Of a stretch of 64,000 nt of DNA, positions 1-64,000 are shown in pieces; within the stretch, counting starts at the first letter, position 1; each line of letters begins with the position of its first letter. Made by a program: the position numbers and the translations under genes. This DNA is from Pythium myriotylum (lineage: Eukaryota > Oomycota > Peronosporomycetes > Pythiales > Pythiaceae), in assembly GCA_023091665.1 (NCBI GenBank), contig JALJCQ010000022.1, positions 992,001 to 1,056,000 on the forward strand, in the 5' to 3' direction. The notes below the pieces were generated by a model. The model was not told where the DNA came from. It did not search any database and saw only the letters and a list, made by a program, of their open reading frames with translations.

Positions 1-575
1 GTGTCTGGTCTCAGCAAGAGCACGACCTCTTCCTTGAGGCGATGCAGCTCTACCCGAACGGGCCGTGGAAAGCTGTCGCGGACCATGTCGGCACACGATC
101 TGTCCGTCAGGTGCAAACACACGCGCAAAAGTACCACGAAAAGGTGGCGCGGCGTCTTCGAGGTCTTCGAAAAGACCGCAAGCGAGTGCAGCGACCAGAG
201 CACCGCATCGACGACGAGATGCTGGAGATTTGCAACGATCTTCAGAACGACAATGCTTTGCTTCCGCAGAAGCCAGCGGGGAAGAGACAGCGTAAGCGTC
301 AACAGGAAGAAGACACTTCCACCACGACGTCCCCAGTGACCACGAAGCGAGAAGCGACTCCCAGCGTCATGAGTTCCCACGAGGAGTCCAAGCTCTCGGA
401 GAGCATGCAGAGCGTCCGCTTCAGTGAGATGGGCGAACTCGATCCAGTGTGGGGTGTTTCCTTGGGAGTCCCAGGAGAAGACGACGGGAGCGCAATGGAC
501 CCGTCGTTCCATGAATGTATTGACTACCTTATTGAAGCCCTCAGCTCCAGCGACAGCGAGTACGAGTCAAGCTGA
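1..575 (+). CDS. Myb-like SHAQKYF-class transcription factor 1 (5' end outside window)
   Basis: Single-repeat Myb protein, expected to be a nuclear DNA-binding regulator. The reading frame is open from base 3 to the left edge, so the start and N-terminus are missing. The visible protein begins inside the first Myb helix (VWSQQEHDLFLEAM), then PNGPWKAVADHVGTRSVRQ and the recognition-helix motif THAQKYH. Next come RGLRKDRKRVQRPEHRIDD, an extension shared by most Myb proteins in this cluster, a charged low-complexity middle, and a C-terminus with CIDYLIEALSSSDSEYESS. It heads a tandem series; the next paralogue starts 285 bp downstream on the same strand. DNA target unknown. Confidence 0.9.
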   Translation, partial: VWSQQEHDLFLEAMQLYPNGPWKAVADHVGTRSVRQVQTHAQKYHEKVARRLRGLRKDRKRVQRPEHRIDDEMLEICNDLQNDNALLPQKPAGKRQRKRQQEEDTSTTTSPVTTKREATPSVMSSHEESKLSESMQSVRFSEMGELDPVWGVSLGVPGEDDGSAMDPSFHECIDYLIEALSSSDSEYESS

Positions 576-860
576 GCGAATAGGTGTTCTGAGCGTTGTC
601 GCGTAGACGAAATCGGTGGTTAGTAAGTAGTTGTAGATGAATCGCAGAGAAATATATAGCGAGTTTGATTATTGATTCGTGGGGCCATCGAAAAATAATC
701 TAATCAATTGGTGTCACATTTCCATCTACTGAGACTGTAACATCAACTCCCTTAGTTTACGCATCTGGTCAAGTGAGCCGCTCGTTGCGTCGCACACCTG
801 GAATATCCCCCTCGCGAGAAGGGCCCACTAATTCGTTCGCCACGACTCGGACGCGGCGAA

Positions 861-1388
861 ATGTCAAACTCGAACAAGACCACGAGCTCCAAGGCGACCT
901 CCAAAGGCGTCTGGTCGAAGGAAGAGCATGCTCGCTTCCAAGAGGCCATGCAACTCTTCCCGAAAGGTCCGTGGAAGGCCGTCGCAGACCACGTGGGCAC
1001 GCGATCCATCCGCCAGGTCCAGACCCACGCGCAGCAATGCCACGAGAAAGTAGCGCGTCGCCTTCGAGGACTTCGCGTGGACCGACCCGAGCGCCGTCTC
1101 GACGACAAGGTGCTCGAGATTTGCAACGAGCTCCAGAACGACACCTCAGTGCTTCCGTCCAAGAAGCGACCGCAACATTCGAAGGATCAAGAAACCCCCA
1201 CGAGCGTTCGTTTGCCGGGAATCACAGTCAGCTCCGAGATCGTGGGTCAACTCGGTACAACTGGTGGCTTTTACGTCGAAGCCCCGCCGCGAATGGGAGC
1301 GATCCGTCTTCAGCAACACCGTGAGGGTGTGATGAGTCCGTGGCACAGTGACACGTACGAGAGCACTCTATACAACGAACAGGTCTGA
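861..1388 (+). CDS. Myb-like SHAQKYF-class protein 2, divergent copy
   Basis: Paralogue of gene 1 starting at an ATG (MSNSNKTTSS) 17 residues before the Myb repeat. The two tryptophans are near residues 18 and 38, and the SHAQKYF-equivalent motif reads THAQQCH (55-61), so the usual KY pair is lost. The following extension is about 5 residues shorter than in gene 1 and reads RPERRLDD instead of RPEHRIDD. The C-terminus lacks the IDYLxxAL/SDSEYE tail of genes 1, 3, 4 and 5. The frame is intact (175 aa), so this may be a functional variant or a gene starting to decay. Family assignment is firm; activity is uncertain. Confidence 0.85.
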   Translation: MSNSNKTTSSKATSKGVWSKEEHARFQEAMQLFPKGPWKAVADHVGTRSIRQVQTHAQQCHEKVARRLRGLRVDRPERRLDDKVLEICNELQNDTSVLPSKKRPQHSKDQETPTSVRLPGITVSSEIVGQLGTTGGFYVEAPPRMGAIRLQQHREGVMSPWHSDTYESTLYNEQV

Positions 1389-3046
1389 GCAATCACCAAA
1401 AATGGCTCCCAAAGGACGCAAGAAGCAAGCGGATGAGTACACAAGTGACAGGAAGACGTTGCCTTGGGGTAGGAAGTCGCATACTCAATAGTTGCATGTT
1501 CACTTAATTCCTATCAAATCAATGCAAATGCAAAGGCGTGACTCAGAGTCAGTGCACGACACTGCTGAACAGTGCTTACTTGACAGACAATGATACAATC
1601 CCGGCGTCGGGCCATTGTGCGTGTTGTTGTCCCCCGGTTAACGCGAGCGATGAGGCGACGGCGGAACGGGCAACACGATTCTCCCTCCACTCGATTTGTG
1701 CATCGCCAGCTCATCCTGGATGAGGTTCAGCACAGACAGCAAAAAGACCACGAAGTGCCTTTGTTGTTCTCGAGCATTTTGCAAGAGCCTCCAGGGGGAG
1801 GGCCGACGTTAGCGTTGTACGGAAGGGAAGTTGGCTCCTCTGGGCGCTGAAAACCAGTGCCAGCAGGGAGCCTTCTGAGTCAGAGGGCAAACAAGCGCGG
1901 GGGAGACGAGCACGTAATCACACAGATTATATTGAGAACTGCCTATCCTATCTGTTTTGGCTCTGGAGATGCGCAAACCACGGACTGAATCCAAGCTGCT
2001 CAGATTTCTGGTGTTGTCTTCGTCTCTCGTCAAGTAGAACCGTTGATGACCCTTTGTTTATGATGTCGATGGTCTGCATAATCGCCCAGCTGTTCACTGT
2101 CGCGTACTCGTCTTCCTGAGACTCGCAGAGAGACTTCAACGACGATATCACAAGATGTGAGGCTGTCAAGAGTCTTCCACGCTGCCTCGAAGCTCGTCTA
2201 AACGCGATGTAACAGATCTAATCGCCGGAGCCCAGATCGTCCGCACCGTGGACTTCATCCAAAGCACATTCGGCACTGCATTGCTTACCTCGGAGGGCTA
2301 ACTTTCGTTTGTCTTACCCACATCCGTAGGCCATGAACAGGTACCACCCCCAAGAAGGGCTTGTGTAGAGTTGAGAAACAGCCTAACAAGGAGACGTTCT
2401 TCGAGTCGATGCGATTCATCCTCAGCGAGTCACCTGCTGTCCTCGAGGAATACCTCGTAAATAAAGTATGGGTAAGAAAACCTATGCCACAGATGCTCAA
2501 GCACGGCTTCGGCATGAACAAAACGAACCCAGATCAGGGCGTTTATGGCCGCATCCTTTAGTCTGTCGCCGTGAGAAACTGGAGGATGGCGTGAGATTCA
2601 CACCATCCCGAGTTGGTAATTCACGGATTGTACTAATAATGAAGACTGTCAGCCACCAAATCGCCTTCTTGTGGGGAGAGATGGGGCGGTTGAAGCGGAT
2701 GATGTAGGCGCACATTTGATTAGGTCTGCGCGTGAGCCCGACCAGCAGGTGTTTATTGCATCCCCATCCAACCCATGCTTGATGGCAACCACATCGCCAG
2801 GTCTGGGAGATCTCCGAGACACGGACTCCTCGTCTTCCGGCCAGTCAGACTGAGCGAAGTTCGGGATAGGGGAATCCCTATTTCGAGCGACATGATGTGG
2901 AGCACCTGACACGTTTTCACTTTGGATTATCAGTCGCAAGGTGCAAGTTTTAATCCTCTCACCGTCGCAGCGAGCTCCATTGTGAAAAGTCGCGAGCACG
3001 CACAGAACAGCTAAGAACCAACACCAACAAACCAACAACGCCACAA
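1389..3046 (+). other. Intergenic, no gene recognised; possible coding relics
   Basis: No intact gene is recognised. Two stretches look protein-like: about 1950-2170 on the minus strand (contains SWAIMQTIDIINKG) and about 2360-2560 on the plus strand (contains NKETFFESMRFILSESPAVL). Both lack a credible start and partner exons. They may be remains of old genes or transposons; I cannot name them. Confidence 0.4.
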
Positions 3047-3646
3047 ATGTTTCAAGAAATTAAGTTGGAAGAAGTCCCTCGACTCGGCCCCAATGGAAAG
3101 ATCCGCGAAGGCGTGAACCTCTTTAAGGGCGTCTGGTCTCAGCAGGAGCACGACCTCTTCCTCGAAGCGATGCAGCTATTCCCGAATGGATCGTGGAAGG
3201 CTGTTGCGAATCACGTCGGCACGCGATCTGCCCGCCAAGTGCAAACCCACGCGCAGAAGTACCACGAGAAAGTCGCTCGGCGACTTCGTGGGCTGCGCAA
3301 AGACCGTAAGCGCGTAAGGCGTTTAGAACACCGCATTGACGAGCAGATGCTGCAGATCAGCAATGAACTCCAGAGTTATAGAGAACCGGGGAAGCGATTG
3401 AGGTCTGAAGCGAACCAGGATGTCTCCAGAGCAATCACGGCAGGACTGTATATCCCGACTAGTCAAGTGGAGAAAGTTAGTGCGGAGAAGCAGTCCCCAG
3501 GTTCCCACGGGCGCGTTGGAACTGAAGCCAGCAGCAACGATAACCTCGAAGAAAGAAGTCACGCAGACGTCGCGCTTGCTTCGTTACGCGAATATATCGA
3601 CTACCTGTTCGACGCCATAAACTCGAGTGATAGTGAGTACGAATGA
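3047..3646 (+). CDS. Myb-like SHAQKYF-class transcription factor 3
   Basis: Intact 199-aa member of the same subgroup as genes 1, 4 and 5. The Myb repeat has tryptophans at residues 30 and 50, THAQKYH at 67-73 and the extension RGLRKDRKRVRRLEHRID ending near residue 98. A variable polar middle follows, then the subgroup tail EYIDYLFDAINSSDSEYE at the very end (about 182-199). The ATG is preceded by an A/C-rich leader (ccaacaacgccacaaatg) and begins a 26-residue N-terminal arm, comparable with genes 4 and 5. Downstream sequence up to about 4,800 is duplicated elsewhere in the window. Expected role: nuclear transcription factor; target unknown. Confidence 0.92.
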   Translation: MFQEIKLEEVPRLGPNGKIREGVNLFKGVWSQQEHDLFLEAMQLFPNGSWKAVANHVGTRSARQVQTHAQKYHEKVARRLRGLRKDRKRVRRLEHRIDEQMLQISNELQSYREPGKRLRSEANQDVSRAITAGLYIPTSQVEKVSAEKQSPGSHGRVGTEASSNDNLEERSHADVALASLREYIDYLFDAINSSDSEYE

Positions 3647-4115
3647 AACGTTCTCATGCATTTTCAGTAGACCGACCCCAGTTTGTTGCGTACTATACGT
3701 TTTCTTGGAAATCGACAACAGAACCTCCAAGCCATTTATATCCTATCTCCAAAGCTGGTGGTACCGAGTGAGAACAAAGTCAGATTCTGTTGCCAAGGTA
3801 GACAGCCAACATAGGATGACTTCTTGGGGGGAAAGAGTGATCGCTAGCCACCCAGCACAATCATCGCGTGAGTAATCGCTGCGAGCAATCAACAGAGTCG
3901 ACTTCAACGTTTGAGTGTCTTCCCAACTGCCCTCCGATGCTCAATGATAGTTTTCTGCAACTGTAGAAAACTCTGCTTATCCACAGGCTAGCCAAGAGTT
4001 GTCGAGCTGAGTAGTAATAGAGACTGCTCATCGGATAAAATTTTCGATTGATTGTTTTGAGCTGCTTGAAATTATCTAAACTCGTTGGCTCTTACCTAGA
4101 AATCACTTGAGCTAC
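3647..4115 (+). other. Duplicated 3' flank of Myb gene 3
   Basis: No gene. The part from about 3,818 aligns by eye with 11,246-11,380 and 17,466-17,592, the latter also 3' of a Myb gene. It ends in a small perfect hairpin at 3,949-3,972. Confidence 0.6.
3949..3972. repeat. Hairpin with 8-bp perfect stem
   Basis: AGTTTTCT, loop GCAACTGT, AGAAAACT. It lies about 300 bp downstream of the stop of Myb gene 3, just after a conserved GTCTTCCCAACTG stretch. Homologous positions in two other duplicated flanks carry hairpins with different stems. Confidence 0.7.
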
Positions 4116-4795
4116 CTAGAAAAATGAGTAAAAAACCACATCAGGACCGACCCGAGGCATTAGAAGGAACATCCTTATGAGATCTGGCCATAAAGGCTCA
4201 ACGCCGTTATTGAACTTGGCGTCGTCAGTTATGAGAACCACGTTGTCATGCCCAAAATGCTCTTGCGCCTTGTCCAAACCATGCATCTTGAGTGCCTCCT
4301 GTGCATTCATCAGCCGCTTGAAATAAGCACGAGCATTCAAACAAGGTGTCTTGTACCGGAGAAAGCGCAACAATGAGATCTCCCCAAAAGCTGCGGGAGG
4401 TTTCAAGTAAGAATCGATTATCCCCCCCTCTTCCAGTCGGCGATTCGCGTCAAGTTGTGACTGCGATCCCCGCTGATTGGTTTCGTCCACGCACATCAAC
4501 AACGTTTCAATCAAGCCACGTGGTTCTCCACCTATTCGTGAAGGAGCTCGCACATTGAGCACGTCCTTCGTTGAAACGCCAAACGATCTAATTTGCGCCT
4601 CCTCTTCGACTTGCTGCCTCGCGATGTGGGCCGCGAAGATAGTGAGTTCGGCTGCAGCTATACTTGCTCGGTGATTGTCTCGGAACTTCTGCTTTTCGGC
4701 ATCTCGTCGACCACAACGAGTGTATGGTCACTCAGTCAACCGACGTCAACGCCTTGTCATTGCAATTTGAGACTAAGCCATAACTGCGCCGCAGT
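4116..4795 (-). pseudogene. Relic of an unidentified protein gene, copy 1
   Basis: The minus strand is open for about 150 codons and further protein-like sequence reads into it in the same frame (AELTIFAAHIARQQVEEEAQ, then IRSFGVSTKDVLNVRAP, then RGLIETLLMCVDETNQRG). A diverged second copy of its upstream part lies at 14,890-15,235 and shares AELTIFAA.IVRQ.VEE and SFG.STKD. Similarity maintained at protein level suggests it once coded. There is no clear start, and I do not recognise the family. It sits between Myb gene 3 and a Tc1/mariner element. Confidence 0.45.
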
Positions 4796-4810
4796 TGAGT
4801 CAACTTAATT

Positions 4811-4836
4811 TATTATCCATTCCAGATAACAAGACA
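4811..4836 (+). repeat. Left terminal inverted repeat of the Tc1/mariner element, with TA
   Basis: Matches the reverse complement of 9,359-9,384 at about 22 of 26 positions. The outermost TA is the probable target-site duplication. Confidence 0.7.
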
Positions 4837-4950
4837 ACCGGATTTTGGAGAGTACCAAGGATTTTTCTTTGTGATCGACTGGTCGAAAATGGACTGTTTT
4901 TCGTGAGAATCGAAAGGATTGGATAAAAAGCGTGATTCGAGACGAACCGA

Positions 4951-5232
4951 GTGGTGCCCCCACAACACCGCCATTGTTTTTGGTCCCCACAAGACGGTCC
5001 GTTGAAAATCAGCGATGGGGGCGGCGACCGCGCCGCTGGAAAGCGAAAACGTGAGTACCGGATCATCACGCGCGACACGGCAGAGGCCAGCTACCACATG
5101 ACGCTGACAGAGGACACCAGACCGGCAAAATCAAGTCTACGGAAGGAAGAGATGGCGGATTGGCTTGTGAGCCACGGCGTTGTCGTCGACGGCAGGAGCA
5201 AAAAAGAGGAGTTCATGCATCTGACCAAGGTG
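4951..5232 (+). pseudogene. Tc1/mariner (DDE_3) transposase, central part
   Basis: Encodes RDTAEASYHMTLTEDTRPAK, which resembles the DNAxYH block around the second catalytic Asp of Tc1/mariner transposases, followed by KEEMADWLVSHGVVVDGRSK, an insertion seen in some long-spacing families. The frame reads into the target duplication (LTKV) and resumes at the other side of the nested insertion. The N-terminal DNA-binding region is absent. Confidence 0.6.
5221..5232 (+). repeat. 12-bp target-site duplication, left copy
   Basis: ctgaccaaggtg, identical to 8,880-8,891. Both copies are in frame with the broken transposase, so the duplication arose by insertion into it. Confidence 0.8.
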
Positions 5233-5307
5233 ATGATGATGAAAGTTGGAGTCTATTGCGTTACGTCTGTGCGAACAGCTATAGCTAGGAATATGCATGG
5301 GGGGCGC

Positions 5308-8300
5308 CTAAGACGCGGGGGCCATATTTGCAGTGGAGGCCCTCCACTGGAGATAGTCACCAAGAATTAGTGGTGTAAGTCCGCTCCAGTCGGGATGGTC
5401 GGACGGGTGAAATGTTTGGAGGCTGCACTTGGAGTCCATCGCAACATTGGCTGCAAAGTCGGCCATCTTATTGTATGCACGAAGGTGGTGACGCCACTCG
5501 TGCACTTGAAGACGGTCGGCGGCGAGCCGAGATAGGGAGTAGAGCTGTCGAAGACGCTCCTTTTTGGGTGGGCGATACTGGGACACCTGACGGAGGATAA
5601 CTTGGCTATCCCCAATGACCGTAAGAGGTCGTCATCGGTGTTGTTCCGCAGCCGTGAGCCCGATATGGAGGCCGGTGTACTCGGCCAGGTTGTTGGTGGT
5701 GGTCGGCAATACCAGACTGGTCGCAGCGCTCCAAATCAGTGTGTGACTGGAGCCATCTTCGTCGACACGAAGGATGACGGATCCGGCGCCACCAGGCCCG
5801 GGATTACCCCGTGACCCTACATCGAAGAACAGGAGAAAGTTCGGCCGGGTGGACGGGATGTTCGGTGGAGGCGCATATTCAGAGGCGGAGGCGGTCCACA
5901 TCCGTCTTAGTACAGCCGCCATCGCACTACACGGTGCCATCGCTTGGGTCTGTAGAAGACACGCAGTGAATGATGCATCCGCCGCCGCACGCGCTTGGTC
6001 GGTGGTCCAACGAGTGGTGTCTGGTGGATGTTGGTGCCTCCAGCGCCAGATGAGTTGAAAGGCCGTCACGACTTGAAGGCTCCAGAGGGTCGCAAACTCG
6101 TCGTGCAGAGTGGTAGCCCAATCAATTTCCTCTGCTCCGTGAGGGACGAGTTGGCTCGCGATCGGTGGCGTGATGTCAAGCGTCATCGAGAAGACGGCAA
6201 ACTTGAAGGCTTCGTTGACTGTGCTGGTCTTGTGCCGCCACGAGCCGATCGACGCCCATTTAGATCGAAGGAGTTCCCAGATGAGCTGAGCGCGTGGGCA
6301 TGTCCAAAAGATATGGAACACGTGCCCGCCTTCGGACCCGAGCGCCGGGCAATGTGGGCACCCATAGCGATGAGAAGAGAGATCCCAGCCGGAGAGTCGT
6401 TGTCCTTTGATTCGCATGGCCAGGAGTCGCTGCTGGCTGGTGGTAGCCGGCATACTAGCAACCTGCTTCCAGGACACCGCTGCGAGAGCGGATCCGATAG
6501 TGGGGTCCCGCGTGGTTGCGGCATCTGCTCTGGCACGTATTTCCGCCTGCGCCTTGGCCATCGTGGCTGGTACGGACCCTCTGGAGGTAGTTGCAGGCTG
6601 GCTCCATATCTGGACGCAAGGTACGAGCGTAGGATGAGGCTCGAAACGAACGATTCCGTGCCCTGCGCTCTTTGCTACCGTCGCTGCCGCTCGCATCGAC
6701 GTCACAGGTCCAAGATCTTCTTCCGCTGATGAGGAGAAAACTCGGACAAGATGCACCTGGTCGTCGACTATTTGGAGTTTCCACACGTCTTCGGACGAAG
6801 GATGAGGGCAAAGCACGTCCAAAGGGTCGTGGCGAAGCCGTACATCCGGGTAGTTGTAGACGATTGCGTCGCATAGGATGCGAAAGCTGCGAGCAGCACG
6901 TGGGGACAGCGGGTATCGTCGAGTTTTGCAACGGAAACCCAGGCAATCAGAAGAGAAGCGTTCGATCTCCACGACGTCTCCAAGAGTGGCTCCAGAGCTG
7001 AATAGATCTGGTATGTCGTTCCATGTAAGGCGACGCAATGGCGTTGTTCGAACGATATCTGCTCCGAGAATCGGCGACGCAAGGAGCGCTGCAAGGGAGA
7101 ATCTGCCAAGTGTCTCTCTTTGATATGCTGCGAGTGCGTCGAGTCCTTCGCGTTTGGACGAGAAGTCGCAGACGAGTTGGGTCCCGATCCACCTCCGCTC
7201 CGCTAGGAGCCCCTTTCCACATCCCTCGAGCAGGGGGCTCAGGAGGCGTAGTTCGCCGTCCTGGCGTGGTTGGGTTGTGGTATTCCGAAGGCTCCGTAGT
7301 CCTGTGAGGGGGAGAGAGGAGCCGACTTTTTGCTTGGCCATTGGGAGTCTGCCAGCTCCGACCCAGGCCCCGCTCCGTACTCCTGCAGAGTGGAGCAAAA
7401 TTTGCCCCACTGCTGCTGAGACTGGGTTGTCGGTGGTGGACCACCTCTGGACCGCGTTCACGGAGACTCGCTGGAGCAGGAGGCGAAAGTCGGGCAGTCC
7501 GATGCCGCCTTCGTTGAGCTTCAGCGCGGCAACATGTCGAGGGAGCCAGGCCCTTCCAATGCGTTTACGGCCACTGATGACTCCATGGAAGACAAAGTTC
7601 TTCAAGAGGCGTGCAATTTCATCCATAATCGGTGGGGTGGGCCAGCAATGTCGTGCGACGAACTCCAATTTTGGAACAATGACGGCTCGACACAGCTCAG
7701 CGCGTTGAGGAATGTTCGTGGTTTTGATCTCCGCAAGGTGCAGGCGGGTTTGAATCTGTTGCACCACTTTCGACCATACCGTACCCGGGGAGGCGTCGCT
7801 GGCCACAAGCACGCCCAGGTGTCTCACCAAAACGTGTCTTTCCAGAACCGGTATGTCCAGCGCACGATGTTCTGGCGTCGGGCCGAGTCTGGAGACCGCC
7901 GCAGATTGCTCTTGCTCAGGTTGACGCGAAGACCAGAAGCAGCGCCGAAGTCGTTCAGCAGACGGAGCAGTGCCGGGAGTTCTGAGGGCGAGGAGAGATA
8001 CGCGGTCGTGTCATCGGCATAACCAGCAAGCGAGATCGCAAGGGTATCACTCAGCTGTACTCCAGATATCTCCGGCGAAGCTTGGACCGCTTCGTACAGA
8101 CAGTCGAGCGCTAACACGAAAAGGACTGGGGCAAGAGGACATCCTTGACGAATGCCATTGAAGACATCGACCGGATCGGAGATGTCGCCTTCGCCCATGA
8201 ATGCTGCTGTCGTTGCAAGGTGCATTTGATGGACCGTGTCGACGAACTTGATCGGGAAACCATGTCGTCGGAGAGCTCTCCACAAGAACTCTCTGTTGAG

Positions 8301-8459
8301 GGTATCATATGCTTTTGCGAAGTCGAGCATGACCGCAACAGTGGAGGATGGGAGTTCACCGTGATCAACGCGGGCCTTGACTGCCGCCCAAACATCAATG
8401 GCGTCATGCACTTGCCGTTTGCCTACGAATCCAAATTGGCGAAGTATACTAGTCGGTTT
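5308..8459 (-). pseudogene. LINE reverse transcriptase with zinc finger and RNase H, broken
   Basis: Reading on the minus strand: RT fingers/palm starting near ILRQFGFVGKRQVHDAID, FDxxxA-type block (VMLDFAKAYDTLN), GIRQGCPLAPVLF, and the catalytic AGYADDTTAYL. Then comes an RT thumb, a zinc-binding GCPHC...H...C block (GCPHCPALGSEGGHVFHIFW), and an RNase H domain with FFDVGSRGNPGPGG, NNLAEYTGL, VIGDSQV and NKMADFAAN holding the four acidic residues. A frameshift lies near 7,830-7,870, and an in-frame TGA at 5,632-5,634 splits RNase H just before VIGDSQ. The endonuclease and RT N-terminus are absent. RNase H after RT fits the I/Tad-like LINE groups; the exact clade is not determined. Confidence 0.85.
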
Positions 8460-8879
8460 ACCCCACCAGTAGCCCCCGGCTAGCTACCGTACTCCCGTGA
8501 AACCTTAAGCAGAGCTAATTAGCTCCACCGACAGCCGCTCTCATCAGTCACGCCACTGCATTGCTGCAGCGCGTCGGCCCAGCTAACTAGGTAGCCTTCC
8601 CGATACTTGAGCTGTCTCGCATGCTTATTCAGCATACTAACCAACACCTTTTGGAGGGTGCCAGGGGTGTCCTGTCCTTACGGTCGGATGGTTTTAGACC
8701 CGTTCCCCTGTAGGAGTTGATCTCATTGGCTCAGCGAAAATATGCGGTATGAGAGGAAACGGTGGCCCAAACCGACGTCTCCCATTCAAATCCAGTCAAC
8801 CGAGCAGCTGCCGGGACTCGAACCCCCGACCATAGGGTTGGATTTTGGGTGCTTTTCCACTAAGCCGGGGATCAACCTC
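8455..8879 (-). mobile_element. tRNA-derived SINE-like head
   Basis: On the minus strand a tRNA-like start contains an A-box-like CGGCTTAGTGG (8,857-8,867) and a perfect B box GGTTCGAGTCC (8,814-8,824), about 32 nt apart. This is the layout of an internal RNA polymerase III promoter. The anticodon arm is degenerate and the T-stem imperfect, so it is not a tRNA gene. About 350 bp of tRNA-unrelated body follows up to the LINE coding sequence. SINEs of this type are known in Phytophthora; family membership was not checked. Confidence 0.6.
8814..8867 (-). promoter_or_regulatory. Putative pol III internal promoter (A and B boxes)
   Basis: B box GGTTCGAGTCC matches the GGTTCGANTCC consensus exactly. 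The A box CGGCTTAGTGG differs from TRGCNNARNGG only at its first base. Orientation and spacing fit transcription toward the LINE part. Confidence 0.55.
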
Positions 8880-9242
8880 CTGACCAAGGTGGAGATCGCC
8901 AATCTTTGCAAGCAACACAAGCCAGAGCCGCGCTATGAAGTGGTTGAGCTCGCGAAGAAGTTTGGCTGCCTGGTTCTCTATCTAACCGTCGGACACCCTG
9001 AGCTGAACCCCATCGAGCTGGTGTGGGCGTACATGAAGCAGTATGTGGCGAAGCACAACGTCAATTTCTCTCTCGCCGAAGTCGAGCGGCTTGCCCACGC
9101 TGCGCTGGACAAGTTTGACGAGAAGGAATGGAGCAAATACGTCGCTCACTGCATTCAAGTTGAGGATGAATATCTCATGGCTGCTGAAGACAACGCCCTA
9201 GATTTGGGTGAATTAATCGAGCAAGCCCTCCGGCGGCTGTAG
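8880..9242 (+). pseudogene. Tc1/mariner (DDE_3) transposase, C-terminal part
   Basis: Continues the frame broken at 5,232: LTKVEIANLCKQHKPEPRYE, a GHPELNPIELVWAYMKQYV block carrying the third catalytic Glu, and a C-terminal helical region ending in ALRRL. PELNPIE.VWA is diagnostic of DDE_3 (Tc1/mariner/IS630) enzymes. The open frame extends upstream into the SINE-like head by chance, but that part is not transposase. Confidence 0.8.
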
Positions 9243-9358
9243 GTGTCCGTTTGAACTGAAACAAAAACGCTCAGATCAAGAATTAAATAAGCTTTCTTTT
9301 GAGATACTTTTGAGCACCAGCGTGTCATTTTTGAGGAACACGCACCAGAAAAACAATG

Positions 9359-9384
9359 TGTCTTATTAACTGGAATAGATAATA
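9359..9384 (-). repeat. Right terminal inverted repeat of the Tc1/mariner element, with TA
   Basis: Imperfect reverse complement of 4,811-4,836, lying 117 bp after the transposase stop. Confidence 0.7.
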
Positions 9385-10499
9385 CTATGTCGACAGGATA
9401 GGAGAAAAGCGATTAGGATTCACAACACAAGATAAACTCAATAGACTTCACTTCCGTCATCATCTCTGCAATCTAAGAATGATGGACAGTTCCCGCCATT
9501 GCCAAAACGATAATACCAGTTTGGATCGATATAAACCTCACTTCAGGTTACTTTCATGTTGATCTCAGTCACAGAAGCAAGTGGAAAAATGGAGGGAGCG
9601 CAGCAGGTGAGCGACGATCGCGCGTGATAATTACACCTAGAGGCAACGACAGCAACCAAGACAATCAGTTGTGCTGTCAACTCTGTCGCTTGAACCCGTG
9701 TCTTGGTCAGCGGGCATGGCTCCAAAAACTCAGAATTGATGGCTCGAGTTGGTGGATGAAGGAACTGGCAGTGCATTGGCCAATGCAGAATAATATATTA
9801 TTGAAATGCCACACGATCTCAACCTGTTCGTGGTCCTCGGAGCAAAATCCATGCAGAGTATGACCATACGAAAGCATCGGGAAGAAATCTTCTTGCCCAT
9901 CTAGCACCAAGTCAGCTGAAAATTTACAGGAAGAGCATTCGCAACTGGAGCCTCCATCTCTACCCAAACCCATTTGAAGGAGGTTCTCTCAGATCAACCG
10001 CATCTTGAAGGAGGGTCCCTCAGAAATCAACCGCATTTTGAAGGGTCCCTCCATCTCCAACCTTTCAATCTGTGATGCGCGCGACTCTATCGCTTCGAAC
10101 GGAGAGTGGCACATGTTACACACAACGATGATTGGGCCATCTCTAAAAATCACTGCGATCTGATCAGTTCCTTTGATTGACCATCTCTATTCCGTCCCCC
10201 CGGACAGCCGTTCACAGCAAGCGACGCACTCCATTCCCAAACCGGGGGCATGGGCTTGGTGAACGAGAACAGAAGGACTACATAGCCAAGTTCCGATAAG
10301 TAGTCGTTTAACCTCAACAAGAATGCACCTCTGCGAGAAGAACTGCTGCAGCAGCGAGTAACGGGTGAACAGCTCATGACAATGTCGTCTGTTAACGACC
10401 GATGTGGTTGTTTTACGTGGTGACCCGCTGCGCTGAGCAGCACCCCTCCAAACGCAACAGCTGTACAAAAAAAGCACAAATCAAAACGCTCTGATTTTT
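9385..10499 (+). other. Intergenic with retroelement-tail motif and short tandem repeat
   Basis: No gene recognised. Holds a CAATAGACTTCACTTCCGTC tail-like motif at 9,439-9,464, resembling the 3' end of the nested LINE, and the three-unit repeat at 9,974-10,052. Confidence 0.5.
9974..10052 (+). repeat. Short tandem repeat, about 31-bp unit, 2.5 copies
   Basis: Units begin ttgaaggaggg/ttct and end atcaaccgcat. Two full copies (30 and 33 bp) and a partial third. Confidence 0.7.
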
Positions 10500-10639
10500 A
10501 GAGATGGAGAGTCACCAGTGCGAACGCTCTAATGAAGCAAAGTGCGCACGAACAAGAAGAGCATCCGTTTTGGATCACCAGACATCGGCATATCGGCACT
10601 GCTGTGCGTCATGGCCTTTTATCTCGTGTTCGAGCAAGA

Positions 10640-11090
10640 AAAATGTGCTGGTGTACCGACGATTGACCGAGCTGAACCAGCGCAAATGTCTCCTATATCT
10701 GGGAGATCAGGGAAATAAAGCTGAGCATTCTGCGATCCCAACATACACTCGAAGCCGGCCGCGTGTATGATGATCTGTGTCGGCAGTAGGGCACTAAGAA
10801 TGTCTGGTTGCTGTTGGACGGTTTTGAGTACGATCTCATCCCGGAAGAGCTAGAGACATTCACCGTGTTTGCAACGTCAAAGCAAGCGAGTCTATGATCT
10901 CGAGAACGAAATGATGCATACTGCTGCCTATTGCCTGGATGGGCAAAGAAGGATATGTTTCGACTGGATATTCGATTCATAGACTCCTTACCCGGCTGCG
11001 GCCGGAAGCGCCAGTTCGGATTTTTGGCATAAACTTGAAGCACTTCTAGTAGATGTGGATCACTTGGAGGGGCCGTTTTTGAGGTCTGTG
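10640..11090 (+). pseudogene. Relic of a possible Crinkler/RHSP-like NTPase domain
   Basis: Several short plus-strand runs in different frames look protein-like: VYRRLTELNQRKCLLYLGDQ, then KNVWLLLDGFEYDLIPEEL followed directly by ETFTVFATSKQAS, then DFWHKLEALLVDVDHLEGPF. The xVWxLxDG...FTVxxTS arrangement recalls the NTPase region of oomycete Crinkler and protozoan RHSP proteins. Stops and frame changes show it is broken. This is a tentative assignment from a short motif. Confidence 0.25.
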
Positions 11091-11110
11091 TACACTGTCT
11101 AGCTGCTGGT

Positions 11111-12547
11111 AACGTACTGAGACTCTACATCTCCGAATATGACCGACTGATCGAACCTCGTCTCTAACATTATCACGCGGTCATATATCCGTCATGGATG
11201 GATGCTGCATAATTCACGACAAGCTAGACAGCTGAAAAACATGGGATGACTCCCAGGTACTGCTCCAGCAATGCGAGAAATGACCAGCCACGAGTGCTAT
11301 TTTCGTGCGAGTAATCTTTGCCAGCACTCAACGGATTCGACTTTGACGTTTGAATGTCTCCCCGACTGTCAACTGTCTCACTAGGTTTTATTCGGAGGCT
11401 GCATGGTATGTAGCCTCCGAAGTAATAGTTCTAGAGAACCTCGGTGATCTAGTAATACTTGTCTGGCTGCTGATCTGCCTCTTATCGACTTCCTCTTCTC
11501 CCACACCAAGGTATAGGCGCGCACATATATGTGACCCAATAGAATCCAACTTTCGTCATCACCATCTCGCACACCAATAAGATCTCGTTGTTGAAGATAT
11601 GGCTCGTTGTAAAAGCGCAATTGACAGAATATCGATCTATCAGCAGGAGAACCAGAGCCTTTACCTGCACGTGCCGAATAATCAGGCACAAGAGTTCTCT
11701 TCCAGACATTATTGTCCATCAAAGAGTCCAAACCGCTCATCACGGAGGGTCCGAGCACATATTTAATTCAAAGTTTGAGTAGACAGCGAAGAGCACCACC
11801 CGACTGATAACGAGCGACACCAGGACATCGCGACTCTCCTTCCCGGAGATATCGCCCACTGGAGAGAAGGTCATCCTTAAAACTAGGCCCTGCGCCGGCT
11901 ATAGGTTTCTAGATAAGCAAACCAATAGACCTCAATTTCATTCCATTCCATTCAAAGTTTGAGTAGGAAGAGGGGTCTTGATCCACACCACCCGTTTGTC
12001 TTTGCTTTCCGTCTTGTCTAGAAGTACAGCGATCGATCCCTCGATTGCGCGTTTGGATGTTCTACATCATCAGTCCAGCTGTTCAGTGTTGGGCATCTCC
12101 CAGAAACAGTGTCGGCTGAACAACCTCACAACTTTTGTGAGATAACCATTGGCGTTACATGACGGTAAGCACGGAGGCTTTCGTCGAAGACTTCAGGGGC
12201 TGAATAGACCCAAATCCTAGGCACTTCCGCGGCGTCTTCGTCCTGAGAACTGACTCAATAGCCAGACGAAATCACCATACGGGTACCGGTGTCCTGGTCT
12301 TGATAAATGGCACCCATCAAGGAGGAGTCGTTCTGACATTTTCCCCTCAAAAGAACTGCTGGCTGTCATCGTTTGTAACAGCACACAGTGGACGAAACTG
12401 AGTGAGACAACTGCAAGGGTCGAATCGTGACCAAATCCATAAATTCTTCGACCTCATGGAACCATGTGGGAATCAACAACGTATCCCGGATGCTAATCCA
12501 CTCCGGTAGAGTTCAGCCTACGCACTCGTTAAAGCATTGCAGCAGCT
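11111..12547 (+). other. Duplicated flanks, retroelement tails, no intact gene
   Basis: About 11,246-11,380 is a diverged copy of the flank found 3' of Myb genes 3 and 5. Tail motifs like the nested LINE 3' end occur at 11,537-11,565 and 11,923-11,952. About 11,960-12,540 is a diverged copy of 15,600-16,190. No intact gene is seen. Confidence 0.55.
11391..11421. repeat. Hairpin with 10-bp perfect stem
   Basis: TTCGGAGGCT, loop GCATGGTATGT, AGCCTCCGAA. It occupies the same place in the duplicated flank as the hairpins at 3,949 and 17,593. Confidence 0.7.
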
Positions 12548-13644
12548 AAGATCCTGTATGATTAGAGTCTAGAAATCGAAGGGGCAGTTGCACACGCGCG
12601 AAATCCATTACACTTCGCACCTCTGTACTTTTCCAGCACACACAGATCCAGACAGCGAACAGGTGGTTTGTTGTATCCACGAGAACCCACTCCTTTTTGT
12701 GGCAGCCCACGCAGTGGGTGCCAGTCACAACCATTGCGGACAACCGTCTGGATAGATATAAGGCCTGAAATTGACTTTCCTGTCGTCCACTTGGGAGATC
12801 CGGGGCGCCAGAAACTACTTCGCAGTCTGAACAGCATGTCTGGCCTATCTGGGAACCACCGAGGCGCTCGTTCTTGGCAACCATCGCCGAAATATTAATG
12901 ATGGGAACGTGGATGCCATTGTACAAAGTAGCACCTTCGAACAAAGAGACACGAGAGGAGTAGCACACACCACTCAGCACTATGCTTGAAGACGAGAAAA
13001 ACGTCGAAGGAATCTCTGGGCACCGTACCGAGAAGAACTTTGAAGGAATCCATGGGCAGGGTACCAGTCCAAGAGTCATAGAAGGCGCGGAGATCTCCAA
13101 GGGCGTCTGGTCCCAGCAAGAGCACGATCTCTTTCTCGAAGCCATGCAGATCTATCCGCGAGGCTCATGGCGGGCGATCGCAAACCACGTCGGCACGCGG
13201 TCTGCCCGTCAGGTGCAAACCCATGCTCAGAAATACAATGAGAAAGTCGCTCGGCGCCTTCGTGGTCTGCGAAAATACCGCAAGCAAGTCGTGCGTCCCG
13301 AGCATCGTATCGACAACGTCATGTTGCAGGTTTGCAACGATCTTCATAGCGATAAAGAAACCCGACAGAGTGATTCGCGCGTGAGGAAGCAATCGTCAGG
13401 CGAACCGCGCGATGATACCACCAACGAAACCACGACAGCATTTTATATCTCAACGAGTCAAGTGGAGAATGTTGGGAACGAGATAGAGTCCCGAGATCGC
13501 AACCGGGACGTTGGAATTCAAGAAACTAGCGATGATGGTCTCCAAGACCGGAGTTCCGGAGACGATGCACTGGCGTCGTTATGCGAGTATATCGACTACC
13601 TCTTCGATGCCCTGAGCTCGAGTGAGAGTGAGTACGAATGAAAC
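12548..13644 (+). repeat. Near-identical duplicated block, copy A (contains Myb gene 4)
   Basis: Matches 16,196-17,294 with only a 2-bp indel (near 12,676) and two substitutions near the 3' end, read base by base. It includes 434 bp of 5' sequence and the whole Myb gene. Sequence on both sides is only distantly similar or unrelated. Confidence 0.9.
12982..13641 (+). CDS. Myb-like SHAQKYF-class transcription factor 4
   Basis: 219-aa protein with a 40-residue N-terminal arm, Myb tryptophans at 43 and 63, THAQKYN at 80-86, and the extension RGLRKYRKQVVRPEHRID ending at 111. The KDR of gene 3 is KYR here. A polar middle leads to the subgroup tail EYIDYLFDALSSSESEYE. It is the twin of gene 5, from which it differs at two residues in the last six. 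The ATG follows cactcagcact and is preceded by a long leader that is also conserved between the twins, which suggests the promoter is included in the homogenised block. Confidence 0.92.
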   Translation: MLEDEKNVEGISGHRTEKNFEGIHGQGTSPRVIEGAEISKGVWSQQEHDLFLEAMQIYPRGSWRAIANHVGTRSARQVQTHAQKYNEKVARRLRGLRKYRKQVVRPEHRIDNVMLQVCNDLHSDKETRQSDSRVRKQSSGEPRDDTTNETTTAFYISTSQVENVGNEIESRDRNRDVGIQETSDDGLQDRSSGDDALASLCEYIDYLFDALSSSESEYE

Positions 13645-13997
13645 CAATGGAGTCTCACTGGAAGGATCCCAGTTTTCTGCGTACTATGCGTTTCCTTAGG
13701 AATTCGGAAGAGATCCTTCTAGCTATTTGCATCCTGACGAACGCCACCGGGCCATCAGTATCCTTCATGAATAGATGTTGCGTAGCTGACAGCACCGAGT
13801 GACATAAAGGGGGTGGAAGGGTTAATAACACAGTCAGTCTCTATCGCCAATACAGACCAGCTAACAAAGATGATGATGATAATAAGAGCGAATCCAAGTC
13901 GACAGCTGACAAAGGACGGCTTTGCTCTGGACTTTGTCAGGGGCCGCACCTTTTTATCTTTTTCTTCAGAACAAGAGGACTTCACCGAGAAAAAGAG

Positions 13998-14059
<62 letters not shown>

Positions 14060-14879
14060 GAGTTCGACCTCGACGGTGAGCACACTCGTTTCTCACATCG
14101 TCGGGAAGTTCCGATGGCCTTCTGCCGCACAGGTCTAATCAGTCCATGGTGCTCAATCAGACCTATCGCGGCTCTTTTTGCCTTGCGCCGGCTAAAGCCA
14201 CGACTACATACGGGTGAACTCCCTCGTATCACTCTAGGCACTGTCGTCTGGCTATTGATGAACGGAGCAGTCGATCGCCAACCGTACTTCGCTCCGTCCT
14301 CTGTGGACCTACCAATGGTAGGTCCTCTTCCTTGCGCGCACCACCGCCGGAGCTGTGTCTGTGTCATCACCAAGCTCGTCTTCCACGCCTTCTCTTGCGT
14401 AGCGGGTTCCTCACGCGCGCCGCCACACGGCTGCGTCGTTCTGCTGTGTCACGTGCTTAGCGTACGCACCTTTCGAAGCCTTCGGTCGTTGGGGTTGACG
14501 AAAGCTTCGTGCTTTCTTCTCTTCACGGGGTCGCACGCCCAGCGTGCGCCTTCAGATATCCGCAAAGCTCACTCCCTTCGTAGTGCGCAAGGCCTCGGAA
14601 CTCGAGGTCGGCGGTCTTCATGCGCCACGCGCAACTTTCCGTGCGTGATCGTCGCAAACGAGCGGGTCACGTAGCTATTGAGTGGTCGCCCCAGGGTGAC
14701 TATTGAAAAAGCTGGAAGAAGCTGGAGGGAGTCAAGGAGATTGAATGTCTTCCCACCCGTCCACTTTCTCACGCTCCGTTAGTTCTCAACGCAGTGGGGC
14801 CTCTCGATTGATTGTTGCAAGCTGCTTGAAATATAGTATGCACCATCTCGTGCACAATTCAAACGCAAAGCATCCATGT
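13645..14879 (+). other. 3' flank of Myb gene 4 with GA microsatellite
   Basis: Immediately downstream is weak similarity to the 3' flank of gene 3 (..gcgtactatgcgttt..). A long (GA)n lies at 14,001-14,057. Open frames over 13,755-14,674 are driven by this repeat and show no protein family. Around 14,725-14,840 the sequence again resembles 3,915-4,070. No gene supported. Confidence 0.5.
14001..14057. repeat. (GA)n microsatellite, about 28 units
   Basis: Uninterrupted GA dinucleotide run. Confidence 0.95.
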
Positions 14880-14889
14880 CACTCTCTTT

Positions 14890-15235
14890 CCCGGGGATCC
14901 AGTCGGGCATTCGCGTCAGTTTGTGATTGCGATTGAAGTGAATCTTTGCTGGATTGATTCTGTCCGCGTGTGAGAACAACGTTCCAATCGACCCACGCGA
15001 TTACCCACCAGCGGGCTTACGAAATGAGCTTGTCTTTCGTTGAACCTCCAAACGATCCAATTCGAGCATCCTCTTCAACCGTCTGCCTCACAATGAAGGC
15101 TGCAAAGATAGTCAATTCGGCCGCAGTTATCATTGCTAGATGACTAGTCTCGGAACTTTTGCTTGACGACGTCTCGCGGATCAAGAGGTTCTGGTGGTCG
15201 ACCGACGTCAACGCCGACCAACTGTGCCGCATTTG
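14890..15235 (-). pseudogene. Relic of an unidentified protein gene, copy 2
   Basis: Diverged copy of 4,430-4,795. The minus-strand translation shares AELTIFAAFIVRQTVEEDAR and SFGGSTKD with copy 1, while nucleotide identity is visibly reduced and the frame opens for only 71 codons. It marks the second copy of a Myb-plus-relic segmental duplication. Family unknown. Confidence 0.4.
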
Positions 15236-15240
15236 AGGAA

Positions 15241-16195
15241 CCCCGAATACCCTGTTAACCGAACTCAGTGTTAATACATTGTGGTCCGAGGTTCAGAACC
15301 GCGTTCCAAACGTGTTGCGAAACATCCGACAAAGGCGAAAGTCGTCAATGGCATTGCGCTTGTCGTAAAGACGCATTCAACAAAAACAAATCGAGTCGTC
15401 ATCTGGAGAACCAGAACCAACATAAACTACATGGTTGATATAGTTGATTCGTACGTGTTGGATAAGGGCACGCAAAGGTTTTCTTTCATACAATTTTGCA
15501 TACCGAAGATGAGTCCAAACCACTAACTGGGAGGGCAGGCCTGAGAATCTTAGCCGGCCCGGATTTCTCGGTCGGGCAACAGCTGTTGAATAAGGGGTTA
15601 AAGCTGGAGGAGGAAAGTGAGTCTTCGCACACGCCCACCCAACTCTCTTTGCTTTCTCTCTGGCCTGGAAATGCAGCGATTGATACCTTGATTGCGCTTT
15701 AGATGGTCTACATCATCAGTCCAGCTGTTTGGTAGTGGGCAGCTCTAAGATATAGTGGTTGGATGAACAACCTCACAACTTCTCTAGGAAAAATAGTTTG
15801 AATAGACTCATATTCCAGACACTTCCACGGCGCCTTCTTTCTGAGAACCGACTCAATTGCCTGACAGAATCACCATACGGGTCGTGATCAATAATGTACT
15901 TCTTCTGACATCATCTCCCTTGAGAGAACTATTGGCTACATAGTAGGTCACCATGGTCTGCGTTCGTAACAGCACAGTACCGTACTGTACATGATGCACA
16001 CAGTGGACAGGACAACATTGAAGCGAATGAGACAATCCACCGAGCAGACATAGCAAGAGTTGAATCATGCTTGATTCCAAGCATTTTCTAAGCTCTTGGA
16101 TCAATGTTGGGCATCAATAATCGTACCCCGCATGCTCTTTCATTCCTAGTATGGACTTCATCCAATGCCCTCGTTCTAATAGCTTTGTAGCGACC
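15241..16195 (+). other. Intergenic; diverged duplicate of 11,960-12,540
   Basis: From about 15,600, blocks such as ctacatcatcagtccagctg, caacctcacaactt and cagaatcaccatacgggt align with 12,060-12,300 in the same order, with many differences. No gene is seen. Confidence 0.55.
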
Positions 16196-17294
16196 AAGAT
16201 CCTGTATGATTAGAGTCTAGAAATCGAAGGGGCAGTTGCACACGCGCGAAATCCATTACACTTCGCACCTCTGTACTTTTCCAGCACACACAGATCCAGA
16301 CAGCGAACAGGTGGTTTGTTGTATCTCCACGAGAACCCACTCCTTTTTGTGGCAGCCCACGCAGTGGGTGCCAGTCACAACCATTGCGGACAACCGTCTG
16401 GATAGATATAAGGCCTGAAATTGACTTTCCTGTCGTCCACTTGGGAGATCCGGGGCGCCAGAAACTACTTCGCAGTCTGAACAGCATGTCTGGCCTATCT
16501 GGGAACCACCGAGGCGCTCGTTCTTGGCAACCATCGCCGAAATATTAATGATGGGAACGTGGATGCCATTGTACAAAGTAGCACCTTCGAACAAAGAGAC
16601 ACGAGAGGAGTAGCACACACCACTCAGCACTATGCTTGAAGACGAGAAAAACGTCGAAGGAATCTCTGGGCACCGTACCGAGAAGAACTTTGAAGGAATC
16701 CATGGGCAGGGTACCAGTCCAAGAGTCATAGAAGGCGCGGAGATCTCCAAGGGCGTCTGGTCCCAGCAAGAGCACGATCTCTTTCTCGAAGCCATGCAGA
16801 TCTATCCGCGAGGCTCATGGCGGGCGATCGCAAACCACGTCGGCACGCGGTCTGCCCGTCAGGTGCAAACCCATGCTCAGAAATACAATGAGAAAGTCGC
16901 TCGGCGCCTTCGTGGTCTGCGAAAATACCGCAAGCAAGTCGTGCGTCCCGAGCATCGTATCGACAACGTCATGTTGCAGGTTTGCAACGATCTTCATAGC
17001 GATAAAGAAACCCGACAGAGTGATTCGCGCGTGAGGAAGCAATCGTCAGGCGAACCGCGCGATGATACCACCAACGAAACCACGACAGCATTTTATATCT
17101 CAACGAGTCAAGTGGAGAATGTTGGGAACGAGATAGAGTCCCGAGATCGCAACCGGGACGTTGGAATTCAAGAAACTAGCGATGATGGTCTCCAAGACCG
17201 GAGTTCCGGAGACGATGCACTGGCGTCGTTATGCGAGTATATCGACTACCTCTTCGATGCCCTGAGCTCGAGTGATAGTGAGCACGAATGAAAC
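16196..17294 (+). repeat. Near-identical duplicated block, copy B (contains Myb gene 5)
   Basis: Twin of 12,548-13,644; see copy A. Confidence 0.9.
16632..17291 (+). CDS. Myb-like SHAQKYF-class transcription factor 5 (twin of gene 4)
   Basis: 219 aa, identical to gene 4 except that its tail reads SSSDSEHE instead of SSSESEYE. The Myb repeat (tryptophans 43 and 63), THAQKYN and the EHRID extension are intact, so both twins should bind the same DNA. Its 3' flank diverges from that of gene 4 three bases after the stop. Instead it resembles the gene 3 flank from about 17,466 on, including a hairpin about 300 bp past the stop. Confidence 0.92.
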   Translation: MLEDEKNVEGISGHRTEKNFEGIHGQGTSPRVIEGAEISKGVWSQQEHDLFLEAMQIYPRGSWRAIANHVGTRSARQVQTHAQKYNEKVARRLRGLRKYRKQVVRPEHRIDNVMLQVCNDLHSDKETRQSDSRVRKQSSGEPRDDTTNETTTAFYISTSQVENVGNEIESRDRNRDVGIQETSDDGLQDRSSGDDALASLCEYIDYLFDALSSSDSEHE

Positions 17295-17592
17295 GCACGC
17301 ACTTTAAGGGGGACAATATCGTTTTTCTCGCTCTCATGTCTCGATGCAAGTAATTGACAGTCGATTCAAGCCATATATCCGAACGCCACGTTAGATACAC
17401 TGTAAATCGTTCGCTATGACATTGAGTGCGATTAACAATACAAATCGAGTCCGCACACATGCTGGGATGACTTCTCGTGGAGAGCGTGAAGTGGCCTGCC
17501 ACGTAGCGCAATCAGCATGCGAGTAGTCGTAGCGAGCAATCAGTGGACTCGACTTCAACTTGTGCATTGTTCGAATGTCGACTCGACTGTCC

Positions 17593-17641
17593 ACTTGCTT
17601 TGGCCACGACTACATATTATGCAGTCGTGGCCAAAGCAAGT
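17593..17641. repeat. Hairpin with 19-bp perfect stem
   Basis: ACTTGCTTTGGCCACGACT, an 11-nt loop ACATATTATGC, and the exact reverse complement. The loop reverse complement (GCATAATATGT) resembles the loop of the 11,391 hairpin (GCATGGTATGT). Confidence 0.9.
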
Positions 17642-17695
17642 GCACGGCAAAGCATGTTATTATCATATTATGATAATAAAATGCTTTGCCGTGCA
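17641..17695. repeat. Second hairpin, 15 + 10 bp stem, abutting the first
   Basis: TGCACGGCAAAGCAT pairs perfectly with ATGCTTTGCCGTGCA. After one mismatch, TTATTATCAT pairs with ATGATAATAA round a 3-nt loop. Confidence 0.9.
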
Positions 17696-18552
17696 ACGAC
17701 ATACTGTAGGAAGATCACAAAATTGGCTGATGTCGGTACGCGTGGCGAAGCCATGGCCAATATCACGACAATTTTTAGACTATCGACAAAACTGCGCGTT
17801 GGGTTCAGTATCGCAACGAAGTCGAAATCGCTCCCATGCTTACCATCGCAACACCGAAAACGGATGCAAGAAACTCTAATCTAAAGTTGGCTCACCTGGA
17901 GAGTCTTCTGACGAGAGCACAGGAAACCTCACCATCGGCTAGTGTCCATCTGTGTAAAGCTCGTCTTCGTGGCTGAGCAAGGCGACAAAGGATGTCTGCA
18001 CAGACAAACGAAGCGTCAACTCTAAGTGACCATTGGAATGGCTTTTCTATCCACTTCAACGATAAAATTGATCCCTTTGGTCCTGCACCTGAAATGTTTT
18101 GTTGAGCGACAGCCCCAGAGGGCAATCATGATGTTGTGACTGGACGTCCATGTTCAGTCAGATCAAAATATCAGAACAAGGTACTCCGTCCATACTGATA
18201 TTCAGACACGATGCTTCCTTCCACACCGTGATTTAAAAATGGATCTCGAGTGTAGCCATTTCTAGTTGACCACCGGCTGAATCAGCGAGATGACACCCGT
18301 GTCGGCGCCGACATCCCCGCGATTCGTCTTGCTGTGGACGAACAGCCTCACTCCCCACCGACAAAGTCTTTCATATCACCGAATCAATTCCACAAACAAC
18401 GACAACCTCTTCGTTCAAACTGCTTCCTGGTCACATGCATTTCCAGTCTAGGCGATTGGGATCCGCGAGCACAGTCGTCAACAAATCCAAAACCGTTGTC
18501 TCTGACGCTCTCGGTTGAAGATACTTTATGAGATATGTGCTATTTGTACGTA

Positions 18553-19152
18553 CCGAGGGCCCTGCTCCGAGTGACCCCCATGGAAATTGATATGATTGGA
18601 CCTTTGATAAACATTTGGTTATTTTGAAGTGAGTCAATTTCACTGAATCTGGTTATTTTGGGTTTAGGCGCGAAAATGGAGATCAGACCATTTGAAATTC
18701 GTAAATGAGAGGCGCTCGAAAGAGCACAGAGAATATCCATGATATCCTGTCTTTTGGTTATGCGAACTTGGTTGCATTTTGGAACAAGCATTGAACCTTA
18801 CGAGCACCCCACCGGTCATCACGACCCTCGGGAGCGGATACGGTGTTAGCTTTGAGCTTCACCATTCGCACAAGATAGTGGAGATCAGTCCGTCGCGCCA
18901 TGTAAATGTGCTGCAGTCACTAGATGGAGGCTTGGGACGGGATCTCTCGATCGTTCATTAGAAATGGCTGGAAAAAACTCGTTCCTGTCAGCCAGCGCAT
19001 GTGGACAGCCTCAGTGGATTTTACCTCTAAATTAGTAAACCTCTAAATTAGTAAACCACACATATCTCCAGAGTGTCTCATCACCCGTGATTCATAAACA
19101 ACCTGTCAGCTGTGATCACGCAAGGGGGGGTCACTCGGAGCAGGGCCCTCGG
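18553..19152. mobile_element. MITE-like element with 27-bp perfect terminal inverted repeats
   Basis: CCGAGGGCCCTGCTCCGAGT (continuing gaccccc) at the left end is exactly repeated in reverse complement at the right end, 600 bp overall, and TA flanks both outer ends. No coding capacity is seen inside. TA flanks suggest mobilisation by a Tc1/mariner-type transposase. The TIRs do not resemble those of the element at 4,813, so another transposase would be needed. Confidence 0.75.
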
Positions 19153-19867
19153 TACAGTACTGCTGCTCCTGCTTCGTCGTCATCTATGGTGCGTGGACAT
19201 CGAAGGCTTCTCTGCGCGTGGAAATCCGAGGAGCTCGAGTGCACCCACCGACAACCGACAGGAGAGCCGTGGGCTTGAGGAGGGGCTCAGGCCGAACGGC
19301 GACGAAGTTCTGACCACGCGCACCATCACTCCATGATCACTATTTGGTTTTACGGGTAATTTTCTCGATTAAGTCTGTCAAACGGATTATCGAAGTGGAG
19401 ATTAGTTTAATTCTGAGTATTAGTTGTCACAGGTCAGGAATGATTGTCGCTCTGAGATGCCGTCTTTGTGGCCGCCGCAGCCACAAATTGTGAAGTGAGA
19501 AGATCGTACCCCGTCCCCTAATCGCCCTGAGAGAACAGATCCAATCCCACGTTGGCGTGGTACGAAAATCCCGGAACATTTTTTTTTTTCCTCCTGCGTT
19601 TTTGTTATTGAGAGGAAGGACCCCCTCATCTCACAGCTGCCCGACCATCTCACCAATTCTGTTCCAGAGCAAGCGCCAACGTTGGCGCGAGTCACGGCGC
19701 ACCTGACCAGCTGGCGACCGCCTCTGACAACGCCACAATAGAGAGATGTGCGCGACGGACTCAGATCTGAGCGGAGAGCTCCGCTTCTTTTTCGCCTCGT
19801 CGGAAGGCCAGCTCGCCCCATTTCACGACCTCGCCTCGCATGGCCGAGACCTGTAGCTCCTGAGACG
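19153..19867 (+). promoter_or_regulatory. Upstream region of Myb gene 6 with CCAACGTTGG palindrome
   Basis: No other gene. Contains a perfect 16-bp palindrome gcgccaacgttggcgc at 19,673-19,688, about 180 bp before the ATG, and a related imperfect copy (ccacgttggcgtgg) near 19,552. A T-run lies at about 19,580. Confidence 0.45.
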
Positions 19868-20572
19868 ATGAACTTTGCTCGCCTCCGACTCTCCAGCGAG
19901 GACACCACGACGCCGGCGCCGGCGCCCGAGCGCGGCGTCTGGTCGCAGGCCGAGCACGACAAGTTCCTCGAAGCCACGACGCTTTTCCCGAATGGGCCGT
20001 GGAAGGCCATCGCCGACCACGTGGGCACGCGCTCGGTGCGCCAGGTGCAGACCCACGCGCAAAAGTACCAGGAAAAAGTCGCTCGCCGTGAGCGCGGGCT
20101 CCAGAAGAACCGCCAGAAAGTGCAGCGCACCGAGCACCGCGTCGACGAGGCGTCGTTCGACTTTGTCAACCGCCCACGCGCTGCGAACGGACGCAAGCGA
20201 GGCTCCACGAACAAGGGCACGCCGGCCCCGCGGTCCACGGGCCCGTCCATCTTTAGCGGTATGGGCACGTCGCCGCCAGATGAACTGCTCCTCGAGGTCG
20301 CCGGGTTGTTTGAGCGAGACTCGACGCCGCGAGATGTGCCGTCGCCGCTGCCGTTCCGCCCCGAGATGCCCAGTGTGACGATCGAGCGGATAGAAAACCT
20401 GTCGATCGAAGACCCCAAGGCCGAGGAAGCCAAGCTCATCCAAGAGACCGCGCCGCAGAACCCCGTGAGCGCCCACGAAGTACCGACCATCAACGAGTCG
20501 CTCGACTACTTTTTGAGGTTCATGTCGGTCTGGGGGTCGGGCCCCATGGGCCACCACGGCTTCCGGAGGTGA
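19868..20572 (+). CDS. Myb-like SHAQKYF-class transcription factor 6
   Basis: 234 aa from the first ATG close to the Myb repeat (MNFARLRLSS); the open frame extends upstream but without another good start. Tryptophans at 25 and 45, THAQKYQ at 62-68, then RRERGLQKNRQKVQRTEHRV, a subgroup-specific version of the extension, followed by a basic FDFVNRPRA..GRKRG patch that could act as a nuclear signal. The tail SLDYFLRFMSVWGSGPMG is shared in form with gene 7. G+C and codon use are higher in GC3 than in genes 1-5, so this subgroup is an older or differently constrained lineage. Confidence 0.92.
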   Translation: MNFARLRLSSEDTTTPAPAPERGVWSQAEHDKFLEATTLFPNGPWKAIADHVGTRSVRQVQTHAQKYQEKVARRERGLQKNRQKVQRTEHRVDEASFDFVNRPRAANGRKRGSTNKGTPAPRSTGPSIFSGMGTSPPDELLLEVAGLFERDSTPRDVPSPLPFRPEMPSVTIERIENLSIEDPKAEEAKLIQETAPQNPVSAHEVPTINESLDYFLRFMSVWGSGPMGHHGFRR

Positions 20573-20861
20573 GTGGCGGGGGCTCCATTGAGTGTCTGTA
20601 GTGTGTGCAGGTGTACACTGTTGACAGTGTCGATCATGGGCTCAACGGCGCGAGCCTCCGTGTTGGTGTGGCGACTTTTTCCTAAATATTATGATTGGAG
20701 TGTACTTTTCCTCTATTTTTATACATCAATTCCGGCGGTTTCTCCTGACCCAATCGATCGGTAATCCGTTCTGCTGGCGACTGGCCAGAGTGAGTCACGC
20801 CAACAGCTCTTCGTGATCTGAGTTGGCTCAACTCCAACGTTCTCCACCTGCGAAACAAGCG

Positions 20862-20908
20862 CCAACGTTGGTGCGCCAACGTTGGTGTGCAGGATACACC
20901 AACGTTGG
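20862..20908. repeat. Triple CCAACGTTGG palindrome cluster
   Basis: Three copies in 47 bp. The half-site CAACG resembles Myb-type recognition cores (YAACNG). Binding is inference only. Confidence 0.6.
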
Positions 20909-21020
20909 TACCAACGCCCCCACCGTCAGGAAGCTGTCAAGCGGGCTCCGACTGTTCCAACAGCCGAGACCAACAGTTGGCGCGGGGCGATCAATCTCCG
21001 CGCGCAGATTAGTACTGCAT

Positions 21021-21054
21021 CTCGCCGACGGCTATCAAAATAGCCGTCGGCGAG
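21021..21054. repeat. Hairpin with 14-bp perfect stem
   Basis: CTCGCCGACGGCTA, loop TCAAAA, TAGCCGTCGGCGAG. Confidence 0.85.
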
Positions 21055-21523
21055 GGATGTCGCGTGGAGAGCGCGTGGTGGATTCTCAATTGTGGATAAC
21101 TGAAACGAAAATCGAAAGAAGCCGGCCATTGTGGATCACGAAAATTGGGCGGGCGGCTGTTCCACTGGGGGCGATTTGGAACCTCCCAGAACCTATATAC
21201 CACCATTCATCAGCACCTTGGAACCGGCTTGACTGCCCTTTCGACTATTGACTCGGTCCCTCTAATAATAAATACATCTTTCGTGAAAAATTTCCCCCCT
21301 CAAAAACACCTCAACGAGAAGAGTCCTGATTCATCTCTCGGCTGCAATCTGTCACCAGGCTCCGCGGATGGGGAAAAGTCGAGCGCCGATTATGCCCCGC
21401 TCGGGAGACGTCAAGGTGTCACACGACGACCAGCTCAAGCGTGCAGTCACCAACTGCACGTGTACCGTAGGGCTCGCGTAAGGAGCGCTTCTCCTCCTCC
21501 ACTTCGCCTCCTCCCTCGGCCCC

Positions 21524-22381
21524 ATGGCCGACGACGTCGAGTACACGCCGCCCACCGCCGTCGAGCGCGGCGTCTGGTCCCAGGAAGAGCACGACAAGTT
21601 CCTCGAGGCCGTGACGCAGTACCCGAACGGGCCCTGGAAGGCCATCGCGGCGCTCATCGGCACGCGCTCGGTGCGCCAGGTGCAGACCCACGCGCAAAAG
21701 TACCAGGAAAAAGTCAACCGCCGCCAGCGCGGGCTCCAGAAGAACCGCCAGCGAGTGCAGCGCACCGAGCACCGCGTCGAAGAGGCCACCTACGACTTCC
21801 TCCAGCGCCCGCGCGCCGTCAAGGGCCGCAAGCGAGGCAAGTACAACAAGCGCAACCCGCGCGTCGCGCCCATCCCGCCGCGCCCACGCACGGTCTCGAA
21901 CGCCGTCGCCGCCGCCGCCGCCGTCTCGGCGCAGCTCTCGTCTGGCTCGGCGTCGGCGCCGCCCTCGCCCAAGCACGAGGATATCGTACCGCCTCCGTCT
22001 GTGGCGTCGGGGGGTGACGACGCGCCGCTGCCGTCGCCCAACGAAGTCCACAGCCCCGACATTTTCAAAGACCACGCGGGAGAAGAGCTGCTGCGCGAGA
22101 GCGACCAGCTCTTCCAGCTCGACTCGCCCGCTCTGCCGCCGCTCGTCGCCGACGGCTCGCCACTGCTGACGGCCGCGGAGCCCGAGCCCGAGACCATCGA
22201 CAGCCTGCTCTACGACGACATTGTCGCCGTGGAAGAAGCCCCCGAGCACGCCCTCGACGTCGGCGACGTGCCCTCGCTCAACGAGGCACTCGACTACTTC
22301 CTCAAGGTCATGACGGTGTGGGGACCAGGCCCTGGCTCGAGCGGCGCACACCTCAGCAGTCCGTCCGGCGGCCACCGATGA
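21524..22381 (+). CDS. Myb-like SHAQKYF-class transcription factor 7
   Basis: 285 aa, the closest relative of gene 6. Myb repeat with tryptophans at 18 and 38, THAQKYQ at 55-61, then the extension QRGLQKNRQRVQRTEHRVEE and a basic stretch (VKGRKRGKYNKRN). A long alanine/proline/serine-rich acidic middle is typical of an activation or linker region. The C-terminal part has SLNEALDYFLKVMTVWGPGP. Starts at an ATG in ccatggcc context, 15 residues before the repeat. Genes 6 and 7 are tandem, 0.95 kb apart, and form their own subgroup. Confidence 0.93.
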   Translation: MADDVEYTPPTAVERGVWSQEEHDKFLEAVTQYPNGPWKAIAALIGTRSVRQVQTHAQKYQEKVNRRQRGLQKNRQRVQRTEHRVEEATYDFLQRPRAVKGRKRGKYNKRNPRVAPIPPRPRTVSNAVAAAAAVSAQLSSGSASAPPSPKHEDIVPPPSVASGGDDAPLPSPNEVHSPDIFKDHAGEELLRESDQLFQLDSPALPPLVADGSPLLTAAEPEPETIDSLLYDDIVAVEEAPEHALDVGDVPSLNEALDYFLKVMTVWGPGPGSSGAHLSSPSGGHR

Positions 22382-22773
22382 ACCTGCCGGCCATCCCTTA
22401 CTACCATGTTCACATGTATCTATACGCTCCATGTCCGTTCTCGTCCATGTGTAATGAACTCATAATCGAAGCCCTCCGAAGTTTTCTCTGCGACACATCT
22501 CGTGTTCTTGATTCGTCATGATTGTGACTTGATTCGCTCTTGCCCTTCTTCTCTCTGTCTGTTTCCTGACATGGAAGGGCGTGCTCGAGCTCTCGGGCTT
22601 TCGGTCAGCGAGCTCGGATTGCGGCTGCTCGATCAAGCCAGAAGTTTGCAAACGTTCAGTTTCCGCGAGCTGTGTGAGTAGCCAAGCGTAGATCGATCTG
22701 TCAACGAGAGTGGCCAGCATCCCATCGAGGAGAACAAAAAATCAATGCAAGTTTTCTGTTGGCACCACGTCAA
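22382..22773 (+). other. Intergenic between convergent genes, nothing recognised
   Basis: Contains only the 3' ends of Myb gene 7 and the PLC-like gene. Confidence 0.6.
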
Positions 22774-25494
22774 CTAACATGCTACCACTACTGCGATCAC
22801 GGTCGCCAAGGCCATCGTCATGACGGACACGCCGTGGGAAACCACGCCACTAGTCTGCTTGGAGCTGCCACTCGCGCCACCAGAGTTGCCCGAGCCACCG
22901 CTGCTCGAACTGCCGAATGCGGCTTCGTCGGCGGCTGAGATCACTGGCATGCTGGAAACGTCGACATCGACCTGTGCTGTCGCGTCAGCACCTGTTGCCT
23001 TCAACGCCGTCACCAACGCAGCGTTCTCGATCGCGAGCTTCGGGGCACCGAACGCGTATCCGCTGGGACAGCTCGATCCCTGAGCCACGATCTTCCAGTC
23101 CACGCGGCTGCTGCTCGACACGCACGCAATGTTCTTGATTGACGATTTGTCCGCGACGCCGTACCATCGCCCGTCCTTGGCAGAGACCTCGGCCGCCGTG
23201 TCACCGCGGCTCGGCTCGTTCGCTGCCCAGGACCAAACGAGCGCCTCCACTACGGCTCCATCGAGTCCGTCCGCAGCCAGAATGTTGACACCGGCGTTGA
23301 CAAACACAGGCAGCGTCGAGGCGTTCACGACCGCAGGCTCTGTTGCTGTACCGTTCAGAACACTTCCGGACAGAGCCTCCTCCGACATGGTCGCGTAGTG
23401 GAGCTGGCTTCCGTAGACACGCACAATCGATCCCGAGTTGGTCTTGGCGCCCCAGATCGTGCCTGCGCCTTGGTCGGTCTTACCACCGGGGATATCGCGC
23501 CAGCTGCCGCACGCAGTGCGCATTGCGAAGTACGAGGTTCCATCAGCTTCGCCATCCAACAACAGCACAATGCGCTTGCCTTGCTTCACAAAATCTGTCA
23601 ACGGCGTCGACTTCCATGAGGCACCCATCGACTTCAGATCCGCTGGGGTGAGAAGCAAGTCGCCGTACGTCGCAGTATGGATAGCCAGCATCTCATCCGT
23701 CTTCTTGAAAGCCGAGAGCTCGCTGCCCGTGTCGAGATAAACAAAGATCAACTCGGTGGGGTTGGCCTTTAGCCACGTGACAATCTCCTTGACCGAGTCC
23801 GAGTGCAGACGGGCTTCATCGGCGCGGATGCCGCCCAACGAGGGCAGACAACCCATCAGCGAAGACTGCCACTCGACCGTGACAGCAGTCGTTTCGCCTG
23901 CCGAGAGAAGGCCCTCGGTCGTTCGCTTGATAGCCTTGCTGATGTCGTCCAGGATCGAGAAGTTGATACGCGAGCAGTGGCCGTCGCGAATCTTGCTGGC
24001 GTAGTAGTGGACGTCCACCTCCAAGAATCGCACGCCAAGGTTCAGCTGGTCCGTGAGCGTCAGGTACTGATTGTTGGTGCGCATGTACGAGTTCGAGTTG
24101 TTGGCGTCGAGCACCTTGTTAATGAGCTGGTCACGGTTGCCCCAGCCACGTGCAAACGTTGTCGCCGAGTTGTGGGTGGCAGGCAGTTGCGTGTAGCAGA
24201 AGGGCAGAGCGTACGAGAGGTTCCGCTGGTACGAGGTGGCGCGCGCGACCCACGGCGCGACCTTGGCGGTTCCTTCTTCGCACACGTCCGAGCAGACCTT
24301 GTCGGCGTCGCAGAGCTGCGTGGTCGTGCACTTGACGTCCACAACCTTGGAGGTCTTACTGGTGGTGGTTGACACGATCGGCTTGGCCGTCGACTGGGTC
24401 AACGTGTAAGCTGGGTTCGTGCAAGTCGTCTTGAACGAGCAACTCGACAGAGTATCGTACTGGGACGCAAATTTCTTGTCAGCATCCTGGAGACCCGCGA
24501 TCAAGTTGAGCGTATCAGGGAGCGAGGTGCCCGTGAGATGCTTGACGATGTCGTCAAAGCTTTGCAGAAGCGACGCGAACTTTGGCGCGCAGCACGATAG
24601 CGCCGAGTAAGAATACTTGCCGCCCGTCGAAGAGACGCGACTGGCAAACGACGTGGCATCCAAGGCTGAGCACGCAGCCGTTCCATCGGGCAGTGCGAAA
24701 AGAGGCAGACCGGCATCCATGAGCAGCGGGCTCAGCAACGACGTGTCACCCGTTTCCTCGACGATTCCGGAGACGAACGAGAGCAGGGACTGACCGCAGT
24801 ACGTGTTGGCGCCGTCCGTGGTCGTGCACATGGACAAATGGAGTCCGTTGATGATAGCGACAAGAGTCTGGTCGAGGGTCTTGCCGTCCGGCACGATGAG
24901 CTTGAGCAGCTCGTACAAGTCGATGAGCTGCGAGCAGCAGGCGCCTTTCGTGTCGAGAATGTTGACGAGCACGGGGACGAGCGCATCCACACAGGGGCCG
25001 ATCTCGTCGTTCATAGACGAGCAGAAGGCCTTGTTCTTGGTCGAGTCAGCCGTCCAGTTGGCGAGCGTCTTGGTCAGCGACGCGGTCGTCGCGGCCGAGC
25101 CGCTCGAGCTTCCTGCCGTCGTGATCCCCGAGACCAGCGCGTTAAGCAGCTCGGTGAAGGCCGAGAGCCCCGTGTTGCCCGAGCCCAGCAGCGAGATGAG
25201 CGTGTTGAGCGTGCACTTGGCGCCCGAGGCCGAGAGCGGCGCCATGAGCGCATTGATGTTGGAGGCGACGCAGTTGCGGATGCCGAGCGTCGGCGGCAGC
25301 GCCGTGAGGTAGCCCGAGAGCGGGTTGGACTTGAACGCCGCGTCGCACGAGGCCTGGTCGTCGGCCTGCGCCGTGAGAATGCGCTCCACGTGGCGCTGCA
25401 GCAGTGGCGCGACGTCGTCGGTCGCGTGCGGTTGAGCGCGCGCGATCGCAGCGCAGGAAGCAGCGACGGCGGCGACGAGCTTGAGCCACTTCAT
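22774..25494 (-). CDS. Secreted PLC-X-like phosphodiesterase, probably GPI-anchored
   Basis: 906 aa. Residues 1-20 (MKWLKLVAAVAASCAAIARA) form a clear signal peptide, and the C-terminus has a Ser/Gly-rich linker and a hydrophobic end (MALATVIAVVVAC), as in GPI-anchored proteins. The N-terminal half (about 20-400) is cysteine-rich, with no family I recognise. From about 430 it resembles the PI-PLC X-type TIM barrel: LPATHNSATTFARGW with the catalytic-type His, LTDQLNLGVRFLEVDVHYY, DGHC, then ELIFVYLDTGSEL and KQGKRIVLLLDGE. No Y or C2 domain is present, so it is a PLC-like phosphodiesterase rather than a classical signalling PLC. Likely at the cell surface or wall; substrate unknown. A thick shadow of antisense open frames is not coding. 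Confidence 0.88.
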   Translation of the reverse strand: MKWLKLVAAVAASCAAIARAQPHATDDVAPLLQRHVERILTAQADDQASCDAAFKSNPLSGYLTALPPTLGIRNCVASNINALMAPLSASGAKCTLNTLISLLGSGNTGLSAFTELLNALVSGITTAGSSSGSAATTASLTKTLANWTADSTKNKAFCSSMNDEIGPCVDALVPVLVNILDTKGACCSQLIDLYELLKLIVPDGKTLDQTLVAIINGLHLSMCTTTDGANTYCGQSLLSFVSGIVEETGDTSLLSPLLMDAGLPLFALPDGTAACSALDATSFASRVSSTGGKYSYSALSCCAPKFASLLQSFDDIVKHLTGTSLPDTLNLIAGLQDADKKFASQYDTLSSCSFKTTCTNPAYTLTQSTAKPIVSTTTSKTSKVVDVKCTTTQLCDADKVCSDVCEEGTAKVAPWVARATSYQRNLSYALPFCYTQLPATHNSATTFARGWGNRDQLINKVLDANNSNSYMRTNNQYLTLTDQLNLGVRFLEVDVHYYASKIRDGHCSRINFSILDDISKAIKRTTEGLLSAGETTAVTVEWQSSLMGCLPSLGGIRADEARLHSDSVKEIVTWLKANPTELIFVYLDTGSELSAFKKTDEMLAIHTATYGDLLLTPADLKSMGASWKSTPLTDFVKQGKRIVLLLDGEADGTSYFAMRTACGSWRDIPGGKTDQGAGTIWGAKTNSGSIVRVYGSQLHYATMSEEALSGSVLNGTATEPAVVNASTLPVFVNAGVNILAADGLDGAVVEALVWSWAANEPSRGDTAAEVSAKDGRWYGVADKSSIKNIACVSSSSRVDWKIVAQGSSCPSGYAFGAPKLAIENAALVTALKATGADATAQVDVDVSSMPVISAADEAAFGSSSSGGSGNSGGASGSSKQTSGVVSHGVSVMTMALATVIAVVVAC

Positions 25495-27693
25495 GAGGAG
25501 AGCTCAAGAGCGACTGAGGCGAAGTGGAGAGCGCGAGAAGGGAGACGAGAGGTGGCGGAGCGTAGAGCGTTACAGACTGAGGCGCTGGGAAGATCGTGCG
25601 GGGAGGAGGACGCTTGCGGGAGGCGGCGGCAGCGCAAGTGTCCGACGCCTCGGTCGGCGTCGCATACAGAGCGAGGGAGGGCGAAAGGTTGTCGATAGTA
25701 GATATCCATCGGTATAGAAGGGGGGATACATATTTAAGAGGTAAACGGCAGTGTAGTTGTTGCGGATGTAGAGGGAGGAGGACGTGGGGGTATGGGATAT
25801 GAGAGGTGTGTCCAGTTGCGACTCTTGAGGCAATCCAGGTGGGCAACTGAACCTTTGTACAATCACGACCTCAAAGAGAAGGCGCTGATGGATGTGATTG
25901 GCTGCAGGAAGAACTGTTCGGGAGGACGGAGGTTCAAACACCAAATGCACGGAACGAGAGGGCTCGGTGTAAAAGTTTGACGGTCCATTTTGAAAGCGTT
26001 CTCTTTCTTGTTGTCTCTCGACACGACTTGATGGGGGGAAGACATCGCCATGCGATGACCAAACGAGAGAAGAGTTGCCGTGTGCAGTAGTGAACGCAGC
26101 CTCGGAATGTGGAGCACGCAGGGTGGTCGGTGGATGGGTCGATTTAACACACGTCTCGGGTGAAATGTTAAATATGATGCATAAAGTTAAGAAATCTTTC
26201 TCACACCGGAACCTCACAACCGGTTGAATGTCGGTTTCGTAACCCCGTGACACGTAACCTTGTTTTACTCGCGTTATAGGATATTGCATTTGATAGAATA
26301 TGTTACAACGGAGGTGGCGATCATGTGCGACAACGACGAGAGCTGCAACTGGGACACGACACGATGCTCGTCAGCAGCGTTGCCCCGATCCGCCAGTCGT
26401 CGACAACTCGATGGAACGCCTTGGAGAGATGTCGTCTCCCCTCTCGCCCACGCGTGTCAAGCCCAGTGGTCGCATCGTGGACCCTTTCAGTGATAGATAT
26501 GTGACAATGTCGAATGGACAAACTAACAATCCCAACCGAGCGACCAACTAGCGAATAAAGAAATGGACTCGTTCTGCTTGACAAGCCACGCAAGCCGATA
26601 AACGCCGACGAGGGCCCAGGTCCAGTGGTGCAATTGTCCTACGGATCCCGATGGGCGTCGATTCAAAGTGGACAGTCAAATCTGCAGCGAGTGAGTGGGA
26701 CCTTTCAACTGGATTGTGCCCAACTCATCGAGCGCCAACAATGCAGTGTGATTCACTGTATTCGCGATTTATCAGATCCACAATGTGTTGACTCGAAATC
26801 CGGGAGTACAGTGTACCTCCACGTGGACACGACTGGTTAAGATGAGGAAACATGGGTGCAAGTGTCTGACATCGATATGATGCCTACCAAAAAGTGGCCA
26901 ATCGACGCAATCATTCCGTTGGAAAAGAACGACCGTACCGAAGGATTCTCGAGGAGAATTCACCTACAGCAGGTGAGTTGGGTAGTTCTGTCCTGCGTTC
27001 TGTGTCGAAAAGGCGTGTCCACCACTACAGCTCCACGGTGTTCCCTCGAGATGCCGCACCTCTGAGGGAGAGACCTTTAGATCAATGAAGCAAGCGAGCA
27101 ATCCAGCTCAAAGCATGTCGTCAAATAGAACTAAACAACTAAGTGTGTGAGATTGATATCTTTGCATTCCAAGAATGCAGAGTCGTCGTGATATAGATCT
27201 GCGTGGCGGCGAAGATCGACAATGCTGAGTTCAGATCTCGCCAATTGCCATACTAATCCATTTCCTTGTGCCGCGTTGAGCCACCTCGAAGCCAGCACGC
27301 TGTCCAACGCTGGACATTGGTGCCACGTGCACTACGTACGTACTGGACGAGTGTGTCCGAGTAGCTTCTGCGCCCGAGAAGGATGCAAACGGATTGCAAG
27401 AGGGAATCGAAGCCTCGCATCAGTCAGCGATTCGCCAACTTGCATGATATCTGAAGGAGATGGATTCATTCCATTTTCCTAAAACAAGGTCCCACAGCAT
27501 ACAAATCCCAAGTAGTTCTAATCTCAGCTACAATTTTTTCTTACCTTGCTTTGATCACTGTGGATCCATGGTTGCAGGTGTCACACGCTACGGTTGCACG
27601 GCCGGGCACCTCGGAACACCATCCTTATACAGGCCGCTACGCCCGCACGCGCGTTGATGTGAATCTCAGCCCAATGGGCAACTCTTCTTTTGA
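25495..27693 (+). other. 2.2-kb intergenic region, nothing recognised
   Basis: Holds the promoter side of the PLC-like gene (left) and of Myb gene 8 (right). Open frames here (for example 25,570-26,289 minus) have no family features and look random. Confidence 0.55.
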
Positions 27694-28434
27694 ATGGCTC
27701 CGTATCTCGACGACATCCGGGAAGATGGTCGGGCCTTGGAGATTTCTGTTCCGCTGCCAAGAGATGTCTACACCAATGGCTTCATTGCCTCGCGACGGGT
27801 CATTCCGCAACTTGCCTCGCGCATGCACAATCCCAACGACCACACTACCAATCCATCTCTGAACTCCGCACCCATGATCGGCCAGCCACTCCCGACGCCT
27901 ACGAGCTCGATCCCGGGCAACCCATACATCGATGTCTTCCACCGCAAGGCAGCACCAAAGCCCCACGGGTGGACAGACGCCATTAACAATGGTGTCTGGT
28001 CCGAGGAAGAGCACGCACGCTTCATGGAGGCGCTGCGCATGTACCCTGGTGGCCCCTGGCGACTCGTGGCCGAGCACGTCGGCACGCGTACGGTGCGCCA
28101 GGTGCAGACCCACATGCAAAAGATCAACGAGAAGGCGCGGCGCCACCGCCGTGGCCTCCACAAGAAGCGAAAGGAGCGCCCACGCAGCGAGCCCATCGGC
28201 TCAGTGTCCGCTATCTCCTCCTCAGATGACGACGAGCGCGCGAGCGACTCGGACCAGAGCGTGATCTTCGATCCCATCGTGCTCTCGCCAAGCTGGGACG
28301 CCGCTGCAGCCTCGTCGTCGACCGAGGCATTCGGTGAGGACGAGCTCGTCTTCGACGACTCGTTGATCAGTGAGCTCAACCTCGACGGCATGGAGGATCT
28401 CTTCGGCGCGCTTTTCACGGACCTCAGCTCCTAA
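27694..28434 (+). CDS. Myb-like protein 8, divergent recognition helix
   Basis: 246 aa with an unusually long N-terminal arm (about 100 residues, Pro/Ser/Asn-rich) before the Myb repeat (tryptophans at 102 and 122). The motif corresponding to SHAQKYF reads THMQKIN (139-145): Ala and the aromatic are both replaced. The EHRID extension is absent (RKERPRSEPIGS instead). The C-terminus keeps an acidic-hydrophobic helix (LISELNLDGMEDLFGALFTD) that may replace the LDY tail of its relatives. Altered DNA specificity is likely but not shown. The ATG is the first in frame close to the conserved part; the true start could be nearer the repeat. Confidence 0.85.
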   Translation: MAPYLDDIREDGRALEISVPLPRDVYTNGFIASRRVIPQLASRMHNPNDHTTNPSLNSAPMIGQPLPTPTSSIPGNPYIDVFHRKAAPKPHGWTDAINNGVWSEEEHARFMEALRMYPGGPWRLVAEHVGTRTVRQVQTHMQKINEKARRHRRGLHKKRKERPRSEPIGSVSAISSSDDDERASDSDQSVIFDPIVLSPSWDAAAASSSTEAFGEDELVFDDSLISELNLDGMEDLFGALFTDLSS

Positions 28435-29455
28435 CGACTGCTCTGGCACCTACAAGCGCCCCAACTTTTTACACTATGAACTCCTCGTACAATTATCCAC
28501 TACTACAACTTGCATGGGTATCGAATAAAATACACGCCAACATTTGACTCCAACGACGAATTGCTGGGTTCACATCGACCATCCTGTTGACGACGCGGCC
28601 GTGCCGTCATCAAGTCCAAGATTCCCACATTGTGTGGAGCATGTTCATCGCCGCGAGCCGCGTGCCTAATGGCCGAGATCTCCATTCGGCATTTCTTGGA
28701 GAAACGTGGATGGACACCTGTCCAACGCGGATCCAACGCCAACGCCAACGTTGGTGCCAACGAGAACTCATTCCCGACCCCAAATTTTCGATCCTTTCCG
28801 GATGGTGTTCAGGAGGGGTCGGGGAGATCCGTCCACAACCAGGTCTCATTATACAAAACAAGGTACTATATGAAAGTAAATATTTCAGAAAAGATATCTC
28901 TATTAAACCTCATTTTCATACGTATCATCTAAACTGAACCTACTTTTGGTAAGTTATTTGCTGGAACGCCGACTGCCTTGGAGACCCCCGCTTTAGTGCC
29001 TTTTGTCCCGATGAGATGGTCCTCTCCAAAGGAAACTTGAACCCAATCGCACCTACGAAGTTGAAGCCATCCTGGTGCCATTCGCACCCGATGCATAAAC
29101 GCTCGGATTGCCGCGTTTACTTACTTGGCTTTACCCACGTCATTACATCACGAGCAATCGGTGCAATACGGCAATCGGCCGATCGGCTCTGGACACGATG
29201 GACACAAACATGTAGCCATTCGGCAGTCGCGGCGCCGCCCGACCACGCAAACAGGGTGGGGGCAAACACCCCAATGTCTCACACGAGATGAGTTCTGCAT
29301 CGAAATGTTGCGGCTCTTGATGACCCCGCTGCCGGAGAACGTTCCGAAGCGGAATCGGCCGCGTCGGTGATGGGGACACACATCCCGTAACCCTGGTTCC
29401 AAGTCCAGGGTCACTCTTGAATTCGCCTTCCGTTCACCACTCTCTATTGAAAATC
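28435..29455 (+). other. Intergenic, one CCAACGTTGG site
   Basis: Contains CCAACG repeats ending in a CCAACGTTGG palindrome at 28,745-28,754. No gene seen. Confidence 0.5.
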
Positions 29456-29947
29456 ATGAACACAAACGTCAACCGCGGCGTCTGGTCAGCCGACGAGCAC
29501 GATCGCTTCCTCCAAGCCATCCAGGTCTACCCGCATGGGCCCTGGCGTTACGTTGCCAAGCACGTCGGCACTCGCGGCGTTCGACAAGTGCAAACCCACG
29601 CCCAAAAATACTACGAAAAAGTCGGAAGACACATGCGAGGTCTCCGCAAAGAGCGACGCAGCTGGGTGCGGTCCGAGCACCGCATCGACGATCTCCCTCC
29701 GGGTCTCCAACGACCTCTCGGGCCCTCCAACATCCAAGCACGGCTACATTCAACTCCTTCACTCGATGAGGCAGCCTCGATGCCCATGTACATCCCCATC
29801 CCGCCGACAGCAGCCCAGACTCATCAACAAGATCCTGAGTGGTTGCTCTCGGATATGGCCCATTCAGCACCCGAACTGGGCCTTCTCGCGCAGCTGCCAT
29901 CGCTAGAAGAGTCTCTGGACATGCTGCTCGAGTGCCTTTCCGACTAG
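29456..29947 (+). CDS. Myb-like SHAQKYF-class transcription factor 9
   Basis: 163 aa, a compact form: the Myb repeat begins almost at the start (tryptophans at 10 and 30), THAQKYY 47-53, extension RGLRKERRSWVRSEHRIDD to residue 79, a short proline-rich linker, and the tail SLEESLDMLLECLSD as the last residues. The first ATG of the frame was chosen; upstream codons in frame lack an ATG. Similar layout to genes 10 and 11. Confidence 0.92.
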   Translation: MNTNVNRGVWSADEHDRFLQAIQVYPHGPWRYVAKHVGTRGVRQVQTHAQKYYEKVGRHMRGLRKERRSWVRSEHRIDDLPPGLQRPLGPSNIQARLHSTPSLDEAASMPMYIPIPPTAAQTHQQDPEWLLSDMAHSAPELGLLAQLPSLEESLDMLLECLSD

Positions 29948-30919
29948 AAGGCCAGACCAAGTAGAGAACCCCCATCCACATCCACCCTCGCCTCCAGTTT
30001 TGCCCTAGAAACCTCATTGCATTAAGAATCGAAAATGCATAACGTCACATAGATCATCTTGCCCGTCGATCGGGCCGATCAGATCATCATCATTCTGTGT
30101 CGACTTCAACGTCGACTGCTTCCAAGAAGACTTGGTGGCCACGCGTTTTAGGTGGCGGCTGAAAAAATGACGACTGCTGCCTCGACGGACGTCCGCCCAC
30201 AGTTGCAACCATTCCCAAACCAAGCTCGACTTGTTCCACCCACGACAAACGCGTTTTCCACCCGAAAAAGAAATTGGAGCGCGCCTCTTTTCCGATCACC
30301 AAGCCGAAGTTTCGATCATTTTCGCAGAGACACGAATCTGGGATTCGGCCCATCTCGACGATTCATGGCTGACATTCGTTCAGCTGAAAAGTGAGTGGAG
30401 CGGCGCCACGCAGGTGCCCCCAAACGAGAGAGCCACCATCGCCGACCACGTAGTAAATTTTAGTTTCTAGTACTTTAGTACTTGCTCGGCGACGAGCGAC
30501 GCTGTCTACTTGCTGTGAATGGCCACGTGAATGACCGCGAGCCCAGCTTTTCCAGGGTCGTGGGAAACGCGCGAGCAGAGCCCTTGAAGACCCCGCCTGA
30601 TCTGATCTCTGCTGTTCTCGCTCGTGAGTCACACTCAATTGCGAGCGACTCGCGTCGGTTTGTTGTTGGGTTCGGTGATCCCCAATCCCAAAAACTCGCG
30701 CACGCCAACAAAAAAAGGAAAAGAAAAGAGAGGCGCGTGGACGAGCCGCCGCGCCTTCAAGAAGGCAAGGCACGCAACAGGCGTAGAGCCAGGCCATCTG
30801 CAGCCACTGGATTCTCAAAATTTGGGAATCGATGCGGCTTCGAAGGAAGAGAGAGGAGGGAGGGGAAGAGACCTTGCACCCAATTCAGTTCCGATTTTCG
30901 TTCCGCCCTCGGACCCACT
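29948..30919 (+). other. Intergenic / 5' region of Myb gene 10
   Basis: No gene recognised. The frame of gene 10 stays open upstream for 146 codons without an ATG, probably 5' UTR. Confidence 0.5.
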
Positions 30920-31393
30920 ATGAAGCAAGGCGTGTGGTCCCACGAAGAGCACGACCGCTTCCTCGCGGGCGTCAAGATCTACCCGGACGGCCCCTGGCGG
31001 CTCATCGCTCGCTACGTCGGCACGCGCTCGGTGCGCCAGGTGCAGACCCACGCGCAAAAGTACCACGAGAAGATCGCGCGTCGCATGCGAGGACTCCGCA
31101 AGGAGCGACGCAACCACGTGCGAGAGGAGCACCGCATCGACGGCGACGTCTTTGCACTGCGCACGGCGCCGCCAGCAGTGGGCTTGGAGCCGCCGACGTT
31201 TGCGATGCCGAGCTTCTATCTCCCGCACGAGCACCACGGTGCGTTTGCAGAGACCAAGCCGCCGTCGATCTTGTTGCCGCCGCTGCGACTGCCGGCGCCC
31301 GTGATGATCCATGAAGAGCACCATGAAGCACTCGCACTGGACTATTTCGCGCATGCGATGAGTAGCACAGATCGAGCATCCGCGGTTGTCTAG
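30920..31393 (+). CDS. Myb-like SHAQKYF-class transcription factor 10
   Basis: 157 aa starting MKQGVWSHEEHDRFL, so the Myb repeat is N-terminal (tryptophans 6 and 26). THAQKYH 43-49, extension RGLRKERRNHVREEHRID to 74. The C-terminal part keeps EALALDYFAHAMSS, a relaxed form of the LDY tail, followed by 9 extra residues. The start shared with gene 11 (MKQG) supports this ATG. Convergent with gene 11, 275 bp apart, suggesting an inverted duplication. Confidence 0.92.
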   Translation: MKQGVWSHEEHDRFLAGVKIYPDGPWRLIARYVGTRSVRQVQTHAQKYHEKIARRMRGLRKERRNHVREEHRIDGDVFALRTAPPAVGLEPPTFAMPSFYLPHEHHGAFAETKPPSILLPPLRLPAPVMIHEEHHEALALDYFAHAMSSTDRASAVV

Positions 31394-31668
31394 TTGACGT
31401 CACTATGAAGAATATAAAACACGAAAGACATTTGTAGCATTGCGTTGGCCATGTTCTGGGAGACTTTGAAGCTCGAAGATACAGTCACCGAGTGCTGTGA
31501 ATTTCATATGGCATAATTGAGAACAACGAAGAAGCAAGAGATGTCAATCGAAAATGCGCACTGCATTCAAGATTCGTTCGATGTCTAGCTACAATAAAAT
31601 ATGGTGGGGGAGTCCGCAGCAGACCAACGCCATCGCGGAGCAAGTCTAAATGCTAACTAGCGACGGGA

Positions 31669-32211
31669 TCAGTCCGAGAAGTGCTCGATGAGAAAGTCCA
31701 GCGACTCGCTGAGGGATGGCAGCCCGCCGTCAAAGTCGAACGTGGCATCCCAGCTCTCCATCTTGGTCTCGTGGTCCTCGTGCTTGATGGTCGGGCTCCC
31801 AAACGAGAGTTCCAACGGCTCAATGCCCTCCACACCCACAGGGCTGCGTGGTGTCGTGTCGCCCGAGATCTGCTTCAGGAGCTCTTCAAAGCTCACGTTC
31901 ACAGGCTCCAATGGGAGCTTCTGCAGTACCGACGACGTGGGCAAGCCAAAGCCCTCGGAGCGGCGACACGACTCGAGGATCTCCTCGTCGATGCGGTGTT
32001 CCGTGCGCGCCCAGGTCTTGCGGTCCTTGTGCATGCCGCGCATGCGGCGCTGGATCTTCTCGTGGTACTTTTGCGCGTGGGTCTGCACTTGACGCACCGA
32101 GCGCGTGCCAATGTACTTGGAGATGACGCGCCACGGGCCTTGCGGGTAGATCTTGATGGCGTCGAGGAAGCGGTCGTGCTCCTCCTGGGTCCAGATGCCT
32201 TGCTTCATCAT
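31669..32211 (-). CDS. Myb-like SHAQKYF-class transcription factor 11
   Basis: The only minus-strand Myb in the cluster. 180 aa from MMKQGIWTQEEHDRFL; an alternative ATG 51 bases upstream (MGASFPFFLGSS) would add 17 residues. Tryptophans at 7 and 27, THAQKYH 44-50, extension MRGMHKDRKTWARTEHRIDE, acidic middle, tail SLSESLDFLIEHFSD at the end. A (CT)n run on the coding strand lies about 50-90 bp upstream of the outer ATG and is probably leader or promoter. Closest in layout to gene 10, its convergent neighbour. Confidence 0.92.
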   Translation of the reverse strand: MMKQGIWTQEEHDRFLDAIKIYPQGPWRVISKYIGTRSVRQVQTHAQKYHEKIQRRMRGMHKDRKTWARTEHRIDEEILESCRRSEGFGLPTSSVLQKLPLEPVNVSFEELLKQISGDTTPRSPVGVEGIEPLELSFGSPTIKHEDHETKMESWDATFDFDGGLPSLSESLDFLIEHFSD

Positions 32212-32310
32212 CGCTTTGCGAACCAGCGAGGAGCCAAGAAAAAACGGAAATGATGCACCCATCAGCGACGGTCTCGTCGAGGTCTTGTTCCGCGGAGGCC
32301 AGCCAGCCAC

Positions 32311-32354
<44 letters not shown>

Positions 32355-34345
32355 CTCTGAAGACACGCACGGCTACAACTTGGTGCAACTCTCGTCCCGT
32401 CCGTGCGCCGACAGCGCTGGCCCGTGGAACCGTGTGACACACGGTCGGTCCAACGGCGACTTGCTTTCCTTCTCTTCTCGAGTGATTCAATCTCTGCGTA
32501 ATGAGGCCATTCCGTCTGAGCAAGCGAAACGAGCGACTCGCTTCCGTTGAGGAGCTAACGACGGTGCATAGACAGGCTGGTTTCCTGTGACGACTTCCGC
32601 TGGCACAACCGCGAGAGTGGGATGAGATGTCCCGGTTGTGTGCAGTAGTTGTCGTTTTGCATAGATGCAAGCGACGAGCCACCTCCCGCGCAACTTCGCC
32701 GGGGACAACCGCTTCTCGTAAACAACTCCGTCTCGGATGTTTGCACGTTGCAGGAAACTTCTCCTTTTCATTGGATACCTCCTGCAGACGACAGCGGTAA
32801 ATGTTCAGCGTGGTGCACGCCAGTTGTCGTCACTGGCGCCCATTAACGACTGACGAGTGACCGGCGCACCTGTGCCTGGCGACGGGTCGATACCGGGGCG
32901 GTTCTGGCCGCGTTCTCTACAGCTTCTCGCGAATTCCAGACGATAGAACAGTCAGGTTTTCGACGGACATTGACATCGAACAGATCTTTCTTTTGCGCTT
33001 CGATCCGATCTCAGCCACACGGCGCGAAGCCACAAAGATCCTAGGTGCTGGTCGTTGCTCTTCGCGACCCCAAGCAAACCGAGGGCCAAGGACAACGGTC
33101 AGCGCAGTGTCCTCAGCCGGGAGAAAAAGGTTGCGCCAACTTAGCATGCTCTCGATGTCATGCTGCCTCGGACCAGCTCCGGGCATCCCCCCATCCTAGT
33201 TCGTCGGTTGAAGTGGCCTGCGAGCCACAAGTTCATCGGCACGTTGTGTCTCCTCAGCATGAACCGAAAATTTATGCTTGGATAATCCTGCTTCGACATG
33301 ACGCATAAAACGAGCCGCACCAACACTCTTTCCAGATTCTCCGATTTCGGCAATCGAGAAGCCAGATCTCAGGACTGCCATTGCCGAGCATAAACTCTCT
33401 CACCACGAAAGCAACCGACGGGAGGGCAATAGGCAATAGGCACGCAATCGCTCAGTTTCAAGCTCTCTGTGTTTCTTTATTTCGAGCGAACCCGTGGTTT
33501 TCAAAGGCGCACAAAGAAGTCTGTGGTAATTATTATCAGGAGACTTGCTCTTGTCTGACGGTGAGACCATCCGATCTGAGTGATGGTCTGCGCCCGGTGC
33601 TGCACGGCTTGATATCAGCACTTTTGCTCTTGTCCACATGTTCGAGCAGCTGCGATGCAACTCGCCCCGGTTATGGCCACCTTGTCCCGGCGTTGTGCCC
33701 TTTCGGTCATATTACAAAATCCCACTGTCGCGATAAAATGGCTCAAGGATTCCACTGTTTTGCAGGACTAATCGTTCTCGGCTTGTCGACGGCGTTTACG
33801 GTGGTCTCTCGCTCGCTCACGACAGCCCGTCCGCGACTTTACAAGCGCTCACGAGACAGACTTCGTCGCGCGTCTCTGTTCTGTAAATTGCGTCCTCGAT
33901 CTTTTCCTGCCTCTGGACTCATGGTCAAGAGAACCGACGCGCTAGTTTCCATCAAGACCACTCACCCCTTGCTGCTGACCCGAATCGCTGCTTGCGTCCA
34001 TCAAATAGCTGAGCAGGCTTCCGTGGGTAGCGAATGAATCAACAACGAATTGAGGAAATCCCAACGACTTGCTCTAGTTTTGTTATTCGGATCCGACGAA
34101 TATCAAAATTTAGCATTTCCGTCAACTCAAGGTCTCCGCTCCGGCTGGTCTATTCTGATCGGAGATCGGGGGGAGGGAGGGCTTCCTAGCGTCTGTCTCG
34201 CTGGTGCTGCTGCTCACGCTGTAGCCACTACTAATGGGTATACTAGATAGCGACGCATCCCCGTTCGTTCGAGTCGCGATTCGCCATCACCCGCCTGTCT
34301 GATTCGCTCGCCAACTTCGCTCGCCAACATTCCGAGTGATCGGAT
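32212..34345 (+). other. 2.1-kb intergenic region
   Basis: Contains the 5' region of Myb gene 11 with the GA/CT microsatellite (32,314-32,352). A 99-codon frame at 33,738-34,037 starts with a signal-peptide-like MAQGFHCFAGLIVLGLS but the rest has no family features; not called as a gene. Confidence 0.5.
32314..32352. repeat. (AG)n microsatellite in the 5' region of Myb gene 11
   Basis: About 19 AG units, CT on the coding strand. Confidence 0.95.
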
Positions 34346-36461
34346 TCAATCCGTGCCGGCTCGGGCATCAAAGAACTCGTCCTGGTCTTTTTCCTCGACA
34401 CTGTCGATGCTCGCTCGCTCGTCTTCGGACGAATCGGTCGACGAAGGGTGTAGGTAGATCTCGAGCTCTTTCGCGTGGCCCTGACTGAAATCCACGGCCG
34501 CGATGACCTGGAGTGCTGCCTGGAACGTCGTGAGCACGTAGCCTTCGACGCCCTTACCGCCGCCATCCGTGAAGTAGGACGTGAACGCAATTTGAGAAAT
34601 AAAGTTGCGGTTCTTGGCCGACGCGCCAAGCTGCGAGGATGCCACTAGCAGCGCGCAAACGATCGGGATGAGAATATCGGCGTTCGAAGCGGTCTTGTGC
34701 AGTTCATCGGCGAAACAACAAATCGACCGGAAGGCCGTGCAGAGAAGTTCGAGCTTGTGGATCGGGGACTTGGCCACGTCAACGAGTTCGACCAGCTTTT
34801 GCTCAGCGTCGCGGAGGTTGGTATCCGATGTTGGGGCCACTTTGGCATCCTTTGATGAGGAGAGCTGCTGGACGATCAGCGACAGCTGCTGTTGGCCGTC
34901 GGGCTGACGTCGGATATCCTCAATACTGCTGTAAAACAGTGTGTTCTCGTCGAGAAACGACTCGTCGAGCACGCCCATGACTGTCTTGTAGATATCGTCG
35001 AAGATCACGCGCTCGATCGCCTGTGAACAACTCACGATCGCTGCATCGGTGCTCGAGAGGCTGGGAAAGGTCTGCATCGTCGCACCAGTGAGGTGGGCGA
35101 CGTACATCCGCGCGTCTTGGAGCGTCTCCTTGCACATGACAGCGTTTCGTCCGTTACCGAGTCGTTTGAGGCGGCTCGCGTATCTTTCACTGAACGCTTT
35201 ACTCAGCTCAGCATTAACCTGGCTCAGGAATTCTGTCGGTGTGGAGAAGATACCAAAGAGCAAAGCATACACCTCGTCTTTTGTCGGCTGAAACTGCTCC
35301 GGCGGTCGCATCTGGTCGATTTGCTTCGCTGTGCGTCTTGGAAGCTGGAACCTTCGAAGAAGCTCGGCATCTTTTCGAAAGCTTTCGTCCGAGACGGGAG
35401 AATCCTTGAACTCTTGCTTGACCTTCCAGCAAATTTCCATCGCCCACGCGCCAGACTTCATTTCTTCCTGGAGTCTTTTCTTCTCGTTCTTTTTCTTAAT
35501 CTGTCGTGTGGCCGTAGCTGCAGCTGTCGCCGCGGTGAAGCCTAATCCAGCCACCATGCCTTCCACGCTCACGCTTGCAACGAGCATGTTGAACCCGGCA
35601 ATCACGCCGGCCGCTGGCATCAGTGCCATGGCGCCGATCACTCCGCCGGCAGCGATAAACGGGGCCACGCGCTTCATCACGGTCGTTGCAGTGGCTACAG
35701 TTGACTTGGAGCCTGAAGAAGAGGACGCAGCACTGTCAGCGCGGTCTCCCGCAAGACGATCCTCCGAGAGCTCGTCGATCAGGGATGAAATGGTCATATT
35801 GCTAGAGGAATACTTGCGCTTCGCCGTAATCACGCGCTTGACAACCGGATGAGAATCTGGGGAAAGCTCTGGCACCGGTGGTGGTGGTGTCACGGGGATA
35901 TTAGCTTTGAGTTGCTTGGTCTGCGGACAGCGAGGAAGCAGTTCGCTGTGGCCTCGGCATCGCCGGTGGGCGTGGCACTGCGACAAGCACCCTCGATGCA
36001 CGTAATTCCCACAGTCCATACATTGGCAGACTGCTTCACTCTCGCCCGCGCGCGATTGCGTGGACGCCCACGACGGACGTCGAACGAACTGCAGAGTCTT
36101 CACAACTGTATCACTCTTGGCCGGGGCTACGGTCTCCGGGGCGGTCGGGAACAAACACGGCGTCGTGTCTTGCGGCTTGCGGAGTTTGCTCGGTGGGATC
36201 TCTCGCCGACGCAACGGCTTGCCCACGGTCTGCACGCGCTGCTGGCACACGAGGCAGTCGCGGAAGAAGAGGCGGCTGTGCTGCACGGCCGAGAGCTCGG
36301 AGATCGCGACGCGGTGGAAGCTGTGGCCATGCTGTGGGTCGTAAAAGCGACCGTTCGACTCCTGGAGAAACGCGCTACACGATGCGAGCGAGAGCAGGCG
36401 TGAGCACGGCGCCGGGGGCCCACGAAGAGGCCGCGTACCTGAGGTTGGGCAGAGTCGCCAT
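34346..36461 (-). CDS. VPS9-domain Rab GEF-like protein with interrupted C1-type zinc finger; one intron
   Basis: Spliced model: exon 1 36,439-36,461 (MATLPNLS), intron 36,375-36,438 (GTACGC...GTGTAG with a CTCAC branch-like site), exon 2 34,346-36,374; 683 aa in frame. N-terminus: HGHSFHRVAISELSAVQHSR, then CLVC, about 72 residues later CQCMDCGNYVHRGCLSQC...C. This is the H..C..C..C..C..H..C order of a C1 domain split by an insertion. A glycine/alanine-rich hydrophobic stretch follows (FIAAGGVIGAMALMPAAGVI), possibly membrane-associated. The C-terminal third has a VPS9-like core (NADILIPIVCALLVASSQL). VPS9 proteins activate Rab5-type GTPases on endosomes; that role is inferred. C-terminal Ser/Asp/Glu-rich tail. 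Confidence 0.8.
36375..36438 (-). other. Intron of the VPS9-like gene
   Basis: 64 nt, GTACGC donor, GTGTAG acceptor. It joins an ATG exon to a frame that otherwise lacks a start, and completes the first C1 half. Confidence 0.75.
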
Positions 36462-37256
36462 TGGGAAAGAGCTGCTCAGTCAGTTCACGATGGGGAGAGC
36501 TTGCCAAATCGCGATTATGGAGGCCTTTATAGCCAATGGGTGTCGCTGGATCGTCGGAATTCCATGAATTCCAACAATTCAGACCTCTGAAAATGAATCC
36601 TGCAGGCGTCAAAAGCTCTGTCTGGAAGAATTGATAGAAGACGAAGCCATTGCTTCGAACTGATCCGCGAGTGCTTGACTGTTGGCCACCTGCCCGGACA
36701 GTTGGCGAGAGGCATCGAGAACACTTGACTCTTCCACTTTCGAACTGAGCAATCGATCGCCGATCTTGCAGTCGACGGATTCCTCTGGCACCCACAGTTG
36801 CGTTGTTTGGATTCCCTGGCGTGCTCATTCCTCTGCCGGCTCGGTCCTGAAAAACACCAGCGGCGATTGGATCCTGGCTCCAATTCTATTTTCCTGCATC
36901 CCTCTACGCACTTGCACTATGAAACTGCAGCCGCCAGGCATCAAAACCTGCCATGGTCGTCAGAGGGTGTTGTTTTCGTGCCCAGCTGTCGGTTTGTGGC
37001 ATGGTTTCGGGGCATGGGGATTTGCTGATTCGCCATGGTGACGCCACGAGCGTAACGCCGTGTTTGACTTGACACGGTGAATCATTACACCTCCCCACTG
37101 CCTTTTTCTTTCGCACTTGGATAGAGACTAACAATCCCGACCAGCCGTCAGGATTCCAGAAATTGTGATACAAGTTGAGTGGGCCGATCCACCCACGCAG
37201 CCCGCTCTCCTCTCTGGTCGCGACGCATTCTACGATTCTCCAAGCCAGTCACACGA
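36462..37256 (+). other. Intergenic between divergent genes, nothing recognised
   Basis: Shared 5' region of the VPS9-like gene (minus) and Myb gene 12 (plus). Confidence 0.5.
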
Positions 37257-37913
37257 ATGGCAAAGCTCGGTCGGGGTGTATGGTCCACGGACGAGCACGA
37301 CAGGTTCCTCGACGCCATTCGACTCTTCCCTGACGGCCCGTGGCTCGAGATCTCCAAGTTTATCGGCACGCGCTCGCCGCGCCAAGTGCAAACCCATGCG
37401 CAAAAGTACTACGAGAAGATCGAGCGCCGACTGCGCGGCCTGCGGCGTGATCGACAAGTCACCAACGGGCGAGAACACCGTATCGAGAAACGGATCTTGT
37501 CGCTCGTCTCGGCCGAGTCACCCGAGCGTGAATTTGTGAAGCGACACGTTGCTGCAATCCGGAGGCGGCCGCGAGTTCGAGCAGAGCCGATATCAGATCT
37601 TTCCGGAGACGAAGGCCACACGAGCGACGAGAGCGCACAGCAAGACCTAGCCACACCGCCGTGTCTCCAGCGCCTACGTGCGCTTCCCCTCACTCCACTT
37701 CCACTGAAGTTCGAAGAGAAAGAGACGCTGTCCACGATTGAAGAGATCGATCCGACGGTTGTGCTTCCGTCGTTTGAGCAGTCTCTCGACTTCCTCATCG
37801 CGTGCCTCGAGACAAGAGCGCAAGATGAGCTACACATGAAAAGGCCTGGCGCCGGCAGGATCACTGTGGCGAGTTGCGTGGAGCTCGTGAGGAGTGCAGT
37901 AGACAGTAAGTAG
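37257..37913 (+). CDS. Myb-like SHAQKYF-class transcription factor 12
   Basis: 218 aa from MAKLGRGVWSTDEHDRFLD. Tryptophans 9 and 29, and the TRSPRQVQTHAQKYY segment near 39-52 with Pro before RQV, as also in gene 13. Extension RGLRRDRQVTNGREHRIEKR (His-Arg-Ile kept, Asp replaced by Glu). The LDY motif (SFEQSLDFLIACLE, about 172-185) is not terminal: 33 further residues follow, including HMKRPGAGRITVASC, so this copy has a C-terminal addition. Genes 12 and 13 are tandem and closest to each other. Confidence 0.92.
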   Translation: MAKLGRGVWSTDEHDRFLDAIRLFPDGPWLEISKFIGTRSPRQVQTHAQKYYEKIERRLRGLRRDRQVTNGREHRIEKRILSLVSAESPEREFVKRHVAAIRRRPRVRAEPISDLSGDEGHTSDESAQQDLATPPCLQRLRALPLTPLPLKFEEKETLSTIEEIDPTVVLPSFEQSLDFLIACLETRAQDELHMKRPGAGRITVASCVELVRSAVDSK

Positions 37914-38358
37914 ATCATGTACAATCAATTTCAACCTCGTGATACGGGAAGAAGACTCTTGTTCTTCAAACTGAGTTCGAGTACTGTCAGTCAACAGCAC
38001 GCACACGGTTCCAAGACGCCCAGTCATCAATTTCTGGTGTAGAGACGGCGAGGACGCAAAGAGAGATTACTCAGAAGCTAGCGGTCCACGAATCATTCTG
38101 GGTGGACACAACCCACCGTCCTTCTCTCGAATCGAACCCTCAATGAGACTGCACCATGCGCGTATACCATGCGTATCGTGCGATTACACCATCATTCACT
38201 ATGTGAATCACTAAGAGCTTTCCCAGTACCGCGACGATGGTCTTGAACCCAAAAGAAGCGAAGTTCGTGATGGCCACGTGGGTTCATGGGCTCACGGCCG
38301 TTGGGTACGAAAGGCCATATTGCAATCTCCGCCGTATGAACCACAAGCCCCATTCGTC
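37914..38358 (+). other. Intergenic between Myb genes 12 and 13, nothing recognised
   Basis: The frame of gene 13 is open upstream but has no in-frame ATG before 38,359. Confidence 0.5.
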
Positions 38359-38931
38359 ATGGCACCGTACAGTCAAGGGCTCTGGCAAGAAGACGAGCAC
38401 CAGCGGTTCCTGGATGCGCTCAAACTCTATCCACAAGGTCCGTGGGCTGACATTGCCCAGTTCGTGGGCACGCGTTCGCCTCGTCAAGTTCAAACCCATG
38501 CGCAAAAGTACTATGAGAAGATCGAACGCCATCTGCGAGGCCTCCAGCGGGACCGACGAGGTGGTGTACGCGCGCGAAGCACAGGCGAACGCATCCGGGC
38601 GATAGGGCTCACCCGAGAACACGAGATCGACCAGGAGATCCTCGAGGCCTGCAGTCGTGCGATGGAGCTGGGCGAGCGCCTGCCGACTCCAGCAAAGCCG
38701 AGGAAAGCCGACTCCTCGCGTGCAGCCTCGCGTGAGGAGTTCATCGAAGGATCAGGCTGGTCCACTGTGGATCCGCGCGGGTCGGTTGAAGATGATGGAA
38801 ACGACGACTTACTGCCGCTCGACAAGTCGCTCGACTTCTTGATCGAGGTGCTCGCGGGGCTCGATGACCAATCTAACCAGTTGGCCACGCTGGACGGGGG
38901 CGAGGCAGACGCCAGGCTGTCATATCTCTAA
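38359..38931 (+). CDS. Myb-like SHAQKYF-class transcription factor 13
   Basis: 190 aa from MAPYSQGLWQEDEHQRFLD. Tryptophans 9 and 29, THAQKYY 46-52. The extension differs: after RGLQRDRRGG there is an insertion of about 15 residues (VRARSTGERIRAIGLTR) before EHEID, so the normally fixed RGL-to-EHRID spacing is broken and Arg is replaced by Glu. The C-terminal part has PLDKSLDFLIEVLAGLDD followed by 15 more residues. Same strand and subgroup as gene 12. Confidence 0.91.
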   Translation: MAPYSQGLWQEDEHQRFLDALKLYPQGPWADIAQFVGTRSPRQVQTHAQKYYEKIERHLRGLQRDRRGGVRARSTGERIRAIGLTREHEIDQEILEACSRAMELGERLPTPAKPRKADSSRAASREEFIEGSGWSTVDPRGSVEDDGNDDLLPLDKSLDFLIEVLAGLDDQSNQLATLDGGEADARLSYL

Positions 38932-39889
38932 GTTACTTTTATACAGACCCCAAAACACACCATCAACAGATCATAAACGTGAAAAATTGGGAGACAATGA
39001 TTGTGGGTGCATCCCAGCTCATTTTAGAAAGACTGTCGAGGAACATTCGCACGAAGCAGTGGCCATGCACCCACGGGGGTCGAAGATCACTGGCGCGTTC
39101 TTTCGCGAACTTCCACGCGCCGCAACCTACCGTATGAGTCGCTACGTAGCTCAGCACCCAATGCTTTTCGATCCATCCTATCGGCCTTATGGACGCTGGC
39201 AAACGAACCAATTTGCGGTACTCATCGTCGAGGAGTCTGGGTATGCTGGGAATGAAATCTCACATGGCTCTTGCTGACATTTGCGCTGATCTCACGATCC
39301 GAAGTATGGATAGTGTGGATTCTCAAAGGCGATCGAGTGGATTTCAACCGCGAGATCTCACCACGTGTTGCTGTCACCGACTGGGAGATACACTGTACAA
39401 CCTGCAGAACCCTCGAGTAGGTGCAGAAACCATTGCCGATTCGTACATGGAAGATGCGAAAGGCGGCTGTCCGTCCAGCAAACCAGGTCTTGGACACTCT
39501 GGCGCCATTCGCTTAGCGCACCTAATATCCGAACCCAACAACGCTACATCAGTAGTCCAACTCGTATCAGAGCTTTGCACTTACAGCGAGCGCCGTCACG
39601 TTGGCCATGGAGAGGTACTAAGATAGATAGTTTCGGCAGAAAAATCGGGCCAGTTTATGGGCAGGTGGCCGTGGCTTCGTTCTCTCCGTGGGATCCTTCG
39701 CTCGGTTGTTTGGCTACAGAGGTGCACCCACGGTCTCCGCTATCAGATCATACTCACTCACTCACTCAACCCAGTCTCCTCTCTTTGGGTGTGGCCTCAC
39801 GGCCACTTCTCTTTTCGTTCGCCAGCACCTTCCTCCACAATCGAATTCGCCAAATCCGTCGCACACTCATTTTTTTTATTTGACTAAGC
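38932..39889 (+). other. Intergenic, nothing recognised
   Basis: Random open frames only. The last 150 bases are the CT-rich leader side of Myb gene 14. Confidence 0.5.
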
Positions 39890-40732
39890 ATGAAACGCGG
39901 AGTGTGGTCTGAGGAAGAACACACGCGCTTCCTGGACGCCATCCGCCACTACCCGGAAGGCCCGTGGTCCAAGATCGCCGCCTGCATCGGCTCGCGCTCG
40001 GCGCGCCAGGTCCAGACCCATGCTCAGCGCTACTACGAGAAAGTACAGCGCCATGTGCGAGGCCTCCAGCGAGACCGATCCAAGTCGACCCACAAGGAGC
40101 ACCGCATCGATAAGGACATTCTGAGACTCCAACACCTCCACCGCATCGCCAAGTCGGCGTCGCAGGATGCCGCTCGCGCGAGAGCGCGCTCTGGCGACGC
40201 GCCCGAGCCGGACCAGGAACCCCACCGAAGACTTTATCGAAGCAAAGATCCGCCGCCGTGTCTGCAGCGGCTGACGGGGCTGCCTGCGCAGCAATCTCCC
40301 GTTGGCGTGAACGACACGACGATGCTCTCACCTCGCTATGACGCGCCACCGGGATACTACGAGCATGGTGGTTACCACCATCCTGTCAGCCCCACCTATG
40401 GACAGTCCAATGGGACCCCCCACGGACTGCAGTATGCACGCCATGACTCCGCCTACTCTCACCCACCACCTCTGCCGTCACCGCTCAGTCAACGAAGCTA
40501 TCCTCTCATGCCTCCTCTCGGATCCATCGCCCCGAGGCTCTCAGAGACGCGGCCTCAGTACTCCAGTTATGGTAGTGGCTACTTTTCATCGGGCGGCGGA
40601 AGCCCCACGAGTCTGCCGTCGCCGCACGACTCGCAGGTGATCACGAGCTCGATCCGAGGTGTCGACGAGCACCGTCGCCCGACGTTGACGTGGAGTCAGC
40701 CTGGACTGCTGTTACCCCGGATCTTTTCATGA
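39890..40732 (+). CDS. Myb-like SHAQKYF-class transcription factor 14, long Pro/Ser/Tyr tail
   Basis: 280 aa from MKRGVWSEEEHTRFLD. Tryptophans 6 and 26, motif THAQRYY (43-49, Lys to Arg), extension RGLQRDRSKSTHKEHRIDKD. The remaining two thirds differ from all other copies: Pro, Ser, Tyr, Gly and His-rich (for example RYDAPPGYYEHGGYHHPVSP), probably disordered, and without an LDY tail. This could be an activation or condensation-prone region (inference). It is the last Myb of the cluster, 143 bp from the end of the convergent bZIP gene. Confidence 0.9.
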   Translation: MKRGVWSEEEHTRFLDAIRHYPEGPWSKIAACIGSRSARQVQTHAQRYYEKVQRHVRGLQRDRSKSTHKEHRIDKDILRLQHLHRIAKSASQDAARARARSGDAPEPDQEPHRRLYRSKDPPPCLQRLTGLPAQQSPVGVNDTTMLSPRYDAPPGYYEHGGYHHPVSPTYGQSNGTPHGLQYARHDSAYSHPPPLPSPLSQRSYPLMPPLGSIAPRLSETRPQYSSYGSGYFSSGGGSPTSLPSPHDSQVITSSIRGVDEHRRPTLTWSQPGLLLPRIFS

Positions 40733-40875
40733 AAGTAGTGATCATTATCTAGTGAGCAAGTCAATTATAATATTTTGCTTTTGGCCCCCCATTTTTTTCC
40801 ACTACAATTGTACACGACATCCACACGTCACGTCTCACGAAGGAAGAACACTGCTCTGCCACTGCGTCCCGCAGT

Positions 40876-41415
40876 TTACGCGAGGGAAGTAGTCTTCCAC
40901 ACTTGGCCCTGGATCGAGGCCACGACGGCACCCAACTTTGCCTGCAGCGAGTGCTGCTCGTTTGTGAGTGTCGTCAGCTCGCGCCGCACTTTCAGCCACC
41001 GCAGCTGGTTCTCCAAGTGGCTGATCTCGGCTCGCATCGCACGAAACTGAGCACGCTTGCGGGTCATGAATTCGCGCTGGGACTCGCGGTGCCGCTGGCG
41101 ACGCACGTCGTCCGGCATGCGGTAGCACTCGCGTTTCTTGGGCGTCGGCCAGACATAGTCGTTCACCGTGAAGTACTCAGTGCGGTTCTCCGCGAGTGGC
41201 AAGGGATCGAGGTCTGGGCGGATTCGCTTTGGCTCGACACTGGAGTCCACGGAGGACGTGGGCGATACTGCGGACGCTGAGCTGGTTGGAGAGCGGGGGC
41301 CAGTGCGAAGGTCGTCAGCGTCGATGTCAATCTCGAAATCGTCGAGTAGTGTGTCTAGCAAGTCGTGCTCCATGAACGACACCGAGATCGCAAGGCTGGG
41401 TCCACAGACTGCCAT
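40876..41415 (-). CDS. Divergent bZIP-type transcription factor
   Basis: 179 aa. The N-terminal half is acidic and Ser/Pro-rich (DLLDTLLDDFEIDIDADDL). From about 100 a basic region RRQRHRESQREFMTRKRAQF is followed by heptad-like leucines (MRAEISHLENQLRWLKVRR, then LTTLTNEQHSLQAKL). Aligned with oomycete bZIPs of the pattern R.NQ..YR.R.R, the invariant Asn is Ser here. bZIPs with substitutions at this Asn have been described in Phytophthora infestans. The zipper is short and irregular, so dimerisation is uncertain. Likely nuclear DNA-binding regulator. Confidence 0.65.
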   Translation of the reverse strand: MAVCGPSLAISVSFMEHDLLDTLLDDFEIDIDADDLRTGPRSPTSSASAVSPTSSVDSSVEPKRIRPDLDPLPLAENRTEYFTVNDYVWPTPKKRECYRMPDDVRRQRHRESQREFMTRKRAQFRAMRAEISHLENQLRWLKVRRELTTLTNEQHSLQAKLGAVVASIQGQVWKTTSLA

Positions 41416-42731
41416 GGAGAGAGAGGCTCCTCACTTGAGAGGAGGCGATAAAATTCAGGAATGGTGACCACGATGAGGCTCACCCTCTCCTCCACTAAGA
41501 GGCTTTGTTGAGTCGAGCGTCACCCAGCGAGAGCCGGAAGTCAGTGAACACCGCTGCCTGAGGCGTGAGTGATGGGCCGGCATGACCACCCAACAGAGGC
41601 AACGTAGCGGTGTCGACTTGACCCGAGAGGCTGCTTCCCTCCCATGCATGCACGGGGAAGTCAACAACGAAGGGCCATGAGTCCAGAGTCCACCGAGGCG
41701 CCACGCAAGCTGCCGCGATCCGCCGGAGCAGCTGCCACCCACGTGGAGGTACAGTTGAGACTTCCCGAGCCGACCGCGCACTCGAACATCTCAGCGAGAG
41801 TTGCTCACTAATTGAACGAGACGACGTGATTATTGGAAGATGCGCGCCGGACGGTCGCCGATGGAGCGTGTGGATCACCCATCTGTCGGCGCGGAAGAAG
41901 ATGACGAGCCCACGCTCTTGAAGAAGCGTCCAAGTCGTCTGGTCGCATGGGTGGTCATGTGGGTCCCACATCAGCGGCAATAATGATCCATGGCGCCCGA
42001 CTTGTTCTGGCCTTACCAGGGAATATGTAGCCGTCGGCGGAACGGGAGACTGTTGATTTGCACTGCTGAGACCGTCGGTTGGTCAGTATCGGTACTCGCG
42101 CCATCGCATGCGATGGGGACAACGCGTTTGTCCATCTGCGCAGACTGACGCCATCTGGGTGGGAAGTTAGGCCAGTGTGCGACCAAGTGGCACGTGACGC
42201 GGTGTCGCGCGTGGCTGATCCAAGGACTGAACTGCATCCGCGCTTTCGTCAAACGGAGAGACCAAATGGATGAGCGGGAGCAATCGTGTGTAAGGGTGAC
42301 GCAAGAGCGAGAACACGCTGCAAAGCATTCGCGTGGACGAACAAAGACCTCGTTGGTCCCATTGCAAGAGAGCGAGGCGGTTCAACGACCCAGCACATCG
42401 AAGACTATGCAAAACGTAGCGAACCCAAGCCGAAGTTGCGTGGAACTAGAAAAAAAAAAAACGGGTAACCAGCTCCTCCTCTGCCTGAGGCGTGCCCGCA
42501 CGCTCTCTACGCGACTCGCCGTGCTTGTCCACAGCGAGTGCCAACCCGAAAAAGAGCTTCGTCGCGCAACATGGCCCCACCTGAACACTCCCCCCTGCTC
42601 GTCAGAAATGTAGCCATGCTAATGGATTGCTCATGATGCGGCAATGTACAGTACGTATATTACCTAAGCCACCCTAATATGAGCTTGTGAAAACTAATCG
42701 CACTTAGTCGGACCGTAGCTCTTCGGCGTGA
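41416..42731 (+). other. 1.3-kb intergenic region, nothing recognised
   Basis: A minus-strand frame at 41,495-41,980 (161 codons, DPHDHPCDQTTWTLLQERGL near its start) and overlapping short frames have no family features. A run of A lies near 42,450. Confidence 0.45.
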
Positions 42732-43986
42732 ATGGAAGGCAGGCTCGACACCTCGAAGAAGCCCTCGACCATGAGCGCGCCCTCGCCGCCGCCTGCGCCT
42801 GTCTCTGGCGCCTCCGCCAGCCTCCGCGACGACCCGAGCCTGCCCAAGATGTACCCGAAGCCCGTGACCATGCTGGTCATCGGCATGGCCGGCAGTGGCA
42901 AGACCACGCTCATGCAGGTGGGTGCGCACGGTCGATGGATCCATCCATCGATCCCATCGATGGATCAATGGATCGATGGGCGAAAACGTGTTTCTTCTTC
43001 GGCCTGCTGACCTTGTCTTCGTGGGATGTGAGTAGCGCATCGCGACCTACGCGATCGAGCGCGGGCTCAAGAACTACGTGATCAACCTCGATCCGGCCGT
43101 GCGCAAGACGGGCTACGGCGCCAACATCGACATCCGCGACACGGTCGACTACAAGCAGGTCATGACCGAGTACGGGCTCGGCCCGAACGGCGCGATCATG
43201 ACCTCGCTCAACCTCTTCGCGACGCGCTTCGACCAGGTCGTCGACCTCGTGGCCAAGCGCAGCGACGAGCTCGAGTGGGTACTTTTGCTGTTAGAGGTTA
43301 GAAGAGCACGTCGTGGCTGACTGGATGATGTGCTTGCTCGCTTTTCGCATTGCAGCTACGCCGTGGTGGACACACCGGGCCAGATCGAGGCGTTCACGTG
43401 GTCTGCGTCCGGAACGATCATCACCGAATCGCTCGCGTCGCTCTTCCCGACCGTGATCGTCTACGTGGTGGACACGCCGCGCACCGCGAGCCCCAACACG
43501 TTCATGTCCAACATGCTCTACGCGTGCAGTATCCTCTACAAGCTCAAGCTGCCGTTCGTCGTCGCATTCAACAAGATCGACGTGCTGCGCCACGACTTTG
43601 CGCAAGAGTGGATGACCGACTTTGAGGCCTTCCAGACCGCGCTTGACCAGGTCCAGGACGACAGCTACATGGGCAACCTCTCTCGCTCGCTCAGCCTCGT
43701 GCTCGAGGAGTTCTACAACAACCTGAGCTCGGTCGGCGTCTCGGCGGCCTCGGGCGAAGGCATGGACGCGTTCTTCGCGGCCGTGGACCAGGCCGCCCAG
43801 CAGTACGAGCGCGAGTACCTGCCCGACCTGCTCCAGCGAATGAAAGCCCAGGAGACCAAGACCAAGCAGAGCCAGGAGGCCAATCTCTCGCGCGTGATGC
43901 AGGACATGGACATCTCGCACGAGCTCGGCGAGCCCAGGGCATCTCCGTCGACTCCCATTCCGGCGGGACCGCGTACTGATTTGTAA
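42732..43986 (+). CDS. GPN1: GPN-loop GTPase 1 (XAB1/Npa3-type), two introns
   Basis: Spliced model: exons 42,732-42,917, 43,036-43,274 and 43,356-43,986, giving 351 aa. P-loop GMAGSGKTT at 51-59, switch region NLDPAVRK, the diagnostic Gly-Pro-Asn ([19 protein letters not shown]) near 111-113, [15 protein letters not shown] (G3), FNKIDV (G4), and an acidic/Gln-rich C-terminus. GPN1 forms a heterodimer with GPN3 and assists nuclear import and assembly of RNA polymerase II; this is a conserved housekeeping role known from yeast and animals. Splice phases join exactly to give [11 protein letters not shown]. Residues 1-40 before the P-loop are extra and an alternative start at Met14 is possible. 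Confidence 0.93.
42918..43035 (+). other. GPN1 intron 1
   Basis: 118 nt, GTGGGT donor, GAGTAG acceptor. Contains a GATC/ATGGATC-rich simple repeat. Confidence 0.85.
43275..43355 (+). other. GPN1 intron 2
   Basis: 81 nt, GTGGGT donor, TTGCAG acceptor. Confidence 0.85.
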
Positions 43987-44143
43987 TTCTCTCGAACGAA
44001 AGGGTCCATTTTTGTGGCGTTTTCCATACATATCGTTTTTTGTTTTGTTTTGTTTTTTCCCCGTATGCAAGGTCTTGTATTCAGATCACGTTTGCAAGAA
44101 CGGTTCCACGGGGAAAGAGGGCGGCGAGCAAAGAGCGAGAACC

Positions 44144-46935
44144 ATGTCGTTCCGGTCCGAGGACTCGTGGCGCTCGAGCGCCATGTCGGCGGGGCGCATG
44201 GGCCGCGTGATCGCGCAGAACAGCGAGCTCGACGAGGACGAGGCGCTGGCGCGAGGGCTGCGCGAGCAGGCGCGGCTCGCGGCGCGGCGCCTCGTGACGC
44301 CCGAGCGCGCCTTCTACCGCGTGCTCGACGAGGCCAAGGTCTTTGCGATCGAGATCCGCCCCAAGAACAAAAAAACCGAGAACAAAAAACCGCCCAACGA
44401 CAAAACTGGAGAGCAGCAGCACGGCGACCAGGAAGACGACGAAGAAGAGATCGTGAGCATCATGGAGATGATCAAGAGCTCGGGGCGCACGTCGTCGCGC
44501 GACAAGATCCACCTGCAGAGCGACCGGAACGGTACGAGAACGGTTCCGCCACGCGGCGTTGGTCTTTTTCGTTCTGTGGGATTGTTCTTTATGGACTCTG
44601 GTTCTTTATGGATGCAGCGTATTGCGTCAAGAAGATGCCCGATGAAGTCGTCGCGAGCTCGGGCCGTCTCCGGTGCCCCTTTGGGCCTTCCCAGCAGCTC
44701 ACCACGTTCATCCAGCTCGCGCACATCGACAATGGCTACATGATCCTCTCGGTGCAGCAGCCCAAGCCCCGAGGCGGCGGCGTCGTCGAGAGACTGCTGC
44801 TCGAGAAGCTGCCCGAGGACGAGCACCCCGTGCACGAGCTCGGCCGCTTCTACTACCGCGTGCTCGTGCCCATTGAGACGCGACGAGGCCCCGACCTGCT
44901 CGCGCCCATCGTGTCGAGACACATGTTCAAGAACGCCGAAGAGATCGTCGAGTGTAGTGAGATATATCGGTGTCCGCAGAGTGCCGTCACGTACGCCAAG
45001 CTCGCGTACGAGGACGGCTGGCTCTTTGAGACGCTCAACTCGGGCATCCGCGTGCTTGAGCGCCTCGCGACCGAGCCCGAGATCGAGAATGGACAGTTTT
45101 TCTATATCGTGCGTATCCCCGTGGGCATCCGTGTCGCGCCCAACATCATGGCCCAGCGAGCTGGCAAGGGCTACCGGCTCCACTCGATCGTCGAAGGCTC
45201 GCAGCGCTTCACGCCGCCGGGCAGCAAGATCACGTACGTTAAAGTGTGTCGCGAGAAGAGCAGTCGGTGTACGTGCTCGAGTAACCACCAGAGCCCCGAG
45301 TTTCCAGGTGGAGCAGGAGGAGGTGGCAGTCCCAAGGCACGCGAGCGGCTAGAGTTGAGCGAAGAAGAGCGAAATCTCATCCCACGCACGTCGTCGACCG
45401 GGTCGCTGACCGGATCGTCAGCTGTAGCCTCGTGCTCGGGCGGCTGGATCTTCGAGACGACCATGGACGGCCAGGTCGTGCTTGACCCCATCGCAAAACC
45501 GATCGAACGACAGATCGAGCGACTGTTTTACAAAGTACTGGACGACGTGGAAGTGCTGCCGACACCAGGGCTCTTTCGATCTCCTGCGAGCGCGTCAAAG
45601 AACCGCTCCGAACCTCCAGGCTCGTCATCGTCCAAGAGAAAGAGGCTCAAGGGCACGCTGATAGAGTGCAGCGAGCGGATCGTGCCTTCTCTACCTGCCT
45701 CTGATTCGGGAGGCTCGTCAACCGTGCCGCAGTTTGCCTTCGTCAAGCTCCGGCACGACGTCGGGTGGATATGTGAGCGGAGTCTGCAGCCGCCATACCA
45801 GCAAGTACTCGAGCAAGTCCAGGGCTTCGCGGTCACACGCGACCAGCCAAAGTTCTACCGTGTTCTTGTGCCTGTGCATCTCCGATCTGCGCCCGATTTC
45901 GAGTGTCCTCGTGTCCCGGGCGTGAACCCGTTGGCCGTGGGCTTCGTTTTCGAGAGCTCACTGCAATACACGCCTCCAGGCAGTGTCATCACGTATATCA
46001 AGGTCTCGAGCGACTCAACAGCTCAGGGCAACAATGGCTCAAGTGGCTGGGTGTTCAATCAAACCCCGAGCGGCGACAAGATTGTCGAGGCAATAGACGA
46101 AGACCCGGAGAAGAAGAATGGCAAGTCGTTCTTCCGCGTGCTCGTCGACAAGAAAGAGGTGCTGCTTTCGCCCGAACGCAGCGGCGAGGTGGTCAAGTAC
46201 CTCTTCCAGAACACGTTCTTCCCCGCCGAGATGGAGTACACGATCCCACGCACGCAGGAGACGTACGTCCGGCTTTCGAAAGAGAAAGGCTGGATCCGGC
46301 TGGACCCTCCCAACACGCCCGAGGACAAGCTCACGCTGCAGCGGCTCCACGAAGACCTCTACAACCTCTACCAGATGCCGCCGAGCTGGGTGAGCATCGG
46401 GCACCCGAACCGCACGTGGTTCAAAGTGCCCGACGAAGGCTGTCGCACCGTGCTGGTCGAGGAGACGCTGCTGCAGATGCACATCTTCCAGAGCCGCAAC
46501 ATCCTCGCGGCGTCGTCGCAAGGCCGCGACAACGTGCCGCTGAGTCGCCAGGGTCGTCTCGCGCTCGAGCACGGCGCGCTGGTCTGGCCGTGCACGCTTG
46601 AGGAGATCAAGCACTCGGCGTCGGCACTGCTCTTCACGTTCCCGTGGAAGCAGGTCTGGTGGATCTTCGAGACGGAGGACGGCGAGAAGCACAGCGTGGA
46701 GCTGCAGCACGGGCTGCGCGGAGGCTTCAAGGCCGTGCTCTTTGACGGCGAAGTGCAAGTGCAGAATCGCTCGGTGGGCGACATTCTCTGGGACGCCGGC
46801 AGCGAGTTCGTCTTCGACTGGAAAGGACACACGTTCAAGGTGATCATCGCGCTGGAAGGCGCCTTCTTCTCGCAGTACCTGCAGTTCTACAGCTACTCGT
46901 TGGTGGTGGATGAGGAAGAGATCGTGCCCATTTAG
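44144..46935 (+). CDS. Modular repeat protein with C-terminal FAIM-like domain, one intron
   Basis: Exons 44,144-44,531 and 44,618-46,935, intron with GTACGA donor and ATGCAG acceptor; 901 aa. Six repeats of about 85-140 residues begin with (F/Y)(F/Y)xVL (near 57, 206, 290, 432, 541, 633; for example FYYRVLVPIETRRGPDLLAP) and close with GW(L/I/V)F/C-type strands, suggesting SH3-like beta modules. The last 130 residues (WWIFETEDGEKHSVELQHGL, then VLFDGEVQVQNR, ending YSLVVDEEEIVPI) match the pattern of FAIM (Fas apoptosis inhibitory molecule) proteins: W..DG..H.VEL.HG, a DGE turn and a final VDxxEI. No signal peptide or membrane segment, so likely cytosolic. Cellular role unknown; animal FAIM functions cannot be transferred. 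Confidence 0.8.
44532..44617 (+). other. Intron of the FAIM-like gene
   Basis: 86 nt. It removes a stretch with a frame change and joins QSDRN to AYCVKKM. Confidence 0.85.
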
Positions 46936-47251
46936 ATGACGACGACCGAGGAGGAGACCCAGAAGAAGGGAGAAAAACAAAACAAAACGGTTCTTTCGCG
47001 TGCGGAGAGCGAATGTACAGAACAAATAAAGAGAACAAAAAACCCAAACCAAACAAAACAAAAAAGAGGGGAGGCAACGAAGTTGCTGCGACAAACTGCA
47101 GGATTCGACGGTTGGCGTCCAGCTTCGAAAAAAAAAAGAGGGGGAGTCGAGTGTTGAAGTGACTGGTTGAGTATCGATTTAGAAGGGGGTTGTTCCCAGT
47201 GTCGAAACCTGTGGACGGGACCGTCGGCATTTCAGGACTGACTGACTCGCC
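46936..47251 (+). other. Intergenic, AAAAC-rich 3' flank, nothing recognised
   Basis: A-rich runs (caaaacaaaaaag) probably belong to the 3' UTR of the FAIM-like gene. Confidence 0.5.
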
Positions 47252-47526
47252 ATGGCCAGCGGATTGTTCCAGCGCAACCCTCGCAACGTGCGGTGCGTCG
47301 ACGCTCCTCCGCGGAACCGTTCCTCCGACTCGGCAGAACTGTTCTGACGTTGTGGTTGTTCTCCAGCATCGCCGCGTGGGTGCTCGCGGGCTCGGTCTTC
47401 GCGCTCTGGTGGCGCCACGACCAGCAGCAGCAGCGCACGTTCACGGACGCGGAGGCGCAGCAGTGGAACCAGGACGTGCTCGCGCGCACGGGCACCAAGT
47501 CGGAGAAGCAGCGCGGCGTCAAGTAA
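47252..47526 (+). CDS. Small single-pass membrane protein, one intron
   Basis: Exons 47,252-47,292 and 47,367-47,526 give 66 aa. MASGLFQRNPRNVR is followed by a hydrophobic helix (IAAWVLAGSVFALWW, about 15-29) and a Gln/basic soluble tail ending GTKSEKQRGVK. Intron: GTGCGT donor, CTCCAG acceptor, CTGAC branch-like site. Size, a basic N-terminus and one membrane helix fit small mitochondrial inner-membrane proteins, but I do not recognise the family. The neighbouring gene has the same general plan. Confidence 0.65.
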
Positions 47527-47725
47527 TCCCGTAATTTACTCGCTCTTGTTTTTTTTTGTTCCCGTCCATTGTGATCTCTTCGCGACATGCGGCCACTTTC
47601 GCCCAGTCCAAAAAAACTTGGTGCCGGGTCTCAGACTCGGTGATGGCTCTTTGCTCGCTCCCGAGAGAGATAACAGCCAACTTCAGTCGAGAACAACCAT
47701 CGCTGTCAAGAAAAAAAAAAAAAAC

Positions 47726-48055
47726 ATGAAGCCGTTCGAGAACCCGAGCAACCTCGTCAAGGATCCGCGTGGCATGACGTACGGGTGGGTGAAGGTGTCT
47801 CTTTGGTCTCCTCGAAAGAACGGTTCTGTCTCACAAAAAAAGGATGTTTCCCTTAGCAAGGCAGCCGCGCTGGCTGCCGGGACGTTGGCGTTGGCCTACT
47901 ACATCGCCGCGCGACGCGACACGCGCGTGCTCCCGAGTGAAGACGCCCACAGAACCGATGTGATGCGTCCGGATCGCGGCACAACGCAGCAGGTCGCGAC
48001 GGACCGATACGGGCAGCAGCACCGCAAGCCGCCGCCGAGCAAAAAGGACTCGTAA
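47726..48055 (+). CDS. Second small membrane protein, one intron
   Basis: Exons 47,726-47,784 and 47,857-48,055 give 85 aa: MKPFENPSNLVKDPRGMTYG, then KAAALAAGTLALAYYIAARR, one membrane helix, and a polar tail ending in PPPSKKDS. The intron (GTGGGT donor, CCTTAG acceptor, 72 nt) joins GG to C to keep the Gly codon. Reading straight through the intron also stays open, so an unspliced form of 109 aa is possible. Preceded by an A-run just before the ATG. Function unknown; mitochondrial location is a guess from size and charge. Confidence 0.6.
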   Translation: MKPFENPSNLVKDPRGMTYGWVKVSLWSPRKNGSVSQKKDVSLSKAAALAAGTLALAYYIAARRDTRVLPSEDAHRTDVMRPDRGTTQQVATDRYGQQHRKPPPSKKDS

Positions 48056-48917
48056 AGGCGAGGGGGAGTCATCCACTGAGAACGTTCTGGTGTCGCCCCC
48101 ACGAATCGAATCGCATTTCTTTCGTGTCGTAAAGGGTCGTGGACCGACTGTTATCACAAGGCGGCACCCCGCGGGTAATGGTTTGGTCGGAAACCGTTTT
48201 TTTTTTTTTTTTTTTTTTTTGGGTTTTGTTCTTTGCATTTTGTAGGCGGAGGCCTCCAGCGGTCCAGAACGTCGACCGTTCACGGATGTTGAAGAAATCC
48301 TTTTGGAGAAAAGCGAGCGGCAAGAATAACGGCGTTTTTTGTTCCCCGCCCACCAACTCAGAGCGGTGGGTTATATCTCGGCCGCGTCACTCGAACCCAC
48401 CGGCCTGGTGGTGGATTTGGCGCTGGATTTGGTGGATTTCCGTCGGCTTGTCCACGGCAGCAGAGCCACTCTGCTTGTGATTCGAATCCGAATAAAAACG
48501 GGGAAAAACCTGACGGCCGGCGGGATGCGCCAGTCAAAGATTTGGAAATCGGCTCCACGAATCACAGCCTTCGTTTCTTCCTCGCCAGCGGCTCCGCCGA
48601 AGGGGTCCACTCACCCAGAACCTGCCATCGCCAATTCCTACGCGAATGTACCATCTCCCTCCGCGTGTCATTTCCATATCAATCCTACTGCTGAAAACCT
48701 CTCAGAACTTGTTTCCCTCTCCAAGTACTTCCCGTATCTGGGTCAACATCTTGGCGAGGAAGTGCCCGAATATTTGCTCCCCCCCCCCACATCTCACGGT
48801 CCAACTGCCTGCTCTCTGTCTCCTCATCTCCTCCTCGTTCTGTGTGGGAACTGAAAACCCCGTGGCTGCTCACCAGCCCATGGCGCCAGTCTCCCTCTTC
48901 CGTCGCACCGTCCCCTC
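48056..48917 (+). other. Intergenic with 22-base T run, nothing recognised
   Basis: T run at about 48,199-48,220. The rest is the 5' side of the receptor-like pseudokinase gene. Confidence 0.5.
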
Positions 48918-51530
48918 ATGGCGCGCGCTCGACGGCGCCGACTCGCGACCGCCACGCTCGTGCTCTTTTTCTCGCTCGTCGCCTCGGTCGCGCCCTCGGT
49001 CTCGGTCGCCGCCAGCAGCGCCAGCAGCCTCGCCTCGGATGGCGAGACCACGAACGCCCCCGCTCGCGCCAACGACACGGCGGCGCTGCTCGCCTCGAGC
49101 GATCTCACCTCGCTCTTCTACCGCCACTTCAACAACGGCGTGATCGTCGCGCCGCTCGCGGTGCCCGTGCCCGCGGACGTCGCGGCGCGGCTCGCGCCGT
49201 ACAACCTCTCGTTCGGCGAGCTCGACGGCTTCTTGCAGCGCGCGCTGCTCTGGGACGCCGGGTACATCTACAGCCCGTCGAGCAACGGCTCGCTGCCGTC
49301 CACGCGCAGTCCGTTCCTCAAAGTGTACACGCGCCAGGGCGTCTCCATGGCCGCGATCGCGCCCACGAGAACCCAAATGGAGAGCGCCGGCTGCGCGCTG
49401 CAGATCTGCACGACCGAGAACTTTGGCTCCACGTGGCGCGCCGTCTCGTGCCAGAACCAGAACGCCGTGCTCGGCGCCGTGCAGTGCGCCATCGACGCGT
49501 CCGGTGGCGGAAGCGTCGCGGCTTCCGCCGCCGACGGGCGCCAGCGCTCGGTCTGGACGGCCTACAACACCGAGGAACGCAGCGCGACCACGGACCAGCA
49601 ACTCAACAAGACCGAGCTCGCGTCGCCCGACGTGAACGTGGCCCAGTACGAGTACTCCACCAACGACGCCAACCGCGACGCCGACGCCGGCGCGACTGCG
49701 ACGCCCGCCGTGCGCCTGCTCGCGATCCACACCGTGCCCTTCAGCGACGAGCCGCCCGTGGGCCAGTGTCCTTCCAGTCGAACCGACAGCCGCGGTGATC
49801 TGCTGCCGACGCTCACGATCCCATGTGCGCCCTACGATGTGGTTTCCGCCGCCTCTGGATCCTCCTCCTCTGGACGCAGACTGGCTTCAGGAGAGTGGGC
49901 ACGCCCACAGGAAAGTCAAGTGCTGGTGTCCTGGCTCGAGACCGTGGCGCCCAAGTCGGTCGTGACCAGTCCGACGCCAGTGAACGGCGCGCGGCCCTCG
50001 CAGCCTTCCGGACAGAACCAAAACGGCAATTCCAACAGCGGCGCGTCGTCTCAACTACCGGGCGGGTCGCCGAATACGGCTCGCCATACGTCCGGTTCGA
50101 GCGGGGGCTTCAACCTGATCAATTTGGTCTGGATCGTCATCGGCGCCGTGGTCGTCGTGGCCGTGGGCGTCGGCTTCGTGCTCTTCCGCAAACGCAACAA
50201 CTCAAATCAACAAGGCATGGACTACGGACCGTACGCGCAGAGCTCGCTCATGAAAACCGAGGACGCCTACGTCGACGCCGGGGCCTTTCTCTCGCCGCAG
50301 CCTGGGCTCGTCATGGGCTCGACGGCCTCGCGAAACGTACCGGAGACCGAGTTCCACTCGTCGAATGACAGCACCAACCCAAAATCCGTGCGCTCACAGG
50401 ACCCGGAGATCACGCGCGGCGGCTCGGACCGGCGGCGCCCCAAGTCGGCGCTCATGACGAGTCTGCGACGTGTGATCAGCGAGCCGTCGAGCGTCACGAC
50501 CGCCGTGTCACGCCCGAGCCTCGACACGGAACACCTCAAGCTACTGCAGACAGACCCGAACCTCTCGGCGAGCCGCGTGAGCTACGACAAGATCGTCTTC
50601 GAAAAGATCATCGCCAAGAGCGCGCGGTACGAAGTTTGGCTGAGCCAGTACGAGGGAGAGGAAATCGCGGTCAAGCGACTCGCGCGTCGCCCGGATTCGT
50701 CGGATTTGGATACCGAATTGTCACTTGCTGGTGCATCCGCGGCGCTGCAGCTCGACGATAGCATGGCCAATGCCGTTGAGGCATTTGTCGCTGAGATCCA
50801 GATCACCGCAGCGCTGGAACATCCGAACTTGGCCCGCTTCGTCGGCGTCGCGTGGGCGAGGATCCCGGCTGATTCGCTGTGTCTCGTGACAGAATACCAG
50901 AGCAACGGTGACCTGAGGACCTACATCCAGAAACACCGCGACCAGCTCACGTGGCCTCGGCAAAAGATCAAGTGGGCCAAGGGCGTCGCGAACGGGCTCC
51001 GGTACCTCCATAACCAGCGACCGATCGTGCTCCACCTAGAGCTGAACTCGACCCACGTGTTGTTATCCGACCGTCTCCAGGCCAAGCTCATCGACTTTGG
51101 CGAGCGCCTCAGCGCTGAAGACTGGACTCAGCTGAGGATATCGGGTGAGAAAGCTTTGAGCTCGCATTCATCGCTCATGCAAGAGCAGCAGCGCTCGTTC
51201 CCGTACTGGGCAGCGCCCGAAGTGCTACGAGGTGAAGGCCACCTGACCGCTTCCGACGTGTACTCGTTCGGTATGCTGTTGGTGGAGTTGGACTCGTGCC
51301 GCATTCCGTTCCACGATTCCAAGAATACAAGCAACGGCAAAAAGCTCAAGCCCTTCCAGAAAATGAACATGGTCATCTCCGGCCGGCTCATCCCAACTGT
51401 CTCGTCCAAATGTCCGGCCGATATTCGCCTCATCATCGAGCGATGCACAGATGCCGTGCCTGGCCGACGTCCCAAGATGCCGGAGGTGGTGCGGATGCTC
51501 GAACTGGCCAACTATGAAATGGTTCTGTAA
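48918..51530 (+). CDS. Receptor-like pseudokinase (TKL type)
   Basis: 870 aa. Signal peptide in residues 1-31 (ATATLVLFFSLVASVAPSVS). Ectodomain shared with the two neighbouring receptors: LFYRHFNNG, FLQRALLWDAGYIY, GVSMAAIAPT, GCALQICT. A Ser/Asn/Gly-rich stalk precedes the membrane helix near 399-422 (LVWIVIGAVVVVAVGVGFVL). The cytoplasmic kinase-like domain (about 555-865) keeps the ATP-site Lys (EEIAVKRL), the Asp-Phe-Gly (LIDFGERL) and AAPEVL. The glycine loop is degenerate (IAKSARYEVWL), and the HRDxKxxN catalytic loop reads LHLELNSTHVLL, so the catalytic Asp is missing. Expected to be catalytically dead and to act by binding or allostery, perhaps with the active neighbours. No introns. 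Confidence 0.9.
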   Translation: MARARRRRLATATLVLFFSLVASVAPSVSVAASSASSLASDGETTNAPARANDTAALLASSDLTSLFYRHFNNGVIVAPLAVPVPADVAARLAPYNLSFGELDGFLQRALLWDAGYIYSPSSNGSLPSTRSPFLKVYTRQGVSMAAIAPTRTQMESAGCALQICTTENFGSTWRAVSCQNQNAVLGAVQCAIDASGGGSVAASAADGRQRSVWTAYNTEERSATTDQQLNKTELASPDVNVAQYEYSTNDANRDADAGATATPAVRLLAIHTVPFSDEPPVGQCPSSRTDSRGDLLPTLTIPCAPYDVVSAASGSSSSGRRLASGEWARPQESQVLVSWLETVAPKSVVTSPTPVNGARPSQPSGQNQNGNSNSGASSQLPGGSPNTARHTSGSSGGFNLINLVWIVIGAVVVVAVGVGFVLFRKRNNSNQQGMDYGPYAQSSLMKTEDAYVDAGAFLSPQPGLVMGSTASRNVPETEFHSSNDSTNPKSVRSQDPEITRGGSDRRRPKSALMTSLRRVISEPSSVTTAVSRPSLDTEHLKLLQTDPNLSASRVSYDKIVFEKIIAKSARYEVWLSQYEGEEIAVKRLARRPDSSDLDTELSLAGASAALQLDDSMANAVEAFVAEIQITAALEHPNLARFVGVAWARIPADSLCLVTEYQSNGDLRTYIQKHRDQLTWPRQKIKWAKGVANGLRYLHNQRPIVLHLELNSTHVLLSDRLQAKLIDFGERLSAEDWTQLRISGEKALSSHSSLMQEQQRSFPYWAAPEVLRGEGHLTASDVYSFGMLLVELDSCRIPFHDSKNTSNGKKLKPFQKMNMVISGRLIPTVSSKCPADIRLIIERCTDAVPGRRPKMPEVVRMLELANYEMVL

Positions 51531-51900
51531 ACTTTTAAAGTGTACAGACCTCACACGCACCCGCGTGTATGCAAGGTGTAGTAAAGGTGAACAAATAGGT
51601 TAGGGAGAAATAGTGGTCGATACCAGTGACTCAGAATAGTTACGACTGCTAGTATTGCAGGTAATGTAGTTGCGGGCTCGCCGAGCCCGAGGCAGGATGG
51701 AACCCTCAGACCTGCTCCCCACCAAGCTGTTTGCGATGGGAACAAACAGGATCAACCATGGATAAATAAGAGATCCGTTGTTGCTGGAATAAAGGAAAAC
51801 TTTATCTCACTACTATTCGTACATGCCGCACACCCATCGCCACTCACTCTCACTCCTACGCATAATAATCAGTTCTACACTAGCAGTAAATACAAAAGCT
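51531..51900 (+). other. Intergenic between convergent receptor genes
   Basis: 3' flanks only, nothing recognised. Confidence 0.5.
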
Positions 51901-54039
51901 TCACTCCCACGTCATCTCCTCCAATTGCTTCACGACCTCCTTCGCAGTCGGTCTCGCGGCTGGCGAAATGTCGAGGCACCGCATTGCGAGCTCGCGAACT
52001 TGGGCTGGACACGCCTCGCTGAATTGCGGCTGCAAATTGCCAGCCATGACCATCTTGAGAATATGGAAAGGCTGCATATGGACACCCGTATCTTGGCCAT
52101 ACTGAAGTTCGTGGTATGGCGTTTGGCACGTGTCGATCTCCGATAGCACCACGCCGAACGAGTAGATATCCGACTTCTCTGAGTATACAGTGCCATCCAA
52201 TACCTCTGGAGCTGTCCAATATGGTGTACCAACACCTAAGGTCATGCAGTCTTTCTGAAAGGACCGGCTAACTCCGAAGTCGGTCACCTTGGCAGCAAGC
52301 GGCTCGTCACGCACGAGAATGTTCCGCGACTTGATATCCCTATGAATCATCACTGGTGCACGTGAGTGGAGGTACTGAAGAGCACGAGCGACTCCGATTG
52401 CGAGCGTTTTCTTTTCGTTCGCCCACGTTAGCAGGTGGCCCTGGCGCTTGAGGAAAAGCTGGAGATCTCCGCCTGGCATGTACTCGATAACCATGCAGAG
52501 ACGATCGAGCGTTGTCCAGGATACGCCGATAAAGCGAGGGATGTTGGGGTGGTGCAGTGACGCCGTGATCTGGATCTCGTCCGCGAAGGCCTCTACATCG
52601 TCGATACGAACTCGGTGGGACTGCAGTAGCCGCTTTACGGCGACCTGATGCCCGTCTAGTTCACATAACCAGACCTCTCCGAAGCCTCCTTTTGATAGCT
52701 GCTTCTGGAAGTAGATGTTCTCCAGCGCCACTCGGCGATTGCACAGGTTGAGATCGTTCAGCAACACATGGGTCATGCGGTCGGAAGTAGCCATGCTGGA
52801 CGCATCGAACGAGAGCGTGGCCGAGGATGAGGTTCGGCGTGGCTGTTTCTTCTTCGGATCTGGATCGACGACATCCAGCGATGGCGACATGAGCACGTTG
52901 GGGGCTTGGCCTGGTGGAGATGGAGACAGTAGTGTGTGCTGTAGCGACCTTCCCCAGATGTCTTTGTACGGATCAGGATGTGTGCCGCAGAGCTTGGCCC
53001 AGCATCCAGTCATCCACTCTGGCTTGGGGCGTCCGGCAGCTGCACGACGACGTAACCACAGCCAGCCGAATAGCACCACGAGGGCGCAGGCCACGGCAAT
53101 GGAGACGGGCATCACGACGAGCAGCAGGATGCGGCGTTTCTTCTCGGCTTTCTGGACATGGTCAAGCCACGGCGTGACGATCTCGCCAAAGCGAGGCTCG
53201 AGCCAGTTCTTCTCGACCGCTCGGTTTGGGAGGTACGAGTCACACGGGATGATGAGCGAGGCGTACTTGTTAGAGGCCGGGCAGTTATCCCACGGCGGTT
53301 CTTCCTCGGCCGGGACCGTATGCACGGCGAAGACGTTGTAGTCCGTGTTGTTGAGCGGGTCGGTCCACTTGTGGCGCAGCACCGTCATGTCCGGCACGCC
53401 GTTGTCATCTCCGCCTGTGGCCCACATGCTCGAGTGCGTGAAGTACCATGAGACGGCCTCGCTCGCACAGAGCGTGGCCGGCATCATCTGGTCGCCCGTG
53501 CAGTTCTTGGACCGGAGCGCCTGGAAGCCGTCCGGGTTGGTGCAGTCGGTCGCCGTGCAGCCCGTGGTGCCGTAGCTGGCCTGGGAGACCACGATCTCGG
53601 CCATGGAGACCCCGCCGACCGTGTAGATCTTGGTGAGCGACGTGTCCGAGTCCCGGTTGAGCGCGTACCCCGAGTCCCAGACGACCGCGCGCTGCAGCAG
53701 CGTCGGGAGGCGCTCGAAGCGCAGACTGAGCGGGTCGAGACGCTCGCGAATGCGGGTCGGCAGGTCCGAGTGGGCCATCTTGAGCGCCTCGGGCGAGTCG
53801 CCGGCGAGGTGGCGGCGGTAGAACTGCTGGGCGAGGTCCGAGTTGAGCCCGTCGAAAGTGTACCCCGCCGTGAGCGGGATGGCGGCGTCGCTGGATCCTA
53901 ACCTCCGGAAATGTTGGGACGAGCGTCCCGAGCTCTGGACGGGGTGGGACGACCATCCGGAGCTCCGGACGAGCGCGACCAGTGCGACGACGACGACCGA
54001 CGTCGTGGCGACGAGCGCCAGTTTCCGGTGCGACGCCAT
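51901..54039 (-). CDS. Receptor-like protein kinase, TKL type, catalytically complete
   Basis: 712 aa. N-terminal signal anchor/signal peptide (LALVATTSVVVVALVALVRS). The ectodomain has FYRRHLAG, TLLQRAVVWDSGYAL, GVSMAEIVV, GCTATDCTN and SMWATGG, the set shared with the other two receptors. Membrane helix about 303-328 (ILLLVVMPVSIAVACALVVL) followed by WLWLRRR. Kinase from about 430 with LSKGGFGEVWL, QVAVKRL, VMIHRDIKSRNIL, VTDFGVSR and WTAPEVL, ending near the C-terminus; all catalytic residues are present. Expected to sense an extracellular ligand and phosphorylate Ser/Thr targets; ligand unknown. Convergent with the pseudokinase. Confidence 0.93.
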   Translation of the reverse strand: MASHRKLALVATTSVVVVALVALVRSSGWSSHPVQSSGRSSQHFRRLGSSDAAIPLTAGYTFDGLNSDLAQQFYRRHLAGDSPEALKMAHSDLPTRIRERLDPLSLRFERLPTLLQRAVVWDSGYALNRDSDTSLTKIYTVGGVSMAEIVVSQASYGTTGCTATDCTNPDGFQALRSKNCTGDQMMPATLCASEAVSWYFTHSSMWATGGDDNGVPDMTVLRHKWTDPLNNTDYNVFAVHTVPAEEEPPWDNCPASNKYASLIIPCDSYLPNRAVEKNWLEPRFGEIVTPWLDHVQKAEKKRRILLLVVMPVSIAVACALVVLFGWLWLRRRAAAGRPKPEWMTGCWAKLCGTHPDPYKDIWGRSLQHTLLSPSPPGQAPNVLMSPSLDVVDPDPKKKQPRRTSSSATLSFDASSMATSDRMTHVLLNDLNLCNRRVALENIYFQKQLSKGGFGEVWLCELDGHQVAVKRLLQSHRVRIDDVEAFADEIQITASLHHPNIPRFIGVSWTTLDRLCMVIEYMPGGDLQLFLKRQGHLLTWANEKKTLAIGVARALQYLHSRAPVMIHRDIKSRNILVRDEPLAAKVTDFGVSRSFQKDCMTLGVGTPYWTAPEVLDGTVYSEKSDIYSFGVVLSEIDTCQTPYHELQYGQDTGVHMQPFHILKMVMAGNLQPQFSEACPAQVRELAMRCLDISPAARPTAKEVVKQLEEMTWE

Positions 54040-55443
54040 CGTGCGGGTCTATCGGACGGGTCAATCGGAGGGCAGGGCGCGTAATTTATGAGTGATCTGG
54101 CGCCGTCCGGGGAAATTTTGGGCGCCGGGGGCTGTCCGGAGATTTGGCGACTCGGCGGATGCGCGCTCGCGTTTTGCTGCAAGAACCCATGGGCGAGCGC
54201 AACTTCAGTGGAGGGACCGCCGGTCGGTGAGCTGGCGCACACCACGGCACGCGGATCAGCAGGCCGAGGCGTCCCACTCTCCCCCCACCCGTCTATCGAC
54301 GTCGGCGTGGTCACTCAACACGGCATCCGGCGTCGGGGCTTGAAGTTGCGCGTTGAGGGGCCGAGAGGACGCAGTTGCTTTTTCTTCGAAGATGGGATCT
54401 TTCCGAAACCGACGAGAGAGGACTCTGGATATCCCGGGTCTAAAGGTTTAGACGCCAACATAGCGCGGTGTGTCGGGAAAATCCACGGTGGAGAGAGGTT
54501 GGTTGGTTGGGATGTCCACTCGCTTTGGAGTCCAGAGAAAAGAAAACACCATACAAGTGCTGATGGGAATAATTGAATTAAAATTCGAGTTCTGCTTGGA
54601 GAACGGAACATGGTCGCCGACGTGAAGCTATGAACCCTCGCGCCCTCAAGGTGACTCTCTCGTGTCAGAAAAGTGCAGGTTCTTGATCCACAAAACGAGA
54701 GTTCAACCAGAAGAACCCAGTTGCTCCGGACAAAGAACCTGCTCATGTACTTATGCAAGGAGGAATGTATACAAAACCGGACACGTGCCCGGTCTGGCTG
54801 TGGAGGGGGCTCGCGAGTCAGGATCGCCGAGTCTGGTTTGTCGTCATGAGCCACTCGATCTTGAATCAAGATCGAGCGGTCCATGACGACAAACCGGGCT
54901 GCAATCACGATTCATGATTGCGGCAGGCGGCTCGAGCTGTTCGCGTGCACAAGTGGGACCGTCCCACCAATGGAAGACTACCCCGACTGCCACGGTCGTG
55001 CACCGGCATGCAGAACAGGAAAAGAACCGCGAGTTCCCATGCTGCAGATCATCAGCACTCAGGTGGACCAGGCTCCGGTCCGAGCGGTCACTTCGCTCTG
55101 TTACACGGTGCCGGCCCATCCCTGATGGATTTCATCCCGCATCCTGAAGCAGCCGCAACTCGAAGGACCGGAACCCCAATCTACTGGATTAGTCGAACAT
55201 ATAGTCGGTCTTGACACGTGATTGTATCGGAACGTTCGATAGAAATTGCCTTTATTTCAGTGGATTAAGAGATGAGGTGGCGCCCCACGTCGACTGTGAC
55301 GAGGAGATGAGGATGGAGAAACAGCTCACAAGGAGGGAGTTGGGGCAGCCGCACTTCAAGCACTCTACAGTATCTGTGAACACTCCGTGTATATCACGCT
55401 ATCCCCCTCTTCCCCCTGAGAATCGTTCTGGGAAAGCAGTGCT
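54040..55443 (+). other. 1.4-kb intergenic region with a long hairpin
   Basis: Large hairpin at 54,835-54,895 and a smaller one just after it. No gene recognised. Confidence 0.55.
54835..54895. repeat. Long imperfect hairpin, about 29 bp
   Basis: Outer stem GGTTTGTCGTCATG with exact complement (14 bp), a 5-base partly paired segment, then CTCGATCTTGA with exact complement (11 bp) round a single base. An extra GCAATCA...TGATTGC hairpin follows at about 54,901-54,921. Confidence 0.85.
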
Positions 55444-57435
55444 TCAACCTCGGCCGGATTCGCCATCAAGCATCTGGAGGAGTTCCGGTGCGGAAGGCCG
55501 CAGCGCCGGGTCATGTTGAAGACAAGCCCTCACGACTCGCTGGATGCGTCTGGGACAGTCCATCGAACACTTAGGCCGAAGTGTTCCGGCCATGACCATG
55601 TTGAGGATCTGGAAGTGCTTGATCTTGTGGCCGTCATCACCTATGGCGTTGGCGAACGGCAAGTCACACGTGTCGAGCTCTGTGACCAGCACGCCAAACG
55701 AGTAGATGTCCGACTTCTCCGTGTAACGCTTGCCCTCGAGCACTTCGGGCGCGGTCCACAAGGGCGTGCCCACGCCAGCCGTCATCGTCATGTCTTTCTT
55801 GCCCCGGCTCACGCCGAAGTCGATGAGCTTGACCTCGAGCTGCTCGCTCAGCAACACGTTCTTGGACTTGAGGTCGCGGTGAATCAGCACGGGTGTGCGA
55901 GCGTGCATGTACTCGATCGCACTGGCGAGGCCACGAGCCATGGTGATCTTCTCGCGTGGCCATGTTAGCAAGTCTCCGTTCTTGCGCAGGTAGTTGCAGA
56001 GGTCGCCGGCTGGCAAGTACTCGATGGCCATCACGAGGTTCTCAAGACTATTCCACGCGACGCCGACGAAGCGCACAATGTTGGGATGGTCCAGCGACGC
56101 CGTGAGCTGGATCTCGCGCGTGAAGTCCTCGACATCTTGGAACGACTGACGCTTGTTGGGAAGCATCCGCTTGACGGCGAGAACTTGGTCCTCGAACTGG
56201 CATTCCCAGACTTCACCGAAGGCACCTTTTGACAGGAGACGATCAAAGTGGATCTTCTCGTACGGAAGTTGTCGGCCCACAAGGTTTGGATCTCCCATGA
56301 GAATCCTCATGACCGAGTTGGACCCGCTGCTGTCGTAGTCATCGCTGTAAATGCTGGGCTTTCCTCCACTTCCCGACGTCATTCCCGACGCCACCGTGCC
56401 AGCCTGCGTGGCGTCATAGGAGTCGGCGCCTGGTTTTCCTGGGTAACGGTCGTAAGCAGGAGAAAGCAGCGCGCCAGGATCCACACCTGGCGTGGGAGCG
56501 AGTGACTTGTCTCTGTCGTCCCTCTTCTTCCGCCGCAAGAACCAGATCAACACGCCGATGACCAACAGCACACCAACGACGATCGGAACCAGTAGGATTT
56601 TGTTGAAACCACTCGACGAGGAAGACGAGCTCGCGTTGTTGGAGTCGTTCTGCGATCCCGCCTTGGTTCCATACTGCTGGAGCCACGCAGTGACGATCTT
56701 GCCTTGCGCCGGCGGCTTCATCATGTTTAACATGGACTTGGTGATCACGTCTTTCGTGTAACAAGCAATCACGATGGATCCGATGCCCGGTGCGTTTGTC
56801 GGCTGGTTGTCCGCCCCACAATTGAAGTAGGCCGGCTCCTTTTCTTTCGTCGCTGTGTGAATAGCTGGCACCGAATAATTGCGGGGGCCTTCGCTCCACA
56901 CATGCTTGAGGATACGCATCTCCGGGGTCGCTGTATCCACACCGCCCGTCGCCCACATAGACAGATGCACCCCATCGCCTCCCTCAAAGTCATCGGCGAG
57001 GCATTGCGAGGCGGACATGATCTGTGCGCCATTGCACTCGAGTGACTTGTACCATTTCAGGCCGTCGGGCTGTGTGCAGTTCTGGGCTTTACACCCCGCG
57101 CCTCGATAGGCATCAAAAGACAGTGCGATATTGGCCATGGAGACGCCATTCAGCGTCTGAATGCGCACGAGATTGTTGTTCGGGCTGATCGCGAAGCCCG
57201 AGTCCCAGATGAGTGCGCGCTGCAGCAGTCCCGGGAGGTCGGTGAAGGAGGCGCCGACGGCTGTGAGTCGGCTCTGGATGGCATCTGGGAGCGTGGCGTT
57301 GGCCAACGAGATCTGAGGGATCGAGACGTTGGCGAGGAAGCGGCGGTACAACTGCTGCGCGAGGTCCGAGGTCGTGCCGTCGAAGCGGAAGCCGGCGTCG
57401 AGCAGCGCCGACGCGTTCTCGGCGAGGCGACGCAT
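55444..57435 (-). CDS. Receptor-like protein kinase, TKL type, N-terminus uncertain
   Basis: 663 aa from MRRLAENASALLDAGF. The ectodomain matches its neighbours (LAQQLYRRFLAN, GLLQRALIWDSGFAI, GVSMANIAL, GCKAQNCTQ, SMWATGG). Membrane helix about 277-300 (ILLVPIVVGVLLVIGVLIWF). Kinase from about 393: LSKGAFGEVWE, QVLAVKRM, VLIHRDLKSKNVL, LIDFGVSR, WTAPEVLEGKRY; catalytically complete. Unlike its two relatives this start gives no signal peptide. The frame continues upstream (possible ATG at 57,591) through a GA-rich coding-strand leader without a hydrophobic segment. A short upstream exon, a missing signal or an assembly error are all possible. Confidence 0.88.
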   Translation of the reverse strand: MRRLAENASALLDAGFRFDGTTSDLAQQLYRRFLANVSIPQISLANATLPDAIQSRLTAVGASFTDLPGLLQRALIWDSGFAISPNNNLVRIQTLNGVSMANIALSFDAYRGAGCKAQNCTQPDGLKWYKSLECNGAQIMSASQCLADDFEGGDGVHLSMWATGGVDTATPEMRILKHVWSEGPRNYSVPAIHTATKEKEPAYFNCGADNQPTNAPGIGSIVIACYTKDVITKSMLNMMKPPAQGKIVTAWLQQYGTKAGSQNDSNNASSSSSSSGFNKILLVPIVVGVLLVIGVLIWFLRRKKRDDRDKSLAPTPGVDPGALLSPAYDRYPGKPGADSYDATQAGTVASGMTSGSGGKPSIYSDDYDSSGSNSVMRILMGDPNLVGRQLPYEKIHFDRLLSKGAFGEVWECQFEDQVLAVKRMLPNKRQSFQDVEDFTREIQLTASLDHPNIVRFVGVAWNSLENLVMAIEYLPAGDLCNYLRKNGDLLTWPREKITMARGLASAIEYMHARTPVLIHRDLKSKNVLLSEQLEVKLIDFGVSRGKKDMTMTAGVGTPLWTAPEVLEGKRYTEKSDIYSFGVLVTELDTCDLPFANAIGDDGHKIKHFQILNMVMAGTLRPKCSMDCPRRIQRVVRACLQHDPALRPSAPELLQMLDGESGRG

Positions 57436-59239
57436 GATGAAAAGTGGGAAGAGCTCCCTCTCTCTCCCTCTCTCTCTCTCTGGCTGGATGCGTCGAGTGC
57501 TCTTTGGGTGCGACGAAGTGTGGACAGATAGATCTCTCGTCTGAGTGGCCTGGGTTAAGTCAGCCAGCCGCGCGCTTTCCCGACTTCGCATGCATCTTTG
57601 GTTGGAAATCCAGCGTGTCCCTCTATATCTCACATCTCTTTCTCTCTCACCGCTCTTCTATTGTGGTGGATATCCTGTTCCCAGCAAAATTCCCACACAA
57701 GGACCTCTTTTTTGTGACTGGGCTGTCTGTGTTGGAAGGCGGCTCAACTGACGCGATTCGCGTTGTGTTCAGTCGCGCTCTGGATCTTGATTGCACCGAG
57801 GGGTTCAATTTACCCGCTTGGCAGTATGTCCTTTTTCACCAGCCAAGTGCATAATATGTACTTGTCACAAAAGCCAGGCATACGTGGGGCCACTTTCTTC
57901 AAGTCGCATCATCGACGTTCAGTTTCCGAGGAGAACGAAAACGTTGCTAGGATTGGTCCTTCGACAACTTGGAGTCGCAGACAGCAGCTTCAGATCTCTC
58001 AGACTCCCTGAAATGGACACTCGAGAATCCAACACGTCTTCCAACACCACAACCACAAAACATGCGGCAGTATAAGATCATCAAGAATCGAAACGACAAA
58101 GACAGAGCAATCGCTAAACGGCCCAGGGTAATGTCAGGAATGAAATTATCAGTAGTCCACTCACCTCCTTGATCTGACCAAGTATAGCAAGACGAAACTG
58201 CTCGCGCGGAAAAGGTTGCGCACTGATTCATTGACACTAGGGTCACCAGCTGCGGCAGCGGTGTTGACGGAAGCTCCAGCGGTGTCGGCGGTGGTAGTGG
58301 CGGTGGTGACGGCGTCAACAGCAATAGCACCTGTCAGTACCGATGGCCTAGCAGGACGTATGCCAACTCCCGTCTTGGTTACGGACCTCAGAGTGAGAAC
58401 AGAAAGTGTGAACAGGTAGGTCGCACTGGGCAAAGGTGTTACTGCCCTTTATGGCGTAGTGCTTGCATCGTCATCAAATCTATATGAGGTTGCAGTGAAA
58501 GTCTAAAATGCCTTCCACACAACCGTCCTCTAAGCCACACTCCACGTTGGACCAAAGCGGAGCGAGCATGTCATGGTTCTTTAACAACACAGCCGCGCGC
58601 AGCACGTGCTTGGATGGAAGAGGCCTGTCGAGATAGTCGAAAGGGTAGATCAGTGATGCCAAAGCAAATTCCATCACCAATCCCATTTCGCCCGGCACCA
58701 ATTCAAAATAAGGTTGGCGCTCATTATGAACTGGTACTCCTGGTATAGGTTGAAGAACGCCGTGCGATGGCCGTTGAAGGCAGGGTAGCCAAGCTCACTG
58801 TCATCCTGCTTCTTCCGAGAGAGCAGTCACTGAACAAGTCGCTGGCTTTGAGCTGGCTGAAATCCATCGAAGGGACCTGGCGCCGCGCGCCACCGTGCGC
58901 GGTCACTGCGGCAAAATAGTTCGGCATGATGCGGTCGGGCTTCGTCACGACCACAGTGCTGACTCAAAATTTGGTGGCGCGGTCTTCATAGCGCGTCAAC
59001 AGCGACCGCCGGCGACTCCATGCCTGTTCTTGCTTTGGTGATGTGGGTTCGGTTACGTCTCGTTTTCACAGTCCTGGTTGCGAGGATGGTTGTCACACAA
59101 AACTCGTGCTGATCTGGTCCCTCGGATCAAATATCTTGGTTTTTGTATACAAGTTTATTTCTGAACAGTTGAAAACGTGGGACTCATCGTCCCGCAACTA
59201 TCTCTTTCTCGTAAATCGGGGCACCGAAAATAAAGATCT
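57436..59239 (+). other. 1.8-kb intergenic region with a broken coding relic
   Basis: CT-rich leader of the receptor gene at 57,460-57,480. The frame-broken relic at 58,480-58,960 is listed separately. A 91-codon minus-strand frame at 58,161-58,433 begins SATYLFTLSVLTLRS, signal-like but without an ATG; not called. Confidence 0.45.
58480..58960 (-). pseudogene. Frameshifted relic of an unidentified protein
   Basis: Minus-strand runs in different frames follow each other in order: RIMPNYFAAVTAHGGARRQV with SMDFSQLKASDLFSDC, then SELGYPAFNGHRTAFFNLYQ, then MGLVMEFALASLIYPFDYLD and LPSKHVLRAAVLLKNHDML. Frame changes between good-looking runs indicate a dead gene, perhaps a mobile-element protein. 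The middle run recalls some oomycete recombinase-like proteins but this is weak. Confidence 0.35.
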
Positions 59240-59566
59240 TGAGACGGGTTGACTTAGCCGGGACCGAGGGTGGACTTAGGCGAGGCCGAGGTTGACTTAG
59301 GAGGGGCGAGTTGACTTGAGCAGTAGATGGTAGAAGACCGAATGAGCTATATTTCCTGGGATGAAAATGGTGGGTGTAGGGAGCTAGCGCTGCAGAGTTC
59401 TGTGTCCTACATGGCCTGGATTTATTCACCCATCAATCGTGGTGGACAGCCATCATTTGTGGCGGCGTCCATCATTGCCCGGCGCTCACAATCCTTGGTG
59501 ACGCGCCGGCAACTGATTCCCAGGAATCACATGTAAACATAGAGTGAACATGGAGGAACTGTCTCA
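59240..59566 (-). repeat. 3' LTR of the copia element
   Basis: 327 bp, bounded by TGAGAC...GTCTCA terminal inverted repeats and directly preceded by a polypurine tract. Near its 3' end a TAAGTCAAC-like motif recurs four times at about 15-22-bp spacing. The adjoining 5 bp (gatct, 59,235-59,239) would be the target duplication to look for at the other end. Confidence 0.75.
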
Positions 59567-59578
59567 CTCCCCCTCAGC
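59567..59578 (-). promoter_or_regulatory. Polypurine tract of the copia element
   Basis: GCTGAGGGGGAG on the minus strand, immediately before the LTR TG; primes plus-strand DNA synthesis in this class. Confidence 0.65.
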
Positions 59579-59675
59579 GCAGCGACCCTACATCCCTCTC
59601 TTTCCTACGTATGTATCCTATGCTGGGAAAAACTCCCCGACATGCGAGCATGTGGTGAGGGTAAAAACCAGCTTC

Positions 59676-62600
59676 CTACTTAAGCTCCACCATGCCAAGA
59701 CCGCGGACGAGATCCCAATGCTTGGTGCTTCCGAGAGACTTGGTGAAGAGGTCTGCAATGTTCTTGTCCGATGGGATCCTCTTGACCTCGAGTTGCTTGC
59801 CTTGGAGCTCGTGCATGAAGAAGAACTTGGGGTCGATATGCTTCGTCCGATCGCTCTTGATATACCCTTGTTGGACTTGGGCGATACATGCATTGTTGTC
59901 TTCGTAGATGGCGATGGGTGGCAGCTCATTGGTGATGCCAAGTCCTTTGCGGATAAACTTGACAAAGAGTCTGATCCAGACACATTCGCGGCATGCTTCG
60001 TAGAGTGCAATGATCTCAGACTGGTTTGTCGATGTTGCGGCGATTGTTTGCTTCGTCGACTTCCATGAAATCGCGGCTCCGGCAGACACGAACACGTAGC
60101 CAGACTGAGAACGAGCCTTGTGTGGATCTGACAGATAACCAGCATCGGCACAACCATAAATGTCGTCAGTAGTCAACAGGGAAACATCACGAGCAAGTTC
60201 TCCTCTGCGATACAACAAACCGTAGTCCTTGGTCTTAGCCAGATATCTCATCAGTTGCTTTACGCCAGACCAATGTCTCTTGGTGGGTTCAGATGAATAG
60301 CGTGCAAGCACGCTAACGGCGAAAGCGATATCTGGGCGCGAGCAGTTGGCAAGGTACAAGAGCGCGCCGATGGCCTCTCTGTACGGATACTTCTCGCCAA
60401 GGACTTCTTCACTGCCGCGTCTTGGGCCGTATACGTCACTCTCTGGCTTCAAGCTGCGCACCACCATGGGAGTCTTAGCGGCTCTCGAGACCTCCCCCAT
60501 GCTGAAGCACTCCAGCAGCTTCGCAATGTACGTTGCTTGATGCAACATAATCCCTTTCGGGTTCTGGTGGATCTGCAACCCCAGACAGAATGAGAGTAGA
60601 CCAAGGTCCTTCACCTTGAACTCGGCCTTCAATGCTGTCATCACAGCTTCTACTGCCGCGTCAGAGCCCACCATGACGATGTCATCGACATAGATCCCAA
60701 TAATGGCGATCTCGGCGCCGCTTCGCTTGACGAACAAGCATGGGGAGCACTCGTGCGTCTGAAAACCACACTTCTCTAAGTACTGCGAAAAGTGCAAGTA
60801 CCAGATTCTGCCAGCTTGCTTCAACCCATAGAGAGACTTGTGTATCCGAACACATGGGAGCCTCAGCGACTCCTCCCCCTCAACACGTAAACCCTCGGGC
60901 ACTCTCATGTAGAGCTCGACGTCAATGACTCCATACAAGTAGGCAGTCTCAATGTCTGCTTGCTTCACTTTCATGTCGTTCCTGGCAGCGAACGCTAACA
61001 ACTAACGAAGGGTTGTCATGGTCATGACTGGCGAATACGTGTCTGAGTAATCGATGCCGAACCGTTGCGTGAATCCTTGTGCAACCAGGCGCGCCTTATA
61101 GCGAACTACTTTGCCTGTTTGGTCTCGTTTCCGGTTGAAGACCCATCTGCACCCAATCGGCTTATGACTTGGAGGGCATTCTTGCACACTACCAAACACT
61201 TTGCGATTCAGCAACGATTGGAGCTTAGCCTTGATTGCAGCCTTCCACTGTGGCCAATCGGGCGATGCTCGACAATCTTCAATTGTCGTTGGGTCGGCAT
61301 CCTGATCCTTGAGAGTAAGGAACGTACTCAAGTTGGCCTCTGCAAGCGTATCCACCGACGCACCAGTATGGACATCGGGGTGTGACTCAGCAGGAGGCTC
61401 AACAGCAACTGCGCTACCATGAAGCTCGGCTCTGGTCCGACGCTTCCGCGGCACAAGGTCTTTGGCACCTTTGGGGCGACCACGTTTATTGTTTTGTGGC
61501 GCCACCACAGTAGCTGGGGTTGGATCGACAGCTACTGGTGCTGGGTAGTTGGTTGCTTCGTTGACCGACGATCTCGTTACGCGCTCAGTAGCCGCGAAGG
61601 CATCTGGAGCGTTCTGCGCAATACGGTGGAGATGTAGGATTCGACGCACATCCTTCTCCCCCTGACCGGTGTATGGGTCACGGTGGGACTCCTTCGTGCG
61701 TGACTGATCGAAGTCGAACTGATCGCGGCTGTCATCATCCTCAGTGCTTCCCAGCTTTGGGAATGTAGACTCATCAAACTCACACATAGTGATGTGAGCG
61801 ACGAACAAGTCACCAGTCTCGGGACTTAGATACCGGATGATAGATGGCGACTGAAAGCCAACATAGATTCCAAGTTGTCGTTTCGGTCCGAACTTAGACT
61901 TTTGGTGAGGCGGTATGGGCACATACACCACGCAGCCAAAGATCCTCAGGTGTGCGACAGACGGCGAGAAGCCATGCGCAAGTTCGTACGGTGACAGAAC
62001 ATTCTCAGCTGACGGTCTGTACAGGAGAAGGTCGCCAGCATGGAGTACAGCATGTCCCCAACACGACAGAGGTAAATTTGAACGAAGGAGTAGGGGGCGA
62101 GCTACCATCTGCACAAGCTTCACGAAATTCTCAGCGTTCGTGTTGTGTGCGTAGGGTACAGAGGTCTCCAAGGTTATGCCGGACGAGGCGCAGAACTCTT
62201 GAAATGACTTCGAGACATACTCCGAGGCATTATCGACGCGGACGTTCCTGATGGGGTGACTTGGGAACTGTGCCTTCAGCTGGATGATGGCGATAAGCAG
62301 CTTTGGCATCACCTCGTTCTTGGAAGTGAGGAGTTGTACCTTGGAGAAGCGCGCCGATGTGTCCTTCACCACCATATAGTAGCTGAATGGTCCTGAGGGT
62401 GGCGAGATGGGCCCACACACGTCGCTCACGAGGGTCTCGAAGTGGCTGTGAGGCTTGAACTTCTCGCTGGAGAACGAATTCTTCTTCTTGTTCGGAAGCT
62501 TCCCCATCGTGTACGGCGGGCAGACCCGAGGGAGACGCCTTGGGATACTAAGCGCACTCAAAGGTATGCCCCGAACGGCCTTGGTAATCTTCTTCAACAT

Positions 62601-64000
62601 TCCTCGTCCTGGATGGCCCATGCGATCATGCCATAACAGCAACGCATCCTTGTCGGCGCGTGAAGGCACTTCTGCAAGGTAGGTGGCGTTGAGCGAAGAC
62701 GTGGGTTTGATGTGCGAGAAGTATAGGCCATTGCCAGCCTGTGAGCACTCCTCCATCACATTTCCGTCCTTGTCCACTAGCCTTAGACACTCTGCTCCAT
62801 CCGACGAGGTCGCCGTGTGGATGTGGAGGCCATTCTTCCGCAGATCATGGAAGCTGAGCAAGTTACGAGGGGATGCTGGCGCGTACACAGCCCTTTGGAC
62901 GTCAATCACAGTGCCATTCGGCAAAGCAATGCGGGCGTGTCCAGCTGCCTTCGCGATCGGACTCGATCCACCCACAGTCGTAACGCTACTCGGTGCTAGA
63001 GAGGGATCAAGACTGACAAAGAACTGTTTTTCGTTGAGTATAACATGCGTCGTAGCGGAGTCGATGAGACACAAGGCCCCATCTCCCCCTTCAGCGACTA
63101 CGCTAACGAAGCTCTCAACACAGTGCGATTCGCTTTCACTGTCATCGGAGAAGTCGGACATGAACGAGACTCTCTTGCCGGAGACTGTCTTCTTGCCTTT
63201 TGTACTGTCAGTGGACTTTGCATGCTGAGACTGTTGATACAACTTACAGTGGAATGCAGGCGTATTGCACTGTTTGGCCCAGTGTCCGAACAGCCCGCAC
63301 TTGTGGCATGCGTCCTTCTGTGATGTCACCTTGCGTCCGTTCCTCGCATGGGGCTTGGCGTTCCGATAGCCACCACGCTTGCCGTGCCGTCCTTTCCACT
63401 GCTTCTTGCCTCCGCGCTTTTGCTTCTGCTGGTTCTGTCCACCAGCATCACCATAGTTCACTTCGGGTGTGGAACCAGGTGTTGGGGGCAAGCGGCGCTC
63501 ATCATGATTGCGTTGGAGCAGCAAGCCGTGCTTCTCGTCGAGCAACAGCACAGCAACAAGCTTGTCGAAGGTGTCATGGTTCATGCGTCTGTACTGCATC
63601 GCCAGGATACGTTCTGACGGGTGGAAAGTCGTCAGAGTCTTCTCAATCTTCTCAGACTCAGTGATCTTGCGATCACACCATGACAGCTCGCTCGTGATGC
63701 CATAAAGCTTTGTCGTGTACTCTGTTACCGTCTTGAAGTTGTAAAAGCACAACTTATCCCACTCGTCGTTCAGCAAAGGCAGCATTGCTTGCTTCCGGTC
63801 AGTGTCAAACCGAAGCTTCAGACTCTGCCATATCACGGCAGGGTTCTGTTCTTCCAAGTAGTTGAACTTCAAGTCCTTGTGCAAGTGCCTGAGGATCAGG
63901 CACACAGCACGGGCAGCATTCCGACGTCTCTCTTCTGCTTGAGCATTGCTTGTAACAGGTACGACAAACGCGGGGTCAACCGTTGCTCCAAGACCATCGG
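59676..64000 (-). pseudogene. copia gag-pol polyprotein with in-frame stop, partial at 5'
   Basis: Open to the right edge of the window. Domains in order: gag (EWDKLCFYNFKTVTEYTTKL), CCHC knuckle (CHKCGLFGHWAKQC), protease LIDSATTHVIL, GAG pre-integrase (LLWHDRMGHPG), integrase (VSDVCGPI, VRVDNASEYVS, AENFVKL), RT start WVFNRKRDQTGKVVRYKARL. A TAG at 61,002-61,004 lies in frame between TTLR and LLAFAARND. RT then continues in the same frame (KQADIETAYLYG, catalytic YVDDIVMV), and RNase H follows (CADAGYLSDPHKARSQSGY, DNNACIAQ, ADLFTKSL). The integrase zinc site reads CPPY instead of CxxC. Recent but probably dead copy, unless the amber codon is read through. Confidence 0.88.

Follow-up and report, generated by a model that had tools for sequence, protein, structure and literature searches.

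An array of single-repeat SHAQKYF-class Myb genes around a VPS9-domain gene in Pythium myriotylum looks ancestral, with local turnover of its members

Transcription factor (TF) families of Phytophthora infestans are described in excerpts of PMC11267843 as clustered by unequal crossing-over, their expansions being called ancient, and paralogues with similar binding domains as often different in expression. The clusters named in these excerpts are of bZIP and C2H2 genes, the enlargements of TF families are called less extensive than those of plants and animals, and the binding work on Mybs covers proteins with two or three repeats (2R and 3R) only. The same excerpts state that many single-repeat (1R) Mybs are without sequence-specific TF activity. 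In excerpts of PMC8854648, 1R proteins with the letters THAQKY in helix 3 make up the biggest 1R subgroup in brown algae, with tandem pairs in Ectocarpus, and are present also in Dictyostelium. The Myb passages of PMC10433877 deal with plant genes. The literature searched, thin in subscription journals, showed no paper on arrays of single-repeat Mybs in oomycetes.

The DNA analysed here (the window) is a stretch of 64,000 nucleotides, C22:992,001-1,056,000, of the P. myriotylum genome (58.7 Mb, 55 contigs). It carries most of an array of Myb genes that fits the clustered, ancient-expansion trend in the available parts of PMC11267843, sharing with the P. infestans families their clustering and ancient expansion, and that adds a variant not found described in the literature searched. 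It consists of single-repeat Mybs; the clusters named there are bZIP and C2H2. With the brown-algal proteins, compared by description only, the array shares the helix-3 letters; an array of this size, the block and the C-terminal motif presented below are not mentioned in the excerpts of PMC8854648. Among solved structures the best sequence match is EhMybS3 (PDB 6nvz), a SHAQKYF-class protein. Like this structure and the class model TIGR01557, the C22 Mybs have a single repeat, and nearly all score above the model's cut-off; they differ in their THAQKY letters and in having the RGL...EHRID block and the C-terminal helix, two parts that lie outside the 57-position TIGR01557 and the 60-residue 6nvz.

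The Myb genes and their class

Search with PF00249 and inspection of translations identified 14 single-repeat Myb genes in the window, 13 on the + strand and one on the - strand, at the same coordinates as those given by an earlier reading of the letters (the sequence-only reading). The PF00249 matches span window positions 1 to 40,033, one match per gene, and each of seven proteins scanned has one PF00249 stretch. The Myb genes and the VPS9-domain gene found among them are as follows (window positions):

1-575, +, Myb 1: subgroup A; start left of the window
861-1,388, +, Myb 2: subgroup A; THAQQC, block shortened, without C-terminal motif; possibly decaying
3,047-3,646, +, Myb 3: subgroup A
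12,982-13,641, +, Myb 4: subgroup A; within duplicate copy 12,453-13,644
16,632-17,291, +, Myb 5: subgroup A; within duplicate copy 16,093-17,294
19,868-20,572, +, Myb 6: subgroup B
21,524-22,381, +, Myb 7: subgroup B
27,694-28,434, +, Myb 8: divergent (THMQKI); neither the block nor the usual C-terminal motif was found
29,456-29,947, +, Myb 9: subgroup C
30,920-31,393, +, Myb 10: subgroup C
31,669-32,208, -, Myb 11: subgroup C; sole - strand Myb; an upstream in-frame ATG would give 197 aa
34,346-36,286, -, VPS9-domain gene (Pfam PF02204): inside the array, between Mybs 11 and 12; synteny anchor
37,257-37,913, +, Myb 12: subgroup C
38,359-38,931, +, Myb 13: subgroup C; insertion splits the block
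39,890-40,732, +, Myb 14: subgroup C; search for the usual C-terminal motif negative

The full array has 16 Myb genes over ~44 kb. Its left edge lies ~3.2 kb before the window start, two extra copies being found there (C22:988,801 and C22:989,990), and a protein search listed no further C22 copies beyond these 16. The repeat of Myb 1 starts 4 bases left of the window and the first in-frame ATG of the gene is C22:991,910. A six-frame search of the genome with TIGR01557 gave 71 matches, 63 of them above cut-off. Newly seen in this genome are six arrays that carry 54 of the 71 SHAQKYF-class matches (C22, 16; C15, 14; C6, 10; C19, 6; C29, 5; C23, 3). The packing of 16 matches into 44 kb of a 58.7-Mb genome is a clustering far beyond chance.

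Thirteen of the 14 window repeats exceed the TIGR01557 cut-off in the six-frame search, the exception being Myb 2 (861-1,388). When whole proteins were scored five of the six tested passed, while the sixth (27,694-28,434) reached 29.2 against a cut-off of 29.3. The attribution to the SHAQKYF class made in the sequence-only reading therefore stands by score but not by literal letters: the pattern SH.QK[YF] has zero occurrences in the six frames of the window, and the letters of helix 3 are mostly THAQKY instead. Since it is the model TIGR01557 that defines the class, we keep these Mybs as a variant of it. The change of letters is not peculiar to the C22 array, since it is reported for brown algae and Dictyostelium in the excerpts of PMC8854648. 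Helix 3 reads RQVQTHAQK or a near variant in the 14 aligned proteins, not the telomere-type LKDKWRN given in the same excerpts, and the recognition stretch RQVQTH is identical in all 16 array genes. A Foldseek search with the model of an array Myb placed EhMybS3 (6nvz) at rank 2 (E 0.026) and gave no whole-model fold match at E 0.001 or below.

The RGL...EHRID block and the C-terminal motif

A conserved block in addition to the repeat had been claimed for the array. Its strict pattern (RGL then EHR[IVLM]) is found in 10 of the 14 window genes and in 10/16 over the whole array; it is altered in three window genes (861-1,388; 31,669-32,208; 38,359-38,931) and missing in Myb 8 (27,694-28,434) as well as in both copies left of the window, so that the claim holds for most of the window genes but not for all. 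Elsewhere in the genome the strict block occurs in 10/11 C6 copies, 5/5 C29 copies and 1/3 C23 copies; it is absent from the C15 array (0/14) and the C19 copies (0/10; 0/24 together). It is also found in 69 of 77 relatives (77 of 159 were used, one source comprising the best 120 of 176). The block marks one subfamily. In both structure models helix 3 extends through RGL, covering residues 38-69 in the first model and 62-83 in the second; another helix begins right after EHRID, with a confidence of only about 60-75.

Most members end in a motif resembling LPSLxESLDFLIExLS. A loose pattern of it, composed after the sequences had been inspected, matches 13 of the 16 array genes, where shuffled tails gave 0.22, and 65 of the 77 relatives, where they gave 1.64; a stricter pattern is found in 10/16 and 48/77, respectively. 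The motif is scarce in sister groups (C6 2/11, C29 0/5, C15 array 0/14, C19 3/10) and present in two of the three C23 copies. Both models fold it as a helix, with a pLDDT of 85-89 in one model and, for the helix core, of 88 in the second. The predicted common C-terminal helix of these 13 genes and 65 relatives is a new feature here. It also bears on the earlier claim that tails distinguish the subgroups: linkers do vary, but since the motif is common to most members the differing tails are better described as variable linkers placed before a mostly common end. The dN/dS of repeat plus block is 0.05-0.43 in seven of nine chosen pairs (undefined in two) and that of the tails 0.12-0.96 in six of the nine (undefined in three), which argues that the DNA-binding part is constrained and that tails change faster.

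Descent, synteny and turnover

Named relatives of the array Mybs are oomycetes, with Pythium insidiosum and P. oligandrum on top, and none is near-identical, both among the matches listed. A quick domain tree separated three subgroups (A, B and C) and one odd gene. It was built from 123 of 143 rows, omitting the C15 array with its 14 copies, four further distant copies of this genome, the C6 copy with in-frame stops and one P. insidiosum protein. The three subgroups of the sequence-only reading are thus seen in this tree, but A and C were recovered only in part by a careful tree. This second tree used 60 of the 143 rows, Myb 8 being set aside for its long branch and Myb 5 for its near-identity with Myb 4. 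It has 84 columns, and many of its forks stay open. In both trees the array genes fall in separate lineages with clades of other genera between them. Mybs 1, 3, 4 and 5 group together; subgroup B is placed between the C6/C29/C23 side and the remaining genes. Tests on the rows of the careful tree rejected a single origin of the 14 array genes included (p 3.6e-5). A single origin was also rejected for subgroups A and C together (p 2.8e-5) and for a set of four cluster genes from P. oligandrum (p 0.0046), two groupings chosen after the tree had been viewed.

The VPS9 gene (34,346-36,286) has a metagenome protein as best match (71%) and Poli38472_011982 of P. oligandrum as best named match (58%). 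Its neighbourhood in other genomes was read from locus-tag numbers and contig sizes, not from DNA. Poli38472_011982 is close in tag number to Mybs 011979, 011980, 011981 and 011984. The other VPS9 proteins numbered near Mybs are PHYPSEUDO_005099 (Mybs 005096, 005098, 005102), V7S43_014234 (014233, 014237), PRIC1_010539 (010537, 010540) and PINS_up015331 (015332, 015324, 015325), while P43SY_007746 is numbered next to Myb 007745. In Globisporangium splendens the VPS9 protein and five Mybs share the contig size 151,278. By tag number or contig, related Mybs are found beside VPS9 in the six species that the comparison comprises, drawn from Pythium, Globisporangium and Phytophthora, the listings for P. 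nicotianae, P. fragariae, G. polare and G. ultimum being unsuited.

A lineage-specific array, as proposed by the sequence-only reading, is not borne out by the rejected single origin and by this neighbourhood in six species, which also stands against scattered single orthologues in the relatives. The truth lies between the two. Because related Mybs adjoin the same VPS9 marker in other water moulds, the array looks like an ancestral one whose members turn over locally.

Turnover has left several signs. Mybs 4 and 5 lie in a 1.2-kb duplicate that is 97.1% identical (12,453-13,644 and 16,093-17,294) and have zero synonymous differences in the 180 codons compared, two residues being different near the end; among the array pairs compared, most approach saturation at synonymous sites. 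Myb 2 (861-1,388), with its THAQQC letters, shortened block and missing C-terminal motif, looks possibly decayed, and the sister copy C6:1,015,261 carries two in-frame stops. The local amplification suggested previously is supported, and the duplicate, the lesions of Myb 2 and the stops of the C6 copy are signs of gene birth as well as decay.

Proposed function and upstream sequences

The repeat, block, end motif, VPS9 linkage and deep lineages seen in the sequence lead us to an explanation to which we assign a probability of about 0.6: an ancestral oomycete tandem array of THAQKY-form SHAQKYF-class Mybs around VPS9, shaped by local duplication and decay, whose paralogues would share DNA sites and a common cofactor. 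Each Myb would be a TF that binds DNA via its single repeat, and the paralogues would read the same or overlapping sites because RQVQTH is identical in all 16. The extension of helix 3 through the RGL block may add basic contacts to DNA. The amphipathic C-terminal helix would dock a single partner for all paralogues, with a co-activator as the likeliest candidate. With a fixed RQVQTH and a common C-terminal partner, paralogues would differ mainly in the timing of their production and in their linkers, and would compete at common targets.

The same array with common sites could have a C-terminal helix that recruits a co-repressor, or could code proteins acting as passive competitors. The motif is seen here solely as a conserved helix, in which activator and repressor are indistinguishable; the acidic ESLDFLIE with its bulky hydrophobics nevertheless resembles activation helices, and we regard this alternative as rather unlikely. 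A bolder proposal, which we find unlikely, is that of a VPS9-centred regulatory locus, conserved across oomycete genera, whose Mybs, alike in recognition helix and cofactor motif, form a replaceable, cross-competing set wired via GTGTCACACG, turnover of copies and linkers tuning one target programme. K-mer counting over 15 upstream stretches, each 300 bases long, found this sequence in 4, always in one orientation; the genes that follow belong to subgroups A, B and C, with the odd gene 8 as the fourth. Candidate sites in the window, each a lead only, are:

21,416-21,425, -, candidate promoter element GTGTCACACG (gene-strand reading) before Myb 7
27,578-27,587, -, candidate promoter element GTGTCACACG (gene-strand reading) before Myb 8
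32,431-32,440, +, candidate promoter element GTGTCACACG (gene-strand reading) before Myb 11

The commonest 10-mer reached a count of 4 in 10 of 1000 random non-array draws; in the same draws an 8-mer count of 5 was reached in 24 and a 9-mer count of 4 in 49. The genome total of GTGTCACACG is 122, several within tandem repeats, and that of a reversed control word 214. With one mismatch it occurs 7 times in the window versus 6.27 expected. As a common promoter element GTGTCACACG is a lead only.

Plant SHAQKYF-type proteins, such as the CCA1-like 1R Mybs, use the cores TATCC, GATAAG, AAATATCT and TATCCA. Of 15 upstream stretches of C22 genes, each 500 bases long, 7 contain TATCC (shuffles 5.7), 3 TATCCA (1.9), 0 GATAAG (2.1) and 0 AAATATCT (0.1). 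Regulation of the array via plant-type sites was dropped as these are not enriched upstream of its genes. TATCCA is raised upstream in the C6/C29/C23 set (5/18, equalled in 1/100 shuffles) and somewhat raised in the C15 array (4/14, equalled in 7/100).

Binding to telomeric or structural DNA, and not regulation of target genes, is a role stated for many 1R Mybs in the excerpts of PMC11267843, and TRF1/TRF2 domains appear, weakly, among the Foldseek matches. We consider it quite unlikely here: the Mybs pass the SHAQKYF-class model, helix 3 has THAQK and not the LKDKWRN telobox motif given in the excerpts of PMC8854648, and an array of many copies in which the C-terminal motif is conserved would fit regulators better. 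A recent burst, specific to this lineage and starting from a single gene, for which the 97.1% duplicate and the grouping of Mybs 1, 3, 4 and 5 speak, is very improbable in view of the rejected single origin, the near saturation of most pairs compared and the presence of related Mybs next to VPS9 in six further species, the tree test ruling it out for the whole array with part of subgroup A outside that verdict.

Single-repeat Mybs are outside the binding work covered in the excerpts of PMC11267843, yet this genome has 71 SHAQKYF-class matches. An old array whose recognition stretch is fixed, whose C-terminal motif is mostly so and whose linkers are loose offers a natural test of whether paralogues have targets in common and split their work by timing. 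Its C-terminal motif provides a small, testable handle on a putative oomycete co-regulator.

Other Myb arrays in the genome

Besides the C22 array of 16 single-repeat, mostly THAQKY Myb genes, the P. myriotylum genome (G000) carries sister arrays on two contigs and a distinct array on a third:
C6:980158-1027295, sister Myb array
C29:281649-297719, sister Myb array
C15:2467149-2497190 (L019-L022), separate array of 14 THAQKY Mybs

Pattern counts found the EHRID block that follows the Myb repeat, in its strict form (RGL, then EHR[IVLM]), in 10 of the 11 C6 copies and all five C29 copies; the C-terminal motif (an LPSLxESLDFLIExLS-like helix) was missing from most Mybs of both arrays in a pattern search. 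The neighbouring P. oligandrum genes Poli38472_004740 and Poli38472_004741 group with these sister arrays in a quick domain tree (123 of 143 rows). Most of the 14 C15 Mybs have the letters THAQKYRQK, and neither the EHRID block nor the C-terminal motif was found in any of them.

Transposable elements and long open frames in the window

7827-8411, minus, reverse-transcriptase match (PF00078) between Mybs 3 and 4
8742-9242, plus, weak, sub-threshold DDE_3 match in the interval from Myb 3 to Myb 4
22774-25494, minus, open frame of 906 codons within the array
44014-46935, plus, open frame of 973 codons directly right of the array
59676-63905, minus, Copia-type retroelement polyprotein in two open frames

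Judged by its sequence, segment 5632-9242, between Mybs 3 and 4, holds transposon remains within the array. The reverse transcriptase of the Copia-type element is divided between its two frames. A Pfam search gave no match for either long open frame (906 and 973 codons).

Kinase genes right of the array

48918-57633, a row of three protein-kinase genes related to one another (Pfam and sequence comparison)

In the two pairs compared, the kinase parts share 45% and 37% identity. Because HLE stands at the residues aligned with HRD in the first gene (48918-51530), it may encode a pseudokinase adjoining two ordinary paralogues.
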